From assembly GCF_016862935.1 (NCBI RefSeq), contig NZ_BONX01000030.1, positions 1-64,000 of the forward strand: 64,000 bases of DNA, read 5' to 3'. Origin of the DNA: Plantactinospora mayteni. GTDB lineage: Bacteria; Actinomycetota; Actinomycetes; Mycobacteriales; Micromonosporaceae. Numbering within the stretch: position 1 is the first letter of the stretch; every line of letters starts with the position of its first letter. A model generated the notes under the pieces. That model was not told the DNA's origin and did no database searches. It saw only the letters and a list, made by a program, of their open reading frames with translations. This document shows, one piece after another, positions 1-64,000 of the stretch. The translations under genes and the position numbers were made by a program.

Positions 1-4
1 CGCC

Positions 5-94
5 GGCTCAGAGGACAGGCGGCTCAGAGGACAGGCGGCTCAGAGGACAGGCGGCTCAGAGGACAGGCGGCTCAGAGGACAGGCGGCTCAGAGG
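5..94. repeat. 16-bp tandem array spanning the purB stop codon
   Basis: Five perfect copies of GGCTCAGAGGACAGGC lie at 5-84, followed by a sixth copy (85-94) that runs into purB. Read on the minus strand each unit contains CTC TGA, the last sense codon and stop of purB. The array therefore repeats the gene end five more times downstream. The period of 16 places successive TGA triplets in all three reading frames. The left edge of the array lies inside the window, since positions 1-4 depart from the unit. Confidence 0.95.
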
Positions 95-1512
95 ATCGGT
101 GCCGGGTCGTACGCGGCGGCTTCGGGGTGCGCCGCGACCACTGCGGCGATCCGGTCGGCCACGGCCCGGACCTGCGCGGACGCCGCCCCGGTGAAGCCGG
201 CACGCTCGGCGACCAACTCGTCGATCTCGGGCCGGGTGAGCCCGAGCCGGCCGTCGGCGGCGAGCCGGTCGAAGAGGTCGTTCTCGGCGGCGCCCTTCTC
301 CCGCATCGCCAGCGCCACCGCGACCGCGTGCTCCTTGATCACCTCGTGCGCGGTCTCCCGGCCAACCCCGCGCCGCACCGCCGCGACCAGGATCTTCGTG
401 GTGGCCAGGAACGGCAGGTAGCGGTCGAGTTCCCGGGCGATCACCGCCGGGTACGCGCCGAACTCGTCCAGCACGGTCAGGAAGGTCTGGAACAGCCCGT
501 CGGCGGCGAAGAAGGCGTCCGGCAGCGCGACCCGGCGCACCACCGAGCAGGAGACGTCGCCCTCGTTCCACTGGTCGCCGGCCAGCTCGCCGACCATCGA
601 CAGGTAGCCTCGGATGATCACCGCGAAGCCGTTCACCCGCTCGCTGGACCGGGTGTTCATCTTGTGCGGCATCGCGCTGGAGCCGACCTGGCCGGGACGG
701 AAGCCCTCGGTGGCCAGCTCCTGCCCGACCATCAGCCGGATGGTGGTGGCCAGGCTGCTCGGCGCGGCGGCGGTCTGGGCCAGCGCGGAGAGCACGTCGA
801 AGTCGAGCGAGCGTGGATAGACCTGGCCGACGCTGTCCAGTACGCGGCGGAAGCCGAGGTGCTCGGCGACCCGGCGCTCCAACTCGGCCACCTTCGCCGC
901 GTCCCCGTCGAAGAGGTCGAGCTGGTCGGCGGCGGTACCGACCGGCCCCTTGACGCCGCGCAGCGGATAGCGCTCGACGAGGTCGGTCAGCCGCTCGTAC
1001 CCGATCAGCAGCTCCTCGGCCGCGCTGGCGAACCGCTTGCCCAGCGTGGTCGCCTGGGCGGCGACGTTGTGCGAGCGGCCGGTCAGCACCAGGTCGGCGT
1101 GCTCGACGGCGAGCCGGGCCAGCCGGGCCAGGGTGGCGACCACCCGGTCCCGGACCAGCTCCAGCGAGGCGCGGATCTGGAGCTGCTCGACGTTCTCGGT
1201 CAGGTCCCGGGAGGTCATCCCCTTGTGCACCTGCTCGTACCCGGCCAGCGCGCTGAACTCCTCGATCCGCGCCTTCACGTCGTGCCGGGTCACCCGCTCC
1301 CGGGCCGCGATCGAGGCCAGGTCGACCTGGTCCAACACCCGCTCGTACGCCTCGACCACCCCGTCCGGCACCGGCACGCCGAGATCGCGCTGCGCCCGGA
1401 GTACGGCCAGCCAGAGCCGGCGCTCCATCCGGATCTTCTCCTCCGGGGACCAGAGGGCGGCCAGCTCGGCCGAGGCGTAACGGTTGGCGAGAACATTGGG
1501 AATGCTGGTCAC
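88..1512 (-). CDS. purB: adenylosuccinate lyase
   Basis: Cytosolic enzyme of purine synthesis that removes fumarate from SAICAR and from adenylosuccinate. The protein is 474 residues, the normal length for the actinobacterial form. The fumarase/aspartase signature GSSAMPHKMN is near residue 280 and the catalytic histidine region TGRSHN is near residue 145. The conserved actinobacterial N-terminus begins IPNVLANRYASAEL. I start at the GTG at 1510-1512; an in-frame ATG at 1528-1530 would add six residues (MVENGG) and cannot be excluded. The open frame runs further upstream to 1617, but that part is a 20-bp tandem repeat and is not conserved protein. The stop codon lies inside the tandem array at 5-94. 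The next gene upstream is on the same strand, 177 bp away. Confidence 0.96.
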   Translation of the reverse strand: MTSIPNVLANRYASAELAALWSPEEKIRMERRLWLAVLRAQRDLGVPVPDGVVEAYERVLDQVDLASIAARERVTRHDVKARIEEFSALAGYEQVHKGMTSRDLTENVEQLQIRASLELVRDRVVATLARLARLAVEHADLVLTGRSHNVAAQATTLGKRFASAAEELLIGYERLTDLVERYPLRGVKGPVGTAADQLDLFDGDAAKVAELERRVAEHLGFRRVLDSVGQVYPRSLDFDVLSALAQTAAAPSSLATTIRLMVGQELATEGFRPGQVGSSAMPHKMNTRSSERVNGFAVIIRGYLSMVGELAGDQWNEGDVSCSVVRRVALPDAFFAADGLFQTFLTVLDEFGAYPAVIARELDRYLPFLATTKILVAAVRRGVGRETAHEVIKEHAVAVALAMREKGAAENDLFDRLAADGRLGLTRPEIDELVAERAGFTGAASAQVRAVADRIAAVVAAHPEAAAYDPAPIL

Positions 1513-1553
1513 CCCGCCATTCTCGACCATCCCGCGACCGGTCGACCTACCGG

Positions 1554-1653
1554 CCACCGGAAGCTGCCTCGTGCCGCCGGGAGCTGTGCCGTGCCATGTT
1601 GCGCTGTCTCGTGCCACCGGGAGCTGCCTCGTGCCACGGGGAGCTGACCCGTC
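1554..1653. repeat. 20-bp tandem array upstream of purB
   Basis: Five contiguous degenerate copies of CCACCGGGAGCTGCCTCGTG start at 1554, 1574, 1594, 1614 and 1634. Copies 1, 2 and 4 are nearly identical; copies 3 and 5 are diverged. The array lies between the 3' end of the gene at 1690-2715 and the purB start, so it would be in the purB leader if purB has its own promoter upstream. No hairpin is obvious within one unit. Confidence 0.9.
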
Positions 1654-1689
1654 TCGGCCGAGCGGAGCTGTCCCGCCCTGCCGGGTGTC

Positions 1690-2715
1690 TCAGCCCTCCG
1701 CGAGGTGCCGGAACAGCGACTCGGTGGCGGGAATGTCGTCGGGGAGGTCCTGGCACCACAGCCGCGCGGTGCCGACCCCGATCCGGGCCAGCCCGCGAGA
1801 GAGCACCACCGTACGGTGCGCCAGCTCGGCCGAGGCGCTGGTCGGCACGACGTAGCCGCCAGGCCAGAGCCGGATGATCGGCTCGCCGTCGGGAAAGGTG
1901 GCCCGGAACCGGGTGGCCACCCGGGCCCGGAGTACGGACTCCGCCGTGATCGCCAGCTCGTCCCCGCACTCCGTGGCCGGCGGAGCCGGATCGGCCGCCG
2001 GAGGCTCGTCGGCACTGTCCGGTGGAGGCGTGGCCGCACCGGCCAGCGGCGGCATCGCAGCACCGCCCCGCGGAGGCTCGACGGCACCAGCCGGCGGAGG
2101 CATGGCCGCACCGTCCGGCGGAGAGTCTGCGGCATCGGGCAGCGGCGGCATGGCGGCGCCGGCCGACGGAGGCTCGGCCGCACCGGTTGGTGGGGACTCG
2201 GCGGCGAGGTCGGCGACGAGCAGCACGTGTCGGTTGCCGAGCGGGATGCCGGCTCGGCAGGCGCGCCGGGCGATCTCCTTCAGTACCGCCCGGAGCTGGC
2301 CGACACTGCCCAGCCGGGGCAGCGTGCCGACACAGGCCGCCGCGTGGTCCGGGACGAGGGTCACCGCGGTCCACGAGTCGCACAGTGTGCGTACCAGGTG
2401 GGCGGAGGGTTCGCCGGCCGGGAGTTGGCGGTACAGCGCGGTGAGGTCGGCGAGGGTGTCGTCGACGCCCATCCCGGCGGCGGCCCTGGCCCGGCCCAGT
2501 CGGGCGCAGGCCGGCCGTGGATCGCGCGTCTCCGCGATGGCCCTGGTCAGGCTGTCGACCGCAGGCGTCCACCACGTGCCGGTCCGCTCCGGAGAGCGGC
2601 GCAGCGCCGCCGCCCGCCACGCCTCGCGCAGGACGACCGCCTCGGTGCGGAAGCGGTGGATGGCCCGGGCACGGCGGTGCGCCGCCGTCGGGGTCAGTCG
2701 GCGTTCGTCATCCAT
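1690..2715 (-). CDS. hypothetical protein with Pro/Ala-rich repeat linker
   Basis: A 341-residue soluble protein that I do not recognise. The N-terminal ~180 residues are helical and rich in Arg and Ala. Residues ~175-245 form a low-complexity linker of repeated 7-10 residue blocks resembling GAAMPPLPDA and GAVEPPRGG. The C-terminal ~80 residues, containing FPDGEPIIRLWPGGYVVP and ending in FRHLAEG, look like a small folded alpha/beta domain, possibly a diverged GGDEF-like fold; that is only a suggestion. No signal peptide or membrane segment is visible. It is on the same strand as purB and divergent from the sigma-factor fusion at 3062. The start is the first ATG of the frame; the GC-rich repeated linker could be polymorphic. 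Confidence 0.75.
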   Translation of the reverse strand: MDDERRLTPTAAHRRARAIHRFRTEAVVLREAWRAAALRRSPERTGTWWTPAVDSLTRAIAETRDPRPACARLGRARAAAGMGVDDTLADLTALYRQLPAGEPSAHLVRTLCDSWTAVTLVPDHAAACVGTLPRLGSVGQLRAVLKEIARRACRAGIPLGNRHVLLVADLAAESPPTGAAEPPSAGAAMPPLPDAADSPPDGAAMPPPAGAVEPPRGGAAMPPLAGAATPPPDSADEPPAADPAPPATECGDELAITAESVLRARVATRFRATFPDGEPIIRLWPGGYVVPTSASAELAHRTVVLSRGLARIGVGTARLWCQDLPDDIPATESLFRHLAEG

Positions 2716-3061
2716 CCGGGTTCAGTTCTCCATCCGTCGCGGCAGTTCCTCTCGTCTAGACGGAGATTGCCGAGCACCGTGACGACGGCCGGAACAAAGG
2801 CGGCAAAACGGGTGGTCCGCTCGGAAAGATCGGAAACAATCCTTCACCTTCTGCCCTTGGCCACTTGCTGTTGGTAGTTTGGTCCCGCCGACGAGACCGC
2901 GGAACCAGCAGCGGACCAGCCCGGAGTACGGAGCAGCCGGGAGCACGGTCGCGCCAGGATCGCGCCTGAGTCCAGGATCGCGGCTGAGCCAGGAGCACGA
3001 CCGAGCCCCCGCGCCCGCACTGCCCACGATGGACCGACCACACCTCAGGACTTGGCAGGAC
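2716..3061. other. divergent intergenic region, no gene seen
   Basis: This 346-bp gap separates the divergent genes at 1690-2715 and 3062-5503. It includes a patch of lower GC (about 2790-2880) that probably holds the divergent promoters. The sigma-fusion frame stays open back to 2879, but that part is rich in Arg/Pro/Ser without family similarity and a better ribosome site (GGCAGGA) precedes the ATG at 3062. I could not define -35/-10 elements. Confidence 0.5.
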
Positions 3062-5503
3062 ATGGCGGATGACCACGACAGCGCTGCCGCCGACGCGCGG
3101 AGCGACCTTCAACTGATCCGGGCCGTCCGGGCCGGCGACACCGACGCCTACGCCACCCTCTACAGCCGACACGAGGGGGCGGCCCGCCGGCTGGCCCGTA
3201 CGCTGGATTCCCGTCCCTCCGAAGTGGATGAACTGGTGGCGGAGTCATTCACCCGGGTCCTCGCCGTACTGCGTGGTGGGCTCGGGCCCAGGGCCGCCTT
3301 CCGCACCTACCTGCTCACCACCGTGCGCAACGTCTTCTACGACGAGACCCGCCGCACCCGCCGGATCGAACTCGTCGACGACCTGGCCGGCCACGATCCC
3401 GGCGAACCGTTCACCGACCCCGCCGTGCGCGACCTGGAACAGGCGATGGTCGCCCGGGCCTTCGCCGCGCTGCCCGAACGGTGGCGCCTGGTGCTCTGGC
3501 ACACCGAGGTGGAGGGCGATCCCCCGGCGACGGTCGCGCGCCTGCTCGGGGTACGCCCCAACACGGTTTCCGCGCTCGCCTACCGAGCCCGGGAACGGCT
3601 GCGCCAGAACTATCTGCGCGAGCACGCCGCCGCGCGTACCGACGACACCTGTCGCTGGGTCGCCGACCGGCTCGGCGCGTACGTCCGAAGTGGGTTGTCC
3701 CGGCGCGAGAAGGGCGACGTCGAGAGCCACCTCTCCGGGTGCCGGGCCTGTCACCTGCTCTTCGTCGAACTCGGCGACGTCAACGCGGGCCTCGGCGCCG
3801 TCCTGGCGCCCGCCGTGGTCGGCACCAGCGCGGCCGGCGGCTACCTCAGCACCGGTACCGGCGCTCCGGCCGCGCTGTGGAACCGCGTCCGGCGGATGGC
3901 CCGTCGCCGGGTCAGCCAACTCGTCGCGGCCGGCCTGGTACTCGTCGCCCTGGCGGCGGTCGCGCTGGCCCTCACCGGCAGCCCGGGGCCGGTCGCCGGG
4001 CCGGAACAGCCGGCCCCGGTACCCCCGGTCGGGCCGCAGGATCCGGGGCAGACCACCGGGCCCACCCCCGGTCCGTCGGACCCCACCCCGACCGCCCCCG
4101 GCACCGTCCCCGGTCAGCCACCGGACGGGTCAGACGGGCCGGATGGGCCGGGCGCGGCGGGCGGGACCTCGCCCGGCGCCGCCGGCCCGGGCCGGCCCGG
4201 CGCGGTGGCCGTCGCGCTGGCGCCGGTCGGCACGCTGGTCCGGGGCCGGTCCGCGATGCTGTCCATGACGGTCACCCACCGGGGCGCGCCGGGTGGCGGC
4301 GGCGGACGGCTACCCGGGACGTTCCGGGCCGGACTCGTCGGCCCGACGGGTCCGCTCAGCACCCGGGTCACGCTGCCGAGCGGGATCCGGCTGCGCGCCG
4401 GGGCCGCCGGGGACGGCTGGACCTGCACCGCCGGCACATCCGGCACCTGCCGGCGCGGACCGCTGAGCCCGGCGTCGTCGAGCACGGCGTACCTGCCGGT
4501 GACGGTCGCGGGCACCGCCCAGGGCGGTACCGTGCGGATCACCCTCGACACGCCCGGCCTGCCGACCCAGACCGGCTCGGCGCAACTCGCCGTGGCCGAC
4601 ACCGGCCTCTCGGCGGTCTTCGCCGGTACGGTGCCGGCCCGGCTCGTCGCCGCCGGCAACTCGCTGCTCTCCTGCCCCGACCTCGACCCCACCTGCCGGG
4701 CGGCCCGGGCCGGTCGCCCCGCCCTCGGCCGGGTCGACAACGGCCACTACCTGATGACCCGGTACGCCGCGCCGGGTGCACCGACCGGTGCACCGGACGG
4801 CGGAATGGCCAGCGGCGCCACCGTGAGACCGACCGGCCGGGTCGTCTGGGCCGGCCTCTACTGGGCCGGTACGGGCCGCCCGCCGGCCAGCCCGACGGCA
4901 TACGTACGGACGCCGGGCGGCAGCCGTTACCGCCCCGTCCGGGCTTCCCGGGTCGACACCTTCCCGACCAGCCTGGCGGGGCGGCGCGGCTACCAGGCGT
5001 TCGCCGACGTGACCCGGATCGCCCGTACCGCCGACTCCGGCACCTGGTGGGTCGGGCTCGACCGTGGCGCCTTCGTCGGCGGGATCGGCGCGTTCGGCGG
5101 CTGGAGCCTGGTGGCCGTCGTCGCCGACGGGGGCCCGCCCCGGACCGTCGCGGTACTCGACGGCGCGGTCATGCTCCGCCCCGGCGGCTCGGCGTCCGTT
5201 CCGTTGCCCGGTACGCCGGGGGCCGACGCCCAGATCGGGTTCGTCGGTTGGGAGACCGACCGGGCGATCGTCGGCGACCGGCTCGACATCAACGCCGGCC
5301 CGGCCGACCAGGCGAACCCCGACAACACCGCCGCCAGCCGCGCCGACGGGACGGCCGCCGGCTGGAACACCTTCGGTACGGACGCGCGGGTGCTCCGGAC
5401 CCGCCTGCCCAGCGACCGCCCCGCCGTCGTCACCGCACGAACCGACCGGGACGCCTGGCTGCTCGGCACGATCGCGATCAGCGCCAAGGTGCCGGCAGGG
5501 TAG
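3062..5503 (+). CDS. ECF sigma factor fused to zinc-finger anti-sigma, TM helix and ectodomain
   Basis: An 813-residue protein with four parts. Residues ~20-90 match sigma-70 region 2 (DAYATLYSRHEGAARRLA, then DELVAESFTRVLAVL). Residues ~138-190 match region 4, with the HTH around ATVARLLGVRPNTVSALAYR. Residues ~195-235 form an anti-sigma zinc finger (zf-HC2/ZAS type) with HLSGCRACH near 223-231. One membrane helix follows at ~283-306 (LVAAGLVLVALAAVALAL). A Pro/Gly/Thr-rich linker (~306-385) leads to a ~430-residue predicted extracellular region resembling surface-protein beta domains (VVWAGLYWAGTG, FGGWSLVAVV). ECF groups with fused C-terminal zinc finger and TM are known in actinobacteria; the size of this ectodomain is notable. 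The protein is expected to be a membrane-tethered, self-inhibited sigma factor; release by proteolysis is inference. The ATG at 3062 was preferred over 2879 on its ribosome site and on domain content. Confidence 0.88.
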   Translation: MADDHDSAAADARSDLQLIRAVRAGDTDAYATLYSRHEGAARRLARTLDSRPSEVDELVAESFTRVLAVLRGGLGPRAAFRTYLLTTVRNVFYDETRRTRRIELVDDLAGHDPGEPFTDPAVRDLEQAMVARAFAALPERWRLVLWHTEVEGDPPATVARLLGVRPNTVSALAYRARERLRQNYLREHAAARTDDTCRWVADRLGAYVRSGLSRREKGDVESHLSGCRACHLLFVELGDVNAGLGAVLAPAVVGTSAAGGYLSTGTGAPAALWNRVRRMARRRVSQLVAAGLVLVALAAVALALTGSPGPVAGPEQPAPVPPVGPQDPGQTTGPTPGPSDPTPTAPGTVPGQPPDGSDGPDGPGAAGGTSPGAAGPGRPGAVAVALAPVGTLVRGRSAMLSMTVTHRGAPGGGGGRLPGTFRAGLVGPTGPLSTRVTLPSGIRLRAGAAGDGWTCTAGTSGTCRRGPLSPASSSTAYLPVTVAGTAQGGTVRITLDTPGLPTQTGSAQLAVADTGLSAVFAGTVPARLVAAGNSLLSCPDLDPTCRAARAGRPALGRVDNGHYLMTRYAAPGAPTGAPDGGMASGATVRPTGRVVWAGLYWAGTGRPPASPTAYVRTPGGSRYRPVRASRVDTFPTSLAGRRGYQAFADVTRIARTADSGTWWVGLDRGAFVGGIGAFGGWSLVAVVADGGPPRTVAVLDGAVMLRPGGSASVPLPGTPGADAQIGFVGWETDRAIVGDRLDINAGPADQANPDNTAASRADGTAAGWNTFGTDARVLRTRLPSDRPAVVTARTDRDAWLLGTIAISAKVPAG

Positions 5504-5526
5504 CCACCGCCGCCGCCATCGCCGGA

Positions 5527-5595
5527 CGACCGTCACCTGTACGCCAGATGCGTTACCGGGGACCGGTAGCGCCCTCCACGTCCAGGTCACCGATC
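5527..5595. repeat. copy A of a 69-bp dispersed palindromic element
   Basis: Gapless hand alignment with 9915-9983 gives about 49 identities in 69, with blocks such as CCAGATGCGTTAC/CCAGACGCGGTAC, TAGCG and the identical 3' segment GTCCAGGTCACCGATC. This copy has a weaker stem (ACCTGTACG with CGTCCAGGT) than copy B. It lies between the convergent 3' ends at 5503 and 5602, where it could act as a bidirectional terminator. Confidence 0.75.
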
Positions 5596-5601
5596 TGGGC
5601 G

Positions 5602-7593
5602 CTACTCCGCCTTCCCTCCGACCGCCGGCGGCTCAGGCTGCGCCGACCGGGGCGGCTCGGCCGGCGACGACTGGGCCGGCTCGGCCGGCGGCCCGTACGG
5701 GCCGGGCTGGGCCGGCGGTGGTGCGTACGGCGACGATGGCGCTCCGTACGGCTCGGCCGGCGGCCCGTACGGCTCGGCCGGCGGGTATGGCTGGGCCGGC
5801 GGGCCGTACGGCTGCGCGGGTACCGGCTGGGCGGGTACCGGCTGGGCGGGTACCGGCTGGGCGGGTACCGGCTGGGCGGGTACCGGCTGGTCGCCGAAAC
5901 CGACGTGCGGCGACGGAGCGGACTGTGGCACGTCGGGTCCGGCGGATGACCGGCCCACCCGGATCGCCAGCCGGTCCAGGTAACCGAGTTGGAGCCCGGC
6001 GAACGCCAGCAGGAACACCACGAGCAGCGGCAGCGGCAGGATCAGGCTCAGGGGGCCGGATTCCGTGTTGCCCTGCAGGCCCACCAGCATCTCGGCGAGC
6101 AACGGGGCGGACGCGTTCTCCGGCCCGGGCGTGACCAGACGGGCCCACAGCGGCTGCTGGGCGCTGAACAGCCAGGTCACCAGCAACGCGGCGGCCAGCA
6201 TCGGCAGCGCCGGCAGCAGCAGGGTACGGGCGACGTCTCCGCCGGCCCGCCACTTCGGCTGCTGCCCCCGGAACAGCAGGGTGAAGACGAACAGCGCCGG
6301 TACGCTGAGCCAGACCGGCGGGATCAGCCCGAGGAACGTGTTGACCTGGTCGTTTTCGACGACCCGCTTCAAACCGGCGACGGCCAGTGGACCGAGGCCG
6401 ACGAAGAGCCACGGCGCGAACGGCAGCAGGAGCAGTTCACTCCACCGGCCGAGCGGGCGCAGCGCCCCGATGCCGAAGCCGGCCACCGCCGCCAGCCCGA
6501 CCGACACCAGCGCCGAGACGAACGGCGGCAGCCAGGTGTTGACGAGTACCTCCGCCGTGCTGAGGTCGCCGGGCAGGTCGGCCCCGGTGAAGGCGTGTCG
6601 CAGCCAGGGCGCGGAGGCCCAGCCGAAGACGCCGAGCAGGACGACCAACGCCGCGATGACGACTCCGAGAGGGAGAGCGGAGGTGCCGCGCGCGGGAGCC
6701 GCCGGCCCGGCGGGGCTGTCCCGCCAACCGTCGAACTCGATCCGGGTACGGCTGGCCAGCAGCAACCCGGTCGCCGCGAGCCCGAGCCCGCCGAGTACGA
6801 GCAGCAGCAGCGTGGAGCTGGCCGCGCCCAGTCCCAGCCGGAAGGTGGTGAGGCTGGTCTGCATCGCCCCGAACACCGGTGTCACGGTCGACCCGGCCGG
6901 TCCACCACCGGTGAGCAGCGCCGGCGCGGTGAAGATCTGGAGGGACAGGGCGAGCACGGCCAGGCCGACCAACCCACCGACGGTGAGCAGGGCCGGAGTC
7001 GGCCAGCGGCCCGGTTCCCGCTGCCGCAGCGCGCTCAGGTACGCCGTCGCGGCGACCGCCACCACCAGTCCGAACGAGGTCGCCGCGACCATCCAGGTCA
7101 GCCCGAACCGCCTGGAGTCCCCGAACGAATCCGACTCGATCAGCGACAGCCGCCAGCCGAGGAACACCGCGACCGGGGCGTACCCGGCGATCGGCACGGC
7201 CAGCACGGCCCGGGTGAGCAGCCGGGCGAGCCGGCCGGCGCGGGATGCGACCATCGCCAGCAACGGCGCGACCAGCAACGCGAAGGCGAGCGGCAGCAGA
7301 CCGAGCAGCAGCGCGAACCCCAACTGGCCGAGGAACCCCTCCTCGAAGACCGTCTGATAGTTCTCCACCCCGGCCGACCGGGACTCCCGGATCAGGTCCT
7401 CGTGCCGGAAGCTGGTCACTGCGGTGGAGACGGTCGGTACGACGTACGACCAGATCAGCGCGACCAGCGCCGGCACCAACAGCGCCAGGCCGAGCAACGT
7501 CCGCCCCGGCGAGCCGGATCCGGCCTGCCGGACCGGATACTGCCCCGCGAGCGGAACCTGCCCCGTCCCGGGCGATTGCCCTGGATAGCCCAT
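5602..7593 (-). CDS. large polytopic membrane protein resembling sugar ABC transporter permeases
   Basis: A 663-residue integral membrane protein with about 12 hydrophobic segments in two halves. It begins with a short cytoplasmic Gly/Gln/Pro-rich tail (MGYPGQSPGTGQVPLAG) followed by the first helix LLGLALLVPALVALIWSYVV. The first half looks like a MalF-type permease (helix, long loop with YQTVFEEGFLGQLGFALLLG, then a helix bundle). The second half, from about residue 330, repeats this organisation. No EAA loop consensus is clear, so transport activity is not certain. The C-terminal ~110 residues form a Pro/Gln/Tyr/Ala tail including five exact PVPAQ repeats. No ATPase or substrate-binding protein gene is adjacent. 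The start ATG at 7591-7593 was chosen because the upstream frame is a shadow of the MFS gene. Converges with the sigma fusion. Confidence 0.8.
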   Translation of the reverse strand: MGYPGQSPGTGQVPLAGQYPVRQAGSGSPGRTLLGLALLVPALVALIWSYVVPTVSTAVTSFRHEDLIRESRSAGVENYQTVFEEGFLGQLGFALLLGLLPLAFALLVAPLLAMVASRAGRLARLLTRAVLAVPIAGYAPVAVFLGWRLSLIESDSFGDSRRFGLTWMVAATSFGLVVAVAATAYLSALRQREPGRWPTPALLTVGGLVGLAVLALSLQIFTAPALLTGGGPAGSTVTPVFGAMQTSLTTFRLGLGAASSTLLLLVLGGLGLAATGLLLASRTRIEFDGWRDSPAGPAAPARGTSALPLGVVIAALVVLLGVFGWASAPWLRHAFTGADLPGDLSTAEVLVNTWLPPFVSALVSVGLAAVAGFGIGALRPLGRWSELLLLPFAPWLFVGLGPLAVAGLKRVVENDQVNTFLGLIPPVWLSVPALFVFTLLFRGQQPKWRAGGDVARTLLLPALPMLAAALLVTWLFSAQQPLWARLVTPGPENASAPLLAEMLVGLQGNTESGPLSLILPLPLLVVFLLAFAGLQLGYLDRLAIRVGRSSAGPDVPQSAPSPHVGFGDQPVPAQPVPAQPVPAQPVPAQPVPAQPYGPPAQPYPPAEPYGPPAEPYGAPSSPYAPPPAQPGPYGPPAEPAQSSPAEPPRSAQPEPPAVGGKAE
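5816..5890. repeat. 15-bp coding tandem repeat (PVPAQ x5)
   Basis: Five perfect copies of GCGGGTACCGGCTGG at 5816-5890 encode PVPAQ five times in the cytoplasmic tail of the permease-like protein. DNA-level identity of every copy suggests recent slippage expansion and likely copy-number variation between strains. Confidence 0.95.
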
Positions 7594-7711
7594 CGCACAC
7601 GCCCCCCGCCGCTCGACTTTCCGGCCACCGCGACCGTACCGGCCGTCGGCGACAAATGCGAAGAACCGCCGCACCTTCTGCCCAGGAGTCGCCGATTCCG
7701 GCAATCCCGGG

Positions 7712-9130
7712 TCAGTCGGCCAGCCCGCCCGCGCGGCCGGCACCCACCGGCCCACCGTCCAGTTCGGAGGCGGCCGGTGGCCCGACAACCGGAGCCGCAC
7801 CGGTGGCGGACACCGGGCTGCCAGCGGGACCGGAAGCGGAGGCGGGTACCGGAGCGGAAGCCGAAGCGGGAACCGAAGCCGCTCCGGTAGCCGAAGCCGT
7901 TCTCGCAGCCGGAAGCTCGGCGGAGAGCCGGCGTACGCCGGGATCGGCCAGCATGCCGAGTACCGCGACGAGCACGATGCCGGCGGCAACCAGCAGTGTG
8001 GACTCGGTGCCGATGTGCTCCGCCACCGGACCGATCGCCATCTGGCCGAGCGGGATCGCCAGGAACGAGCCGAGCGCGTCGTGCGAGTAGACCCGGGCGA
8101 GCTTGTCGGCGGGGATGTTCTGCTGCATCGAGGTCTCCCAGGCGACCGAGAACTGCTCGACGGCCAACCCGGCGACGAAGGCGGCGACAACCAGCACGGC
8201 GACGGACGGTGCCCAGGCGAGCCCGAGCAGCAGCAGTACGTCGGCGAACATGCAGACCACACCGAGCAGCAGCAGCCGGCGTACCCGGATCCGGAGCGCG
8301 ACCAGCGCCCCGGCCACCATCCCGGCGGTCTGGGCGGCGAGCACCACGCCCCAGGCGGGTCGGCCGATCGTGTCGTCCGCCACGTCGGGGCCGAGGACGT
8401 TGACCGAGCTGGCGTAGGCAAAGTTGATCAACAGGAAGCCGAGTACCACCACCCAGACCCAGGAGCGGGCGACGAACTCGGTCCAGCCCTCGCGCAGTTC
8501 GCGGAGTGGGTTGACCCGCTCGGCGCGAGGGTCGGCGACGGCGTGCACGCGTACCCGGGCGAATGCCAGCCCGGCCAGCGCGAAGGTGGTGGCGTCCACC
8601 AGCAGGCCCCAGCCCGGTCCGACGCCGGCCACCAGCACACCGCCGAGCGAGGCGCCGCCGATCATCGCGGCGTTGATGCCGAGCCGGTTGAGCGCGTTGG
8701 CCGACTGGAGCAGCTCGGCCGGTACGGTCTGCGGCACCAGCGCGGCGGCGGCCGGCCAGGCGAAGGCGGCCACCACGCCGTTCAGGGCGGCGAGCGCGAC
8801 CAGCGCCGGGATCGTCGCGGTACCGGTCAGCACCAGCGCCGCGACCGCTCCCTGGGTGAGCGCGGCGAGCGTGCAGGAGACCACCATCACCGCCTGCCGG
8901 GGCAGCCGGTCGGCCAACACGCCGCCGAAGAGCAGGAACACCACGTGGGTCAGCGACCGCGCGCCGACCACCAGGCCGAGGTCGCGCACGCTGTCGGTGA
9001 GATCGAGTACGGCGAACGCCAGCGCGATCGGTGCGACCGCGTTGCCGAGCATGGTGGCGGCCCGACCGATCGCCAGATAACGGAAGGGCCGGTGCCGCAG
9101 CGGCGCCAGGGCGCTGTCCCAGGTACCCAC
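7712..9130 (-). CDS. MFS transporter, probable drug efflux
   Basis: A 472-residue major facilitator with about 12 membrane helices. The N-terminus is WDSALAPLRHRPFRYLAIGR, followed by the first helix with AIALAFAVLDLTDS. The MFS loop 2-3 pattern appears as GGVLADRLPRQAV. It resembles the actinobacterial DHA-type exporters of the MFS_3 class, which export small hydrophobic compounds; the substrate is unknown. The C-terminal ~65 residues form an Ala/Ser/Pro repeat tail encoded by imperfect DNA repeats at about 7820-7905. The GTG start at 9128-9130 is just 2 bp past the stop of the regulator, and GGAGG inside the regulator's last codons gives a well-spaced ribosome site. The two genes are therefore co-transcribed and translationally linked, with the regulator probably controlling the exporter. 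Confidence 0.9.
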   Translation of the reverse strand: MGTWDSALAPLRHRPFRYLAIGRAATMLGNAVAPIALAFAVLDLTDSVRDLGLVVGARSLTHVVFLLFGGVLADRLPRQAVMVVSCTLAALTQGAVAALVLTGTATIPALVALAALNGVVAAFAWPAAAALVPQTVPAELLQSANALNRLGINAAMIGGASLGGVLVAGVGPGWGLLVDATTFALAGLAFARVRVHAVADPRAERVNPLRELREGWTEFVARSWVWVVVLGFLLINFAYASSVNVLGPDVADDTIGRPAWGVVLAAQTAGMVAGALVALRIRVRRLLLLGVVCMFADVLLLLGLAWAPSVAVLVVAAFVAGLAVEQFSVAWETSMQQNIPADKLARVYSHDALGSFLAIPLGQMAIGPVAEHIGTESTLLVAAGIVLVAVLGMLADPGVRRLSAELPAARTASATGAASVPASASAPVPASASGPAGSPVSATGAAPVVGPPAASELDGGPVGAGRAGGLAD

Positions 9131-9132
9131 GA

Positions 9133-9711
9133 TCAGTCCTCCATCCGGAACAGGGCGACGGTGGTGCTCACCCGGTGGGTGCCCGGGGTGTGTGCCGGCC
9201 GGGCGGCGTGGTGCAGCCGGGCCGACGCCTCGGCGATCGTGTTCCGGATCTCGTCCCAGGTCTCGGGGTCGACCCAGAACTCGGCGTCGGTGAGGAAGTT
9301 GCCCGGACCGCGCCGCAGGTAATGGGCTCGGCGGCGCAGCTCGGCGGCGAGCGCGTCGTAGAGCAGCCGGTGCTCGGGGGTGGCCGGGCCGGCGGCCAGC
9401 GCCGACGGGGGCCGGTCGGGCTGGCTCGCCGGGTCGTAGCGGTAGCGCTTGGCGGCGCCGCCCCGGATGCGCTCCTCGCCGGCCACCACGATCAGGCCGG
9501 CAGCCAGCAGGTGCCGCAGGTGGTAGCTGGCGTTCGCGTGGGTGAGGTCCAGCTCGCGGGCGGTCTCGGCGGCCGTCAACGCCGACGCGGTGAGCAGGGA
9601 AAGGATCCGCATCCGTACCGGATGAGCCAGCGCCCGAAGCCGGACGGTCGGATCCGGCACCTCCTCGACGCCGTCCGGTTCGTGCTCTGGCTCGCCAACT
9701 CCCAAAGACAT
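9133..9711 (-). CDS. ArsR-type winged-helix regulator of the adjacent MFS gene
   Basis: A 192-residue DNA-binding protein. The winged helix spans ~25-100: HPVRMRILSLLTA, then TAAETARELDLTHANASYHL as HTH, then the wing LIVVAGEERIRGGAAKRY. The remaining ~90 residues form an effector/dimerisation domain of the kind seen in HTH_20-class ArsR regulators. I chose the ATG at 9709-9711 (MSLGVGEPEHEP) because the longer frame runs into a palindromic intergenic repeat. The start codon lies inside a CCCAAA/TTTGGG inverted repeat that probably serves as its operator, so the gene is probably autoregulated. It is followed 2 bp later by the MFS exporter. Confidence 0.87.
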   Translation of the reverse strand: MSLGVGEPEHEPDGVEEVPDPTVRLRALAHPVRMRILSLLTASALTAAETARELDLTHANASYHLRHLLAAGLIVVAGEERIRGGAAKRYRYDPASQPDRPPSALAAGPATPEHRLLYDALAAELRRRAHYLRRGPGNFLTDAEFWVDPETWDEIRNTIAEASARLHHAARPAHTPGTHRVSTTVALFRMED

Positions 9712-9764
9712 GTTTGGGAGTGTAAAAGACACCACCCCAACTATCAAACACTTGTTTGGGAGTG
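9701..9764 (-). promoter_or_regulatory. probable operator pair for the ArsR-type regulator
   Basis: Two related sites flank the start of the regulator. Site 1 is the inverted repeat CCCAAA-N6-TTTGGG at 9701-9718, overlapping the ATG. Site 2 is CAAAC-N4-GTTTG at 9745-9758. The 12-mer TGTTTGGGAGTG occurs directly repeated at 9711-9722 and 9753-9764, exactly 42 bp apart, about four helical turns. That phasing fits cooperative binding of two dimers on one DNA face. Confidence 0.65.
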
Positions 9765-9914
9765 GTGCCCGGCGAGCACTGGACGCGTGATGCGCGTCGG
9801 CGCAATCCGGGTTGGCCGTGCCCGCCACGGAGACTGTCGAGCTGCCCCGCTCGGGCTCCCGCCGCATCCGCAGCGGCATCCGCATCCGCTGACGCCGCCA
9901 CCTGGCCATGCCGA

Positions 9915-9983
9915 CGACCACGACCTGGACACCAGACGCGGTACGCCGCACGGTTAGCGCATCTGGTGTCCAGGTCACCGATC
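9915..9983. repeat. copy B of the 69-bp dispersed palindromic element
   Basis: This copy has a perfect 14-bp stem, ACCTGGACACCAGA pairing with TCTGGTGTCCAGGT, around a loop of about 26 nt that contains a smaller hairpin. It ends 6 bp before the stop codon of the GntR gene on the minus strand and could terminate it. Copy A is at 5527-5595. Confidence 0.8.
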
Positions 9984-9989
9984 CCGGCG

Positions 9990-10730
9990 TCAGCTCTCCG
10001 GCGGGATGTCCTGGCGGTGCTGGAGCTCGTGCAGGTGGCTGCCCTTGATCAGGATCGACACCTCGACCGGGCGGCCGGACTCGTCGCGGATCACGCGAAA
10101 CTGACGGATGACCGGCACGTACGGCGGCAGCGCCAACGCCTCGACCTCTTCGGTGGTGGGCATCCTCGCCGAGATTCGATCGTGCAGATCCCGCTGCCGG
10201 TGACCGTTGTCCGCCAGCACCCGAGCGGCACCACCAGCGATCTTCCGGCGCCTGGCCAGCTCCGTGCCCCTGGCGATGGTGGCCGGATAGTACGACCAGG
10301 AAAGCTCCACCGGCTCGTTACCTCGGAGCAGCAGCCGATGCCGCATGACGGCCAAGTCTTCGCCGGAGTCGAGTGCCTGCGCGACCTCGCCGGGTGGCAC
10401 AACCTCGGCAACGTCGATCAGGCGGTACTCGTAGCCACCCTGGGTAGGCGTGATGTAGGCGGCAGCCTCCACCACGAGCGGCTGCCGATCCCGCACGTAC
10501 ACGCCCCGGCCGGTTTCGCTGTAGACGGAGCCCTCTGCCTTCAACGCGCCGAGAGCGCGCTGAACGGTCGCGGTCGCTGCCTGATATCTCGCCACCAGCG
10601 TTGGGATCGACGGCAACTGCGTGCCGGGCGGGAACTCACCCGCCATGATCTGGGCACGGATGTCGGCCGCTATCTGCTCGTGACGAGGCCGTCCGTCACC
10701 CGCGCTGGCCACGATGGCCCCTCCGTTCAT
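9990..10730 (-). CDS. GntR/HutC-family transcriptional regulator with UTRA domain
   Basis: A 246-residue regulator. The GntR winged helix occupies ~15-80 (HEQIAADIRAQIMAGEFPPG, PSIPTLVARY, GRGVYVRDRQP). The UTRA ligand-binding domain occupies ~90-240 (EVVPPGEVAQALDSGEDLAV, VELSWSYYP, GRPVEVSILIKG). HutC-type regulators usually bind small metabolites and repress nearby operons or integrative-element genes. Its ATG overlaps the stop of the upstream UTRA protein (ATGA at 10727-10730), so the two are translationally coupled. It lies at the left end of a mosaic accessory stretch, a common setting for GntR regulators of actinomycete integrative elements; no integrase is visible here. Confidence 0.9.
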   Translation of the reverse strand: MNGGAIVASAGDGRPRHEQIAADIRAQIMAGEFPPGTQLPSIPTLVARYQAATATVQRALGALKAEGSVYSETGRGVYVRDRQPLVVEAAAYITPTQGGYEYRLIDVAEVVPPGEVAQALDSGEDLAVMRHRLLLRGNEPVELSWSYYPATIARGTELARRRKIAGGAARVLADNGHRQRDLHDRISARMPTTEEVEALALPPYVPVIRQFRVIRDESGRPVEVSILIKGSHLHELQHRQDIPPES

Positions 10731-11275
10731 CGTCGGTCGATCGACAACTCATAACGTAGCCGGCGGCCCCAGGGAACCATCGTCATCACACTTGCTTCGA
10801 CCGGCCGCCCATCAGCCGTCTTCGACACCCGGCTCAGTCCGAGTACCCACTCATGATCGTCCAACCCGAGCGTCGCCCGTTCCGACTCGCTCGGCTGCCG
10901 GGTGTACACGTCCTCCCGCACCTGCACGGGAAGGTAGCCCAGTTGGCCGAGGAGCGTGATCGCGCCACCCTTGATCTTGCGAGGCTCGGCAAGCGCGGTT
11001 CCCTGCGCGATCGACAACGGATAGTAGGAGTCCGTCAGTTCGACCGGCTGGTCATCGAACAACACCAAACGACGACGCACGACAGCCCGAGATCCAAGAT
11101 CGATTTCCAGGGCCTCCGCGACCTCTGGCCCTGGCACGATCTCGCTCACTCCCAGCAGGCGCTGACTGCCGACACCGCCCTTTGCTGCGGCCTCCGCGCT
11201 CCAGGCGTCCGAATCCCCGCTCGACCGCGGCGTCAGGTACGGGGTCGAGATGCTGACCCACTCCGAGCTCTCCAT
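10727..11275 (-). CDS. UTRA-domain protein without a DNA-binding domain
   Basis: A 182-residue protein whose core (residues ~45-180) is a UTRA domain: SEIVPGPEVAEALEIDLGSR, VELTDSYYPLSIAQGTALAEP, KIKGGAITLLGQLGY, GRPVEASVMTMV. It clearly parallels the GntR protein encoded directly downstream, but the N-terminal ~40 residues (MESSEWVSISTPYLTPR) contain no winged helix. Similar stand-alone UTRA proteins occur in streptomycetes and micromonosporas. It may form a heterodimer with the GntR partner and sense a ligand for it; this is inference. The ATG at 11273-11275 was chosen because homologous proteins begin with this Ser/Trp/Val stretch. Confidence 0.82.
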   Translation of the reverse strand: MESSEWVSISTPYLTPRSSGDSDAWSAEAAAKGGVGSQRLLGVSEIVPGPEVAEALEIDLGSRAVVRRRLVLFDDQPVELTDSYYPLSIAQGTALAEPRKIKGGAITLLGQLGYLPVQVREDVYTRQPSESERATLGLDDHEWVLGLSRVSKTADGRPVEASVMTMVPWGRRLRYELSIDRR

Positions 11276-11589
11276 GACCGACTCCTGTGGTTCCGCCACG
11301 GCCGACACGCAGCCCGAACACCCGTCACAGACTAGGCCCAACCCCCACCCTTCCGGATCGTTCAGCAAGAGTGATCCTTGCTACCCTATTCGAAAGGCAG
11401 TAAGGCTTGAGGTAGGGCGACCGGTGACTGACCCGACAGCCATACCGGCCCGCTTGGTGGGCGTACGGCGCCCCGAACGGTGAGCTGACGCCACCCGGGC
11501 CGTACGGCAATACGGCTCTCCGCGCCACGATCTGGTCCGGCTCGCCGGGGTCGCCGTACGTCCACGTCGAGGTGACGAGAGGCGAGCCG
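11276..11589. other. divergent intergenic region of the accessory island
   Basis: This 314-bp gap separates the UTRA gene (minus) and the frameshifted small gene (plus). The stretch at about 11365-11410 is the lowest-GC part of the neighbourhood and should hold divergent promoters. A 19-codon GTG frame at 11423-11482 (ending GVRRPER) could be a leader peptide, but I cannot support it as a gene. GAGGTGACGAGAGG just before 11590 contains a ribosome site for the next gene. Confidence 0.4.
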
Positions 11590-11917
11590 ATGACCGTCTA
11601 CCTGTCCAGCAGCCTTGCCGAGCGGGACGCGGCCGATGCGCTGGCCGCGTACGACATGCTCGCGCGCACGTACTCGACCAGGAGACCGGGCTCTGCCCGG
11701 TCTGCCTGACGCCCGGACCCTGCCGACCGGCCAACGCCGCAGCGAAGCGCCTCGTGGAGTTGGGGCGGCAGGTCCTCACCGAACCCGCGAAGCACCGATC
11801 GGGCGGCTGGCAGGGCTGGCTCAGCACCATCCGCCGATCCCTGCCGCGCGCCGCGCCACTGCTGACCGCCGCCTGGCGACGGCGCCTCGGCGCGACGGCC
11901 ACCGCCGCGAAGAGTGA
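11590..11917 (+). pseudogene. frameshifted small zinc-motif protein
   Basis: From ATG 11590 the frame reads MTVYLSSSLAERDAADALAA...MLAR and then stops at 11708. At 11662-11669 the second frame takes over in phase -1 as HVLDQETGLCPVCLTPGPCR and continues with PANAAAKRLVELG. The two halves join into what looks like one conserved small actinomycete protein with a CPVC...C cluster. Loss of one base in the run GCGCGCAC explains it. Either the gene is broken, or there is a sequencing error, or it undergoes programmed frameshifting. A TGA at 11915-11917 overlaps the next gene's GTG start (GTGA) but is in the third frame, so a second lesion would be needed to use it. Function unknown; the 3' boundary is uncertain. 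Confidence 0.6.
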
Positions 11918-12486
11918 GTACCCGGCTGCCCGACATCCGGGTCGGCGACATCCTGGAGGTCGCCGAAGGCTACTACTGCTTCGGCCTCGGCAGACTGATC
12001 CTGGAGGTCATCGAGTTGGGCCGCCGGGAACGACACACCGACGGCCTCTGGCTCCACCTGCGCGGGGTCGAACTACAACACCCCGACGGGGTACGACTGC
12101 GCCAGCGACGCGTCATCGTCCGGCTCGACGCCGTGACGGTCCGACCGGGTCCACTGTCACGCCGAGCCGCACACCCAGCCGGACGACGAGCCGACCAGCA
12201 ACAACCGGCCGATCGGCGACAACCAGCACCCTTCGACGGCACGACCAGCCCTCGGCGGGCACACCTCCCGAGGCGCCCGGACTGGACCTGCGCCGGCTGC
12301 GGCGAGGAGTGGCCATGTCCCGCCCAGCAGGCACGATTCCTGAGCCGGTACCAGCACAATCGGCTGGCGCTGCTCAGCCACCTCGGCCGGTACGCGGCAC
12401 TCGCGGCCGCAGACCTGCCCGACCTGTCGCCCGAGGAGCTGCGTACCCGCTTTCTGGACTGGCCTGGTGGATCGCCCACCGGGTAG
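11914..12486 (+). CDS. hypothetical protein, island gene
   Basis: A 190-residue protein of unknown function starting at GTG 11914. Residues 1-~75 form a compact beta-rich domain (RLPDIRVGDILEVAEGYYCFGLG, IELGRRERHTDGLWLHLRGV). A basic, Gln/Arg-rich linker follows (~76-125). The C-terminal ~65 residues carry a short CxxC...C motif in DWTCAGCGEEWPCPAQQ and then helices ending FLDWPGGSPTG, suggesting a small metal-binding element. Both ends look like protein families common in actinomycete integrative-element neighbourhoods. It follows the frameshifted gene with overlapping ends, so the two were probably one operon. Confidence 0.65.
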   Translation: MSTRLPDIRVGDILEVAEGYYCFGLGRLILEVIELGRRERHTDGLWLHLRGVELQHPDGVRLRQRRVIVRLDAVTVRPGPLSRRAAHPAGRRADQQQPADRRQPAPFDGTTSPRRAHLPRRPDWTCAGCGEEWPCPAQQARFLSRYQHNRLALLSHLGRYAALAAADLPDLSPEELRTRFLDWPGGSPTG

Positions 12487-12536
12487 CTGGGCTGGCCGTC
12501 GGACGGACAGGATGGCTCACCGCTACCGTCCTCGGC

Positions 12537-13247
12537 ATGCGTCTGGGGTGGGGATGGGTGGGCACGGACCTCGGTGACTACCGGAAGGTCGACGACACCT
12601 ACGGCTACCAGGAGCTCGGCAGCCTGCCTCCGCTACCGACGCAATGGTTCGACGGCAGCTTCGGCTGGCTGGCCCAAGTGCCGATCATCGATCCGAAGGC
12701 CAGTGACATCGGCTGGGGAATCGAGATCGACTATATGAGACCGATCGAGGCCGTCACCGTGCTGCCGGCGCTTGGGCCAAACCTGCCGGCCGCCTTCACC
12801 ACCTTGATGAGCAGGCCGGAGCTGCTGGCCGCGGTACCGTCCTGCACCGCCTGCTGGTGGGGCCTGTCGAAGACAGCGGTGCCGTGCTCGCTCGACGAGG
12901 GCGGCGAGCTGGTGCGGTTCCTCAACGACCAGCAGGGCTGCTGCCACTGGTACCTCCACCTGCTGCCGGACGGCGGGCACCGGGTGCTCTGCGGCGGCCT
13001 CCAGTACGACGCCGAACAGGTCGGTGCCGACGAGGCCGCCGCCGATCTGCTGGTGGTCGCCCCGGACTTCGAGTCGTTCGTCTACCGGTTCTGGGTGGAG
13101 AACCTCGCCTGGTACGGGGTCGTCGGCGCCGAGCTCGGCTGGACGGAACTCTCCACGCCGGTCCGGGACTACCTCGGCCACTACCGCCAGGGTCAGCGAT
13201 CAGTCGACGGACCCGTCAGGTCGGGCAGGATCTTTCCCGTCGAGTAG
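12537..13247 (+). CDS. hypothetical protein, conserved in actinomycetes
   Basis: A 236-residue soluble protein starting MRLGWGWVGTDLGDYRKV. I recognise no assigned domain. It is rich in Trp, Asp and Glu and has clustered Cys (SCTACWW) and a FLNDQQGCCHWYLHLLPDG segment that recalls SMI1/KNR4 (SUKH) immunity-type folds; this resemblance is weak. The larger frame upstream to 11754 is out-of-frame readthrough of the neighbouring genes; the ATG at 12537-12539 begins the non-repetitive, well-composed protein. Its 3' end overlaps the 3' end of the convergent nucleotidyltransferase gene by 48 bp. Confidence 0.7.
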   Translation: MRLGWGWVGTDLGDYRKVDDTYGYQELGSLPPLPTQWFDGSFGWLAQVPIIDPKASDIGWGIEIDYMRPIEAVTVLPALGPNLPAAFTTLMSRPELLAAVPSCTACWWGLSKTAVPCSLDEGGELVRFLNDQQGCCHWYLHLLPDGGHRVLCGGLQYDAEQVGADEAAADLLVVAPDFESFVYRFWVENLAWYGVVGAELGWTELSTPVRDYLGHYRQGQRSVDGPVRSGRIFPVE

Positions 13248-13871
13248 TTCGCGGCGCCATGCGGTGAACCGGCTGCGAAGGTTGTCCAGCCCCTGACCCG
13301 TCACGCCGTACTGGGCGAAGTCATCAGGGTCGAGCACATTGACCTGCCCAAGAGCGTCGGCGAAGACATGCCGGTCGAAACCGCGATCGGCGCGTTCGAC
13401 GAGGTTGAGCACAGCTTCGTGGGTGTATCGGCCGGATTGGAGCGTGGCGTCGATGTCGACGAAGTCACGGGCGAGCGCTCGCCCGTAAAGTGCGCTCATC
13501 TTGTTCGCGACCGCATCATCGGGGTGCAGCACCGGTCCAACGGCCATGAGGATGGGTTCGTTGGCACGCCAGTCCACGCCGAGTTCGACCTTGGAAAGAC
13601 GCAGCCCATCGGTGACCGTCAGCCGGGCGAACGTGTCGTACTGCCGCTCGACTCCGACGGTCAGGCCGTCGGCGCGGTAGGCGCGCAGGATGGCGGTGAC
13701 CGCGGTGGCGAACTCGTCGCGGCGGTCCCAGGCGGTGAACAGGTCGACATCTTCGCTGGGCCGTTCAAGAAGGCCGGCCGCCTGGACCGCGTATCCGCCG
13801 GCAAGGGCGAAGCCGTACTGACGAGAGGCCGCGAGCCCGGTGCGAGCGAGGCGATCGTGGAAGGGGTCCAC
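13200..13871 (-). CDS. AbiEii-like nucleotidyltransferase, probable toxin
   Basis: A 223-residue protein with the nucleotidyltransferase signature of the AbiEii/DUF1814 family. GGYAVQAAG at ~24-32 is followed by the metal-binding SEDVDLF at ~39-45 (the D-x-D pair). The downstream NKMSALYGRALARDFVDIDA matches the family's conserved K...R.KDFxD block. AbiE systems are two-gene toxin-antitoxin and phage-abortive modules in which this enzyme modifies RNA, such as tRNA 3' ends. The upstream gene, 3 bp away, encodes an HTH protein and would be the antitoxin. The enzyme has the family length and all key acidic residues I can place, so it appears intact. Confidence 0.82.
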   Translation of the reverse strand: MDPFHDRLARTGLAASRQYGFALAGGYAVQAAGLLERPSEDVDLFTAWDRRDEFATAVTAILRAYRADGLTVGVERQYDTFARLTVTDGLRLSKVELGVDWRANEPILMAVGPVLHPDDAVANKMSALYGRALARDFVDIDATLQSGRYTHEAVLNLVERADRGFDRHVFADALGQVNVLDPDDFAQYGVTGQGLDNLRSRFTAWRRELLDGKDPARPDGSVD

Positions 13872-13874
13872 CCG

Positions 13875-14441
13875 TTATGCGGCGTTCACGCGGGTCGCTG
13901 CGAGTTCGGGGAAGGCTGCCTCCCAGCGCCGTCGCAACTCGGGTGGCAGCCAGAGGGACGGCCAGAGCCGCAGGAGGAGGCTGGCGTCGAGCCAGGTGTT
14001 CAGGTCGTCAACATCGCTCGCTTCGGTGAGCACCACCTTGTACATGCTGGCCAGGCGTGCGGGCCTGCTCAGGTCGTACTCGGCGTGACCGGACCAGTCG
14101 AGATGATGCGGAAGCACGACCATGCCTTCGGTTGGGCCGTTCAGCGCGGCCAGGGTTTCGGCCACGACGTAGGGTTTCCGGTCACCGTAGGGACGGTAGT
14201 CCGCCGGCGGCTGGGCTGCCGTCTTACGCCGACTGATGTTGGTCGCCCGTCGGATCTCCGGCCGTAGTGCCTGGCGGATCGTCTCCCGGCTGTACCCAGT
14301 GACCCGTTGCAGGTCCACCGGCCGCCAGCCGGCCGCGTGGAACGCCCGCAGTTGCTCATCCCGCTCGGTCAACGCGGCGGTCCTGGTCGCCACGTACCTG
14401 TCGACGACCGCGCGCAGATCATCCTCGGAAAACCGTCCCAC
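13875..14441 (-). CDS. HTH protein, probable antitoxin of the AbiEii-like enzyme
   Basis: A 188-residue protein. Residues ~1-60 hold a helix-turn-helix: FHAAGWRPVDLQRVTGYSRETIRQAL. The remaining ~120 residues form a mixed domain with conserved-looking LAALNGPTEGMVVLPHHLDWSG and WPSLWLPPELRRRWEAAFP. The gene precedes the AbiEii-like gene by 3 bp on the same strand, the usual antitoxin-toxin order. It is not an obvious AbiEi (DUF4095) member, so the pairing is inferred from position and HTH content. The GTG start at 14439-14441 is followed directly by the conserved-looking FSEDDLRAVVDRY segment. A palindrome at 14459-14478 is a likely autoregulatory operator. Confidence 0.72.
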   Translation of the reverse strand: MGRFSEDDLRAVVDRYVATRTAALTERDEQLRAFHAAGWRPVDLQRVTGYSRETIRQALRPEIRRATNISRRKTAAQPPADYRPYGDRKPYVVAETLAALNGPTEGMVVLPHHLDWSGHAEYDLSRPARLASMYKVVLTEASDVDDLNTWLDASLLLRLWPSLWLPPELRRRWEAAFPELAATRVNAA

Positions 14442-14458
14442 GTCCGCCAGCCTACCAA

Positions 14459-14478
14459 GCTAGGCCAAGCATGCTAGC
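14459..14478 (-). promoter_or_regulatory. palindrome upstream of the HTH/AbiEii operon
   Basis: The inverted repeat GCTAG-N10-CTAGC lies at 14459-14478, starting 18 bp upstream of the HTH gene start; the heptamers GCTAGGC and GCTAGCC are also 14 bp apart as direct repeats. The flank is lower in GC and could hold the promoter. An autorepressor site is the simplest reading. Confidence 0.5.
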
Positions 14479-14528
14479 CTTTCGCGGCTTCAAGAGTCGG
14501 GTTTTGTTGTAATGGGCGGCGGCTAAAC

Positions 14529-15827
14529 TCAGCGTTCCAGGATCGCTACCACGCCCTGGCCGCCGGCGGCGCAGATCGAGATCAGTCCACGCCCCGAGCC
14601 GCGCTCGGCGAGCAGCTTGGCCAGGGTCGCCACGATCCGGCCGCCGGTCGCGGCGAACGGATGCCCGGCGGCCAGCGACGACCCGTTGACGTTCAACTTC
14701 GCCCGGTCGATCGAGCCGAACGGGGCGTCCAGGCCCAGCCTCTCCTTGCAGAACTCCGGCGACTCCCAGGCGGCCAGGGTGGCCAGCACCTGCGAGGCGA
14801 ACGCCTCGTGGATCTCGAAGTAGTCGAAGTCGGCCAGGGACAGCCCGGACCGGGCGAGCAGCCGGGGCACGGCGTACGCCGGGGCCATCAGCAGCCCCTC
14901 GTCGCCGTGTACGAAGTCGACGGCGGCGGTCGCCGACGGGCCGAACCAGGCCAGTACCGGCAGGTTGTGCGCCTTGGCCCACTCCTCCGAGGCGAGCAGC
15001 ACCGTCGACGCCCCGTCGGTCAACGGCGAGGAGTTGCCGGCGGTCATCGTCGCCCGCTCGGCCTCCGGCCCCCGGGTGCCGAAGACCGGCTTCAGCCCGC
15101 CGAGCTTCTCCACACTCGTGTCGGGGCGGAGGTTCTGGTCCCGGGTCAGCCCGAGGTACGGCGTGACCAGGTCGTCGAAGAACCCCCGGTCGTACGCGGC
15201 GGCGAGCCGCTGGTGCGACCGGACCGCCAGCTCGTCCTGGGCCTGCCGCTCGATGTTCCACCGCCGGGCGGTGATCGCCGCGTGCTCCCCCATCGACAGC
15301 CCGGTACGCGGCTCCGCGTTGCGCGGGATCTCCGGCCGGAACGGCTGGCCCGGACGCAGCCGGGCGGCGGCCTTCAGTCGACCGCCGAGGCTACGAGCGG
15401 CGTTGATCTCCAGCAGGGTGCGCCGCAGGTCCTCGTTGACCGCCAGCGGCGCGTCCGAGGTGGTGTCCACGCCACCGGCGACGCCGACCTCGATCTGGCC
15501 CAGCGCGATCTTGTTGGCGACCAGGATCGCCGCCTCCAGGCCGGTGCCGCAGGCCTGCTGGAGGTCGTACGCCGGGGTGTGCGGGTCGAGCCGGGAGCCG
15601 AGTACCACCTCACGGGTGAGGTTGAAGTCCTTCGAGTGCTTCAGCACCGCACCGGCGGCCACCTCGCCGAGCCGCTCGCCGGCCAGGCCGAACCGGGCGA
15701 TCAACCCGTCCAGGGCGGCGGTCAGCATGTCCTGGTTGGATGCCTTGGCGTACCGCCCGTTGGAGCGGGCGAACGGGATCCGGTTGCCTCCGAGGACCGC
15801 GACGCGACGTACGGCTACGGCTTCCAT
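14529..15827 (-). CDS. acetyl-CoA C-acetyltransferase (thiolase), FadA2-like
   Basis: A 432-residue thiolase that cleaves 3-ketoacyl-CoA or condenses acetyl-CoA units in fatty-acid or sterol side-chain metabolism. The nucleophile Cys93 is in LQQACGTGLEAA; His389 is in AAGHPFAATGGR; the second Cys419 is in ISICAAGGQG. All catalytic residues are present. The N-terminal MEAVAVRRVAVLGGNRIPFARS and the C-terminus are of normal length. It is divergent from a FabG4-like reductase gene followed by a MaoC gene; the same fadA2/fabG4/htdX neighbourhood is known in Mycobacterium tuberculosis (Rv0243-Rv0241c), which supports a common lipid role. Start ATG at 15825-15827. Confidence 0.93.
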   Translation of the reverse strand: MEAVAVRRVAVLGGNRIPFARSNGRYAKASNQDMLTAALDGLIARFGLAGERLGEVAAGAVLKHSKDFNLTREVVLGSRLDPHTPAYDLQQACGTGLEAAILVANKIALGQIEVGVAGGVDTTSDAPLAVNEDLRRTLLEINAARSLGGRLKAAARLRPGQPFRPEIPRNAEPRTGLSMGEHAAITARRWNIERQAQDELAVRSHQRLAAAYDRGFFDDLVTPYLGLTRDQNLRPDTSVEKLGGLKPVFGTRGPEAERATMTAGNSSPLTDGASTVLLASEEWAKAHNLPVLAWFGPSATAAVDFVHGDEGLLMAPAYAVPRLLARSGLSLADFDYFEIHEAFASQVLATLAAWESPEFCKERLGLDAPFGSIDRAKLNVNGSSLAAGHPFAATGGRIVATLAKLLAERGSGRGLISICAAGGQGVVAILER

Positions 15828-15860
15828 GGTGACGCCTCCAGAACGCAGGGTTGTTCCTAC

Positions 15861-15876
15861 CCTACCCGCCGGTAGG
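15861..15876. promoter_or_regulatory. palindromic operator between thiolase and fabG
   Basis: CCTACC-CGCC-GGTAGG, a perfect 6+4+6 palindrome, sits in the 57-bp divergent intergenic region. It overlaps the only possible core-promoter space for both genes and is therefore a strong operator candidate, perhaps for a TetR-type lipid regulator. Confidence 0.65.
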
Positions 15877-15884
15877 CTACGGGC

Positions 15885-17294
15885 ATGAGTGACAGGTACG
15901 CGAGCTTCGCCCACACCGGTCCCGGCCGGGCGCTGGTCAAGCGCCTCGGCCTGCCCGACCCGCCCAAGCTGCGCCGCCACCGCCCCGGCGACCCGCTGAC
16001 CACCGCCCCGGTACGCCTCGACGCCGCCTCCGGCGGCCGGCTGGTCGAACCGCTGGCCAAGCTGCTCACCTCGGCCGGCGTCGAGATCTCCCACTCATCC
16101 ACCGCCACAACCGACCCGGCCACCACCACAACCGACCCGGCCACCGCCGCGACCGGGCCGGCCGAGGGTGCGGGCCGAGGAGTGCCGCCGCAGGCCGCGC
16201 TGCTCTACGACGCCACCGGCATCACCGACTCGTCCGGGCTGCGCGCGCTCTTCGACTTCTTCCACCCGCTGGCCCGGGCGCTGCATCCGTCCGGCCGGGT
16301 GATCGTCTTCGGCACACCGCCGGAGTCCTGCGGCACGCCCCGGGAGGCGACCGCACAGCGCGCCCTCGAAGGACTGACCCGCAGCATCGGCAAGGAGTTC
16401 GGCCGGGGTACGACCGCGCAGCTCGTCTACGTCGCGCCGGGTGCCGAGCGGGCCGTCGAGTCGACCCTGCGCTTCCTGCTCTCCGGCCGCTCCGCGTACG
16501 TCTCCGGGCAGGTGGTCCGGATCGGCCCGGCCGAGGTGCCGGAGGTCGACTGGGCCCGCCCGCTCGACGGCCGGATCGCCCTGGTCACCGGGGCCGCCCG
16601 GGGAATCGGGGCGAAGGTCGCCGAGGTACTGGCGGCCGACGGTGCCCGGGTGGTGGCGCTGGACGTACCGGCGGCCGGGGACGCGCTCGCCGAGGTCGCC
16701 AACGCCGTCGGCGGTACGGCGGTGCAGCTCGACCTGACCGCGCCGGACGCGCCACTGCGGCTCGCCGACCACCTGGCCGACCGGTACGGCCGGGTGGACG
16801 TGCTGGTGCACAACGCCGGGATCACCCGGGACAAGACGCTCGGCCGGATGACCCCGGACTGGTGGGACTCGGTGCTGGAGGTCAACCTGACCAGCCAGGA
16901 GCGGATCAACGACGTACTCCTGGACCGCGAGCTGATCCCGCGCGGCGGCCGACTCATCTCGGTCTCCTCGATCGCCGGGATCGCCGGCAACCGGGGCCAG
17001 ACCAACTACGCCACCTCGAAGGCCGGGGTGATCGGCCTGGTGCAGTCGATGGCCCCGATGCTCGCCGAGCGCGGCATCACCGTCAACGCGGTCGCGCCGG
17101 GCTTCATCGAGACCCGGTTGACCGCCCGGATCCCGCTGGCACTCCGCGAGGCCGGCCGGCGGATGAACAGCATGGCGCAGGGCGGCCTGCCGGTCGACGT
17201 CGCGCAGACGATCGCCTGGTTCGCCTCGCCCGGCTCGGCCGGCGTCACCGGCAACGTGGTCCGGGTCTGCGGCCAGAGCCTGCTGGGGGCCTGA
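15885..17294 (+). CDS. fabG: 3-oxoacyl-ACP/CoA reductase, FabG4 (HMwFabG) type
   Basis: A 469-residue high-molecular-weight FabG that reduces 3-ketoacyl thioesters. The N-terminal ~220 residues form a degenerate flavodoxin-like domain characteristic of the FabG4 subgroup. The C-terminal SDR domain starts at ~230 with LVTGAARGIGAKVAEVLAADG. The NNAG equivalent is VLVHNAGITRDKT. The catalytic Ser lies in SVSSIAG (~362) and Tyr/Lys in NYATSKAG (~375). A Thr/Pro/Ala-rich stretch at residues ~70-90 (TATTDPATTTTDPATAAT) is unusual for the family. The gene is divergent from the thiolase and its stop TGA overlaps the ATG of the MaoC gene (TGATG), so the two are coupled. Confidence 0.92.
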   Translation: MSDRYASFAHTGPGRALVKRLGLPDPPKLRRHRPGDPLTTAPVRLDAASGGRLVEPLAKLLTSAGVEISHSSTATTDPATTTTDPATAATGPAEGAGRGVPPQAALLYDATGITDSSGLRALFDFFHPLARALHPSGRVIVFGTPPESCGTPREATAQRALEGLTRSIGKEFGRGTTAQLVYVAPGAERAVESTLRFLLSGRSAYVSGQVVRIGPAEVPEVDWARPLDGRIALVTGAARGIGAKVAEVLAADGARVVALDVPAAGDALAEVANAVGGTAVQLDLTAPDAPLRLADHLADRYGRVDVLVHNAGITRDKTLGRMTPDWWDSVLEVNLTSQERINDVLLDRELIPRGGRLISVSSIAGIAGNRGQTNYATSKAGVIGLVQSMAPMLAERGITVNAVAPGFIETRLTARIPLALREAGRRMNSMAQGGLPVDVAQTIAWFASPGSAGVTGNVVRVCGQSLLGA

Positions 17295-18238
17295 TGACCG
17301 ACCAGCCGAACACCACCGAGGGATTGCCGGACGCCACCGAGGGCTCGCCGGACGGCCCCGGGAGCGCGCCGGAGACGGCCGGAGTCGAGTTGGCGGCGCT
17401 GCCGGCGGCCGGGCCGCTCTACCGGCGGGCGGCGATCGGGCTGGCCCCACGGTTCGGGCCGGCCCGGCGGGCCGACCGGCTCCCCGAGACGGAACTGCTG
17501 GTCCGGGCGGTCGCGGTCGACCGGGACCACCTGGCGGCGTACGACCGGGTGTGCGGGTTCCGGCTCGCGGACGCGCTGCCGCCGACCTATCCGCACGTAC
17601 TCGCCTTTCCGTTGGCGCTGCGCCTGATGAGCGCGCCGGAGTTCCCGCTGCCCCTGGTCGGCCTGGTGCACGTGGCGAACCGGATCAGCACGTACCGCCG
17701 AATGGACGCGGTGGAGCCGCTGGACCTGGCGGTACGCGCCGTCGACCTGCGCCCGCACGACCGGGGCCGGCAGTTCGACGTGGTCTGCACCGCCTCGGTC
17801 GACGGGGAGGTGGTGTGGCGCGGCGTGTCGACGTACCTGCGGCGGGAGCGTACGCCAACGGAGGGCGAGCGGCGCGACTCCACGGACCGACCGGCCGCGC
17901 CGGCCCCGACCGGGTTGTGGCGGGTGGATTCCCGGGTGGGCCGGGACTACGCCCGGGTCTCTGGCGACCACAACCCGATCCACACCTCACGGATCGCCGC
18001 CCGGCTCTTCGGCTTCCCCCGGCCGATCGCGCACGGCATGTGGAGCAAGGCGCGCTGCCTGGCGGCGCTGGAGGGGCGGCTGCCCGACGCGTACACCGTG
18101 GATGTGGGGTTCAAGCTGCCCGTGCCGCTACCCGGCACCGTGGCCTTCTCCGCCACCCCGGACTGGAGCTTCGGGCTGCACGACCCGTCGCGCGGTCGGC
18201 CCTACCTGCTCGGTGAGGTCACGGCACCCCAGCTCTGA
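17294..18238 (+). CDS. MaoC-like (R)-specific 3-hydroxyacyl thioester dehydratase, HtdX-like
   Basis: A 314-residue double-hotdog dehydratase acting on 3-hydroxyacyl-CoA/ACP. The MaoC catalytic motif D-x-N-P-x-H appears as SGDHNPIHTSRIAARLFGF near residues 222-240, with the conserved IAHGMWSKA following. The N-terminal half (CGFRLADALPPTYPHVLAFPLALR) is the second, non-catalytic hotdog. The N-terminal ~30 residues are an acidic, low-complexity extension. It is translationally coupled to fabG; with the divergent thiolase this makes a three-step beta-oxidation/elongation module. The stop codon lies within a degenerate tandem array of the gene end (18227-18330). Confidence 0.9.
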   Translation: MTDQPNTTEGLPDATEGSPDGPGSAPETAGVELAALPAAGPLYRRAAIGLAPRFGPARRADRLPETELLVRAVAVDRDHLAAYDRVCGFRLADALPPTYPHVLAFPLALRLMSAPEFPLPLVGLVHVANRISTYRRMDAVEPLDLAVRAVDLRPHDRGRQFDVVCTASVDGEVVWRGVSTYLRRERTPTEGERRDSTDRPAAPAPTGLWRVDSRVGRDYARVSGDHNPIHTSRIAARLFGFPRPIAHGMWSKARCLAALEGRLPDAYTVDVGFKLPVPLPGTVAFSATPDWSFGLHDPSRGRPYLLGEVTAPQL

Positions 18239-18330
18239 CCCGGGCGACCGCCCTCAGCTCTGATCGGGGCGCACCGCGCCCCAGCTCTGATCCGGGTGAT
18301 GGCGCCCCAGGCTCTGACCAGGGTGATCCG
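18227..18330. repeat. ~26-bp tandem array spanning the maoC stop codon
   Basis: The end of the gene, CCCCAGCTCTGA, recurs at 18255, 18282 and 18308 (last copy CAGGCTCTGA), counted from the C of CAGCTCTGA at 18230. Spacing is 25, 27 and 26 bp. Between cores the units share a pattern near YCSGGGYGAYSGC. Copies are degenerate, so this array is older than the purB one. Confidence 0.85.
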
Positions 18331-18388
18331 GACTGATCACGCTCTCGGGCCAAGCCCGACAGGGCGGAACAAACATCGAGGTTTGTCG

Positions 18389-18447
18389 TTGACACGACGG
18401 ATGGCCATCGATAGTCTTCGCTTGATGCTGGAAAGCGCTTTCCAGCA
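18389..18447 (+). promoter_or_regulatory. pectate lyase promoter with LacI-type operator
   Basis: TTGACA at 18389-18394, a 17-bp spacer and TAGTCT at 18412-18417 make a good -35/-10 pair. Immediately downstream, 18426-18447 is a perfect 22-bp palindrome, TGCTGGAAAGC and its reverse complement, containing the GCGC centre typical of LacI/CebR-family operators. Placement around the expected transcription start implies repression relieved by a plant-sugar inducer. The 326-bp gap from the maoC stop to this gene is otherwise accounted for by the maoC tandem array. Confidence 0.82.
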
Positions 18448-18564
18448 CCCGTCCCGGTAGCGGTCCGGACCCGCCGGCCGCACCGTCCACCCACCGCTGG
18501 CGGCGTCCGCGTCCCACCCGCGACTCGGCTGCCGGGGTGGACCACTTCCGCTCGGAGGTTCCCT

Positions 18565-19542
18565 GTGTCCAGCACCGAAACCACCACCCGCCGTACCCGG
18601 TGGCTCAGCCGGGTCCCGCTGCTCGCCGCGGCCACCGCCGCCACGCTCGCGGCCACCTCCCTGGTCGCCATGCCCAGCGCGTCGGCCGCCTCGTTCAACC
18701 TGGAGGGTTGGGGCACCCAGTGCGGTGGCACCACCGGCGGCGGCAGCGCCTCGGCGGTGACCGTCACCGACTCCGCCGGCCTGATCAGCAACATGCAGGC
18801 CAGCGGTGCCCGGGTCATCCGCGTCAACGCCAGCATCTCGATCAGCGGCATGCAGAAGGTCGCCGCCAACAAGACCATCATCGGTGTGGGCAGCGGCGCG
18901 GCCATCACCGGCGGCGGGCTCAACGTCGCCAGCGTCAGCAACGTCATCATCCGGAACATCAACTTCCGGAACTGGAGCGACGACGCGATCAACGTGCAGT
19001 ACTCGACCCGGGTCTGGATCGACCACAACAACTTCAGCAACGGCAGCGACGGCGCGGTCGACATCAAGCGAAGCTCGGACTGCGCCACCGTCTCCTGGAA
19101 CCGGGTCTTCAGCCACGACAAGTCGTTCCTGCTCGGCCACTCCGACAGCAACTCGGGCGAGGACGTCGGGCGGCTGCGGGTGTCGTACCACCACAACTGG
19201 TTCGACGGCTCCAACCAGCGGCACCCCCGGGTCCGGTTCGGCAACCCGGTGCACGTCTACAACAACTTCTACCGGGGCAACGGCGGCTACGGCGTCGCCT
19301 CCACCTGCAACGCGGGCGTCCTCGTCGAGGGCAACTACTTCGAGAACGTCAGCGACCCGTACCACCGTGGTGAGGGCAGCTCGCCGGTCGGCGGCCTGGT
19401 CGCCCGGAACAACCACTTCGTCAACTCCGGCTCCGGCCAGACCGGCGGCAGCGTCAACGGCATCCCGTACGGGTACAGCCTCGACCCGGCCGCCAACGTG
19501 AAGTCCATCGTCACCGGCGGCGCCGGCACCGGCAAGATCTGA
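18565..19542 (+). CDS. secreted pectate lyase, PL1 family
   Basis: A 325-residue extracellular enzyme that cleaves polygalacturonate by beta-elimination. A Tat/Sec-like signal peptide (twin Arg at 9-10, hydrophobic LLAAATAATLAATSLVAM, ASA cleavage near residue 41) is followed by a parallel beta-helix. The Ca-binding and structural blocks are IRNINFRNWSDDAINVQ, VWIDHNNFSNGSDGAVDIK and CATVSWNRVF. The catalytic arginine lies in RHPRVRFGN near 218. No carbohydrate-binding module follows. GTG start at 18565 with GGAGG upstream. It stands alone between the lipid genes with its own inducible promoter and a strong terminator, as expected for a plant-polymer gene. Confidence 0.93.
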   Translation: MSSTETTTRRTRWLSRVPLLAAATAATLAATSLVAMPSASAASFNLEGWGTQCGGTTGGGSASAVTVTDSAGLISNMQASGARVIRVNASISISGMQKVAANKTIIGVGSGAAITGGGLNVASVSNVIIRNINFRNWSDDAINVQYSTRVWIDHNNFSNGSDGAVDIKRSSDCATVSWNRVFSHDKSFLLGHSDSNSGEDVGRLRVSYHHNWFDGSNQRHPRVRFGNPVHVYNNFYRGNGGYGVASTCNAGVLVEGNYFENVSDPYHRGEGSSPVGGLVARNNHFVNSGSGQTGGSVNGIPYGYSLDPAANVKSIVTGGAGTGKI

Positions 19543-19591
19543 CCGTCGGCACGGCGTCGGCCGATCCGACCCGCGCCACCGGCGACGTGGA

Positions 19592-19625
19592 CGGGTGCTC
19601 CGGTCCCACCGGACCGGAGCACCCG
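19592..19625 (+). terminator. terminator hairpin after the pectate lyase
   Basis: A perfect 15-bp stem, CGGGTGCTCCGGTCC with GGACCGGAGCACCCG, encloses the 4-nt loop CACC, starting 50 bp after the stop codon. There is no U tract, as is usual in high-GC actinomycetes. Confidence 0.8.
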
Positions 19626-19744
19626 CACGGCATACGCGGGGTGATCGGGGCACCGTCCCCGTCGCCCCCGGGCGCGGATCTGACACCCCCCACTCAGATG
19701 AGACCGACACCCTGTGCGGCAGGAGTTGGAGGAGGGCGTGAGCG

Positions 19745-20392
19745 TCAGTCCGGTGGGGTGGACGGGGGTCGCCAGGGGCGGCCGGCGAGCAGGTTGCCGG
19801 CGCCGGTCCAGGCGAAGTCCATCATCCGGCCGGCCATCGCGTCCGGATCGGCGTCGGGGTGGTCGGCCAGCCAGTCGGCAACCGACTCCGAGGCGCCGAC
19901 CAGGGCGTACGCCATGACTTCCAACTCGGGCGCGCGGACCTCGCGGCCGTCGGCGGCCAGGCCCCGGCCGAGCATCCCGGCGACCACCTCGATCATCCGG
20001 CTCCGCATCGCGGCCAGCTCGCGGGCGAACGGCCGCTCGCCCCGGGCCTGCCGGTAGAGCACGGCCCAGCCGTCCCGGTGCGCCCCGACGAACCGGAAGA
20101 ACGCCCGCAGCCCGCGCCAGAGCCCCTCCTCGAACGGCACACCCGGTACGACCGCGTCGACGATCGCCTCCACCAGCCGGGTCCCCTCCCGGTGCAGGCA
20201 GGCGATGAAAAGCTCCTCCTTGGACCCGAGATAGGCGTAGACCATGGGTTTGGAGATGCCCGCCCCGTCTGCGATCTCGTCCATGCTCGCCCCGTGGAAG
20301 CCACGTCGGGAGAAGACCTTGACCGCGGCGTCGAGCATCTGCTGCTCGCGTACGGCCCGGGGCAGTCGTCGGAAGGCGGGCGGAGTCGACAC
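19745..20392 (-). CDS. TetR/AcrR-family regulator, probable lipid-gene repressor
   Basis: A 215-residue TetR protein. The HTH is at ~17-63: REQQMLDAAVKVFSRRGFHG, MDEIADGAGISKPMVYAYLG, SKEELFIACL. The C-terminal ~150 residues are the ligand-binding domain. It is divergent from the SCP2 and acyl-CoA dehydrogenase genes, and a 28-bp palindrome lies between them, so it most likely represses itself and that lipid operon, responding to an acyl-CoA. The GTG start at 20390-20392 leaves a normal TetR N-terminus (STPPAFRRLPRAVREQQ). Confidence 0.9.
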   Translation of the reverse strand: MSTPPAFRRLPRAVREQQMLDAAVKVFSRRGFHGASMDEIADGAGISKPMVYAYLGSKEELFIACLHREGTRLVEAIVDAVVPGVPFEEGLWRGLRAFFRFVGAHRDGWAVLYRQARGERPFARELAAMRSRMIEVVAGMLGRGLAADGREVRAPELEVMAYALVGASESVADWLADHPDADPDAMAGRMMDFAWTGAGNLLAGRPWRPPSTPPD

Positions 20393-20407
20393 CCTTGCGA
20401 GCTTACC

Positions 20408-20435
20408 TACTCGTGCGTAAGGTTACGCATGAGTA
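20408..20435. promoter_or_regulatory. TetR-type operator between tetR and scp2
   Basis: TACTCGTGCGTAA at 20408-20420 and TTACGCATGAGTA at 20423-20435 form a 13-bp inverted repeat with a 2-bp centre and a single mismatch. It occupies the 96-bp divergent region and is a classic TetR-family operator geometry. Confidence 0.8.
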
Positions 20436-20488
20436 ACCAATAGCGTCGACCGAACAGCGCCAGTCACCAGCAGCCCGGAGGGCCCCGC

Positions 20489-20941
20489 ATGACCGACTTC
20501 GACCCGGCGAACCTCGCCTCGCTCGAACCCAAGGAGTTCGCCCAGATCGTCAAGTCCACCCCGGACGACAAGCTGGCCGAGGTGATGAGCGGCGACCTGC
20601 GCGGCACGGTTCTCGGCACGGTGTTCGGCCGGATGCCGACGCTGTTCCGGGCCGACCGGGCCGGCAACACCGACACGGTCATCCACTGGACCATCACCGG
20701 CCGGGCCGACGGCGGCTCCGACACCTACGAGATCGTCATCGAGAACGCGACCTGCCAGGTCTCGGATACCCCGCAGCGGGACCCGAAGCTCACCCTCACG
20801 ATGGGCCCGGTCGAGTTCCTCAAGATCGTCTCTGGTGGAGCCAACCCGGTGATGATGTTCATGACCGGCAAGCTGAAGGCAAAGGGCGACCTCGGACTGG
20901 CGGCCAACATCGCCAACCTGTTCGACATCCCGAAGTCCTGA
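20489..20941 (+). CDS. SCP2 sterol-binding domain protein
   Basis: A single-domain 150-residue SCP2-like protein that would bind or carry lipids such as acyl-CoA or sterols. The fold is recognisable from LRGTVLGTVFGRMPTLFRADRAG, WTITGRADGGSDTYEIVIENATC, PKLTLTMGPVEFLKIVSGGANPVMMFMTGKLKAKGDLGLA. The final GKLKAKGDL block is diagnostic of SCP2. No signal or membrane segment. It precedes an acyl-CoA dehydrogenase by 93 bp; a strong hairpin lies between, so the second gene may rely on a separate promoter or read-through. Divergent from tetR. Confidence 0.9.
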   Translation: MTDFDPANLASLEPKEFAQIVKSTPDDKLAEVMSGDLRGTVLGTVFGRMPTLFRADRAGNTDTVIHWTITGRADGGSDTYEIVIENATCQVSDTPQRDPKLTLTMGPVEFLKIVSGGANPVMMFMTGKLKAKGDLGLAANIANLFDIPKS

Positions 20942-20949
20942 CCCCGGCA

Positions 20950-20978
20950 CCGGGGCGCCGGCCGAGCCGGCGCCCCGG
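20950..20978 (+). terminator. strong hairpin after scp2
   Basis: CCGGGGCGCCGGC pairs with GCCGGCGCCCCGG, 13 bp, over a 3-nt loop (CGA), 9 bp after the stop codon. It may terminate or attenuate transcription into the acyl-CoA dehydrogenase. Confidence 0.75.
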
Positions 20979-21025
20979 ACCGATCCGACGAACTGCGACG
21001 AGACCGACCCGACGAGCTGCGACGA
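20978..21025. repeat. 24-bp direct repeat upstream of the acyl-CoA dehydrogenase
   Basis: Two adjacent 24-bp copies, GACCGATCCGACGAACTGCG... at 20978-21001 and GACCGACCCGACGAGCTGCG... at 21002-21025, differ at two bases. They end 9 bp before the GTG start and the second copy abuts the ribosome site GAGGGG. Confidence 0.85.
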
Positions 21026-21034
21026 GGGGACGGC

Positions 21035-22249
21035 GTGACCGAGTTCTCGCTCGACCTGAACGAAGAGCAACGAGACCTGCGCGACTGGGTGCACGGCTTC
21101 GCCGCCGAGATCGTGCGCCCGGCCGCCGCCGAGTGGGACGCCCGCGAGGAGACCCCCTGGCCGGTGATCCAGGAGGCGGCGAAGATCGGGCTGTACGGCT
21201 TCGAGTTCATCGCGAACTGCTGGGCCGACCCGACCGGCCTCTCCCTGCCACTCGCCAACGAGGAACTCTTCTGGGGCGACGCCGGGATCGGCCTGGCCCT
21301 CTTCGGCACCACCCTGGCAGTGGCCGCGATCTACGGCTCCGGCACCCCCGAACAACTGGTCGAATGGGTGCCGCAGTGCTATGGCGACCCCGACCGGCCG
21401 GCGGTGGCGGCGTTCTGCACCACCGAGCCGGAGGCCGGGTCCGACGTCTCCGCCATGCGTACCCGGGCCCGCTACGACGAGGCCACCGACGAGTGGGTGC
21501 TGACTGGGCAGAAGGCATACGCGACCAATGGCGGGATCGCTGCCGTGCACGTGGTGACCGCCTCGGTGGAGCCCGAACTCGGCTCGCGGGGCCAGGCCGC
21601 GTTCGTGGTACCGCCCGGCACCGAGGGGCTGACCGCGACGAAGAAGCTCAAGAAGCTCGGCCTGCGCGCCTCGCACACCGCCGACGTCTTCCTCGACGAG
21701 GTACGGGTGCCTGGCCGCTGCCTGCTCGGCGGGCGCGAGGCACTGCGCGAACGGCTCGACCGGGCCCGCTCCGGCCAGCGCGGCAACAGCCAGGCGGCGA
21801 TGCGTACCTTCGAACTCTCCCGGCCCACGGTCGGGGCGCAGGCGATCGGGGTGGCCCGGGCGGCGTACGAGTACGCCCTGGCGTACGCCCAGCAGCGGGT
21901 GCAGTTCGGCCGGCCGATCGTCGAGAACCAGGCGATCGCGTTTTCGCTCGCCGACATGCGGATGGAGATCGACGCCGCCCGGCTGCTGGTCTGGCGGGCC
22001 GCCTGGATGGGGCGGAACAACCGCCCGTTCAGCGCGGGCGAGGGCTCGATGTCCAAGCTCAAGGCCGGCGAGGTGGCGGTCTCGGTGACCGAGAAGGCGG
22101 TGCAGATCCTCGGCGGCGCCGGCTTCCTCCGCGAGCACCCGGTCGAGCGCTGGTACCGGGACGCCAAGATCTACACCATCTTCGAGGGGACCTCGGAGAT
22201 CCAGCGGCTGGTCATCTCCCGGGCCATCTCGGGACGGCAGATCCGCTGA
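21035..22249 (+). CDS. acyl-CoA dehydrogenase
   Basis: A 404-residue FAD enzyme catalysing alpha,beta-dehydrogenation of acyl-CoA in beta-oxidation. The signature FCTTEPEAGSDVSAMRTRA holds the FAD/substrate loop; the catalytic base is Glu384 in IFEGTSEIQRLVI, near the C-terminus, and AVQILGGAGFLREHPVERW is conserved. The protein is full-length. GTG start at 21035 with GAGGGG as ribosome site. It follows scp2 on the same strand and belongs with the TetR-controlled lipid cluster, whose thiolase, reductase and hydratase genes lie 3-6 kb upstream. Confidence 0.94.
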   Translation: MTEFSLDLNEEQRDLRDWVHGFAAEIVRPAAAEWDAREETPWPVIQEAAKIGLYGFEFIANCWADPTGLSLPLANEELFWGDAGIGLALFGTTLAVAAIYGSGTPEQLVEWVPQCYGDPDRPAVAAFCTTEPEAGSDVSAMRTRARYDEATDEWVLTGQKAYATNGGIAAVHVVTASVEPELGSRGQAAFVVPPGTEGLTATKKLKKLGLRASHTADVFLDEVRVPGRCLLGGREALRERLDRARSGQRGNSQAAMRTFELSRPTVGAQAIGVARAAYEYALAYAQQRVQFGRPIVENQAIAFSLADMRMEIDAARLLVWRAAWMGRNNRPFSAGEGSMSKLKAGEVAVSVTEKAVQILGGAGFLREHPVERWYRDAKIYTIFEGTSEIQRLVISRAISGRQIR

Positions 22250-22361
22250 CCGGGCCGGCCCTTTCCGGGCTCGGAGACGCAGGGCCGGGCGACCCGGACG
22301 CGGTACGCGCGACTACCTCCGCCGCTACCGTCGCCCGGGTCAGCACCTGCGGGACACCGCA

Positions 22362-22967
22362 CTAGACCATCGGGATCTCGTGGACCAGTGCCGAGGCGGT
22401 CAGCGTCTTGGACCGCACCTCGCCGCCACCGACGGTACGGAGCTGGTAGGTGTGCTTGACGTACTCGCCCGGGATGCCGGCGCACGGGAAGTCGATGGTG
22501 GCGGTGCCGACCGCCGGGTAGGTGTTGTAGATCCCGGGTCCGTCGACGGAGAGGGTGATCTTGTCGGTGCCGGTCACCTTCCACTCCAGGATCACCGGGA
22601 TCCCGGGGATGCGGTTCACGTTCGTACCCTGGTCGCACTGCGGCTTCTGCTTGATCCGGTAGTAGACGATCGTCGGGCCGGTCGGCTTTTTCTCGGTCGT
22701 ACCGCTGTTGTTGTTGCCGCCGGTGTTGTTGCCGCCGGTGTTGCCGCCGCCGCCGGGCTGGCCGCCCTGGCCCGCCGGGCTGCCGGTCGGTGCCGGCGCT
22801 CCGGTCGTCTCGTCCGACGGGGCGCTGCCCAGGCCGGCGTCCCCGGTGGCCGGCGCGGAGCTGGCCGGGGCGGACCCACGGGTCTCGATCGTCACGCAAC
22901 CGGTCGCCGCGACCGCGATCGCGCCGCCGAGGGCGACCAGGGCCGCCCGAGTCAGGTACCTGTGCAT
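22362..22967 (-). CDS. putative lipoprotein, unknown function
   Basis: A 201-residue secreted lipoprotein. The signal peptide MHRYLTRAALVALGGAIAVAA ends in a lipobox AATGC with the lipidated Cys at position 24. A flexible Gly/Asn/Pro/Thr-rich linker (~28-95, including GGNNTGGNNNSGTT) precedes a small Ig-like domain of ~105 residues (TIVYYRIKQKPQCDQGTNVN, VILEWKVTGTDKITLSVDG, YVKHTYQLRTVGGG). The domain suggests ligand or wall binding on the outer face of the membrane. Function unassigned. Converges with the acyl-CoA dehydrogenase gene. Confidence 0.85.
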   Translation of the reverse strand: MHRYLTRAALVALGGAIAVAATGCVTIETRGSAPASSAPATGDAGLGSAPSDETTGAPAPTGSPAGQGGQPGGGGNTGGNNTGGNNNSGTTEKKPTGPTIVYYRIKQKPQCDQGTNVNRIPGIPVILEWKVTGTDKITLSVDGPGIYNTYPAVGTATIDFPCAGIPGEYVKHTYQLRTVGGGEVRSKTLTASALVHEIPMV

Positions 22968-23162
22968 GCTCGCTCCTCCGCCACGGGGATCCCCCGAGAC
23001 CGACGGCCGGGGGTGATCTCACGGTAGGAAACCCGGTGCGATCGGCAAATCACGGTTTCGTGCCAGCCGACCCAGGACGATCGTCGGCCCGGTCCCGCAG
23101 TTCGGGCACGCGCGGATGGGTGGGTGGCAGGCGCGGGCGGAGGCCGGAGGGGCTCGGCCGGC

Positions 23163-24458
23163 TCAGCCGGCCGACGGCTCGACGCGGTCAGGTGCGGCGA
23201 GCCGGCCCGCGGCGGCGAGCGCCGCGATGTCGGTCCGGTGGTGCGCCCCCGGCAGATCGATCCCGGCGACCAGCGCGTAGGCGGCCACCCGGGCCGCGTC
23301 GAGGTCTGTGCCGAGGCCGGTACCGGAGAGGACCCGGCCTCCGGCGGAGACCAGCGCGCCGTCCGAGGCGCGGCGCGCGGTGCCGGCGTGCGCGACCCCG
23401 GCCCGTTCGGCGCCGGTGATCACGTCACCGGTCCGGGGGGTGCCCGGATAGCCCGCCGAGGCGAGCACGACGGTGACCGCCGCACCGGACCGCCAGCGCA
23501 GCGGCGGATGCCCGGCCAGCGTACCGGTGGCCGCCGCGTGCAGCAGGCCGGCGAGCGGCGTCTCCAGCAGCGCGAGTACGGCCTGCGTCTCCGGATCGCC
23601 GAACCGCGCGTTGAACTCGATCACCCGTGGCCCGTGCCGGGTGATGGCCAGCCCGACATAGAGCAGCCCGCCGAACGGGGTACCCCGGCGACGCATCTCG
23701 GCCAGGGTCGGGCCGACCACGGTGGCCAGTACCTCGTCGACGGTCCCGGGGGGCAGCCACGGCAGCGGCGCGTACGCCCCCATGCCGCCGGTGTTCGGGC
23801 CGGTGTCGTCGTCGCCGACCCGCTTGAAGTCCTGGGCCGGCAACAGTGGCAGCGCGGTCTCGCCGTCGGTGACCACGAAGAGCGACACCTCGGGTCCGGC
23901 CAGGTATTCCTCGACGACCACCCGGCCACAGCCGGCGGCGTGGTCGAGTGCCGCCGACCGGTCCTCGGTGACCACCACGCCCTTGCCGGCGGCGAGCCCG
24001 TCGTCCTTGACCACGTACGGCGGGCCGAACTCGTCCAGCGCCTGCGCCACCAGCGCGGACCCGACGCCCGTACCCGGGGTGTCGACCGTCCGGGCCCGGC
24101 CCGTCGGTACGCCGGCCGCCGCCATCACGTCCTTGGCGAACGCCTTGGAGCCCTCGATCCTGGCCGCCGCGCCGGACGGGCCGAAGCAGGCGATGCCCTT
24201 GGCGCGTACCGCGTCGGCGACCCCGGCGACCAACGGCGCCTCCGGCCCGACCACGACCAGGTCGGCCTGGACCTCGACGGCGAGCGCGGCGACCGACGCC
24301 GGATCGGTCGCCTGCACCGGGCGCAGCTCCGCGACCTCGGCGATGCCCGGGTTGCCCGGTGCGGCGATCAACTGGTCGACGGTCGGGTCGACGGCCAGGC
24401 CGAGCGCCAGAGCATGCTCCCGCCCGCCGCCACCGATGAGTAGTACGCGCACGGCCAC
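23163..24458 (-). CDS. purD: phosphoribosylamine-glycine ligase
   Basis: A 431-residue ATP-grasp enzyme of de novo purine synthesis (GAR synthetase). Starts [22 protein letters not shown], with the conserved [15 protein letters not shown]-grasp residues are in [17 protein letters not shown] and the metal-binding [24 protein letters not shown] is the family signature. All blocks are intact. It is on the same strand as purA, 124 bp downstream of it, so both ends of the IMP-to-AMP route appear in one operon. GTG start at 24456-24458. Confidence 0.96.
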
Positions 24459-24516
24459 CGATCCTACGGGTCCGGCCCGGAGCCGCTGACGTCCGGCCGG
24501 AGTCGACTCGCGATGC

Positions 24517-27010
<2,494 letters not shown>

Positions 27011-27106
27011 TCGCTTGTGGAAGGCTGTAGGTGGGGACCTCCGTGCCCGGCCCGAGGCCGATCGGCGGGCATATCCTCGGATGTGTGGGAGGGAGGTAGG
27101 TAGGTC

Positions 27107-29899
27107 GTGGTGAACAATCATGGAGACCGGGTGTACGTGCCCGGCCAGGTGCCGGCGGCGCCGCAGGAGGCCGAGCCGCTGTGGCCACCGGACGAGATCG
27201 TCGCCGAGCCGCGCGACGAGTCCAATCCCATCAGCTGGGCACCGACGCCACCACCGCCTCCGGACGCGACCCCGCCAGGCCCGATGGGCGGCGTTCCGCA
27301 GCCCGTCGCGCACCAGCCCTACCAGAGCACTCCGCCGCCTGCGGTCCCCGCTCCGCCACCCGCGTTCCCGGTACCGCCGGTCCCGTCCGTGCCGCCGGTC
27401 GCGTCGGTGCCGCCCGCGTTCGGTCCCGGGCCGGCTGTTCCGCCGGCCCCACCCGTTCCGCCGCCGCCGGTCCCGCCGGTGACCGCCATACCAGTACACC
27501 CGCCGACGCCGCCGGTGACCGCCGTACCGGTGCACCCGCCGACACCGCCCGTGCCGGCGCCGCCCGGTCCGGCCCCGAACAGCGGCGCGGTGGAGAGCCC
27601 GGTGCACTCGCCGACCCGGGTCTGGCCCACGGTCGCCCCGAGCAACCAGGGCCGGGCCTCGGTGGGTACCGGTGACGTCCGCCGCCCCGACACCACCGGC
27701 CGGCCGGAGAACACCGGTGGCCCGGACGCGGCCGGCCGGGCCCGGCCGGATTCCCCGGACCGGCCGGCGAACGGCGAGGAGCGCACCGGCGGCACCGGTA
27801 CGGCCGAGCCCCGGCCCGCCGGCAAGGCGAGCGTCAGCCCGACCGCCGGCAAGGCGACGGTCAGCCCGGTGAGCCCGGCCGCCGGCAAGGCGTCCGTCGC
27901 TCCGGCCGCTGGCAAGGCGACGGTGAGCCCGACGGCGGGCAAGGCGACGGTCGGCCCGGCGACCGGGGCGACCCCGGCCGCCCCGACCAGCGGCGCCGCC
28001 CCGACCGGCGGTGCCCACCCGAGCAGTGGGGCGCAGCCGAACGGCGGGACGAATCCGAACCGCGACGCGGCTCCGACGAACGGGTCCGCCTCGACCAGCG
28101 GTGCGACCCCGACCGGCGGGGTGGCCGCCTCGACCGGTGGAGCGAGCCCGGTCAGCGGAGCGAGCCCAGTCAGCGGGGCGGTGGCCGGAGGCGCCGGGGC
28201 GGGCGAGTCGTCGTCCGGTGCGGAGGAGAGCAGGCCGGCTACCGCCCAGGGCAGCGCGGACGGGGCGGCCGAGGCCGGTATGGCGAAGCCGGAGGCCGAG
28301 CCGGCCAAGCAGCGGGAATCCGCCCGCGCCGCCGAGCCCGCCCGTGGTCGGGCGACGCTGCCCGCCACCAGCCGGGCCCAGCCGGACGGCGGCCCGGCCG
28401 GGCGGCCCGCGGAGTCACCGTGGGCCCAGCCGCCGCAGCGACCGGTCGGCCCACCTCACGGCGTCGCGGCACCGATCGCGGCACAGCCGATCCCGCCACC
28501 GCCGGTGACCGCGCAGCCGGTACCGCCGCAGCCCGTCTCCGGGCCCGGTCCCGATCCGGCGGCCGGATCGGCCCCGCCGGTCGGCCCGTACCCGCCGACG
28601 ATCACCCCGGGCCCGTACTCGGCGGCAGCGCGTCCGGTGTCGGCCTATCCACCGGCGCCGTCGCCCCAACCGCCGGGCCCGCCCCAGCCGCCGGTCACGG
28701 CATACCCGGCGTACCCGCCACAGCCGCCGGACCAGCCCGGTCCGCCGGGTTATCCGAGCCAGCCCGGCTATCCGAGCTACCCGCCGCCGCCCCCGCCGAT
28801 TTCTGGCCCGCAGTCCGGCTGGGCACCACCGCCGCCCCCGCCGGTCCCGCCGCACCCCGGGGTCACCGAGGTGCCGCAGCAGCCGTACGCCGAGTCGGCC
28901 GGGGTGCAGCGGGTGCCGCCACAACCGGCGAACGCCTACCCGGACCCGCTCTGGACACCGGACTCCGGCACTCCCACCGCCGAGGACTTCGCCCGGCGCC
29001 GGGCGGTACGCCCCGCCGACCCCGTCGCGCAGATGGGGGTACGCGCCGCCGTCAACAAGACCACCCTGGGGCTGGTGAAGCTCTCTCCGGGGCGGCACGA
29101 GCAGGAGATCAAGCACGACATCGAGATGATCCGCCGGAACTTCGGCGGGCTCCGGCAGGTGACCGTCGTCAATCCCAAGGGCGGTGCCGGCAAGACGGTG
29201 GCGATCCTGCTGCTGGCGATGACCTTCGGGCAGAAGCGCGGCGGGTACGTGCTGGCCTGGGACAACAACGAGACCCAGGGCACCCTGGGAATGCGGGCCC
29301 AGCAGGACTTCCACTCCCGCACGGTGCGGGACATGCTGCGCGACCTCTACCAGTTCCGGGGCGCGCAGGGCCGGGTCGGCGACCTGTCGCAGTACGTACG
29401 CTCGCAGAGCGAGGGGATGTTCGACGTCCTCGCCTCCGACGAGTCGGCGACCGGTGGCGAGATGCTCACCGCCGCCGCCTTCGCGGAGATTCGCGAGGTG
29501 GTCAGCCGGTTCTACAAGTTGATCTTCGTGGACACCGGTAACAATGTCCGGGCCCAGAACTGGCAGGCGGCGATCGACGCCACCGACCAGCTCGTGGTGA
29601 CCATGTCGGCCAGGAACGACTCCGCCGAGACGGCCGCCCGGATGCTCGACCACCTGGAGCAGAGCGGCCGGCAGCGACTCGTCCGGCAGGCGGTGACGGT
29701 GGTCTCCATGCCGCCGTCCCGCAAGGAGATCGACCTGCCGGCGATCGAGCGGCACTTCGCCGCCCGGACCAGGGTGGTGCTGTTGGCCCCGTACGAGCGT
29801 TTGATCGACACCGGCGAGCCGATCCGGTACGCCCAGCTCTCGTCCGCGACCCGGGACGCCTGGCTCAAGATCGCCGCATCGGTGGCCGAAGGGCTCTGA
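27107..29899 (+). CDS. MinD/ParA-type ATPase with ~690-residue Pro-rich N-terminus
   Basis: A 930-residue protein. Residues 1-~640 are disordered and rich in Pro, Ala, Gly, Ser and Thr, with blocks such as AGKATVSPTAGKA repeated at ~240-295 and many PPP/PVPP runs. The C-terminal ~270 residues form a P-loop ATPase with a deviant Walker A motif KGGAGKT near 690-697 and the walker B-like LIFVDTGNN. This architecture resembles actinobacterial MinD-like proteins associated with type VII secretion or cell-pole partitioning (EspI class), but no ESX genes are nearby. Function is therefore unassigned. GTG start at 27107 with GGGAGG upstream. Confidence 0.8.
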   Translation: MVNNHGDRVYVPGQVPAAPQEAEPLWPPDEIVAEPRDESNPISWAPTPPPPPDATPPGPMGGVPQPVAHQPYQSTPPPAVPAPPPAFPVPPVPSVPPVASVPPAFGPGPAVPPAPPVPPPPVPPVTAIPVHPPTPPVTAVPVHPPTPPVPAPPGPAPNSGAVESPVHSPTRVWPTVAPSNQGRASVGTGDVRRPDTTGRPENTGGPDAAGRARPDSPDRPANGEERTGGTGTAEPRPAGKASVSPTAGKATVSPVSPAAGKASVAPAAGKATVSPTAGKATVGPATGATPAAPTSGAAPTGGAHPSSGAQPNGGTNPNRDAAPTNGSASTSGATPTGGVAASTGGASPVSGASPVSGAVAGGAGAGESSSGAEESRPATAQGSADGAAEAGMAKPEAEPAKQRESARAAEPARGRATLPATSRAQPDGGPAGRPAESPWAQPPQRPVGPPHGVAAPIAAQPIPPPPVTAQPVPPQPVSGPGPDPAAGSAPPVGPYPPTITPGPYSAAARPVSAYPPAPSPQPPGPPQPPVTAYPAYPPQPPDQPGPPGYPSQPGYPSYPPPPPPISGPQSGWAPPPPPPVPPHPGVTEVPQQPYAESAGVQRVPPQPANAYPDPLWTPDSGTPTAEDFARRRAVRPADPVAQMGVRAAVNKTTLGLVKLSPGRHEQEIKHDIEMIRRNFGGLRQVTVVNPKGGAGKTVAILLLAMTFGQKRGGYVLAWDNNETQGTLGMRAQQDFHSRTVRDMLRDLYQFRGAQGRVGDLSQYVRSQSEGMFDVLASDESATGGEMLTAAAFAEIREVVSRFYKLIFVDTGNNVRAQNWQAAIDATDQLVVTMSARNDSAETAARMLDHLEQSGRQRLVRQAVTVVSMPPSRKEIDLPAIERHFAARTRVVLLAPYERLIDTGEPIRYAQLSSATRDAWLKIAASVAEGL

Positions 29900-29919
29900 C
29901 CAGCCTGGACGCCAACGGA

Positions 29920-30513
29920 TCAACGAATACGAAGCCGTACTGGCCGGCCGTCCGACCCGAGCACCACCAGCGTGCCGTCAGCGGTGCCGTACCCGTCGAC
30001 CAGCGCGGCGACCCGCAAGGCCCGGTTCACCACGTCAGTAGAGTTCCGCCCCGGCAGCCGGTCCAACGCCGATGCACCGGCAGGCGTCAGGTTGACGGTG
30101 ACCCGACGTACCCAGCGGGGCGAACCCGTCACCGGCCGGGCCGTGAACAGCGGCGCCGCTCGTCCCCGAACACGGGCCAGCCGCCGAACCGGGTCGGCAG
30201 GTTCCAGGCCACCCGGTTCACCCGATCCGGTTGCCCCACCGGAGCCGGACCGGATGCCTCGACCCGAGTCGCGTTGGCGGTTTCGGCCGGAGCCGCGCCG
30301 GGGGCGTACCCACCCCGCTGGTTCGGGTACGACGTCGCCGGTCCGACCACGTCGACCACCCGTACGTCGCGGCCGTCCCGCCAGCGCCGCCACCATCCTC
30401 TGGACACGTCGTGCTCCCGTCCTGGGCACGGGACGCGGCGGCCGGGTCTGTCCGGCACCGGCCGCCGCATCCGGACCGAGGGTCGGGACCGGCGCCTCGG
30501 AGGGCGCGGGCAC
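29920..30513 (-). CDS. small protein with ribbon-helix-helix-like C-terminus
   Basis: The last ~60 residues (VTVNLTPAGASALDRLPGRN, TDVVNRALRVAALVDGYGTA) match the pattern of ribbon-helix-helix DNA-binding domains in actinomycetes and are the supportable part. The preceding ~130 residues are Arg/Gly/Pro-rich and may be a disordered tail or partly non-coding; the true start may lie further in. It ends 20 bp from the convergent ParA-like gene. Possible roles are DNA binding or partition accessory factor. Confidence 0.5.
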   Translation of the reverse strand: MPAPSEAPVPTLGPDAAAGAGQTRPPRPVPRTGARRVQRMVAALAGRPRRTGGRRGRTGDVVPEPAGWVRPRRGSGRNRQRDSGRGIRSGSGGATGSGEPGGLEPADPVRRLARVRGRAAPLFTARPVTGSPRWVRRVTVNLTPAGASALDRLPGRNSTDVVNRALRVAALVDGYGTADGTLVVLGSDGRPVRLRIR

Positions 30514-30668
30514 CGATCCCGACCAGCAGTTCGCCGCCCGATTTGCCGATCGGAGGGCTTACCGGCAGTCAACCCGGACTGAGGTGTTGTCGGGAACTGG
30601 TGACCACGTCAGCCGACAATCTGGCGACCGAGGGCCGCGAATCGCGTCGAAGAGACGGGCGTACGGGG

Positions 30669-31592
30669 TTATCCGGCGTCATCGCTCGGATCGGCGGCGG
30701 GCCGCAGGTCCGGCCCGTCGACCTGCACCGCCATCGCTCCGGCGGTCACCGCGTCGGCCACCGCCACCGGCAGCGGAAGCCCTTCCGCGAGCCGCACCGC
30801 CAGGGCGCCCAGGAACGCGTCCCCGGCACCGGTGGTGTCGACCACGGACACCCGTCGGGCGTCGATCAACCCCGTGCCGTCGGCGGACGCGTAGGCGGCG
30901 CCGCGCGCCCCGGCGGTCACCACCGACGAACGGGGGCCGAGGGCGCGTAGCTCGCGCGCGAGTACGACCGGATCGTCGTCGCGCCGACCGAGAATCGCCG
31001 CAGCCTCGTGCTCGTTGGCGACGAAGACGTCGAGCCCGGCGAAGACCGCCGGCCCGATGTCGGGGTGCGGTACGAGATTGCCGATGAGCAGTCGGGCGCG
31101 CTGCTCCCGCAGAACCGCGTCGACGGCCTCCGGGCGCAGGTCGAGTTGCGTCACCACGGCGAACGGACGCACCCGGCGGAATCCGGTCCGCACGTGCTGT
31201 CCGGTCAGTTCGGTCTCCGGAGACAGGGCCAGCACCACGTAGCTCTCCCCGTCGGGCGTGACCTCGACGATCGCCACGCCGGTCCGGGCGGCCGGCAGGA
31301 GTTGGAAGCAGGGCAGCTCGACAGCGGCTTGCCGGAGCGTCCTGACCAGGAGACGGCCCCAGTCGTCCGCGCCCGCGTTCGCGAGCAGGGCGACCCGGGC
31401 GCCCGCGCGAGCGGCAGCGACGGCCTGGTTGAGGCTCTTGCCGCCGGCCGTGGTCAGCGCCGGCGAGCCGAACGCGGTACGACCCGGCGTCGGGCGGTGC
31501 GGTATTCGTACCGTGAGGTCCACGTTGGCACGCCCCACGACGAGCACGTCCACAGCCGTCGACAGCGAGTCGACGGGCCTGCGACCGGTCAC
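30669..31592 (-). CDS. PfkB-family carbohydrate kinase, ribokinase-like
   Basis: A 307-residue sugar kinase. It begins VTGRRPVDSLSTAVDVLVVGRANVDLTVRI. The PfkB blocks are GGKSLNQAVAAARAGA, NEHEAAAILGR (substrate region) and DTTGAGDAFLGALAVRLAEG, which contains the catalytic aspartate and anion hole. Substrate likely ribose or a related sugar or nucleoside; it cannot be fixed from sequence. The GTG start overlaps the stop of the XRE regulator (GTGA at 31589-31592), so the two genes are translationally coupled and the regulator probably controls this kinase. Confidence 0.9.
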   Translation of the reverse strand: MTGRRPVDSLSTAVDVLVVGRANVDLTVRIPHRPTPGRTAFGSPALTTAGGKSLNQAVAAARAGARVALLANAGADDWGRLLVRTLRQAAVELPCFQLLPAARTGVAIVEVTPDGESYVVLALSPETELTGQHVRTGFRRVRPFAVVTQLDLRPEAVDAVLREQRARLLIGNLVPHPDIGPAVFAGLDVFVANEHEAAAILGRRDDDPVVLARELRALGPRSSVVTAGARGAAYASADGTGLIDARRVSVVDTTGAGDAFLGALAVRLAEGLPLPVAVADAVTAGAMAVQVDGPDLRPAADPSDDAG

Positions 31593-33043
31593 GGCCGGAC
31601 GGCCAACTGGTCGAGCAGGTCCTTGACCGCCGGCCGTGCGCTGAACGCTGCCAGGTGGCTCCCCAGTGCGGAGATCTCCTGGCGGATCCGGGCCGATCCG
31701 GTCGTGTCGGCCAGCGCCAGGGCAGCAGCCCCCACCGTGGCAGCCTGGTCGGGCTCCGCAGCCGCCAGGTAGGCGTGCGCCGTCCGGGCCAGGTAGCGGC
31801 CACGCTCCCGCTGGTAGCCGGTGGGCCACTCGCTGATCGCCGCCGTGAGGCTGGCGATGGCGCGGCACGGCTCGTTCAACCGCAACCAGCCTTCGCCCGC
31901 GTTGGCCGAAAGGTACGCGGGGGTGCAGAAGGAGCCGAGCGCGTCGCCGTCGGCGCTGCCCTGCTCGGCAAGGCAACGGGCCTGGTGGAGAGCGGCCTGG
32001 AAGCCATGGCGGTCACCGTCGATGGCGCTGCCCCGGGCGGACAGCACAGCGGCGAACGCCCGCACCGGCGCCGGGGCGCCAGCGGTACGGGCCGCAGCCC
32101 GACCCAGCCCGACCACCCGATCCTCGTCGTCGGTGCCGATCGCGCGTTGCGCCTTCCGGGCCAGCACGTACGCACAGAGTTCCCGGTCGTCAGCCTCCTG
32201 CGCCATGCTCACCGCACGATCCAGCAGGCGGCTTCCCGCCTCCCGGTTCCCGAGGTCGTCGCTGAGCCAGCCACCGAACTCGGACCAGCTCGCCTCCGTA
32301 CTCAGCAGTTGATCCCGGAGTTCTCCCCGGGCTTGCCTGCGCAGCTCGGCGATGACCGCGATCTGTTGATGCACCGTCGGCAGGACACTCAGTCCACCGA
32401 GTCGGTTGTCGGCCCGTACGAGAAGTGCGCGCAGTGCCGCGAAGTGGCCGACGACGGCCGGGTCGACCGTTCGGGGCACGGCGACGCCGAGGGCGACCGA
32501 CGCCGAGGTCGTGACGGCACCGGCCGTGAGTTCCAACAGGGCACGACGGCTGACCCTGAACGCCCGGGCAGGTCCGTCCGACACGACGGTCAGAATAACG
32601 GTCTCGCCGTCGACCACGTCTGGCCCGGACGGCTCGCAGGCGAACACGTCGGGCATCGGTCGCGGCGTCCATCCCGATGCCGACGCCGGGATGCTCGGCG
32701 CGTTGTTTTGCTGCTCGTCGGGCGGCGGCAGCAAATCCGTTGCCCTGGCCGCGCGTTGCCGTTCGCGGGCCCGGGCAAGACGGGTCTTGTACCGCCGCTC
32801 CAACTCCGCCACCTGCTGGTAGCCGGCCAGCAGCGCTCCGCCGGTCGACAGACACCGATCGGCAGCCTCCCAGAAGCTCCGTGGCGCCTGTTCCCGACCC
32901 GTCTCTATGTTCGCGACGGCGCTCCGCGAGTAGCCGATTCGCGGGCCGAAGCCGGCCTGGGTCAGCCCGGCAGCCCTGCGCCAGGCGGCGAGTTGCCGGC
33001 CGAGGTCCCGCCGTGCCTCGGCCACCTGTTCCGGCGTGGTCAT
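31589..33043 (-). CDS. XRE-type regulator with TPR-like C-terminal domain
   Basis: A 484-residue protein. The N-terminal HTH is at ~10-65 (LGRQLAAWRRAAGLTQAGFGPRIGYSRSAVANIETGRE). A ~90-residue linker follows, then ~330 residues of helical repeats with features of TPRs (REAGSRLLDRAVSMAQEADDRELCAYVLARK). Such large XRE/TPR proteins are abundant in actinomycetes and control nearby sugar or secondary-metabolite genes. The ATG at 33041-33043 was preferred to an upstream start because the HTH begins normally there. Coupled to the downstream kinase gene by a GTGA overlap. Confidence 0.88.
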   Translation of the reverse strand: MTTPEQVAEARRDLGRQLAAWRRAAGLTQAGFGPRIGYSRSAVANIETGREQAPRSFWEAADRCLSTGGALLAGYQQVAELERRYKTRLARARERQRAARATDLLPPPDEQQNNAPSIPASASGWTPRPMPDVFACEPSGPDVVDGETVILTVVSDGPARAFRVSRRALLELTAGAVTTSASVALGVAVPRTVDPAVVGHFAALRALLVRADNRLGGLSVLPTVHQQIAVIAELRRQARGELRDQLLSTEASWSEFGGWLSDDLGNREAGSRLLDRAVSMAQEADDRELCAYVLARKAQRAIGTDDEDRVVGLGRAAARTAGAPAPVRAFAAVLSARGSAIDGDRHGFQAALHQARCLAEQGSADGDALGSFCTPAYLSANAGEGWLRLNEPCRAIASLTAAISEWPTGYQRERGRYLARTAHAYLAAAEPDQAATVGAAALALADTTGSARIRQEISALGSHLAAFSARPAVKDLLDQLAVRP

Positions 33044-33216
33044 CGGTGACACCGCCAATCCGAATCGTGATCGGCACGTCACTGGATTTTCGCAGACCCC
33101 GCAAGTGTGCGGGCTTCCGCAGCGCCGCCCGTCAAGTCGCGTGCGCAGCCAGCACAGCATCCGACCCGGCGAGTCGGTCGGGCCGGGTCCGCACGCCTAC
33201 CGGAGAGAGGTCGGGG

Positions 33217-33645
33217 TCAGGTGCCGGAGAGGGCGTCGCCGGCCGCCGGGTCGCAGTCGCGGAGGAACTGCGCGCAGCGGGCCGCCTCGTCGGACTCGCC
33301 GATCTCGCCGGCCGCCCGGGACAGCACGTGCAGGCAGCGCAGGAAGCCCTGGTTCGGCACGTGGCTCCACGGCACCGGACCGTGCCCCTTCCAGCCGTTG
33401 CGGCGGAGCTGGTCCAGGCCCCGGTGGTAGCCGGTGCGCGCGTACGCGTAGGCGGCGACGACCTGGCCGGAGTCGAACGCCCGCGCACCCAGGGCCGCCC
33501 AGGCGGCGCTGAACGTCGGATGCTGCGCGGCGACCGAGGCGTACGCCTCGTCGGTGTCCGCCGCCCGCGCGGCGGCGAGTACCGCCTCGGCCTCGTCGTC
33601 TCCGGGCAGGAGGGTGGCCGGCGGTTCGGGCAAGAGGTTCTGCAT
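33217..33645 (-). CDS. DUF3151 family protein
   Basis: A 142-residue soluble protein conserved in actinobacteria, starting MQNLLPEPPATLLPGDDEAE. The family hallmark is the Trp-rich block RRNGWKGHGPVPWSHVPNQG followed by the helical LRCLHVLSRAAGEIGESDEAARCAQFLRDCDP. Function of DUF3151 is unknown. It stands alone on the minus strand, divergent from the LOG-family gene. Confidence 0.9.
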   Translation of the reverse strand: MQNLLPEPPATLLPGDDEAEAVLAAARAADTDEAYASVAAQHPTFSAAWAALGARAFDSGQVVAAYAYARTGYHRGLDQLRRNGWKGHGPVPWSHVPNQGFLRCLHVLSRAAGEIGESDEAARCAQFLRDCDPAAGDALSGT

Positions 33646-33803
33646 CGGACCATTCAACCCGGCCGCCACCAGCGCCGGCGAGCGGGGTGTGTCACGTGGG
33701 ATGACTGAACGGCTGAGGGATCCGTCCCGCGTGCGGCCGGTGCGGTTCGGGCCGGACTGGACTAGAAATAGAGATCCGGAGCCTCCCCAGGACCCGGTAA
33801 ACA

Positions 33804-33836
33804 GAGAGCCCGGCGACCCGGTGTCGCCGGGCTCTC
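33804..33836. terminator. strong hairpin in the divergent region before the LOG gene
   Basis: GAGAGCCCGGCGAC at 33804-33817 pairs perfectly with GTCGCCGGGCTCTC at 33823-33836 over a 5-nt loop. It is terminator-like but does not follow an annotated gene on either strand: the neighbours point away from it. It could be an attenuator of the LOG gene or the end of an unannotated small RNA. Confidence 0.7.
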
Positions 33837-33930
33837 GCCGGCTTCCCCCCGTCCCGTACCCGGTGTGCCGTTCCAGCCCGTTGCGGGTCCGGCGCGCGGG
33901 CCGGTTGCCCGGCCGGGGCAAGATGGCAGG

Positions 33931-35193
33931 GTGCCCACCCCACCCCCCGCCGACGTACTCGAACCGCACGACGACACCGTCGACGAGATCGAGTCACGCG
34001 CGGAACTCGATCTTCATCTCCGGACCGGCAGCCTCGCCGGGCTGGCCGTGCAGGGGCTCCGGCTGGATCTCGATCCGGTGCCCGACCTGACCACGGTCGA
34101 CCTCACCGACACCCTCTTCGCGGGGTGCCGGTTCGTCTCCCGGGAGGTGGAGGCGGAGCTGGTCCGGCGCGGCGCGACCGTGGTACCCGACTTCGCGGCG
34201 CTCCCGTACCCGACGCACCCGTCCCGGCTCTACACCGCCGGCGAGCTGGCCGCCGGGTTCGACATCGGCGGCTTCGCCGGGATGTACGACACCGTGGTCT
34301 ACGAGCACTTCCGCAGTCATGGCGGTGCGCTGCCGGAGTTGCGGGAGGCGCTGACCCAGCGGCTGCACGACCACGCCGTCGACAACGCGCTGGCCGACGC
34401 CACCCGGTCCTGGCTGGCCCGGCACGGCCCGGGTTCGGTGGTCGGGGTGATGGGCGGGCACGCGGTGCCGCGTGGCACCTCGGCGTACCGGCTGGCCGCG
34501 ACGCTGGGCTGGGAACTGGCCCGGGCCGGCCGACTGGTGGTGACCGGCGGCGGGCCGGGGGTGATGGAGGCGGCGAACCTCGGCGCCTACCTCTCCGAGC
34601 GGTCGGCGGCCGACCTCAGCTCGGCGATCGACCTGCTGGCCACCGCGCCGGACTTCACCGACCACGACCCCTACACGGCGGCGGCGCTCCGGGTGCGGGC
34701 CCGGTTCGAGCCGGCGGTACCGGCGCAGGCCCGCAACGGCAGCGCGAACGGCAATGGCAGCGACGGCAACGGCAGCGGTCACCGGGAGGCCGACCCGCAC
34801 GGCTGGGCCCGGCGCGGCGGGCTGGCCATCCCCACCTGGCTGTACGGGCACGAGCCGGCGAACCTCTTCGCCGGCCGGATCGCCAAGTATTTCTCCAACG
34901 CGATCCGCGAGGACACCATCCTCCGGCTGGCCCGGGGCGGGATCGTCTTCGCCGCCGGGCGGGCCGGCACCGTGCAGGAGGTGTTCCAGGCGGCCACCAA
35001 GACGTTCTACGGCACCGACGGCGAGAGCGGGCCGTACGTCTTCCTGGACAGCGCGTTCTGGACCCAGACCCTGCCGATCGAGGCGCTGCTGCGCCCGCTG
35101 CTGGCCCTCGCGCCCGCCGGTGACCTGGCCCGCTCGGTGCACGTCACCGACGACGTACACGAGGCTGTCCGGCTGCTCACCACCACCCCGTAG
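33931..35193 (+). CDS. LOG-family (lysine decarboxylase-like fold) protein
   Basis: A 420-residue protein. The Rossmann-type LOG core has VGVMGGHAVPRGTSAYRLAA, GGGPGVMEAANLGAYLSE (~206-223) and a diverged form of the PGGxGTxxE motif, AAGRAGTVQEVF (~341-352). LOG proteins release free bases from nucleoside monophosphates; the altered motif makes that activity uncertain. The N-terminal ~100 residues are extra to the family core, and an Asn/Gly linker (NGSANGNGSDGNGSGH, ~269-284) interrupts it. GTG start at 33931, chosen as the first codon after a non-coding hairpin. It converges with fbaA through a shared terminator. Confidence 0.82.
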   Translation: MPTPPPADVLEPHDDTVDEIESRAELDLHLRTGSLAGLAVQGLRLDLDPVPDLTTVDLTDTLFAGCRFVSREVEAELVRRGATVVPDFAALPYPTHPSRLYTAGELAAGFDIGGFAGMYDTVVYEHFRSHGGALPELREALTQRLHDHAVDNALADATRSWLARHGPGSVVGVMGGHAVPRGTSAYRLAATLGWELARAGRLVVTGGGPGVMEAANLGAYLSERSAADLSSAIDLLATAPDFTDHDPYTAAALRVRARFEPAVPAQARNGSANGNGSDGNGSGHREADPHGWARRGGLAIPTWLYGHEPANLFAGRIAKYFSNAIREDTILRLARGGIVFAAGRAGTVQEVFQAATKTFYGTDGESGPYVFLDSAFWTQTLPIEALLRPLLALAPAGDLARSVHVTDDVHEAVRLLTTTP

Positions 35194-35199
35194 CCGGCA

Positions 35200-35239
35200 C
35201 GGGTGGGCCGGGTCCGGGTTCGGGACCGTGGCCCACCCG
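35200..35239. terminator. bidirectional terminator between LOG gene and fbaA
   Basis: CGGGTGGGCC pairs with GGCCCACCCG, with a further inner pairing GGTCC/GGACC, giving a long imperfect stem in the 68-bp convergent gap. Confidence 0.75.
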
Positions 35240-35261
35240 CCACCGGGTGGAGTGCCGGAAA

Positions 35262-36290
35262 CTACTTGGCCAGCGTCGTACCGGTCGAGCGGAGGTGCTC
35301 GCACGCCTCGGCGACCCGCTGCGCCATGCCCGTCTCGGCCGCCTTGCCCCAGACCCGGGGGTCGTACATCTTCTTGTTGCCGACCTCGCCGTCGACCTTC
35401 AGCACCCCGTCGTAGTTGCGGAGCATGTGGTCCGCCACCGGCCGGGTGAAGGTGTACTGCGTGTCGGTGTCGATGTTCATCTTCACCACGCCGTAGTCGA
35501 GCGCCTCGCGGATCTCCTCCAGCAACGAGCCCGAGCCGCCGTGGAAGACCAGGCTGAGCGGCTTGTCGCCCTTGTTGTACTTGGCGCCGACCGCCTGCTG
35601 GATCTCGTTGAGGATCTCCGGGCGGAGCTTGACGTTGCCGGGCTTGTAGACGCCGTGCACGTTGCCGAAGGTCAGCGCCGCCATGTAGCGGCCCTTCTCA
35701 CCGAGGCCGAGCGCGTCGACCATGGCGATGCCGTCCTCGACGGTGGTGTAGAGCTTCTCGTTGATCGCGTTCTCGACGCCGTCCTCCTCGCCGCCGACCA
35801 CACCGACCTCGATCTCCAGCACGATGTGCCCGGCCGCCGCCTCGTCGAGCAACTGCGCCGCGATCTCCAGGTTCTCCCCGACCGGTACGGCGGAGCCGTC
35901 CCACATGTGCGACTGGAAGAGCGGCTCCTCGCCCCGGGCCACCCGCTCCTTGGAGATCGCCATCAGCGGCCGGACGAACTTGTCGAGCTTGTCCTTGGGG
36001 CAGTGGTCGGTGTGCAGCGCGACGTTGACCGGATAGTTCCTGGCCACCTCGCGGGCGTACGCGGCAAAGGCCGACGCGCCGGTCACCATGTCCTTGACGG
36101 TCGGGCCGGAGAGGTATTCCGCGCCGCCGGTGGAGACCTGGATGATGCCGTCGCTCTCCGCGTCGGCGAAGCCGCGCAGCGCCGCGTTCAGGGTTTGCGA
36201 GGACGTCACGTTGATCGCCGGGTACGCATAGCGGCCCGCCTTGGCCCGGTCCAGCATCTCGGCGTAGACCTCAGGGGAAGCGATGGGCAT
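35262..36290 (-). CDS. fbaA: class II fructose-bisphosphate aldolase
   Basis: A 342-residue zinc aldolase of glycolysis and gluconeogenesis, starting MPIASPEVYAEMLDRAKAG. The zinc/catalytic loop HTDHCPKD places His93, Asp95 and His96; the downstream glycine-rich FHGGSGSLLEEIREA and NIDTDTQYTF bind the phosphate. Full-length and intact. It lies alone on the minus strand; no other glycolytic genes are adjacent. ATG at 36288-36290. Confidence 0.96.
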   Translation of the reverse strand: MPIASPEVYAEMLDRAKAGRYAYPAINVTSSQTLNAALRGFADAESDGIIQVSTGGAEYLSGPTVKDMVTGASAFAAYAREVARNYPVNVALHTDHCPKDKLDKFVRPLMAISKERVARGEEPLFQSHMWDGSAVPVGENLEIAAQLLDEAAAGHIVLEIEVGVVGGEEDGVENAINEKLYTTVEDGIAMVDALGLGEKGRYMAALTFGNVHGVYKPGNVKLRPEILNEIQQAVGAKYNKGDKPLSLVFHGGSGSLLEEIREALDYGVVKMNIDTDTQYTFTRPVADHMLRNYDGVLKVDGEVGNKKMYDPRVWGKAAETGMAQRVAEACEHLRSTGTTLAK

Positions 36291-36513
36291 GTGAAACGCT
36301 CCTTACTAACCGCTCTCGGCCTGCTCGGCCGCTGTCTGGATGACCTCTTCCCACCTCCCCTCGCGGGCCCCTGGTCCGCCGGTGAGGGTCGATGCGCGGG
36401 CGCCGCGCGGCTCAGGTGGGAAAAGACTCGATGAATGCGCCCGGACCGCGCTGTCCTCCGCCCAGAAGTATCCCGTAGTCCGCTCGCACCAATTCAACCC
36501 ACCCGGCCCCGGT

Positions 36514-36894
36514 TCAGCGTTCGGACCGGCCCGGCCATACGACACCGAGCAACCAGCTCACCACGGCCATCACGATCGCGCCGTAGAAGGCCGGCCAGAA
36601 GCCGTCGATGGAGAACGGTAGGTCGAACACGTGCGCGATCCAGTCCGTGAGCAGGAATAGCAGGGCGTTCACGACCAGCGCGAAGAGCCCCAGGGTCAGC
36701 ACGTAGAAGACGCAGCCGACGACGTGGATGATCGGCTTGAGTACCGCGTTGACCACCCCGAAGATGAACGCCACGACGAGTACGGTCAGCGCGTTGTCCA
36801 GGGTCGACCGGCCGGTCAGCTCGATTCCGGGCACCACCAGAGTGGTGATCCACAGCGCCAACGCACCGATCACCAGCCTGATCAGGAAGCCCAC
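36514..36894 (-). CDS. phage holin 4/DUF360-like small membrane protein
   Basis: A 126-residue protein almost entirely membrane-embedded, with four helices (FLIRLVIGALALWITTLV, ALTVLVVAFIFGVVNAVL, FYVLTLGLFALVVNALLFL, IVMAVVSWLLGVVW). It matches the PF04020/phage_holin_4_2 family found in many actinobacteria, of unknown function despite the name. GTG start at 36892-36894, directly before the conserved GFLIRLVIG. No partner genes are nearby. Confidence 0.88.
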   Translation of the reverse strand: MGFLIRLVIGALALWITTLVVPGIELTGRSTLDNALTVLVVAFIFGVVNAVLKPIIHVVGCVFYVLTLGLFALVVNALLFLLTDWIAHVFDLPFSIDGFWPAFYGAIVMAVVSWLLGVVWPGRSER

Positions 36895-37030
36895 CGCCTC
36901 ATCGTGGCACGCGACCCGGAGCCGGACGGGCGGTTTAGCCCGCTCCGCGACCGGGCACGGTGCTCCGGGTACGGGCCATCCGATCAACCCGTACGGTGGA
37001 AGCAGCGGCACCGACCGGCAGGAGTAGGAC

Positions 37031-37246
37031 ATGGGCCAGCCCGACGAGGACTTCGCTCCCGGTGACCACCTCAGTCCGGACGAGCGCGACCCGGAGGCGC
37101 CGGCCGAGGACGCCGTGGAGCAGGCGACCGTCGCGGACCCGAACACCGAGGACCAGCCGGCCGTCCAGCGCGGGCTGGAGGTCGACGAGTGGGACGCGCT
37201 GGAGCAGGCCCGGGTCGTCGGCCCGCAGGACGACGACTACCGCTGA
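37031..37246 (+). CDS. small acidic conserved protein (DUF5709-like)
   Basis: A 71-residue, strongly acidic protein ending DEWDALEQARVVGPQDDDYR, a signature of a small actinobacterial family without assigned function (DUF5709-like). The N-terminal half is low-complexity Glu/Asp/Ala. It overlaps the 3' end of the convergent glycosyltransferase gene by 10 bp, which is tolerated because both ends are short tails. Preceded by GGCAGGAGTAGGAC. Confidence 0.78.
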   Translation: MGQPDEDFAPGDHLSPDERDPEAPAEDAVEQATVADPNTEDQPAVQRGLEVDEWDALEQARVVGPQDDDYR

Positions 37247-38862
37247 GCCGCCGGCACCGGTAACTCCGCCGGACTCCCCGGGACCGTCGACGCTCCGCCG
37301 GAGATCTCCGTCCCCTCGCCCGCCCCGGCGAGCAGCCGGCGGTAGACCCCGGTCAGGATCTCCGCCTGGGCCGCCCAGGTCCAGCCCTCCAGCAGCCCCG
37401 GCCGGTCGTACGCGGCCCGGTAGCGCTCCCGGTCCGCCAGTACCGCCCGGACCGCGCGGACGTAGTCGGCGACGTCCTTGGCCCGGAACACCTCGCCCTG
37501 GCCGGTCGACCGGACCGTCTCCGCCATCGTCTTCACATCGCTGACCACCAGCGGCAGCCGGGCGTGCGCGTACTCGAAGAACTTGGTGATCAGCGCGATC
37601 TCGTGGTTGGGCCAGTGGTGGATCGGGATCGCCCCGACGTCCGCGCCGGAGAGGAACGGCACCACCTGCCAGTGCGCGACGTACGGCAGCACGTGCAGCC
37701 GGTCGGCGACACCGATCCGCTGTGCGTGCGCGACGATCTTGCGCACGTACGGGAGGTCGGGGTTCACCACCAGCGCGGTGTGCACCCCCGGCAACTCGGG
37801 CAGCGCGTCGACCATGGTCCGCAGGCCACGCGGCTCGGCGGCGCTGCCGCTGTAGACCACCAGCGGCACGTCGAGCCCGATCCCGCAGCGCTGCCGAAGG
37901 TCCGGTACGGACCCGTCCGCCCCGCTCGGGGCGTGTTCGGCGGCGGGGGCGTTCAGCACCACGGCCGGCTGCTCGGTGAGCTGGTGCTCGGCGCGGAGCA
38001 GGTCGCCGAGCGCGTCGGAGACGGTGACCACGGCGTCGGCGTGCGGAGCGTACTCGCGCTCGTGTGCCCGCATCGCGGGCAGCCAGCGGATGTTCGGCTG
38101 CCACGGCCGGATGCCCGGCAGGAACTCGTGGGCGTCCCAGACGAGGGTGACGGGTCGACCGGCCGCCTGTGCCCGGATCTTGGCTCGGGCGCCCACCCCG
38201 AGCATCCGGAAGTCGTTGGCGTGGATCAGGTCCGGCGCCAGCTCGTCGACCACCGGCCCGTACGCCAGTTCGTAGTCCCAGAGCCCCGGTTCGAGCCGAC
38301 GCCAGGCCCCGTCGCCCAAGGTCAACTGCCAGAACAGCGTGTACGCCCGGTCCCACGGGTTGCGGTAGCGGCGGGCGTAGAGGCCCCGGTTGTGCATCTT
38401 CGTCCGGACCCAGACCCAGCGGTCGGCCAGGTCGGCCAGGACCAGCCGGGCCCGGTGCCAGAGTTCCGCCGTGCGGTCGCGCCGGCCGGCCCGGGCGGCG
38501 AGTGCGAGTTGGGCGCCCCGGAACCGCAGGTCCGCCCGCCAGGCGGCGACCTGCTGGGCCCGGTACTCGGCGATCCCGTTCGGCGGATAGCCGAGCGGCC
38601 AGCGCAGCCAGGCACGCCGGTACTGGTGACGCTTGCGGAACAGCGGCTCGGGCATCGGCAGCAGCCGGACCTGCGCCCCGCCGAGCTGCCAGCTCTGCGA
38701 GGCCGTGCTCGGCGAGCGGCCGAGCAGGACCACCTCCCAGCCGGCGTCCGCCGCCGAGCGGGCCTGCTTCTGCACCCGGGAGTCCCCGTTCACGCCGTTG
38801 TCGACCAGCATGACGATCCGGCCCGGCCTGTGGCGGCCTGCCCCGGCATCGTCAGGCGCCAT
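37237..38862 (-). CDS. glycosyltransferase, GT-B fold (family 4-like)
   Basis: A 541-residue cytoplasmic glycosyltransferase. The N-terminal domain starts IVMLVDNGVNGDSRVQKQARSAADAGW, a typical GT4 pattern. The C-terminal Rossmann half contains YSGSAAEPRGLRTMVDALPEL (nucleotide-sugar loop), RLHVLPYVAHWQVVPFLSGADVGAIPI, then the family E...E region in ITKFFEYAHARLPLVVSDVKTMAE. It probably adds a sugar to a glycolipid or wall polymer; acceptor unknown. Start at the ATG 38860-38862 preceded by GCGAACGATGGCG; the frame continues upstream without a better site. Confidence 0.85.
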   Translation of the reverse strand: MAPDDAGAGRHRPGRIVMLVDNGVNGDSRVQKQARSAADAGWEVVLLGRSPSTASQSWQLGGAQVRLLPMPEPLFRKRHQYRRAWLRWPLGYPPNGIAEYRAQQVAAWRADLRFRGAQLALAARAGRRDRTAELWHRARLVLADLADRWVWVRTKMHNRGLYARRYRNPWDRAYTLFWQLTLGDGAWRRLEPGLWDYELAYGPVVDELAPDLIHANDFRMLGVGARAKIRAQAAGRPVTLVWDAHEFLPGIRPWQPNIRWLPAMRAHEREYAPHADAVVTVSDALGDLLRAEHQLTEQPAVVLNAPAAEHAPSGADGSVPDLRQRCGIGLDVPLVVYSGSAAEPRGLRTMVDALPELPGVHTALVVNPDLPYVRKIVAHAQRIGVADRLHVLPYVAHWQVVPFLSGADVGAIPIHHWPNHEIALITKFFEYAHARLPLVVSDVKTMAETVRSTGQGEVFRAKDVADYVRAVRAVLADRERYRAAYDRPGLLEGWTWAAQAEILTGVYRRLLAGAGEGTEISGGASTVPGSPAELPVPAAQR

Positions 38863-38986
38863 CGTTCGTCTCCGTCCCCACGCACCGCCCCACGGACCCG
38901 GCGAGTGTACGGGCCAACCTCGGCGAACAGCGCGGGAACGACGTGACGCGGAGGTGAACAGCACACTACGGGAACCGGTCGACGGC

Positions 38987-39014
38987 GCCGAACGGTTCAG
39001 GTCGAAAGGTTCAG
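38987..39014. repeat. 14-bp repeat at the LCP gene end
   Basis: GCCGAACGGTTCAG (38987-39000) and GTCGAAAGGTTCAG (39001-39014) are adjacent, 12 of 14 identical; the second contains the stop codon of the LCP gene. This is a minimal, less certain example of the stop-spanning duplications seen at purB, purA, maoC, dedA and the class II aldolase. Confidence 0.5.
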
Positions 39015-40159
39015 CGGGTGACCCGGTCCGGGTGCTTGTCGACCCATTCGGCCAGGGTGTCCCGCTGGAGCGCGTCGAACAGGCTGCGGCTCTGGGCCGG
39101 GTCCAGGCTCTCGACCTGGCCGACCGGCCCACGGTCCGGGTGGTACGTCCAGCCGATCCCCACCGCGTCCGCCGCGGCCACCGTGCGCAGCGTGCCGAAC
39201 AGCTCCGGCGGGGTCATCCCGTCGAGGTCGAGGGTCAGGTTCCGGCCGAGCACCCGGACGATCTCCGCGACCCGGACCGGGTTCAGCCCGTTGGCCGGGT
39301 CGGTGACCTCGTGCAGCAGCGCCTCGGCGAACCGCTGCCCGTTGCGGTCCCGGTCGTGCGCCCCCTGGTCCAGCCGGTACCGCTGCCGGAGCAGGTCCTG
39401 CGCGGCGGCGCCGTCGAGTTGCTGGCAGCCGGCCGGGAAGACCCGGGCGGTGTGGTAGGACCGGACCTGCTGCGGCAGGCACACCCGGACCCCGCCGACC
39501 GCGTCGGTCAGTTGGCGCAGCCCGGCGTAGGTCAGCGTCGCGGTCGCGTCGAACCGGATCCCGGTCAGCGCCGTGACGGTCCGTTCGGTCAACGCGGCAC
39601 CGGCCGCCAGGTCGGGCCGGCTCCCGGGCCGGTGACTGCCGAGGTAGAACGCGGCGCTGAGTTTCCCGAAGCCGTGCTCGGGCACCTCGACGCCGAGGTC
39701 CCGGGGGATCGACACGAGATAGAGCCGGCTCCGGTCCGCCGGCACGTGCACCATCAGCACGGTGTCCGCGCGGTGGCCGTTGCTCCGGCCGTCCCCGCCG
39801 TCGAGGCCGAGGACGAGGAAGTTCAAGGGCTCGGCCGGACCGGTCGGCCGGGTCGCGAGCGGCGGTGCGGGGACCTCCGACACCGGCGACATCCCCACGG
39901 TACGGCCGAGCGTCGGCAGCGCGAGCACGCCGAGCATGGCGAGGGCGGCCCCGGCGACCTGGGCGACACGGCGCCGGCGACGTCGACCCACCGCCCGGCG
40001 GTCGATCGCCGCGCGCAGCGGTCCGGCCTCCGGGGCCAGCGACTCGTGCCGGGCGAACGCCGCCCGCAACTCGTCCTCGACCGTTCGTGGGTCCGGGCCA
40101 CCGGCCGACCCGTCCGGCCCCGGCGAGCCGTCGAACACCCGGATGTCGTCGTCGCTCAC
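39011..40159 (-). CDS. LytR-CpsA-Psr (LCP) family wall-polymer ligase
   Basis: A 382-residue membrane protein. A Lys/Arg-rich cytoplasmic start (~45-70, VGRRRRRRVAQVAG) precedes a TM helix (LAMLGVLALPTLG, ~80). The LCP domain contains the conserved FLVLGLDGGDG...RADTVLMVHV, RLYLVSIPRDLGV, YAGLRQLTDAVGGV and the GCQQLDGAAAQDLLRQRYRL block (Asp/Arg). LCP proteins attach teichoic acid, arabinogalactan or other glycopolymers to peptidoglycan. The GTG start is 1 nt after the ECF sigma stop, so the two are one transcription unit and the sigma factor may drive cell-envelope stress expression of the LCP protein. Confidence 0.9.
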   Translation of the reverse strand: MSDDDIRVFDGSPGPDGSAGGPDPRTVEDELRAAFARHESLAPEAGPLRAAIDRRAVGRRRRRRVAQVAGAALAMLGVLALPTLGRTVGMSPVSEVPAPPLATRPTGPAEPLNFLVLGLDGGDGRSNGHRADTVLMVHVPADRSRLYLVSIPRDLGVEVPEHGFGKLSAAFYLGSHRPGSRPDLAAGAALTERTVTALTGIRFDATATLTYAGLRQLTDAVGGVRVCLPQQVRSYHTARVFPAGCQQLDGAAAQDLLRQRYRLDQGAHDRDRNGQRFAEALLHEVTDPANGLNPVRVAEIVRVLGRNLTLDLDGMTPPELFGTLRTVAAADAVGIGWTYHPDRGPVGQVESLDPAQSRSLFDALQRDTLAEWVDKHPDRVTR

Positions 40160-40160
40160 T

Positions 40161-40640
40161 TCAGACCTCCACGAATTCGGCACGTAGGGTGGCGAGGGCG
40201 CGCGAGATGGCCGACCGGACGGTTCCGACCGCGCAGCCGAGCACCTCGGCGATCTCGGCGTCCGGCAGGTCCTCGTAGTAGCGGAGCACCAGCGCGGCCC
40301 GCTGCCGGCGCGGCAGCCGGGACAGCCAGCTCCACACCTGGTCCCGGTCCGCGGTGGCCTCGGCGTGGTCGACGCGTACCGCCAGGGCCTCGTCGGGCTC
40401 CGCGCGCAGCAGCACCCGCCGTACCCAGGAGCCGCGCTGCCAGTCGAGGTACTGGTTGGTCAGCATCCGACGCACGTACCGTTCGGGCGCGTCGGCCCGG
40501 TCGACCCGTCGCCAGTTGAGCTGGACCCGCACCATCGTCTCCTGCACGAGATCCTGGGCGAGATGGGGATCGCCGGTCAGCATCACCGCGTAGCGCAGCA
40601 GCGCGGTGAGTCTGGAGTCGGCGAACTCCTCGTACGTCAC
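40161..40640 (-). CDS. SigE-family ECF sigma factor
   Basis: A 159-residue ECF sigma factor. Region 2 is MLTGDPHLAQDLVQETMVRVQ (DLVQET core); region 4 HTH is RLPRRQRAALVLRYYEDLPDAEIAEVLGCAVGTVRSAISRA. It matches the small SigE-type actinomycete ECFs that often sit before LCP or membrane proteins without a dedicated anti-sigma. A GTG at 40638-40640 with GGAGG five bases upstream was preferred over the GTG at 40644-40646. The LCP gene follows one base after its stop. Confidence 0.9.
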   Translation of the reverse strand: MTYEEFADSRLTALLRYAVMLTGDPHLAQDLVQETMVRVQLNWRRVDRADAPERYVRRMLTNQYLDWQRGSWVRRVLLRAEPDEALAVRVDHAEATADRDQVWSWLSRLPRRQRAALVLRYYEDLPDAEIAEVLGCAVGTVRSAISRALATLRAEFVEV

Positions 40641-40726
40641 GGGCACCTCCGGGCCTCTCCTCCCTTATAGACGGAAGGGCGGGACAGGAAGATTGCCTGA
40701 CGCGGAACGGGTCCGACGACGGGGCC

Positions 40727-40762
40727 AAGTTGCTGGTGAAGTTGCTGGTGAAGTTGCTGGTG
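40727..40762. repeat. three copies of a 12-bp repeat upstream of hen1
   Basis: Three perfect contiguous copies of AAGTTGCTGGTG at 40727-40762 in the intergenic region between the ECF sigma gene and hen1. In the plus strand each copy could encode Lys-Leu-Leu-Val, but no supported gene is here. It may carry a promoter or regulatory site for hen1. Confidence 0.9.
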
Positions 40763-40834
40763 AACGCGGCCGAGGACGCCCGCCGACGGTAATCGGCGCG
40801 ACGGGGCGGTCGGAAAGCTGTCAGCATTGTCGAC

Positions 40835-42340
40835 GTGTTGATCACCGTGACCACGACCCACCAGCCGGCCACCGACCTGGGCTACCTGCTCGTGAAGCAT
40901 CCCGACCGGGTGCACACCTTCGGGATGCCCACCGGTACGGCGTACGTGGTGTATCCGGAGGCCGACACCGAGCGCTGTACCGCCGCCCTGCTGCTCGACA
41001 TCGACCCGCTGGCGCTCTCCGGGGCCCGAACCCGGCGGGGCGGATCCGGGCGGGGCGGCAACCCGACGCCGGACGGCTTCACCCTCGGCCAGTACGTCAA
41101 CGACCGGTCGTACGCCGCCTCCAGCCTGCTCTCCTCGGCACTCTCCACCGTGTTCCGCTCGGCGCTGCGCGGGAACTCGAAGGACCGGCCGGAGCTGGCC
41201 GCCACCGCGATCCCGCTGGAGCTGCGGGTGCCCGCGCTGCGCTGCCGGGGCGGAGCCGAGCTGACCGAGAAGCTCTTCGCCCCGCTGGGCTGGACGGTGA
41301 CCGCCGTCCCGATCCCGCTCGACCCCAGCCGCCCGGACTGGGGCGACAGCCGGTACGTCGATCTCACCCTGACCGGTACGCTCCGGCTCGCCGACGCGCT
41401 CAACCACCTCTACGTGCTGCTGCCGGTGCTGGACGACGCCAAGCACTACTGGGTCGCGCCGGACGAGATCGACAAGCTGCTCCGGGCCGGCGCCGGCTGG
41501 CTGGCCGAACACCCGGAACGCGGGCTGATCACCCGCCGCTACCTGGCCCACCGGCGGGCGCTGGCCGGTGCCGCACTGGCCCGCCTGGCCGAGCAGCGGC
41601 TGGCCGACGAGCCGGCCGACCCGGACTCCATCGTGGAGGCTCCGGACTGCGGGGCGGACGAGGAGGCCGGCCTGCCTGCCACGGTCGACCGGCAGCCGCT
41701 CGCGGCACTGCGCCGGGCCGCCGTACTCGCCGCGCTGGACTCCTCCGGCGCCACCCGGGTACTCGACCTCGGCTGCGGCGGCGGCGCGCTGCTGACCGAT
41801 CTGGTGAAGAACCGCCGCTACACCGAGATCGTCGGCACGGACGTCTCGTCCCGGAGCCTGACCGTGGCGGAACGCCGGCTCCGGCTGGACCGGCTGCCGC
41901 CCCGGCAGCGCGAGCGGATCAAACTGTGGCAGTCCGCGCTGACCTACCAGGACGACCGGCTGCGCGGGTACGACGCCGCCGTGCTGATGGAGGTGGTCGA
42001 GCACCTCGACCCGCCCCGCCTGCCGGCGCTGGAGGCGGCCGTCTTCGGGCACGCCCGGCCGGAGACGGTGGTCGTGACGACCCCGAACGTCGAGTACAAC
42101 GTGCGGTACCCGGGGCTGGCCGCCGGTGCTTTCCGGCACACCGACCACCGGTTCGAGTGGACTCGGGCCGAGTTCGCGGACTGGACCGGCGCGGTCGGCG
42201 CCCACTACGGCTACGCAGTCACGATCAGTGGCGTCGGCGCCGACGACCCCGAGGTCGGCAGCCCCACCCAGCTCGCGGTCTTCACCCGCACCGCCCCCAA
42301 CCCGACACCGCAGCCGACCGACCTGGGAGACGCCCGATGA
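40835..42340 (+). CDS. hen1: 3' terminal RNA ribose 2'-O-methyltransferase Hen1
   Basis: A 501-residue protein that 2'-O-methylates the broken 3' end during RNA repair, protecting the healed junction. The N-terminal ~240 residues form the ligase-activating domain (DLGYLLVKHPDRVHTFGMP, YVVYPEADTERCTAALLLDID). The C-terminal ~200 residues are the methyltransferase: VLDLGCGGGALLTDLV (SAM site, ~308-322), MEVVEHLDPPRLPALEAAVF (~385-404) and the Hen1-specific metal and catalytic HTDHRFEWTRAEF (~435-447). The gene overlaps pnkp by ATGA, the conserved bacterial RNA-repair operon arrangement. GTG start at 40835, matching the conserved MLITVTTTHQPATDLGY start. Confidence 0.95.
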   Translation: MLITVTTTHQPATDLGYLLVKHPDRVHTFGMPTGTAYVVYPEADTERCTAALLLDIDPLALSGARTRRGGSGRGGNPTPDGFTLGQYVNDRSYAASSLLSSALSTVFRSALRGNSKDRPELAATAIPLELRVPALRCRGGAELTEKLFAPLGWTVTAVPIPLDPSRPDWGDSRYVDLTLTGTLRLADALNHLYVLLPVLDDAKHYWVAPDEIDKLLRAGAGWLAEHPERGLITRRYLAHRRALAGAALARLAEQRLADEPADPDSIVEAPDCGADEEAGLPATVDRQPLAALRRAAVLAALDSSGATRVLDLGCGGGALLTDLVKNRRYTEIVGTDVSSRSLTVAERRLRLDRLPPRQRERIKLWQSALTYQDDRLRGYDAAVLMEVVEHLDPPRLPALEAAVFGHARPETVVVTTPNVEYNVRYPGLAAGAFRHTDHRFEWTRAEFADWTGAVGAHYGYAVTISGVGADDPEVGSPTQLAVFTRTAPNPTPQPTDLGDAR

Positions 42341-44922
42341 GCACGCTGGACATTCCGGAGCTGGCCCTGGTGGCGCTGGTCGGCGTCTCCGGCTCGGGCA
42401 AGTCGACCTTCGCCCGCCGGCACTTCGCGCCGTCCCAGGTGCTCTCCTCGGACACCTTCCGGGCGATGGTGGCCGACGACGAGAACGACCAGTCCGCCTC
42501 CGGCGACGCCTTCGACGTCCTGCACTACGTCGCCGGGAAGCGGCTGCGCGCCGGCCGGCTCACCGTGGTGGACGCCACCAACCTCCAGCAGCACGCCCGG
42601 GCCGGGCTGGTCACGGTCGCCCGGGAGCACGACGTACTGCCGGTGGCGATCGTGCTGGACGTCCCCGAGCCGCTCTGCTGGGAGCGTACGCAGGCCCGGC
42701 CGGACCGGACGTTCGCCCGGCAGGTACTCGGGCGGATGCAGCGGGACCTGCGGCGCAGTGTCGGTCGGCTGGAGCGGGAGGGCTTCCGCAAGGTGCACGT
42801 ACTGCGCGGCGTCGAGGAGATCGAGGCCGCCGAGATCGGCTACGAGAAGCTCTTCAACGACCGCAAGGAGCTGACCGGACCGTTCGACATCGTCGGCGAC
42901 GTGCACGGCTGCCGGGCCGAGTTGGAGGCGCTGCTGCTCCGGCTCGGCTGGACGCTGCACCGCGACGAGGACGGGCGGCCGGTGAACGCGACGCATCCGG
43001 AGGGGCGTACCGCGATCTTCGTGGGTGACCTCGTCGACCGCGGGCCGGACTCGCCCGGCGTACTCCGGCTGGTGATGGGGATGGTCGGGGCCGGCACCGC
43101 GCTCTGCGTGCCCGGCAACCACGAGCAGAAGCTGCTGCGCAAGCTGCGTGGCCGCAACGTCACGGTGTCGCACGGCCTGGCCGAGACGCTGGCCCAGCTC
43201 GACGGCGAGGAACCCGGCTTCGTCGCCGAGATCTCCGCGTTCGTCGACGGCCTGGTCAGCCACTACGTGCTGGACGGCGGCCGGCTGGTGGTCGCGCACG
43301 CCGGGCTCAAGGCCGAATACCAGGGTCGGGCGTCCGGCCGGGTCCGGGCGTTCGCGCTCTTCGGCGAGACCACCGGCGAGACCGACGAGTACGGCCTGCC
43401 GGTGCGCTACCCGTGGGCCCGGGACTACCGGGGCTCGGCCACGGTCGTCTACGGCCACACCCCCACCCCGGCTCCCGAGTGGGTCAACAACACGATCTGC
43501 ATCGACACCGGCTGCGTCTTCGGCGGCACGTTGACCGCGCTGCGCTACCCGAGCCGGGAACTCGTCTCGGTACCGGCCGCGAAGGAGTACTACCCGCCGG
43601 CCCGGCCGCTGGCCGCGACGCCGGGCGGGCCAGCGTCCGCCGCTCCGGACGGGGCCGCCGGCACCCGGGACGACCTCGGGCTGGACCTGCGGGACGTCAC
43701 CGGGCGTCGGCACCTCGACTACGGCTACGGCACGGTGACCGTACCGGCCGAGAACGCCGCCGCCGCGCTGGAGGTGATGAGCCGGTTCGCCGTCGACCCG
43801 CGCTGGCTGCCCTGGCTGCCGCCGACCATGGCGCCCTGCTCCACCTCGACCGTCGACGGCTTCCTGGAGCACCCCGCGCAGGCGCTCGAGGACTACCGGC
43901 GGGCCGGGGTCGACCGGGTGGTCTGCGAGGAGAAGCACATGGGCTCCCGGGCGGTGGTACTCGTCCGCCGGGACGAGGTCGACCCGGCGGCACCGGCCGC
44001 CGCCGGCCGGTTCGGGCCGGGGGACGGGGTGGTCTACACCCGGACCGGCCGGCCGTTCTTCGGCGGCGCGCTGGACCGGGCGCTGCTGGCCCGGGTACGC
44101 GCCGCGATCGGCAGCGCCGGGCTGTGGGCCGAACTCGACACCGACTGGCTGCTGCTCGACTGCGAACTGCTGCCCTGGTCGGCCAAGGCCGGCGCGCTGA
44201 TCCGGGAGCAGTACGCCCCGGTCGGCGCGGCGGGCCGGGCCGCGCTGCCGGCCGTACTCGACGTGCTGGCCGGGGCGGCCGGGCGGGACCTGCCGGTCGC
44301 CGACCTGCGGGCCCGGATGGCCCGCCGGGCGACCGACCTCGACCGCTACACCGAGGCGTACCGCAGCTACGTGCGGCCGACCGACGGCCTCGCCGGGGTG
44401 ACCCTGGCGCCGTTCGCCGTGCTCGCCAGCGAGGGCGCCTCGCACGCCGGCCGGGACCACGGCTGGCACCTGGCCCTGGCCGACCGGCTGCACGCCGCCG
44501 ATCCGGAGCTGTTCACCCCGACCCGACGCCGGGTCGTCGACCTCGCCGACGAGGCGGCGGTCGCGGCGGCCACCGACTGGTGGCTGGAGCTGACCGGCTC
44601 CGGCGGCGAGGGGATGGTGGTGAAGCCGTACGCCGGGCTCGGTGCCCGGGACGCCGAGGGTCGGCTGCTCCAGCCGGGCGTGAAGTGTCGCGGCCGGGAG
44701 TACCTGCGGATCATCTACGGCCCGGAGTACGCCGAACCGGACCAGTTGGCCGCCCTCCGGCACCGGTCGCTGGGGCGCAAGCGCGGGCTGGCCCTGCGCG
44801 AGCACGGGCTCGGTCTGGCCGCGCTCGACCGGCTGGCCGAGGGCGCCCCGCTGTGGCGGCGGCACGAGCTGGTCTTCGCGATCCTCGCCTGCGAGTCGGA
44901 ACCGGTCGATCCCCGACTCTAG
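42337..44922 (+). CDS. pnkp: bacterial polynucleotide kinase-phosphatase-ligase Pnkp
   Basis: An 861-residue three-domain RNA-repair enzyme. The N-terminal 5'-kinase has P-loop GVSGSGKST (16-24, Lys22) and Asp39. The central metallophosphatase has GDVHG (Asp188, His190), GDLVDRG (230-236) and GNHE (260-263). The C-terminal ligase has the nucleotidyl lysine in EEKHMGSR (Lys533) and the adenylyltransferase blocks through GGEGMVVKPY. With Hen1 it forms the complete Pnkp/Hen1 complex that repairs cleaved tRNA or other RNAs. Length is normal and all catalytic residues are intact. Coupled to hen1 by ATGA; followed by a long hairpin terminator. Confidence 0.95.
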   Translation: MSTLDIPELALVALVGVSGSGKSTFARRHFAPSQVLSSDTFRAMVADDENDQSASGDAFDVLHYVAGKRLRAGRLTVVDATNLQQHARAGLVTVAREHDVLPVAIVLDVPEPLCWERTQARPDRTFARQVLGRMQRDLRRSVGRLEREGFRKVHVLRGVEEIEAAEIGYEKLFNDRKELTGPFDIVGDVHGCRAELEALLLRLGWTLHRDEDGRPVNATHPEGRTAIFVGDLVDRGPDSPGVLRLVMGMVGAGTALCVPGNHEQKLLRKLRGRNVTVSHGLAETLAQLDGEEPGFVAEISAFVDGLVSHYVLDGGRLVVAHAGLKAEYQGRASGRVRAFALFGETTGETDEYGLPVRYPWARDYRGSATVVYGHTPTPAPEWVNNTICIDTGCVFGGTLTALRYPSRELVSVPAAKEYYPPARPLAATPGGPASAAPDGAAGTRDDLGLDLRDVTGRRHLDYGYGTVTVPAENAAAALEVMSRFAVDPRWLPWLPPTMAPCSTSTVDGFLEHPAQALEDYRRAGVDRVVCEEKHMGSRAVVLVRRDEVDPAAPAAAGRFGPGDGVVYTRTGRPFFGGALDRALLARVRAAIGSAGLWAELDTDWLLLDCELLPWSAKAGALIREQYAPVGAAGRAALPAVLDVLAGAAGRDLPVADLRARMARRATDLDRYTEAYRSYVRPTDGLAGVTLAPFAVLASEGASHAGRDHGWHLALADRLHAADPELFTPTRRRVVDLADEAAVAAATDWWLELTGSGGEGMVVKPYAGLGARDAEGRLLQPGVKCRGREYLRIIYGPEYAEPDQLAALRHRSLGRKRGLALREHGLGLAALDRLAEGAPLWRRHELVFAILACESEPVDPRL

Positions 44923-44924
44923 GA

Positions 44925-44975
44925 GCACCCCTGCCCTGGTCGGCGGCTGGTCGATTCCGCCGCCGACCGGGGTGC
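44925..44975 (+). terminator. terminator hairpin after pnkp
   Basis: Nested stems GCACCCC/GGGGTGC (44925-44931 and 44969-44975) and GGTCGGCGGC/GCCGCCGACC (44938-44947 and 44959-44968) form a bulged hairpin of 51 nt, 3 bp after the stop codon. Confidence 0.8.
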
Positions 44976-45130
44976 CCGTCCGGAATGCGCCGGCCGGTCC
45001 GGTCCGGGTACCCCCGGCGGTGGCATCGCGCGGCGGCTGTCGGGAACGTCCGCCTAGACTGCTGTGGTACCCGCCACCATGCTGGTGGACCCTTCACCCG
45101 CGCCATGCCGAGTGTTCCGGAGGTCTCCTC

Positions 45131-45844
45131 GTGCCGACGCCCACCACCACGCTGGCCCTGGGTCCGGATTGGCTGGATCCGGAGTGGTTGATCTCGACCT
45201 TCGGGCTGCTCGGCATCCTGGCCATCGTCTTCGCCGAGTCCGGGCTGCTGATCGGCTTCTTCCTGCCCGGCGACTCGCTGCTGTTCACGGCCGGCCTGCT
45301 GACCGCCGACGGTCAATACATCACCTACCCGTTGTGGCTGGTCTGCCTGCTGATCACGATCGCGGCGATCGCCGGCGACCAGGTCGGGTACGCGTTCGGC
45401 AAGAAGGTCGGTCCCGCGCTGTTCCGCCGCCCCAACTCGCGGCTGTTCAAGCAGGAGAACGTGGTCAAGGCGCACGAGTTCTTCGAGAAGTACGGCGCCC
45501 GATCGGTAGTACTGGCCCGGTTCGTGCCGATCGTCCGTACCTTCACCCCGATCGTCGCCGGGGTCAGCGGGATGCGCTACCGCACCTTCGTGCTCTACAA
45601 CGTGATCGGCGGCATCCTCTGGGGTACCGGGGTCACCGTGCTCGGCTTCTTCCTCGGCCAGATCCCGTTCGTCAAGACGAACATCGAGCTGATCCTGATC
45701 GCCATCGTCGTCATCTCGGTGATCCCGATCGTCATCGAGCTGCTCCGGGCCCGGATGGCCGCCCGGCGCGGCACCACCCCTGCCGAGCGGGACGAACTGG
45801 AGCACGCGGCCCAGGAGACCCAGCAGCACCGCCGCGGCTACTAG
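45131..45844 (+). CDS. DedA-family membrane protein
   Basis: A 237-residue protein of the SNARE-associated/DedA class. Helices ~ LISTFGLLGILAIVFAESG, GFFLPGDSLLFTAGLL, LWLVCLLITIAAIAGD, followed by the family signature FGKKVGPALFRRPNSRLFKQENV and the re-entrant GARSVVLARFVPIVRTFTPIVAGVSGM with a conserved Arg. DedA proteins scramble or export lipids and are needed for envelope integrity. GTG start at 45131 with GGAGG at -9. The stop codon is repeated: TAGGTCCAGCGGGAT is followed by TAGGTCAGCGGGAT 23 bp later. Confidence 0.92.
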   Translation: MPTPTTTLALGPDWLDPEWLISTFGLLGILAIVFAESGLLIGFFLPGDSLLFTAGLLTADGQYITYPLWLVCLLITIAAIAGDQVGYAFGKKVGPALFRRPNSRLFKQENVVKAHEFFEKYGARSVVLARFVPIVRTFTPIVAGVSGMRYRTFVLYNVIGGILWGTGVTVLGFFLGQIPFVKTNIELILIAIVVISVIPIVIELLRARMAARRGTTPAERDELEHAAQETQQHRRGY

Positions 45845-45886
45845 GTCCAGCGGGATTCGGCGGGTAGGTCAGCGGGATCGTCGGGG
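45842..45886. repeat. 23-bp duplication spanning the dedA stop codon
   Basis: TAGGTCCAGCGGGATTCGGC at 45842 recurs as TAGGTCAGCGGGATCGTCGG at 45865, with the stop TAG first in each copy. It is one of five stop-spanning duplications in the window. Confidence 0.8.
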
Positions 45887-45935
45887 CCGGCGACAGCCTC
45901 CCCCGACGGCTACCCACAGCGGCGCGGCCGGCAAC

Positions 45936-46152
45936 TCGCTGGTCGCGCCGCACTCGACCCGAGCCGGCACCCCCAACTCAGACGCTCGTTCCGCCGCCGT
46001 CGAGCCGGGCCAGCACCTCAGCTCAGGCCCTGGTCACGCCGCCCACGACCCGGGCCCGGCGGCTCAGCTCAGACGCGGATCTCGCCGGCGTCGCCCGGCC
46101 CGGCACCTCAGCTCAGACGCTTGTCGCGCCGGCGTCGAGCCGGGCCAGGAAC
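45936..46152. repeat. ~45-bp tandem array spanning the class II aldolase stop codon
   Basis: The end of the aldolase gene (TCAGACGC..CGGCGTCGAGCCGGGCCAG) at 46113-46152 recurs upstream on the plus strand with TCAGACGC at 46069, TCAGGCCC at 46023, TCAGACGC at 45978 and a more diverged TCGCTGG at 45936. Periods are 44, 46, 45 and 42 bp. Four copies are clear; the fifth is weak. The whole array lies downstream of the gene's stop codon on its minus strand. Confidence 0.88.
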
Positions 46153-47066
46153 TCGGCGGGCAGCTCCGGCAAGTCGGCCAGCCGCCCGGCGGCGAGCGCC
46201 CGGTACGTCAGCCGGGCCGCCTCCTCCAGGTTGGCGGCCCGCTTGTGCGCCAGTTCCACACTGTCGGCCAGCACCGAGCAGCCGTGCCGGCTCAACACCA
46301 GACAGTTGGTGCCGTCCCGGGTCGCGTCGGCGGCCAACTCGGCCAGTTCGCTGGTGCCGGGCAGCCGGAACGGCACCCGGGCGATCCGGCGCAGGTAGAA
46401 GCCGTGGTCGGTGGTGACCAGCCGGATCTGTTCGCCGAGCGCGTCGAGCAGCAGCACGGTCTGCGGGTGCAGGTGGACGATCGCGTTCACGTCCGGCCGG
46501 GCCCGATAGGTGGCGAGGTGCAGGGCGACCTCGCTGGTCGGCAGGGTCGCCGACGCCGACGGGCCGGCTGCGGTCTCCACGCTCGACGGGCCAGCCTCGC
46601 CCTGGACGTGCGGGGGCACGGAACGCCGCGTCACGGCCACACGGGCGGCGGCGGGCACACCGACGGAAGCGGAGGCACCACCGGCGACCGAGGGTACGGC
46701 GCTCGGTGCCCGTTGTGCGGGCAGCGTCGTACCGTCCGGGAGGGCAGCACCGTCCTGGCGGGTCTGTCCGGCTGTCCGGCTCGGCCGTGCCGGGCCGGCG
46801 TCGAGGGCCGGACCTCCAGAGCGGAGTGGATCGTCCGAGTAGGTCGGCGGTTCCGTACGGACGGAACCATCCGATATCCGCACTCGGACGAAGGACGGAC
46901 GGTCAAGCCGGTCCAGCCAGGTGCCGCCAGCGGTCACCCAGCAGGAATCGCCGTCGGGCAACCGGGCGGACAGGTTGCCGCCGGAACCGATCACCAGACC
47001 GGTCCGGACGACGTCCTGCCCGACGTACGCGAGCTGATCCCGCAGGTCTCCCCGGAGATAGTTCAC
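46113..47066 (-). CDS. class II aldolase/adducin-family protein with large insertion
   Basis: A 317-residue zinc-dependent aldolase/epimerase homologue. The N-terminal NLSARLPDGDSCWVTAGGTW is followed by a ~100-residue low-complexity insertion (~77-175) of mostly Pro/Ala/Ser/Gly/Arg. The domain then resumes with PTSEVALHLATYRARPDVNAIVHLHPQT, which supplies Glu179 and zinc-ligand His198 and His200, and later LVLSRHGCSV with His261. All ligands remain, so the enzyme may still be active on a sugar-phosphate such as fuculose-1-phosphate or a methylthioribulose-phosphate type substrate. The insertion falls in the loop just before the catalytic Glu, an unusual place. GTG start at 47064-47066. Confidence 0.83.
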   Translation of the reverse strand: MNYLRGDLRDQLAYVGQDVVRTGLVIGSGGNLSARLPDGDSCWVTAGGTWLDRLDRPSFVRVRISDGSVRTEPPTYSDDPLRSGGPALDAGPARPSRTAGQTRQDGAALPDGTTLPAQRAPSAVPSVAGGASASVGVPAAARVAVTRRSVPPHVQGEAGPSSVETAAGPSASATLPTSEVALHLATYRARPDVNAIVHLHPQTVLLLDALGEQIRLVTTDHGFYLRRIARVPFRLPGTSELAELAADATRDGTNCLVLSRHGCSVLADSVELAHKRAANLEEAARLTYRALAAGRLADLPELPAEFLARLDAGATSV

Positions 47067-47105
47067 GCCGGAAGCCCACCCCGCCCCACCGCGTCAGCAG
47101 CGGTT

Positions 47106-47150
47106 GGACCGTCTGGCGCCGTCCTGCACAGGGCGGACACCAGACGGTCC
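47106..47150 (-). terminator. terminator hairpin after the arsR gene
   Basis: GGACCGTCTGG at 47106-47116 pairs with CCAGACGGTCC at 47140-47150; an inner stem (GCCGTCC with GGGCGG) extends it. It stands directly after the ArsR stop codon on the minus strand. Confidence 0.82.
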
Positions 47151-47160
47151 GGACGCTGAT

Positions 47161-47538
47161 TCAGCGGGCCTTCTTGGTGGCCCGCTTACGCGGCGGGGTC
47201 AGCAGATCGGCGATCGTGGCGATCGCCGTCGGCACCAGTCGGTAGTAAGCCCACACGCCCCGCTTCTCCCGCTCCAGCAAGCCGGCTTCGGTGAGGATAC
47301 GGAGGTGGTGGCTGACCGTCGGCTGGGAGAGACCAAGCGGCGCGGTGAGGTCACACACGCACGCTTCGCCCTCCGGTGCCGACTGGATCAGGCTGAGCAG
47401 CCGAAGCCGAGCGGGGTCGGCAAGGGCCTTGAGGACCCCCGCCAGCCGCTCAGCGTCGGCGCGCTCGATCGGCTCGCCGGCAAGCGGCGAGATCTGAGGC
47501 ATAGTCATTTCGGCCAACGCAGTTCCCACGTATTCCAT
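47161..47538 (-). CDS. ArsR/SmtB-family metal-responsive regulator
   Basis: A 125-residue ArsR protein. The winged helix contains ALADPARLRLLSLIQSAPEG, then LTAPLGLSQPTVSHHLRILTEAGL. The alpha-3 segment ACVCDLT carries the CxC pair that binds soft metals (As, Cd or Pb) in ArsR/CmtR proteins. The C-terminal tail is Lys/Arg-rich (RKRATKKAR). It is probably autorepressed and may control a transporter elsewhere, since no exporter gene is adjacent. ATG at 47536-47538; an alternative ATG at 47506-47508 would shorten it by 10 residues. A CTGC-N6-GCAG palindrome lies in the short upstream region. Confidence 0.88.
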   Translation of the reverse strand: MEYVGTALAEMTMPQISPLAGEPIERADAERLAGVLKALADPARLRLLSLIQSAPEGEACVCDLTAPLGLSQPTVSHHLRILTEAGLLEREKRGVWAYYRLVPTAIATIADLLTPPRKRATKKAR

Positions 47539-47595
47539 CCTTCCACCAGCAGCATCGACCCGCCTGCATATCAGCAGATCCGAATCGGCAAACTT

Positions 47596-48135
47596 TTAGG
47601 CCACTAGGCCGAGGTCAGCCAACGTATAGGCTGCCCGGTATGGCAATCCGGCGGCTCGTACGGCGTCGCCCGCACCACGATCAACGATAACCGCCACGCC
47701 CACGACCTCGGCTCCGGCCTCTCGCAACGCCTCCACCGCGGTCAGCACACTGCTTCCCGTGGTAGAGGTGTCCTCCACCGCCAACACCCGGCGGCCACTC
47801 ACCTCCGGACCCTCGACCCGGCGCTGCAACCCGTGCGCCTTGCCGGCCTTGCGCACCACGAAAGCGTCGAGTCGACGCGGCGTCGCCGAGGAGGCGTGCA
47901 GCATCGAGACGGCGATCGGGTCCGCACCCAACGTCAGGCCGCCAACCGCGTCGTAGTCCCAGTCGGCCGTGAGGTCGAGCATGATCCGGCCGACCAACGG
48001 TGCCGCCGCGTGATGCAGGGTCACGCGCCGCAGATCGACGTACCAGTCCGCCTCACGACCCGAGGACAGCACCACCCGACCGTGCACGACGGCAAGGTCA
48101 GTGATGAATTTACGCAGGTCGTCGTGGTCCCCCAT
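47596..48135 (-). CDS. pyrE: orotate phosphoribosyltransferase
   Basis: A 179-residue pyrimidine-synthesis enzyme converting orotate and PRPP to OMP. It starts MGDHDDLRKFITDLAVVHGR, with the conserved SGREADWYVDLRRVTLH (Lys is Arg here, common in the family). The PRPP-binding loop is VLAVEDTSTTGSSVLTAVEAL, and the C-terminal AYTLADLGLV is typical. Full-length. Stands alone between an ArsR gene and an SDR gene; other pyr genes are not in the window. Confidence 0.93.
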   Translation of the reverse strand: MGDHDDLRKFITDLAVVHGRVVLSSGREADWYVDLRRVTLHHAAAPLVGRIMLDLTADWDYDAVGGLTLGADPIAVSMLHASSATPRRLDAFVVRKAGKAHGLQRRVEGPEVSGRRVLAVEDTSTTGSSVLTAVEALREAGAEVVGVAVIVDRGAGDAVRAAGLPYRAAYTLADLGLVA

Positions 48136-48318
48136 GGCCGGTAAGGGTACTGCGCCAAGGTGAGAGCCGAATGGCCGACCCGGCGGGAGGGCCGTTCGCA
48201 TCAGTCTGACGGTGGCCGATGGGTCGAAAAATCGGCTACTCTCCGCACTGAATCTTGCCCGCGGCCGGCCGCCGTCAGGGCAGCGGTGGAAGGGCCGGAT
48301 CCGGGCAGTACGACCGGA

Positions 48319-49179
48319 TCACAACTCTCCGCGACCGGTCCGTCCCCGGGCGTCCCTGGCCACCGCCCGCCAGATCCGGCCCGGCGCGTGCCGCAGGCCG
48401 AAGACCGCCACCTTGTATCTCCAGTCCGGAACACTGACCATGCGATCCCGATCCAGGTCACGAAGGGCGTCCCGCACCACGTTGTCGGCGCGCAGCCACA
48501 TCCAGTCCGGGGTCTTCGACATGTTGATGCCGGCCCGGTCGTGGAACTCCGTACGCGTGTAGCCGGGGCAGAGCGCCATCACCCGTACGCCCATGGGCCG
48601 GACCGACTGGGCCACCGACTCGCTGAAGTTGGTCACCCACGCCTTGCTGGCCGGGTACGTCGACCCGGGCATGACCGGCCCGAAGCCCGCGACGGAAGAG
48701 ACATTTATCACTGCCCCGTGGCGCCGCTCGGTCATCCCGGGTAGGGCGGCGAGGGTCAGCCGGAGTACGGCGTGCACGTTCAGCCGGAGCAGCCGGGACT
48801 CGTCGGAGACGGTCGAGTGCAGGAAGGACCGGTTGAGGCTGATCCCCGCGCTGTTGACCAGCAGGTCGACCGGCGTCGACGCGTCGGCGAGCCGCTCCTC
48901 GACCGAGCCGCACCCCTGGTCGCTGGCCAGGTCGGCCGGGAGGACCTCGACCCGGTTGCCGTGTCGGCCGGTCAACTCGGCGGCGGACTCCGCGAGCCGC
49001 TCTCCGTCCCGGGCCACCAGCAGCAGGTCGTAGCCGTCGGCGGCGAGCCGTCGGGCGAATGCCGCGCCGATCCCGGCCGTGGCGCCGGTGACCAGGGCGC
49101 GGCGGGTTCCGCTCCGGCCCGCCCCGGGGTGCTGATCGGTTTCGGCTCCGGTGCCCGACGGGGGAACGGCTGCTGCCAC
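48319..49179 (-). CDS. short-chain dehydrogenase/reductase
   Basis: A 286-residue classical SDR oxidoreductase. Nucleotide motif TGATAGIGAAFARRLAADGYD, NNAG-like LLVNSAGISLN, catalytic Ser in NVSSVAGFGP and YPASKA with Tyr/Lys. The C-terminus is lipid-associated in appearance (VFGLRHAPGRIWRAVARDARG), as in mycobacterial SDRs that act on lipids; substrate unknown. The start is uncertain: GTG at 49179 (after AGGAAGTCA) or at 49191. No partner genes adjacent. Confidence 0.87.
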   Translation of the reverse strand: MAAAVPPSGTGAETDQHPGAGRSGTRRALVTGATAGIGAAFARRLAADGYDLLLVARDGERLAESAAELTGRHGNRVEVLPADLASDQGCGSVEERLADASTPVDLLVNSAGISLNRSFLHSTVSDESRLLRLNVHAVLRLTLAALPGMTERRHGAVINVSSVAGFGPVMPGSTYPASKAWVTNFSESVAQSVRPMGVRVMALCPGYTRTEFHDRAGINMSKTPDWMWLRADNVVRDALRDLDRDRMVSVPDWRYKVAVFGLRHAPGRIWRAVARDARGRTGRGEL

Positions 49180-49468
49180 TGACTTCCTCACCTCGACGCT
49201 TCGGCGGCGTACGGCAGGATCCGGCACCGGCCGAGGCGGACCGCGACGCGAGGCTCCACCGGGCGGCGTACCGGATCAGGGGGTACCGCTCCCACAACGT
49301 AGCGGAGCGCCTGGAATCGGAAAAGACCGTCACCAGGCGAGGAGAGGCGCCAGCGGCACGCTGACGCCGACCGCCGCACCCGCCGCCACTCGGGTCGACC
49401 GTCGACCGCCCGGACGCGCCGGATCCCCTGGCCACCAATGCTGACCAGGGGATCCGTGCCGCGGTATT

Positions 49469-50206
49469 TCAGCTCGCCGGCGGGTTGGGTGGCGGGTTCG
49501 TCGGCGGATTGCCGGGCGGATTCGACGGCGGCCCGGCCGGCGGATATTGCGGGTACCCGGGGTCGGTGCCGGCGGTCGGCCCCTGGCCCGGGTACGGCGG
49601 CTGGCCCGGGTACGCCGCACCCGGCACCGGCGGCTCCCAGCCGACCGGCTGCTTCCGGAAGAACTCGTTCGACGCGGGGAGCGCGAGCAGGACGATCGCG
49701 GCGATCAGGGCCAGCAGCGCGATGATCGAGAAGGCCAGCGTGACCGGACCGCTCCAGGAGGGCAGCTCCGCCTCGAGCCGGCGCTGGACCACGGCCGGGT
49801 CCGGGACGTCCCCTGTGGTACCGCCGGCGCCCATCCCGGAGAACGCCGAGCCGCCGACGCTGAGCCCGGCGCAGCAGACCCCGAGCCCGGCCACCACCCA
49901 GGTGGCGATCCGCGCGCCGTTGCGGCCCTGGCTGGTCAGCAGGCCCAGCACCACCAGGCCGAGGGCGATCAGCAGTTGCACGACCGAACCGAACGCGCTG
50001 GCACCGACGGCGAATCCCTCGGCGCCCTCGGCGGAGGTGCCGGCGTATTCCTCCCGGAAGACCGTCGAGATGGTGCCGAGCGTGGCGAAGCCGATCGCCG
50101 CGACGACGGCGAAGAGGGCGGCCGTCAGATAGAGCAGGTAGGTCGCGATGGTGACAGTGCCCGGGCGCGGCCTCGCGGTCGGCGCGGGATTGACTGGTTC
50201 CGACAC
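49469..50206 (-). CDS. polytopic membrane protein with Pro-rich C-terminus
   Basis: A 245-residue protein. About four helices are visible (TYLLYLTAALFAVVAAIGFATL, GSVVQLLIALGLVVLGLL, IATWVVAGLGVCCAGLSV, LAFSIIALLALIAAIVLLAL) followed by a C-terminal ~60-residue Pro/Gly/Tyr-rich tail ending NPPPNPPAS. The layout matches a common actinobacterial family without assigned function, often near clp or sdr genes. GTG start at 50204-50206 with AGGAGA ribosome site. Confidence 0.8.
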   Translation of the reverse strand: MSEPVNPAPTARPRPGTVTIATYLLYLTAALFAVVAAIGFATLGTISTVFREEYAGTSAEGAEGFAVGASAFGSVVQLLIALGLVVLGLLTSQGRNGARIATWVVAGLGVCCAGLSVGGSAFSGMGAGGTTGDVPDPAVVQRRLEAELPSWSGPVTLAFSIIALLALIAAIVLLALPASNEFFRKQPVGWEPPVPGAAYPGQPPYPGQGPTAGTDPGYPQYPPAGPPSNPPGNPPTNPPPNPPAS

Positions 50207-50338
50207 GGCTCTCCTTTCCTGGCTCGGGTCCCCCGGCTCGGGGCCCCGGGATCGGTTTGTGCGGGTCGAGCGTTCCCGGATCGAGATTCCCAGATTCCGG
50301 ACCACCGTATCGGTATCGGTCCCGTCGACCCGGGGTGA

Positions 50339-50366
50339 ACCGCAAGGGGAGGTTGGAAAAGGTTCA
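50339..50366. repeat. 28-bp element also found near dnaK/grpE
   Basis: ACCGCAAGGGGAGGTTGGAA-AAGGTTCA here is 26/28 identical to the reverse complement of 58804-58831, and its last 17 nt (AGGTTGGAAAAGGTTCA) recur exactly at 58879-58895. All three sites are beside heat-shock genes (clpB, grpE/dnaK). No hairpin is contained in this copy. Confidence 0.8.
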
Positions 50367-50438
50367 ATGGTCACCCGGCCCGGGCCGGAGCGCTCGCCGG
50401 CAGGGTGTCGGGCCGCCCGGGACTCCCGGACAGCCGAA

Positions 50439-50475
50439 GGGCCGGCCCGATCCGCGATGGGATCGAGCCGGCCCC
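50439..50475 (-). terminator. terminator hairpin downstream of clpB
   Basis: GGGCCGGC-CCGATCC at 50439-50453 pairs with GGGATCG-AGCCGGCCCC at 50459-50475 across a 5-nt loop, with one asymmetric bulge, 15 bp after the clpB stop codon on the minus strand. Confidence 0.8.
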
Positions 50476-50490
50476 GGAGAAGGTCTCTCC

Positions 50491-53082
50491 TCAGACTCGG
50501 ACGACGCTCAGCGACTCCTTGCTGTCCGCCAGGTCGACCCGGACGGTGTCGCCGTCCCGGACCTCGCCGGCCAGCAACGCCTTCGCCAGCCGGTCGCCGA
50601 TGGCCGACTGCACCAGCCGGCGCAGCGGCCGGGCACCGTAGATCGGGTCGTACCCGTGCTCGGCCAGCCAGGTCCGGGCCGCGTCGGTGACGTCGAGGCC
50701 GAGCCGCCGGTCGGCGAGCCGCCGCCGCAGCCGGTCGAGCTGGATGTCCACGATCCCGCGCAGTTCCTGACCGGCCAGCGCGGCGAAGACCACGATGTCG
50801 TCGAGCCGGTTGAGGAACTCCGGCTTGAAGTGCGAGCGGACCACCGCCAGTACCGCCTCCCGGCGCTCCTCCTCGCCGAGGGTCAGGTCGGAGACGACCG
50901 CCGAGCCGAGGTTGGCGGTGAGAATCAGGATCGCGTTGCGGAAGTCGACGGTACGCCCCTGGCCGTCGGTGAGCCGGCCGTCGTCGAGCACCTGGAGCAG
51001 TACGTCGAAGACGTCCGGATGCGCCTTCTCCACCTCGTCCAGCAGGATCACCGAGTACGGCCGGCGCCGCACCGCCTCGGTGAGCTGCCCGCCCTCCTCG
51101 TACCCGACGTAGCCGGGTGGGGCGCCGACGAGCCGGGCCACCGAGTGCTTCTCGGCGTACTCGCTCATGTCGATCCGGACCATGGCCCGCTCGTCGTCGA
51201 AGAGGAACTCGGCGAGCGCCTTGCCCAGTTCGGTCTTGCCGACCCCGGTGGGGCCGAGGAAGAGGAAGCTGCCGGTGGGGCGGTCCGGGTCGGCGACACC
51301 GGCCCGCGCCCGGCGTACCGCGTCGGAGACCGCGGCGACCGCCTCGGCCTGGCCGACCACGCGGGCGCCGAGCGACGACTCCATCCGGAGCAGTTTGGCG
51401 GTCTCGCCCTCCATCAGCCGCCCGGCCGGGATGCCGGTCCAGGAGGCGACCACCGCGGCGATGTCGTCGGCGCCGACCTCCTCCTTGAGCATCGCCCCGT
51501 CGGCCTGGAGCCCGGCGAGTTCGCCCTCGGCCCGGGTCAGCGCGGCCTTCAGCTCGGGGATCCGGCCGTAGCGCAGCTCGGCGGCGCGTTCCAGCTCGCC
51601 GTCCCGCTCGGCCCGCTCGGCCTCGCCGCCGAGCCGTTCCAGTTCCTCCTTGGCGGTGGAGATCCGGGTGATGTGCTCCTTCTCCAGCCGCCACCGTTCG
51701 CTGAGCGCGGTGAGCTGCTCGCGCTTGTCGGCCAACTCCTTGCGGAGCCGTTCGAGCCGCTCGGCCGAGGCCGGGTCGGGCTCCTTGGCCAGGGCCATCT
51801 CCTCGATCTCCAGCCGGCGTACCGCCCGTTCGATCTCGTCGACCTCGGTGGGCCGGGAGTCGATCTCCATCCGGAGCCGGGAGGCGGACTCGTCGACCAG
51901 GTCGATCGCCTTGTCCGGCAGGAACCGGTCGGTGATGTACCGGTCGGAGAGGCTGGCGGCGGCGACCAGCGCGGCGTCGGTGATGCGTACCCCGTGGTGC
52001 ACCTCGTAGCGTTCCTTGAGCCCGCGCAGGATCCCGATGGTGTCCTCGATGGTCGGCTCGCCGACCAGCACCGGCTGGAAGCGCCGCTCCAGCGCCGGGT
52101 CCTTCTCGATGTGCTCGCGGTATTCGTCGAGGGTGGTGGCGCCGACCATCCGCAACTCGCCCCGGGCCAGCATCGGCTTGAGCATGTTGCCGGCGTCCAT
52201 CGAGCCCTCGCCCTTGCCGGCGCCGACCACGGTGTGCAACTCGTCGAGGAAGGTGATGACCTGGCCGGCGGAGTTCTTGATCTCCTCCAGCACCGACTTC
52301 AGCCGCTCCTCGAACTGCCCCCGGTACTGCGCACCGGCGACCATCGCGCCGAGGTCGAGCGAGACCAGCTTCTTGTCCCGGAGCGACTCGGGGACGTCAC
52401 CGGCGACGATCCGCTGCGCCAGCCCCTCGACGATCGCGGTCTTGCCGACGCCGGGCTCGCCGATCAGCACCGGGTTGTTCTTGGTACGCCGGGAGAGCAC
52501 CTGGACCACCCGGCGGATCTCGGCGTCCCGGCCGATCACCGGGTCGATCTTGCCGTCCCGGGCGCTGGCGGTCAGGTCTACGCCGTACTTCTCCAGCGCC
52601 TGGTAGGTCTGCTCCGGGTCGGCGGTGGTGACCCGGCGGTCGCCGCCGCGTACCGCCGGGAAGGCGGCGACCAGGTTCTCCTCGGTGGCGCCGGCCTGCT
52701 TGAGGGTGCCGGCGACCGCGCCGCCGACCCGGGCCAGCCCGGCCAGCAGGTGCTCGGTCGAGGTGTACTCGTCGCCGAGCGGCCGGGCGATCTGCTCGGC
52801 CGCGCCGATCGCGTTGACGAACTCGCGGGCCAGGCTCGGCTCGGCGACACTGGATCCTCGGGCGGCCGGCTGCTTCTCCACGGCGCGGGCAGCGGCCCGC
52901 CGGATGTCGGCCGGGTTCGCCCCGACCGCCCGCAGCAGCCCGGCCGCGGTGGACCCGCCGGTGTCCAGCAGGGACAGCAGCAGATGCCACGGTTCGACGG
53001 TGGCGTGGCCGCGCTGGTTCGCCGTGGCGACGGCGCCGGTGATGACTTCGCGGCTCTTCGTGGTGAGACGTTCGGCGTTCAC
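50491..53082 (-). CDS. clpB: ATP-dependent disaggregase ClpB
   Basis: An 863-residue hexameric AAA+ unfoldase that rescues aggregated proteins with DnaK. The N-domain starts [29 protein letters not shown]1 has [13 protein letters not shown] (~209) and Walker [13 protein letters not shown] coiled-coil M-domain lies at ~400-520 ([33 protein letters not shown]). NBD2 has [13 protein letters not shown] (~614) and [15 protein letters not shown]. The 5' region carries a HAIR palindrome for HspR. GTG start at 53080-53082 with GGGAGC as ribosome site. Full-length and apparently intact. Confidence 0.95.
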
Positions 53083-53196
53083 GGGGCTCCCAATTTCGGT
53101 CCGCCGGCCGTGGGCACGGGCCGGCATCGGCAGCGTGGCGGGCGGTGACGCCGCCACCCGGCGACACCACCTCCAGTACGAACGACACAACCAGAG

Positions 53197-53215
53197 TTGA
53201 GTCTATTCCACTCAA
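53197..53215 (-). promoter_or_regulatory. HAIR operator upstream of clpB
   Basis: TTGAGT-CTATTCC-ACTCAA, with the extended flanks making GAGTTGAGT-N7-ACTCAACTC, matches the HspR inverted repeat CTTGAGT-N7-ACTCAAG. It lies about 115 bp upstream of the GTG and indicates HspR repression of clpB. Confidence 0.88.
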
Positions 53216-53343
53216 CTCTCCGGCCGTGACGTCGGTCACATTCGCCGCGAACGGAACCCGCCGACCGACGGTACGGTTCCGCCCGCCCTGGTCACCCGAC
53301 GCCGGTACCAGACCTCGATCCACAAACGGGTACGGTTGGTTAC

Positions 53344-53844
53344 GTGCGAGTACGTGTGGAGCAGACGGCGTTGCCCGGGATCGGCGTACGCCACGACGTG
53401 GTGACCGCCTCCGGGCGTCGGCTCGGTGTGGTAACCCACCGCAACGGCCGACGGGATCTGGTGCTGTACGACCCGGACGACCCGGATTCCTGCACCGCCG
53501 ACATCCCGCTCACCGACGACGAGGCGGAGGCGCTGGCGGACATCCTCGGCGCCTCGCTGATGCTGGGCCAGCTCTCCGGGCTGCGCCAGCAGGCCGCCGG
53601 ACTGCTCACCGAGCAGATCTCCATCCCGGCCGGCTCGCGATACGTCGGCCGCCCGCTGGGCGACACGCAGACCCGCACCCGTACCGGCGCATCCATCGTC
53701 GCGGTCCTCCGGGAGCGCGAGGTGATCGCCTCACCCGATCCGACCTTCCGGTTCGAGGCCGGCGATGTCGTGGTCGTGGTCGGCACCCGCCAGGGACTCG
53801 ACGGTGTCACCGCGATCCTCGCCGAGACCGACCCGGACGGCTGA
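53344..53844 (+). CDS. KhtT-like regulatory subunit of a K+/H+ antiporter
   Basis: A 166-residue cytoplasmic protein. The N-terminal ~75 residues are a small alpha/beta domain (GIGVRHDVVTASGRRLGVVTHRNGRRDLVLYDP). The C-terminal ~75 residues form a TrkA-C/RCK-C domain (GRPLGDTQTRTRTGASIVAVLREREVIASPDPTF). It is six bases upstream of a CPA2-type antiporter, the KhtT-KhtU arrangement of Bacillus subtilis. The RCK-C domain probably senses c-di-AMP or pH and gates the antiporter. GTG start at 53344. Confidence 0.88.
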   Translation: MRVRVEQTALPGIGVRHDVVTASGRRLGVVTHRNGRRDLVLYDPDDPDSCTADIPLTDDEAEALADILGASLMLGQLSGLRQQAAGLLTEQISIPAGSRYVGRPLGDTQTRTRTGASIVAVLREREVIASPDPTFRFEAGDVVVVVGTRQGLDGVTAILAETDPDG

Positions 53845-53850
53845 CGGGCG

Positions 53851-55053
53851 ATGCATCACACCACTGTCCTGCTCATCGAGGTCGGTGCGCTGCTGTTCGT
53901 CCTCGGACTGCTCAGCCGGCTCAGCCGTCGGATCGGGCTATCGCCGATCACCCTCTATCTGCTCGCCGGGCTCGCCTTCGGGCACGGTGGGCTGGTGCCG
54001 CTCTCGGCCAGCGAGGAGTTCTTCCAGGTCGGCGCCGAGATCGGCGTGATCCTGCTGCTGGTCATGCTCGGCCTGGAATACTCGGCCGGCGAACTGGTCG
54101 GCAACCTGCGCGCGGCAGCGCCAGCCGGGCTGATCGACGGCCTGCTCAACGCGCTGCCGGGGGCCGCCTTCGGCCTGCTGCTCGGCTGGGGCTGGGTCGG
54201 CGCGATCGTACTGGCCGGGGTCACCTGGGTCTCCTCGTCCGGCGTCATCGCCAAGGTACTGGCCGATCTCGGCCGACTCGGTAACCGGGAGACCCCGGTG
54301 ATCCTGTCGGTACTGGTGATCGAGGACCTCGCGATGGCGCTCTACCTGCCGCTGGTCACCGCGATCCTCAGCGGTCAGACCCTGCTCGGCGGCGGTATCG
54401 CGCTGGCCATCGCGGTCTTCACCGTGGTCCTGGTCCTGGTGGTGGCGATCCGGTACGGCAACTTCATCTCCCGGATGCTCTCCGCCCGGGACCCGGAGGC
54501 GCTGCTGCTCGGCGTATTCGGGCTCACCCTGCTGGTCGCCGGTGTGGCCGCCGGCCTACAGGTGTCGGCGGCGGTCGGCGCGTTCCTGGTCGGCATCGCC
54601 CTCTCGGGTCCGGTGGCACACAACGCCACGGAGTTGCTCTCGCCGCTGCGTGACCTCTTCGCCGCGGTCTTCTTCGTCTTCTTCGGCCTGAACACCGATC
54701 CCCGGGCCATCCCGCCGGTGCTGCTGCCAGCGCTCGCCCTGGCCGTGGTCACCATGGCCACGAAGGTGCTGACCGGTTACATGGCGGCGAAACGGGTCGG
54801 TATCGGGCGGCCTGGTCGCTGGCGGGCCGGACTCGCGCTGTCGCCACGCGGCGAGTTCTCCATCGTCATCGCCGGGCTGGCCGTCACCACCAGCGTGGTG
54901 AACCCGGAACTCGGTCCGCTGGCCACCGCGTACGTGTTGATCACGGTGATCACCGGCCCGATGTTGGCCCGGCTGCCGGACTTCGGGTGGTTCAAGCGGT
55001 GGCTCCGCCGGTCCGCCACGGGTGGGCCGACACCGGCCGCCGCGACGGAGTGA
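53851..55053 (+). CDS. KhtU-like cation:proton antiporter
   Basis: A 400-residue CPA2-family integral membrane protein with about 12 helices (VGALLFVLGLLSRLSRRIGL, LVMLGLEYSAGELVGNLRAA, LAGVTWVSSSGVIAKVLADLG). The TWVSSSG..AKVL and SPRGEFSIVIAGLAV segments carry the ion-translocating residues of the NhaA/KefB fold. No cytoplasmic regulatory domain is fused to it; the adjacent KhtT-like protein supplies it. Likely a potassium efflux antiporter for cytoplasmic ion and pH balance. A hairpin terminator follows. Confidence 0.9.
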   Translation: MHHTTVLLIEVGALLFVLGLLSRLSRRIGLSPITLYLLAGLAFGHGGLVPLSASEEFFQVGAEIGVILLLVMLGLEYSAGELVGNLRAAAPAGLIDGLLNALPGAAFGLLLGWGWVGAIVLAGVTWVSSSGVIAKVLADLGRLGNRETPVILSVLVIEDLAMALYLPLVTAILSGQTLLGGGIALAIAVFTVVLVLVVAIRYGNFISRMLSARDPEALLLGVFGLTLLVAGVAAGLQVSAAVGAFLVGIALSGPVAHNATELLSPLRDLFAAVFFVFFGLNTDPRAIPPVLLPALALAVVTMATKVLTGYMAAKRVGIGRPGRWRAGLALSPRGEFSIVIAGLAVTTSVVNPELGPLATAYVLITVITGPMLARLPDFGWFKRWLRRSATGGPTPAAATE

Positions 55054-55055
55054 GC

Positions 55056-55081
55056 TGGGGCGCGACACCCGTCGCGCCCCA
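55056..55081 (+). terminator. terminator after the khtTU-like operon
   Basis: TGGGGCGCGAC pairs with GTCGCGCCCCA over the 4-nt loop ACCC, 2 bp after the antiporter stop codon, followed by a short AT-rich tail (CATTT). Confidence 0.85.
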
Positions 55082-55252
55082 CATTTCGGGATCACCGTTC
55101 GGCCAGTTCCACAGACGCGTAACGGGTTGATGAAATAGCACGTGGCGGCCCTTTCGCAGGCTGGCAACAGCGCGTTACCGTGTCGCCGCAACAGCCAAAG
55201 GTCTTGCGGGGGCCGGGGTGCCCGGCAGCCGCGCGAGCGGAAAGGCGGCCCG

Positions 55253-55684
55253 TTGAGCGTGCAGGACTCCGCGTTCCGGGGCTTTGCCAACCCGGTGGAC
55301 CCCTCTCCCGCCGAGCTTCGGGCCTGGGCCTACGAACCGGACTCGGTGCCGCTGCACACGATGCCGAAGGACTGGGACCTGCTGGTCTCCGGCGACCGGT
55401 TGATCGGCACGCTCTTCGAGCTGGCGATGGACCAGTCGTGTCCGGCCCGCCGGTTCGCGCTGCACTGCCTCTACATCTACGCCGCCGACGGCATCCGGAC
55501 CAAGTTCCAGGCCCACCCGAAGCGGCGGTTGCGGAAGCTGGTCGAGCAGGCCGAGCGGCTCGGCGACGAGCCGATGGTCATCTGGGCGCACAACGCCCGG
55601 ATGCTCCAGGCGAGGCCGGAGTTGTTCGACTACCGCGACTGGTGTGAGGGCGGACTGGTCCGGCAGTCCCGCCGGCTCGGATGA
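55253..55684 (+). CDS. conserved actinobacterial hypothetical protein
   Basis: A 143-residue basic soluble protein that I recognise only as a widely conserved actinomycete family without assigned function. The invariant-looking blocks are SAFRGFANPVDPSPAELRAWAYEP, HTMPKDWDLLVSGDRLIGTLFELA and RRFALHCLYIYAADGIRT. No motif suggests an activity. The start is TTG 55253 (LSVQDSAF) or GTG 55259; the ribosome site AAGGCGG fits the TTG better. It is separated by 199 bp from the antiporter and by 289 bp from the hspR gene on the opposite strand. Confidence 0.82.
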   Translation: MSVQDSAFRGFANPVDPSPAELRAWAYEPDSVPLHTMPKDWDLLVSGDRLIGTLFELAMDQSCPARRFALHCLYIYAADGIRTKFQAHPKRRLRKLVEQAERLGDEPMVIWAHNARMLQARPELFDYRDWCEGGLVRQSRRLG

Positions 55685-55910
55685 CCGGGCCGGGCGAACG
55701 GTGGGCCGGGACCCCCCGTGGACCCCGGACCACCCAGCACCGCTGGTGACGGCGCGGAGCACGGGACCTGACCTGCGTACCGGAGGGCCGCGACCTGCGG
55801 AACTTCGCACCACCAGCCAGGTTACTGAGCGCACCGGTACCGCGCGGCGGAACCGTGCAGCGGCCGGGCGCCCCTACCGGGGTCGCTGTGCGGAGGTCGG
55901 GCGGGAAGAG

Positions 55911-55943
55911 CTGGCGCTCGAAGTACCTCTCGACGAGCGCCAG
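55911..55943 (-). terminator. terminator of the dnaK-hspR operon
   Basis: CTGGCGCTCG at 55911-55920 pairs with CGAGCGCCAG at 55934-55943 over a 13-nt loop, 30 bp downstream of the hspR stop codon on the minus strand. Confidence 0.8.
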
Positions 55944-55973
55944 CGGAGTTCTTCACTTGAACCGTCGCCCGGA

Positions 55974-56423
55974 TCAGGCCGACGGGTCGGTGGTGCGGCG
56001 CGGGCGCCAGACGACCAGCGCGGTCGAGGGCCGGTTGGTCGGCACCAGGTCCCGGCGGGGCAGCCCGCCGAGCGCCTCCAACTCGGCCACCCGGCGGTAG
56101 GCGGCCTCCAACTCGGCCTGTAGGCCGGCGACCCGCTGCTGGAGTTCGTCGACCATCTGCTCCAGCACGATGATCCGCTTGATGCCGGCCAGGTTGACAC
56201 CGTCGTCCTGGCTGAGCCGCTGCACCTCGCGGAGCAGCGCGACGTCGCGGGCGCTGTACCGGCGCCCGCCGCCCGGGGCGCGACCGGGCTGCACCAGCCC
56301 CATCCGGTCGTACTGCCGCAGGGTCTGCGGGTGCATGCCGGCCATCCGGGCCGCGACCGAGATCATCAAAACCTTGGCGTCGGACACCTGCTCGATCGAG
56401 ACGACGACGTACTCCTCGGTCAC
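55974..56423 (-). CDS. hspR: heat-shock repressor HspR
   Basis: A 149-residue MerR-family repressor. HTH region ISVAARMAGMHPQTLRQYDRMGLVQPG, wing GGGRRYSARDVALLREVQRLSQDDGVNLAGIKRII, then a coiled-coil ELQQRVAGLQAELEAAYRRVAEL and a C-terminal tail. HspR with DnaK as corepressor binds HAIR sequences to repress dnaK and clpB. I start at GTG 56421-56423, because the perfect anti-16S sequence GGAGGTGATC precedes it by the correct distance; a GTG inside that sequence (56430-56432) would put the start inside the ribosome site. Last gene of the dnaK operon. Confidence 0.93.
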   Translation of the reverse strand: MTEEYVVVSIEQVSDAKVLMISVAARMAGMHPQTLRQYDRMGLVQPGRAPGGGRRYSARDVALLREVQRLSQDDGVNLAGIKRIIVLEQMVDELQQRVAGLQAELEAAYRRVAELEALGGLPRRDLVPTNRPSTALVVWRPRRTTDPSA

Positions 56424-56451
56424 CTTGATCACCTCCGCGTTGCCAACAGGG

Positions 56452-57639
56452 TCAGTTGAAACGACGCACCCGGACGTCGAGATGTTCCCGTGCCGCCGCC
56501 GGAGTCTGCGCGGCGAACTCCTCCAGCGCCTTCCTGGCCTCCGGGGAGAGCTGCTCGGGGACCACGATCTCCACGGTCACCAGCAGGTCACCGGCCTGGC
56601 CGTCCCGCCGGACCACACCCCGGCCGCGGGCCCGCAGCGTACGGCCGCTCGGGGTGCCCGGTGGCACCCGCAGGGTCACCGCCGAGTCCAGTGTGGGCAC
56701 CCGCAGGTCCGTACCGAGCACCGCCTCCGCGATGGTGATCGGCACGGTCAGGGTCAGGTCGTCGCCGCTGCGCCCGAAGAGGTCGTCCTCGCGGACCTTG
56801 ACCAGGACGTACAGGTCGCCGGGCGGGCCGCCCCGGTCACCGGGCTCACCCCGGCCGGCGAGCCGGATCCGCTGGCCGTCCGAGACCCCGGCCGGAAACC
56901 GGACGTTGAGCGTGCGGGACTTGGTCACCCCGCCGGTACCCCGGCACTCCGGGCACTTCTCGTCCACGATCGTGCCCACGCCCTGGCACTCCCGGCACGG
57001 CTCGGAGAAGCTGAACGAGCCCTGGTTGCGGGTGACGACCCCGGCGCCCCGGCACTCCGAGCAGGTCCGGGGCAGTGTCCCCGGCTTGGCGCCGTCACCG
57101 TCGCAGGTGTCGCAGACGCCGGGAGCGCGCAGCGTCAACGGCACCGTCACCCCGCGTACGGCATCACCGAAGTCGAGCATGACCTCGGCCTCCACGTCCC
57201 GACCACGGGCCGGGCCACGGGTCCGGGTCGGACCGCCGCCGGAGAAGATCGAACTGAACAGGTCGGAGAAGCCCGCCCCGCCGAACCGGCGGTCACCACC
57301 GGCCGCGCCACCCGGCTGGCCGACCCCGCCGAAGAGGTCGGAGACGTCGAACGGGTAGCCGCCGGGCCCGCCCGACCGGGCGTTGCGGCGGAACGCGCCC
57401 GATCCGAAGAGCGAGCGCATCTCGTCGTACTCCTTGCGCTTGCGCGGGTCGGTGAGCACGTCGTACGCCTCGGAGACGGCCTTGAACCGCTCCTCGGCCT
57501 CGGCGTCACCCGGGTTGTGATCCGGGTGCGACTCCCGGGCCAGCTTGCGGTACGCCTTCTTGATCTCCTCAGGAGAGGCGGACTTGGCCACCCCCAGTAC
57601 GGCGTAGAAGTCCTTCTCCAGCCAGTCCTTGGAACTCAT
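56452..57639 (-). CDS. dnaJ: chaperone DnaJ
   Basis: A 395-residue type I J-protein. The J-domain (4-75) contains [21 protein letters not shown] with HPD. A Gly/Phe-rich region follows ([13 protein letters not shown]). Four zinc-finger repeats are seen: [32 protein letters not shown], matching CxxCxGxG. The C-terminal substrate-binding domain ([14 protein letters not shown]) is complete. It stimulates DnaK ATPase and delivers clients. ATG at 57637-57639, third in the dnaK-grpE-dnaJ-hspR operon. Confidence 0.96.
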
Positions 57640-57779
57640 CGGTCGTCCACCCCCTTCCCCTGTGGCGCGGTCGAGGTGCCGCCCACGCCCCATCCGACGG
57701 ACGGCGTACGGGTGGCACCTCGACCGCGACGCACCGGCTCAACCTCGCTTCGACCCGGTCTGCTCCGGCGCCGGAGCGC

Positions 57780-58751
57780 TCACTCCGGCTCTGGATCCGC
57801 CACCGCGACCAGCGCCGGCCGCAGCAGCGAGTCGTTGACCTGGTAGCCGCGGCGCAACACCTCGACACAGGTCGGCTCGGTGACCTCGGCCGAGGTCTGG
57901 TGCGCGACCGCCTCGTGCTGGTTCGGGTCGAACGGGTCACCCTTCTCACCGAACGGGGCCAGCCCGAACTTGGCCAGCGCGGTGGTCAACTGCTCCGCCA
58001 CCGTGCCGAACGGCCCGACCAGGTCGCCGTGCTCGCGGGCCCGGTCCAGGTCGTCGAGTACCGGCAGCAGCGCGGCCAGTACGACCCGGGTGGCCCGGTC
58101 CGCGTCCCGGGCCCGCTCCCGGTCCATCCGCTTGCGGTAGTTGGCGAACTCCGCGGTCACCCGCTGGAGGTCCCTGGTCCGCTCGTCCAGCTCGGCCCGG
58201 AGCGCGGCCAGTTCGGCACCGAGCGGGCCGGGCCCGTCGGCCTCGGCCGTGGCCTCGCTGACCGGCGTCGCCGGGGCGTCCACCACCGGCCCGTCCGTGC
58301 CGGACGGCCGCTCCGCCGCCAGCACCTCGGCGAGTTCGGTGTCGTCGACCACCGGGGTGGCCGCGTCGGTGGCCGCGTCGCCGGAGTCGTCGGTGGTCGC
58401 GTCGCCCGGATCGGTCGTCGCCTCCGTCACCTCCGGCCCGCCCTCGGCCGACTTCGCGTCGTCCACCGAGCCGGCGGCACCGGTCGACCCGGTGTCGTCC
58501 ACCTCTCCGGCGGCCACCACCGGCTCGGCGTCACCCGGCGGCTCCGGGTCCGGGTTCGGATCCTTCGCCGCCAGCCTGGCGCCGTCGGTCGTACCGGCCG
58601 AGCCAGGCAGGTCGCCGGTCAGGTTGATCTTCCGGTTGTTCCGGATGACGACGCCCTCGCCGGTCGTGCCCGGGGCGCGGCCGGCGGGCGCGGAGCCACC
58701 CGGCGCCGATCCGGTGGACTCCGAATCGGCGGCTCGTGGCTTGTCCGTCAT
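57780..58751 (-). CDS. grpE: nucleotide-exchange factor GrpE with long acidic N-terminus
   Basis: A 323-residue GrpE, well above the usual ~200. The C-terminal ~150 residues carry the long helix LGAELAALRAELDERTRDLQRVTAEF and the signature FDPNQHEAVAHQTSAEVTEPTCVEVLRRGYQVNDSLLRPALV. The N-terminal ~165 residues form an acidic, low-complexity tail with Asp/Thr/Ala/Gly repeats (GDATTDDSGDAATDAAT). Such extensions occur in some actinobacteria; their role is unknown. GrpE releases ADP from DnaK. Between dnaK and dnaJ on the minus strand. Confidence 0.93.
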   Translation of the reverse strand: MTDKPRAADSESTGSAPGGSAPAGRAPGTTGEGVVIRNNRKINLTGDLPGSAGTTDGARLAAKDPNPDPEPPGDAEPVVAAGEVDDTGSTGAAGSVDDAKSAEGGPEVTEATTDPGDATTDDSGDAATDAATPVVDDTELAEVLAAERPSGTDGPVVDAPATPVSEATAEADGPGPLGAELAALRAELDERTRDLQRVTAEFANYRKRMDRERARDADRATRVVLAALLPVLDDLDRAREHGDLVGPFGTVAEQLTTALAKFGLAPFGEKGDPFDPNQHEAVAHQTSAEVTEPTCVEVLRRGYQVNDSLLRPALVAVADPEPE

Positions 58752-58803
58752 TCAGCTACCTCGATCCGTTGTGCGTGGAGCCAGCCCGGACACGCGTCGA
58801 CAC

Positions 58804-58847
58804 TGAACCTTCTTCAACCTCCCCTTGCGGTCGGGGGGACCGCAAGG
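58804..58847. promoter_or_regulatory. 28-bp element plus hairpin between dnaK and grpE
   Basis: 58804-58831 is the reverse complement of the clpB-side element at 50339-50366 (26/28). Its end overlaps a perfect hairpin, CCTTGCGGTC / GACCGCAAGG (58823-58832 and 58838-58847) over a GGGGG loop. The hairpin could attenuate transcription from dnaK to grpE; such stems set stoichiometry in chaperone operons. Confidence 0.65.
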
Positions 58848-58892
58848 TCGGATATGGTGCGCAACCGCCGCACGGTTCAGGTTGGAAAAGGT

Positions 58893-60782
58893 TCACTTCT
58901 TGTCGTCCTCGTCGACGATCTCCGCGTCCACCACGTCGTCGCCCTTGGCACCGGCGCCGCCCTTGGCACCGGTCGGCCCGGCCTCCGGGCCCGTGCCGGC
59001 GGCACCCGGCTGCGCCTGCTCGGACTGCTGCTGCGCGTAGAGCATCGAACCGGCCTCCTGGGAGACCTTGAGCAGCTTCTCGTGTGCCGTCTTGACGTTC
59101 TCCAGGTCGGTCCCGCCGAGCGCGGAGCGCAGGTCGCCGAGGGCCTCGTTGATCTGGTCACGCGGCTCGGCCGGCAGCTTGTCCCCGCTCTCGGCGAGGA
59201 ACTTCTCGGTCTGCCACTGGAGCTGCTCGGCCTGGTTGCGGGTCTCCGCCTCGTCCCGGCGCCGCTTGTCATCGTCGGCGTGGTCCTGGGCGTCCCGCAT
59301 CATCCGCTCGATGTCGTCCTTCGGCAGCGCCGAGCCGCCGGTGATCGTCATCGACTGCTCCTTGCCCGTGCCGAGGTCCTTCGCGTTGACGTGCACGATG
59401 CCGTTCGCGTCGATGTCGAAGGTGACCTCGACCTGCGGTACGCCGCGCGGCGCCGGCGGCAGGCCGGTCAGCTCGAAGGTGCCGAGCTTCTTGTTGTACG
59501 CCGCGATGTCCCGCTCGCCCTGGAAGACCTGGATCAGCACCGACGGCTGGTTGTCGTCGGCCGTGGTGAAGACCTCGGAGCGCTTGGTCGGGATGGTCGT
59601 GTTGCGCTCGATCAGCTTGGTGAAGATGCCGCCCTTGGTCTCGATGCCCAGCGACAGCGGGGTCACGTCGAGCAGCAGGACGTCCTTGACCTCGCCCTTG
59701 AGCACGCCGGCCTGGAGCGCGGCACCGACCGCGACGACCTCGTCCGGGTTGACGCCCTTGTTGGGCTCCCGGCCGGTGAGCTGCTTGACCAGCTCGGAGA
59801 CGGCCGGCATCCGGGTCGAGCCGCCGACCAGGATCACGTGGTCGACGTCGGAGACCTTCACCCCGGCGTCCTTGATGGCCTGGTCGAACGGGCCCTTGCA
59901 GCGGTCGAGCAGATCCTGCGTCATCCGCTGGAACTCCGCCCGGGTCAGCGTCACGTCGAGGTGCAGCGGCGCCGAAGGGGCACCGTCGCCACCCGCCGGG
60001 CCGGCGGTGATGTACGGCAGGTTGATGCTGGTGGTGGTGGCGGCGGACAGCTCGATCTTGGCCTTCTCGGCCGCCTCGCGCAGCCGCTGCATCGCCATCT
60101 TGTCCTGGGACAGGTCGACCCCGTGCTGCCCCCGGAAGGTCTTCACCAGGTGGTCGATGACCCGCTCGTCCCAGTCGTCGCCACCGAGGTGGTTGTCACC
60201 GCTGGTCGACTTGACCTCGATGACCCCCTCGGCCAACTCCAGCAGCGACACGTCGAAGGTGCCGCCACCGAGGTCGAAGACCAGGACGGTCTGCTCCTTG
60301 GAGCCCTTGTCCAGCCCGTACGCCAGCGCCGCCGCGGTCGGCTCGTTCACGATCCGCAGTACGTTGAAGCCGGCGATCTCCCCGGCCTCCTTGGTGGCGG
60401 TCCGCTGGGCGTCGCTGAAGTACGCCGGGACGGTGATCACGGCGTCGGTGATCCGCTCGCCCAGGTACGCCTCGGCGTCCCGCTTGAGCTTCATCAGCGT
60501 CCGGGCGGAGATCTCCTGTGAGGTGTACTTCTTCCCGTCGATGTCGACGGACCAGTTGGTGCCCATCTCCCGCTTGACCGACCGGATGGTCCGGTCCGGG
60601 TTGGTCACCGCCTGACGCTTGGCGACCTCACCGACGAGCACCTCGCCGTTGCGGGCGAACGCGACGATCGAAGGAGTCGTCCGCGAGCCCTCGGCGTTCG
60701 CGATGACGGTAGGCTCACCGCCTTCGAGAACGCTGACGCAGGAATTCGTCGTGCCGAGGTCGATTCCGACCGCACGTGCCAT
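58893..60782 (-). CDS. dnaK: chaperone DnaK
   Basis: A 629-residue Hsp70. The actin-like ATPase starts [20 protein letters not shown], with [17 protein letters not shown] and the ATP-binding [21 protein letters not shown]. The substrate-binding domain follows from ~390 ([18 protein letters not shown]) and the C-terminal lid ends [19 protein letters not shown], a typical acidic tail. It is the first gene of the dnaK-grpE-dnaJ-hspR operon and its promoter region carries the HAIR operator at 60847. Its stop codon is overlapped by the 17-bp element AGGTTGGAAAAGGTTCA. Confidence 0.97.
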
Positions 60783-61085
60783 CTTCGCTTCCTCGCTTCG
60801 TTACAAGGCGGGTGACGGGCACCGCCCGCAGCGCACCCACCGCAAGTTGAGTGGACCGGACTCAATAGTGCCACGATCCGCCGTACGCGCAAAGTCGGAC
60901 TTGAGTCACATCGACGCAACCCACCTCGGGGCTTCCACCACCGCGAATCCATCGGCAGCGGAGCACATCGACGGTGGTCGCGGGGATCCGGACACCCGGC
61001 CAGGAAACCGGCGGCCGGCAGGGCGCTGATCCGCGAGCAACCGTGCCTGTTGTCTGTGTTGCAGGGATCGGGCAGTCTTTACCCC
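60783..61085. other. divergent heat-shock/dynamin intergenic region
   Basis: This 303-bp gap separates dnaK (minus) from the dynamin-like gene (plus). It contains the HAIR operator (60847-60865) and a partial ACTTGAGT half-site near 60900. I saw no gene; the plus-strand promoter of the dynamin-like gene must lie in its right half but no clear -35/-10 stands out. Confidence 0.5.
60847..60865 (-). promoter_or_regulatory. HAIR operator upstream of dnaK
   Basis: TTGAGT-GGACCGG-ACTCAA matches the HspR-binding inverted repeat (half-site spacing 7). It lies 65 bp upstream of the dnaK start. With the clpB copy it defines the HspR regulon visible here. Confidence 0.9.
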
Positions 61086-62963
61086 GTGACGACCCACGGC
61101 GAACCGGCCACCGGCCTCGGCACGCCCCTGGTCGGCCCGGAAACCCCCATCGCCGACGCGGATCGCGACCAGGCCGACAGCACCCTCCGGCATCCACCGG
61201 CCGGCGACCCGGCCGACACGGCGGACCGGGTGTCCCCGGCCGGAGACGCCGGGACGGACCTGGGCTGGGCGCTCACCCGGCTGCGGGCCGCGATCGACGT
61301 CACCGCCTATCCACTGGCCCTGCCGGGAGCGGACGAGGCCCGTCAGCTCGGCTCGGCGCTGCGGGCCCAGCTCGCCGACTACCTGCTGCCCCGACTCGCC
61401 CGGCTCGACGCGCCGCTGCTGGTGGTCGTCGGCGGCTCGACCGGCGCCGGCAAGTCCACCCTGGTCAACAGCCTGGTCCAGGCCCGGGTCAGCAGTGTCG
61501 GCGTACTCCGGCCGACCACCCGCTCGCCGGTGCTGGTCTGTAGCCCGCTCGACTCGGCGTGGTTCCGCCAGGGCGAACTGCTGCCCGGACTGACCCGGAC
61601 CACCACCCCTCGGGAGCAGCCGGACACCCTGCACCTGGTCACCGCACCCGCCCTGCCGGCCGGGCTGGCCTTCCTGGACGCCCCGGACATCGACTCGGTG
61701 GTGGACGCCAACCGGGCGCTCGCCGCCCAACTGCTCGCCGCCGCCGACCTGTGGCTCTTCGTCACCACCGCCGCCCGGTACGCCGACGCGGTGCCCTGGG
61801 AGCTCCTGCACACCGCCCGACTGCGCGGTACCGCGATCGCACTGGTACTCGACCGGGTGCCGCCGGCCGCCGCCGCCGAGGTGACCACGCACCTGGCCGA
61901 GATGCTGGCCGAACACCAGCTCGGCGCCGCACCGCTCTTCGTACTCCCGGAGACGGTGGTCGACGGGCAGGGGCTGCTGCCGGGGCGGCTGACCGAGCCG
62001 CTGCGCTCCTGGTTCGGCCGGCTCGCCGCCGACTCGGACGCCCGGGCGGCGGTTATCCGGCAGACCCTGGACGGCGCCGTCGCCGCGCTCGGCCCGGCCG
62101 TCGAGAGCCTGGCCACCGCCGCCGACCAGCAGGCGAACGCCGCACAGGCGCTGGACGAGAGGGTCCGGAGCGGCTATCGCGCCGCCCGCCGGTCGGTCGA
62201 GGAGGCCCTCCGGGACGGCCGGCTGCTCCGGGGCGAGGTACTGGCCCGCTGGCAGGAGTTCGTCGGCACCGGCGAACTCTTCCGCACCCTGGAGGCCCGG
62301 GTCGGCCAGCTCCGCGACCGGATCGTCGCGGCGGTGACCGGTCGCCCCGCCCCGAACACCCAGCTCCGGAGCGCGATCGAGTCGCAGCTCGTCACCCTGC
62401 TGCGGGAGTCCGCCGCCACGGCCGCCGAGCAGACCGCCGCGGCCTGGCAGACCCATCCGGCCGGCGCCGCGCTGCTCACCCCCGAGCTGTCCCGACCCGG
62501 CGACGACCTGCCGGAACGGGCCGAGCGGCTGGTCCGGGACTGGCAGCGCAGCGTGCTGGAGCTGGTACGCGCCCAGGGCGGCGACAAGCGGTTCGTGGCC
62601 CGCAGCGCGGCGTACGCGGTGAACGCCACCGGGCTGGCGGTGATGATCGCGGTCTTCGCCTCCACCGCGTTCATCCCGACCGGGCTGGAGGTGGCGGCGG
62701 CGGGCGGCAGCACGGTCGCCGCGCAGAAGGTACTGGAAGCGATCTTCGGTGACCAGGCCACCCGTACCCTGGCCACCCGGGCCCGGGCCGAGCTGCTCGG
62801 CATGGTCGACCGGCTGTTCGACGAGGAGGCGGCCCGCTACCTGGCCCGCACCGCGACGGCCGGGGTCGACGCCAGCCACGGCGACCAGCTCCGCGAGGCG
62901 GCCCGGCTGGTCGACGCCGCGCGGGTCGACGCCGCCGAGACAGCCGGAGCGGAGGCCCGATGA
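61086..62963 (+). CDS. dynamin-like membrane-remodelling GTPase, first of pair
   Basis: A 625-residue protein. The GTPase domain has P-loop GGSTGAGKSTLVNSL (near 120) and DTPG-like FLDAPDIDSV (G3). After a long helical stalk the C-terminus includes a hydrophobic hairpin (NATGLAVMIAVFASTAFIPTGLEVAAAGG) that could insert in the membrane. The second gene, coupled by ATGA, encodes a related GTPase. This resembles the paired dynamin-type GTPases of streptomycetes (dynA/dynB) that stabilise cell-division sites; the relation is inferred from architecture. GTG start at 61086; an upstream TTG at 61050 would add 12 residues. Confidence 0.85.
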   Translation: MTTHGEPATGLGTPLVGPETPIADADRDQADSTLRHPPAGDPADTADRVSPAGDAGTDLGWALTRLRAAIDVTAYPLALPGADEARQLGSALRAQLADYLLPRLARLDAPLLVVVGGSTGAGKSTLVNSLVQARVSSVGVLRPTTRSPVLVCSPLDSAWFRQGELLPGLTRTTTPREQPDTLHLVTAPALPAGLAFLDAPDIDSVVDANRALAAQLLAAADLWLFVTTAARYADAVPWELLHTARLRGTAIALVLDRVPPAAAAEVTTHLAEMLAEHQLGAAPLFVLPETVVDGQGLLPGRLTEPLRSWFGRLAADSDARAAVIRQTLDGAVAALGPAVESLATAADQQANAAQALDERVRSGYRAARRSVEEALRDGRLLRGEVLARWQEFVGTGELFRTLEARVGQLRDRIVAAVTGRPAPNTQLRSAIESQLVTLLRESAATAAEQTAAAWQTHPAGAALLTPELSRPGDDLPERAERLVRDWQRSVLELVRAQGGDKRFVARSAAYAVNATGLAVMIAVFASTAFIPTGLEVAAAGGSTVAAQKVLEAIFGDQATRTLATRARAELLGMVDRLFDEEAARYLARTATAGVDASHGDQLREAARLVDAARVDAAETAGAEAR

Positions 62964-64000
62964 CCGACATCCTGGGCAGGGTCCGGGACGCGTTCCGCCC
63001 CGACCAGCGGGCCGACCCGGACCGGCTGGTCGAGCGCCTGCACGCGGTCAACCGGTTCCTCGCCGCCGTCGACGGCCACCTGCCGGACGAGCGGCTGGTC
63101 GCGGCACACACCCTGATCGAGCGCGCCGGCACCCGGCTGGCCCTCTCGCTGAACCACACCGTGGTGGCGCTGGCCGGTGCCACCGGCAGCGGCAAGTCCA
63201 GCCTGTTCAACTCGCTGGCCCGGTTCGAGATGTCGCCGGTCGGGGTACGCCGGCCGACCACCGGGGTCACCCACGCCTGCGTCTGGGGGCCGCTGGACGG
63301 CGCGACCCGGCTGCTCGACTGGGTCGGCGTACTGCCCCGGCACCGGTTCGTCCGGGAGAGCGCGCTGGACGGTGCCGACGAGGCGGCACTACACGGGCTG
63401 GTCCTGCTCGACCTGCCCGACTTCGACTCGGTGGAGTGGACGCACCGCTCCGAGGTGGACCGGCTGCTCGGCCTGGTCGACCTGGTCGTCTGGGTGGTCG
63501 ACCCGCAGAAGTACGCCGACGAGGTGCTGCACCGCAGCTACCTGCGCGAGTTCCACCGGCACCGGGACGTCACCGTGGTGGTACTCAACCACGCCGACCG
63601 GCTGTCGTCGGACGAGCTGCCCCGGTTGCTCGCCGACCTGCGCCGGCTGGTCGACGCCGACCAGCTCAACGGGATACCACTGCTCGCCACCTCGGCGCTC
63701 TCCGACGCCGGTACGGCACCACTGCGGGCCGCCCTGGAGCAGACGGTCGCGCAGCGGCAGGCGTCGCTGCGCCGGCTCTCCGGAGACGTGGACACGGTCG
63801 TCGACGGGCTCGCCGAGCTGGTCGACCCCGGGCGGGCCGACGACGACGTGGACCGGCCGACGATCCGCCGGCTGATCGACGCGCTGGCCGCCGCGGCCGG
63901 CGTACCGGCGGTGGCGGAGGCGACCGAGCAGGCGTACCGGCACCGGGCGGTGGCCGCGACCGGCTGGCCGCTGGCCCGGGGCCTGCGACGGCTCCGCCCC
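62960..64000 (+). CDS. dynamin-like/YfjP-type GTPase, second of pair (cut by window end)
   Basis: Only the first 347 codons are present. The ATG at 62960-62962 overlaps the upstream stop (ATGA). The GTPase domain shows P-loop AGATGSGKSSLFNSL (near 73), G3 DLPDFDSVEW, G4-like LNHADRLSSDE, and a G1-to-G4 spacing like YfjP-family GTPases. The frame stays open to the last base. Function is expected to depend on its partner, as in paired bacterial dynamins. The C-terminal part is outside the window. Confidence 0.88.
   Translation, partial: MTDILGRVRDAFRPDQRADPDRLVERLHAVNRFLAAVDGHLPDERLVAAHTLIERAGTRLALSLNHTVVALAGATGSGKSSLFNSLARFEMSPVGVRRPTTGVTHACVWGPLDGATRLLDWVGVLPRHRFVRESALDGADEAALHGLVLLDLPDFDSVEWTHRSEVDRLLGLVDLVVWVVDPQKYADEVLHRSYLREFHRHRDVTVVVLNHADRLSSDELPRLLADLRRLVDADQLNGIPLLATSALSDAGTAPLRAALEQTVAQRQASLRRLSGDVDTVVDGLAELVDPGRADDDVDRPTIRRLIDALAAAAGVPAVAEATEQAYRHRAVAATGWPLARGLRRLRP

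Follow-up and report, generated by a model that had tools for sequence, protein, structure and literature searches.

Stop-straddling tandem arrays in Plantactinospora mayteni probably mark the upstream edge of a repeat-rich zone 3′ of genes

Tandem arrays at gene ends

The window, i.e. the whole 64,000-nt stretch analysed here from the start of Plantactinospora mayteni contig NZ_BONX01000030.1, opens inside a perfect 16-bp array covering the stop codon of purB, and further short arrays lie at or shortly past other gene ends. Array calls are rows reported by Tandem Repeats Finder (TRF) on the window, and chance was assessed with dinucleotide shuffles scored by ungapped self-match (300 shuffles) or by TRF (1000 shuffles).

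4..95, minus strand: purB 3′ array, 16 bp × at least 5.8, 100% match; stop TGA at 90-88; truncated at the contig end
88..1530, minus strand: purB, adenylosuccinate lyase (gene call and NCBIfam TIGR00928)
1553..1646, minus strand: 3′ flank array without a stop, 20 bp × 4.7, ~43 bp past the stop of gene 1690-2715
2907-2994: TRF array in a divergent gap
18227..18317, plus strand: maoC-like 3′ array, 27 bp × 3.5, 82% match, spanning stop 18236-18238 of gene 17294-18238
20978..21026, plus strand: 3′ flank array without a stop, 24 bp × 2, ~36 bp past the stop of gene 20489-20941
24505..24600, minus strand: 3′ end of purA (24583-25887), putative degenerate ~23-24 bp repeat, marginal, limits set by eye
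38900..39040, minus strand: 3′ end of the LCP gene (39011-40159, LCP domain), claimed 14-bp repeat at chance level
45842..45885, plus strand: dedA 3′ array, 22-23 bp × 2.0 with an indel, starting at stop TAG 45842-45844
45937..46148, minus strand: class II aldolase 3′ array, ~45-46 bp × 4.7, 73% match, spanning stop 46115-46113 of gene 46113-47066
49474-49531: repeat resembling an in-frame 12-bp coding repeat of the G001 and G006 orthologs of gene 49469-50206

The initial annotation had described stop-copying arrays at five gene ends and, weakly, at a sixth (LCP); four of these stand above shuffled sequence, with TRF arrays straddling the stop in all four (purB, maoC-like, dedA and aldolase). 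The ungapped self-matches of purB, maoC-like and aldolase were each equalled in 0/300 shuffles, as were the two 3′ flank arrays without a stop, and the maoC-like array was reached by TRF in 0/1000. For dedA, 1/1000 shuffles reached the array by TRF, but 100/300 did so by ungapped self-match. The purA end is marginal, its best self-match being reached in 10/300 shuffles and having a period of 42, not ~24; TRF reports no array there, and a loose rhythm of ~23-24 bp can be read by eye. The LCP gene end is unsupported, with 38/300 shuffles reaching its self-match and no TRF array. In a stricter scan of 50 gene calls, which skipped calls open at the window ends, the best ungapped match straddled the stop in two genes only, purB and aldolase. 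The maoC-like gene shows weak similarity to HadA/HadB models, with scores under the model cut-offs, and the dedA product matches the DedA family model below its cut-off.

The aldolase array occupies about two thirds of its convergent gap. The purB copy number is a lower bound, because the window opens its contig and contig C29 terminates in five copies of the same 16-mer. Across the genome, exact copies of this 16-mer were found only at the split locus C29/C30, with single two-mismatch matches elsewhere.

Position of arrays relative to the stop codon

The proposal that arrays are limited to the stretch spanning the stop codon finds no support in the wider profile. In a sample of the same genome (832,748 of 9,841,081 bases, mostly contig starts, which are themselves array-enriched and were left in), recurrence of 12-mers is 0-0.8% at coding anchors, climbs less than ~15 bp from the stop and remains at 2.5-6.6% up to +140, against 3/6497 for a random pairing control. 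The arrays thus form a plateau over the first ~120-150 bp past the stop, with no peak at the stop itself. This shape is common to 6/8 samples in a comparison set of 2.2 Mb from eight Micromonosporaceae genomes; it is weak in G001 near purB and in G016.

Stop-straddling arrays make up 48 of the 207 arrays listed. Under a null in which breakpoints fall wherever the protein is left unchanged, 44 straddling arrays were observed vs 32.4 expected, with four more reaching deeper into the gene; the 44 count arrays in convergent gaps for both stops and omit purB (flank truncated) and aldolase (best TRF row period 90, limit 60) of the window. The ratio of observed to expected is 1.36-1.56 depending on the edge window (one-sided p 0.014-0.09). 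Split by gap type, 14 were observed vs 15.2 expected in convergent gaps and 30 vs 17.0 in codirectional ones, perhaps because the promoter of the following gene constrains the remainder of codirectional gaps. Straddling counts are therefore at or modestly above what protein-silent breakpoints yield.

Array density differs strongly between gene-relative positions, with 1.53 arrays per kb in 3′ zones (208 in 136 kb), about three times the 0.55 per kb of divergent gaps (57 in 105 kb), and 0.30 per kb in coding sequence for units that keep the reading frame, which form 514 of the 575 coding arrays (1737 kb). In convergent gaps, repeats cover 14-19% of bases less than 100 bp from a stop vs 2.7-6.4% at 150-300 bp, and 6-11% again at 350-425 bp, where bases are few; part of this fall may reflect uncalled genes in long gaps, since genes were called with a codon-usage finder rather than taken from curated annotation. 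The suggested enrichment hence holds over starts, mid-gene sites and divergent gaps, but is small or absent relative to the remainder of the 3′ flank.

Turnover of arrays between species

We compared 702 pairs of orthologous 3′ ends (TRF score >=50, one genome per species, units counted as related under a shared k-mer rule; the pairs have genomes and gaps in common and are not independent). A further 301 of 1003 pairs were excluded for differing neighbour orientation or gaps <1 or >800 bp, purB of G000 among them. An array was present in one species only in 165/702 pairs and in both in 37/702, and in none of these 37 were the units related. The array-bearing gap was the longer one in 129/165 pairs (median +52 bp, p=1.7e-12). 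Unit turnover between species is thus almost complete.

A looser listing (TRF score from 44) contains three cases of related arrays, i.e. the purB array of G000 and G006 (16 bp in both), a hairpin-like two-copy repeat of 23-24 bp located 108-168 bp past the orthologs of gene 19745-20338 in G001 and G003, and the in-frame 12-bp coding repeat directly before the stop in the orthologs of 49469-50206 in G001 and G006. Elsewhere, periods differ at the same gene end, including purB (11 bp in G005, by eye, vs 16 bp in G000 and G006), maoC-like (27 bp vs 10 bp in G001) and dedA (22 bp vs 17 bp in G004), which would reflect separate births at one stop. The units differ from gene to gene, and the purB unit, private to its locus genome-wide, is not dispersed, never coming closer elsewhere than two mismatches. 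Together with the absence of related units in the 37 pairs, this bears out the suggestion that the arrays stem from a recurring process and not from an element that spreads.

Origin and persistence of the arrays

We consider it probable (about 0.7) that these arrays reflect a slippage-type duplication process acting genome-wide, sieved by selection and most visible 3′ of genes. Slipped-strand mispairing, or template switching from one short repeat to another, would give rise to short tandem duplications, mostly of ~10-60 bp, throughout the genome, and new arrays would expand, homogenise and then decay fast. Selection would set their persistence, retaining nearly only units divisible by three in coding sequence, few arrays at starts and promoters, and most 3′ of genes. 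When the duplicated unit contains the stop codon, the protein stays unchanged, as the first copy still ends translation, so that the tolerated zone would open one unit length upstream of the stop. Stop-copying arrays would then be the upstream edge of the 3′ zone and not a separate stop-codon process. Since such duplications are protein-silent, a genome-wide mutation process may become visible at gene ends, and an apparent stop-codon signature can arise from a boundary.

Among the causes first proposed, slippage tolerated 3′ of genes thus fits best; the position profile, the frame sieve in coding sequence, the turnover and the added length are observed, whereas the slippage step itself, like the neutrality of the arrays, is something we infer. 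Of 49 perfect two-copy duplications from all gap types, 27 carry at least 4 bp of extra matching sequence, vs ~1.4 expected without microhomology; this extra matching could alternatively be the leftover of decayed third copies. Mismatch repair may contribute, as a domain search of the genome found NucS_C and no MutS_V, and NucS-type repair would be blind to short indels. Units of 16-45 bp exceed the loops normally repaired by MutS, and the absence of MutS may therefore be irrelevant. NucS is described as leaving indels uncorrected (PMC8228993).

The alternative that we take most seriously, though we think it unlikely, is a true hotspot covering the ~150 bp past genes of Micromonosporaceae and Streptomyces, where transcription termination or collisions between RNA polymerase and replication forks would raise template-switch duplication, making locus-private arrays at rates that vary from one related lineage to another. 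It owes its standing to the roughly three-fold density of the 3′ zone and to the fall of convergent-gap coverage with distance; in addition, arrays occur in both orthologs more often (37/702) than the ~20 expected from marginal frequencies, a figure uncontrolled for gap length. Divergent gaps are, however, also constrained by promoters, which can account for the density contrast. Neither do the arrays track termination signals, with terminator-like hairpins in 65/128 flanks with arrays vs 262/513 without, 33/65 best hairpins lying inside the array (near the length expectation of 56%), and, within the Streptomycetaceae loci, hairpins in 14/28 with arrays vs 32/49 without. If such a hotspot existed, continual new arrays would lengthen gene spacing and break short-read assemblies.

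The same hairpin counts, which reveal no enrichment of intrinsic terminators in array flanks, make it quite improbable that the arrays are terminators, RNA-stability elements or protein-binding sites retained for expression. Tandem-repeat length is reported to affect expression at the rnc-fpg1 gap of M. tuberculosis (PMC2734929), and the 23-24 bp repeat common to G001 and G003 at the same gene is hairpin-like; against this, units are unrelated between genes and hardly conserved, and arrays are often missing in orthologs.

Selection for backup stops in several frames, which had been raised because the 16-bp period of purB places stops in all three frames, is very improbable despite the TGA found within many units. 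Multiples of three are not avoided among the periods (21/48 straddling units and 58/157 downstream arrays), arrays are little conserved across species, and second copies retain the stop triplet in 30/44 cases (68%) vs 777/1244 for control triplets (62%), in an ungapped count that omits 4 of the 48 arrays and misses retention across indels such as that of dedA. Ho and Hurst likewise found no compelling case for selection of additional stops in eubacteria (PMC6764699). An assembly artefact is hardly credible as a general cause: 11 of 40 contig starts examined (123 contigs in all) fall within arrays vs an array coverage of 2.9% of the sample, but this excess is also expected if arrays break contigs, and arrays are also present in 13/66, 14/62 and 14/62 flanks of G004, G007 and G009, relatives assembled as single contigs.

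The arrays represent a concrete source of intergenic growth (the median +52 bp of the array-bearing member in the 165 ortholog pairs), a source of breaks between contigs in draft assemblies of GC-rich actinobacteria, as at the 11/40 contig starts, and possible markers for strain typing.

Comparison with known repeat systems

As head-to-tail copies of a ~10-60 bp unit, the arrays resemble intergenic minisatellites or VNTRs. A close parallel is the M. tuberculosis rnc-fpg1 gap (VNTR3239/ETR-F), which holds direct repeats in a short gap 3′ of a gene and measures 279-358 bp in the listed members of the M. tuberculosis complex and 1-54 bp in the remaining listed mycobacteria (PMC2734929). Its repeats, as described there, start 40 bp past the stop and belong to one unit set, whereas the arrays reported here are many and unrelated, include 48/207 that straddle the stop, and have units that turn over almost completely from species to species within a genus. 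MIRUs of mycobacteria are also short repeats at gene boundaries, but are described as apparently mobile and inserted at start codons (PMC12548453), whereas the present arrays have no sequence in common. The repeats of archaeal Borg elements are perfect, A-enriched and extrachromosomal, whereas these arrays lie on the chromosome, are rich in GC and often degenerate, and reach their highest density 3′ of genes. In a survey of prokaryote satellites, unrelated unique satellites are reported to be scattered across the genome in some species and S. coelicolor is tabulated among the satellite-rich ones; the word "stop" is absent from that text, and 3′-end position is not tied to stops there (PMC6749651). 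Among the matches listed from the open-licence literature, judged mostly from titles and the beginnings of abstracts, no description of stop-straddling arrays in actinobacteria was found.

Differences between taxa

Arrays are more abundant in the Streptomyces sampled, and in most of the Micromonosporaceae genomes, than in other actinobacteria. This named-genus comparison covers loci around purA only, with nine MAG loci without a family name left out and 71/80 loci assigned to groups that we take from titles and general taxonomy (one "Actinobacteria bacterium" being presumed to be Streptomycetaceae), and its 24 Streptomycetaceae loci are orthologous, hence not independent. Such lineage differences, along with the excess over divergent gaps, permit a test between a hotspot and a selective sieve. 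G001 at first appeared array-poor (7 arrays for 61 flanks), which ten other stretches of that genome did not uphold (array in 16/47 flanks). G016 is low, with arrays in 9/110 flanks vs 28/124 in G009 and G007 combined (p=0.004).

Tandem arrays at gene ends in the window

The genome totals 9.84 Mb in 123 contigs, and the window covers 64 kb at the start of contig C30. Three of the proposed stop-straddling arrays, in which the repeat unit spans the stop codon, were recovered by Tandem Repeats Finder (TRF) and were matched by none of 300 dinucleotide shuffles: those of purB, the class II aldolase gene, and the maoC-like gene, the last also being matched by none of 1000 shuffles under TRF. The dedA array was also recovered by TRF (1/1000 shuffles) but failed an ungapped test (100/300), probably because of its indel. 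Of the other arrays in the initial annotation, the one at purA proved marginal (10/300 shuffles, best at period 42, no TRF array), and the weak one at the LCP gene was at chance level (38/300, no TRF array). TRF and gene calls further identified:

1553-1646, 3' array without the stop
20978-21026, 3' array without the stop
2907-2994, divergent-gap arrays

Dense repeats (periods 9-90) at 27810-28120, inside a 782-aa gene call (27551-29899), probably represent a low-complexity protein segment. Gene 49469-50206 carries an in-frame 12-bp coding repeat (49474-49531, 4.8 copies) directly ahead of its stop; its orthologs from relatives G001 and G006 have similar 12-bp coding repeats, a rare instance of between-species retention.

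Among 40 contigs examined, 11 start inside an array although arrays make up 2.9% of the sample; copy numbers at such sites are thus minima. The break between contigs C29 and C30 falls in the purB array (1-95), and since C29 ends with the same 16-mer, the two probably adjoin in the genome. Contigs C32 and C33 begin in hexamer arrays (GTTGCC and GGAGCC; loci L039 and L040, first 80-90 bases), which, with a period divisible by three, are possibly coding.

The stop codon as a probable protein-silent boundary

Genes were called with a codon-usage finder in 833 kb of the own genome and in 200 kb around purB from each of seven further Micromonosporaceae and one further member of the same order. In the own genome, 12-mers recurred within 60 bp downstream at 0-0.8% for coding anchors up to -18, 2.5-4.9% from -12 to the stop, and 2.5-6.6% from the stop to +140, with lower values beyond. 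The binned values were 0.3-0.6% in coding sequence, 4.3% straddling the stop, 3.5-6.0% to +160, and 1.05% further out. As a control, stop 12-mers paired with another gene's flank recurred in 3/6497. TRF coverage was low around start codons (0.8-1.5%, -20 to +40). Across eight Micromonosporaceae samples, repeats took up 14-19% of convergent-gap bases at <100 bp from a stop, falling to 7.5-9% between 100 and 150 bp and to 2.7-6.4% between 150 and 300 bp; at 350-425 bp, where bases are few, their share was 6-11%. In divergent gaps it was 4-7% at 25-225 bp from a start.

We reasoned that a duplication with the stop in its first unit is protein-silent, so that under uniform breakpoints its left edge can lie as far upstream as one unit ahead of the stop. 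Taking the edge density from +3 to +63, the 761 flanks should hold 32.4 straddling arrays under this null; 44 were observed, and 4 further arrays extend deeper into the gene. The observed/expected ratio is 1.36-1.56 by edge window (one-sided p 0.014-0.09). Convergent gaps held 14 straddling arrays (15.2 expected) and codirectional gaps 30 (17.0 expected), the latter excess being read as the promoter of the next gene constraining the gap and lowering the reference density; a modest excess tied to the stop itself may also be present. The recurrent arrays are real and easily overlooked, and are best explained as ordinary tandem duplication viewed through a protein-silent boundary.

Among coding arrays, 514/575 had a unit divisible by three. 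Array density per kb was 1.53 in 3' zones, 0.55 in divergent gaps, and 0.30 for in-frame coding arrays. Because the last value is not far under one third of the 3' density (0.51 per kb), a single duplication process acting throughout the genome and filtered locally could suffice. The aspects that most merit a test are the higher density in 3' zones than in divergent gaps and the contrasts between lineages.

Mechanism and alternatives

Both replication slippage tolerated 3' of genes and selection for backup stops had been proposed as causes. Among 49 perfect two-copy duplications from all gap types, 27 matched over an additional >=4 bp, with ~1.4 expected without microhomology, which fits slippage between short repeats, although decayed third copies could mimic this signal. 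NucS is present in the genome, and a search for MutS domain V returned no match there; short indels are not corrected by NucS repair (PMC8228993), a background that may or may not bear on units of 16-45 bp. Backup stops showed no sign of selection, since unit length was a multiple of three in 21/48 straddling vs 58/157 downstream arrays and the stop triplet was retained in 30/44 second copies vs 777/1244 control triplets, and Ho and Hurst came to a similar view of additional in-frame stops in eubacteria (PMC6764699). Hairpins occurred in 65/128 flanks with an array vs 262/513 without, and in Streptomycetaceae loci in 14/28 vs 32/49.

Turnover between species and lineages

Orthologous 3' ends from five species of the genus gave 1003 reciprocal pairs, 702 of them comparable, with arrays in neither species in 500, in one only in 165, and in both in 37, none of the 37 having related units under a shared k-mer rule. 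In 129/165 pairs the gap with the array was the longer one, by a median of 52 bp (p=1.7e-12 by Wilcoxon test, pairs being non-independent). Under more permissive listing, the window region gave three related cases: purB in the own genome and G006, a 23-24 bp hairpin-like repeat in G001 and G003, and the 12-bp coding repeat in G001 and G006. At purB, the first two genomes have the 16-bp period in common, with copies largely homogenised per species and differing in letters. By eye, G005 carries a two-copy 11-bp version; G004 has an array further downstream, and the purB 3' end has no array in G001, G002, and G003. Periods also differ among species at the maoC-like gene and dedA.

Table. Flanks (>=120 bp) with an array; G-numbers are relatives compared, and named groups were drawn from the purA neighbourhood only.
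Own genome: 70/285
G003: 20/85
G004: 13/66
G006: 23/76
G001 (two samples): 22/108
G007: 14/62
G009: 14/62
G016 (two samples): 9/110
G030: 3/51
Streptomycetaceae loci: 42/109
Four other actinobacterial groups, pooled: 25/237
Frankia: 2/18
Two named Micromonospora loci: 3/11

Dispersed palindromes

A palindromic REP/MITE-like repeat of ~55 bp lies 3' of gene ends at 9922-9976 and 5507-5601. Its own-genome DNA search gave at least 31 matches at E<=0.01 from the 40 of 99 candidates scored, many of them one place on both strands. A second dispersed palindrome, GATAAGnnGGGGCCCTTCCTT, was seen in relatives G002, G003, and G004, with 6 exact matches in 5/261 loci:

L053, 711-731
L054, 2982-3002
L170, 16135-16155 and 19168-19188
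L173, 19210-19230
L185, 6928-6948

The matches in L053 and L173 are probably one site. This palindrome lies 3' of purB in G002 and 3' of purA in G003.
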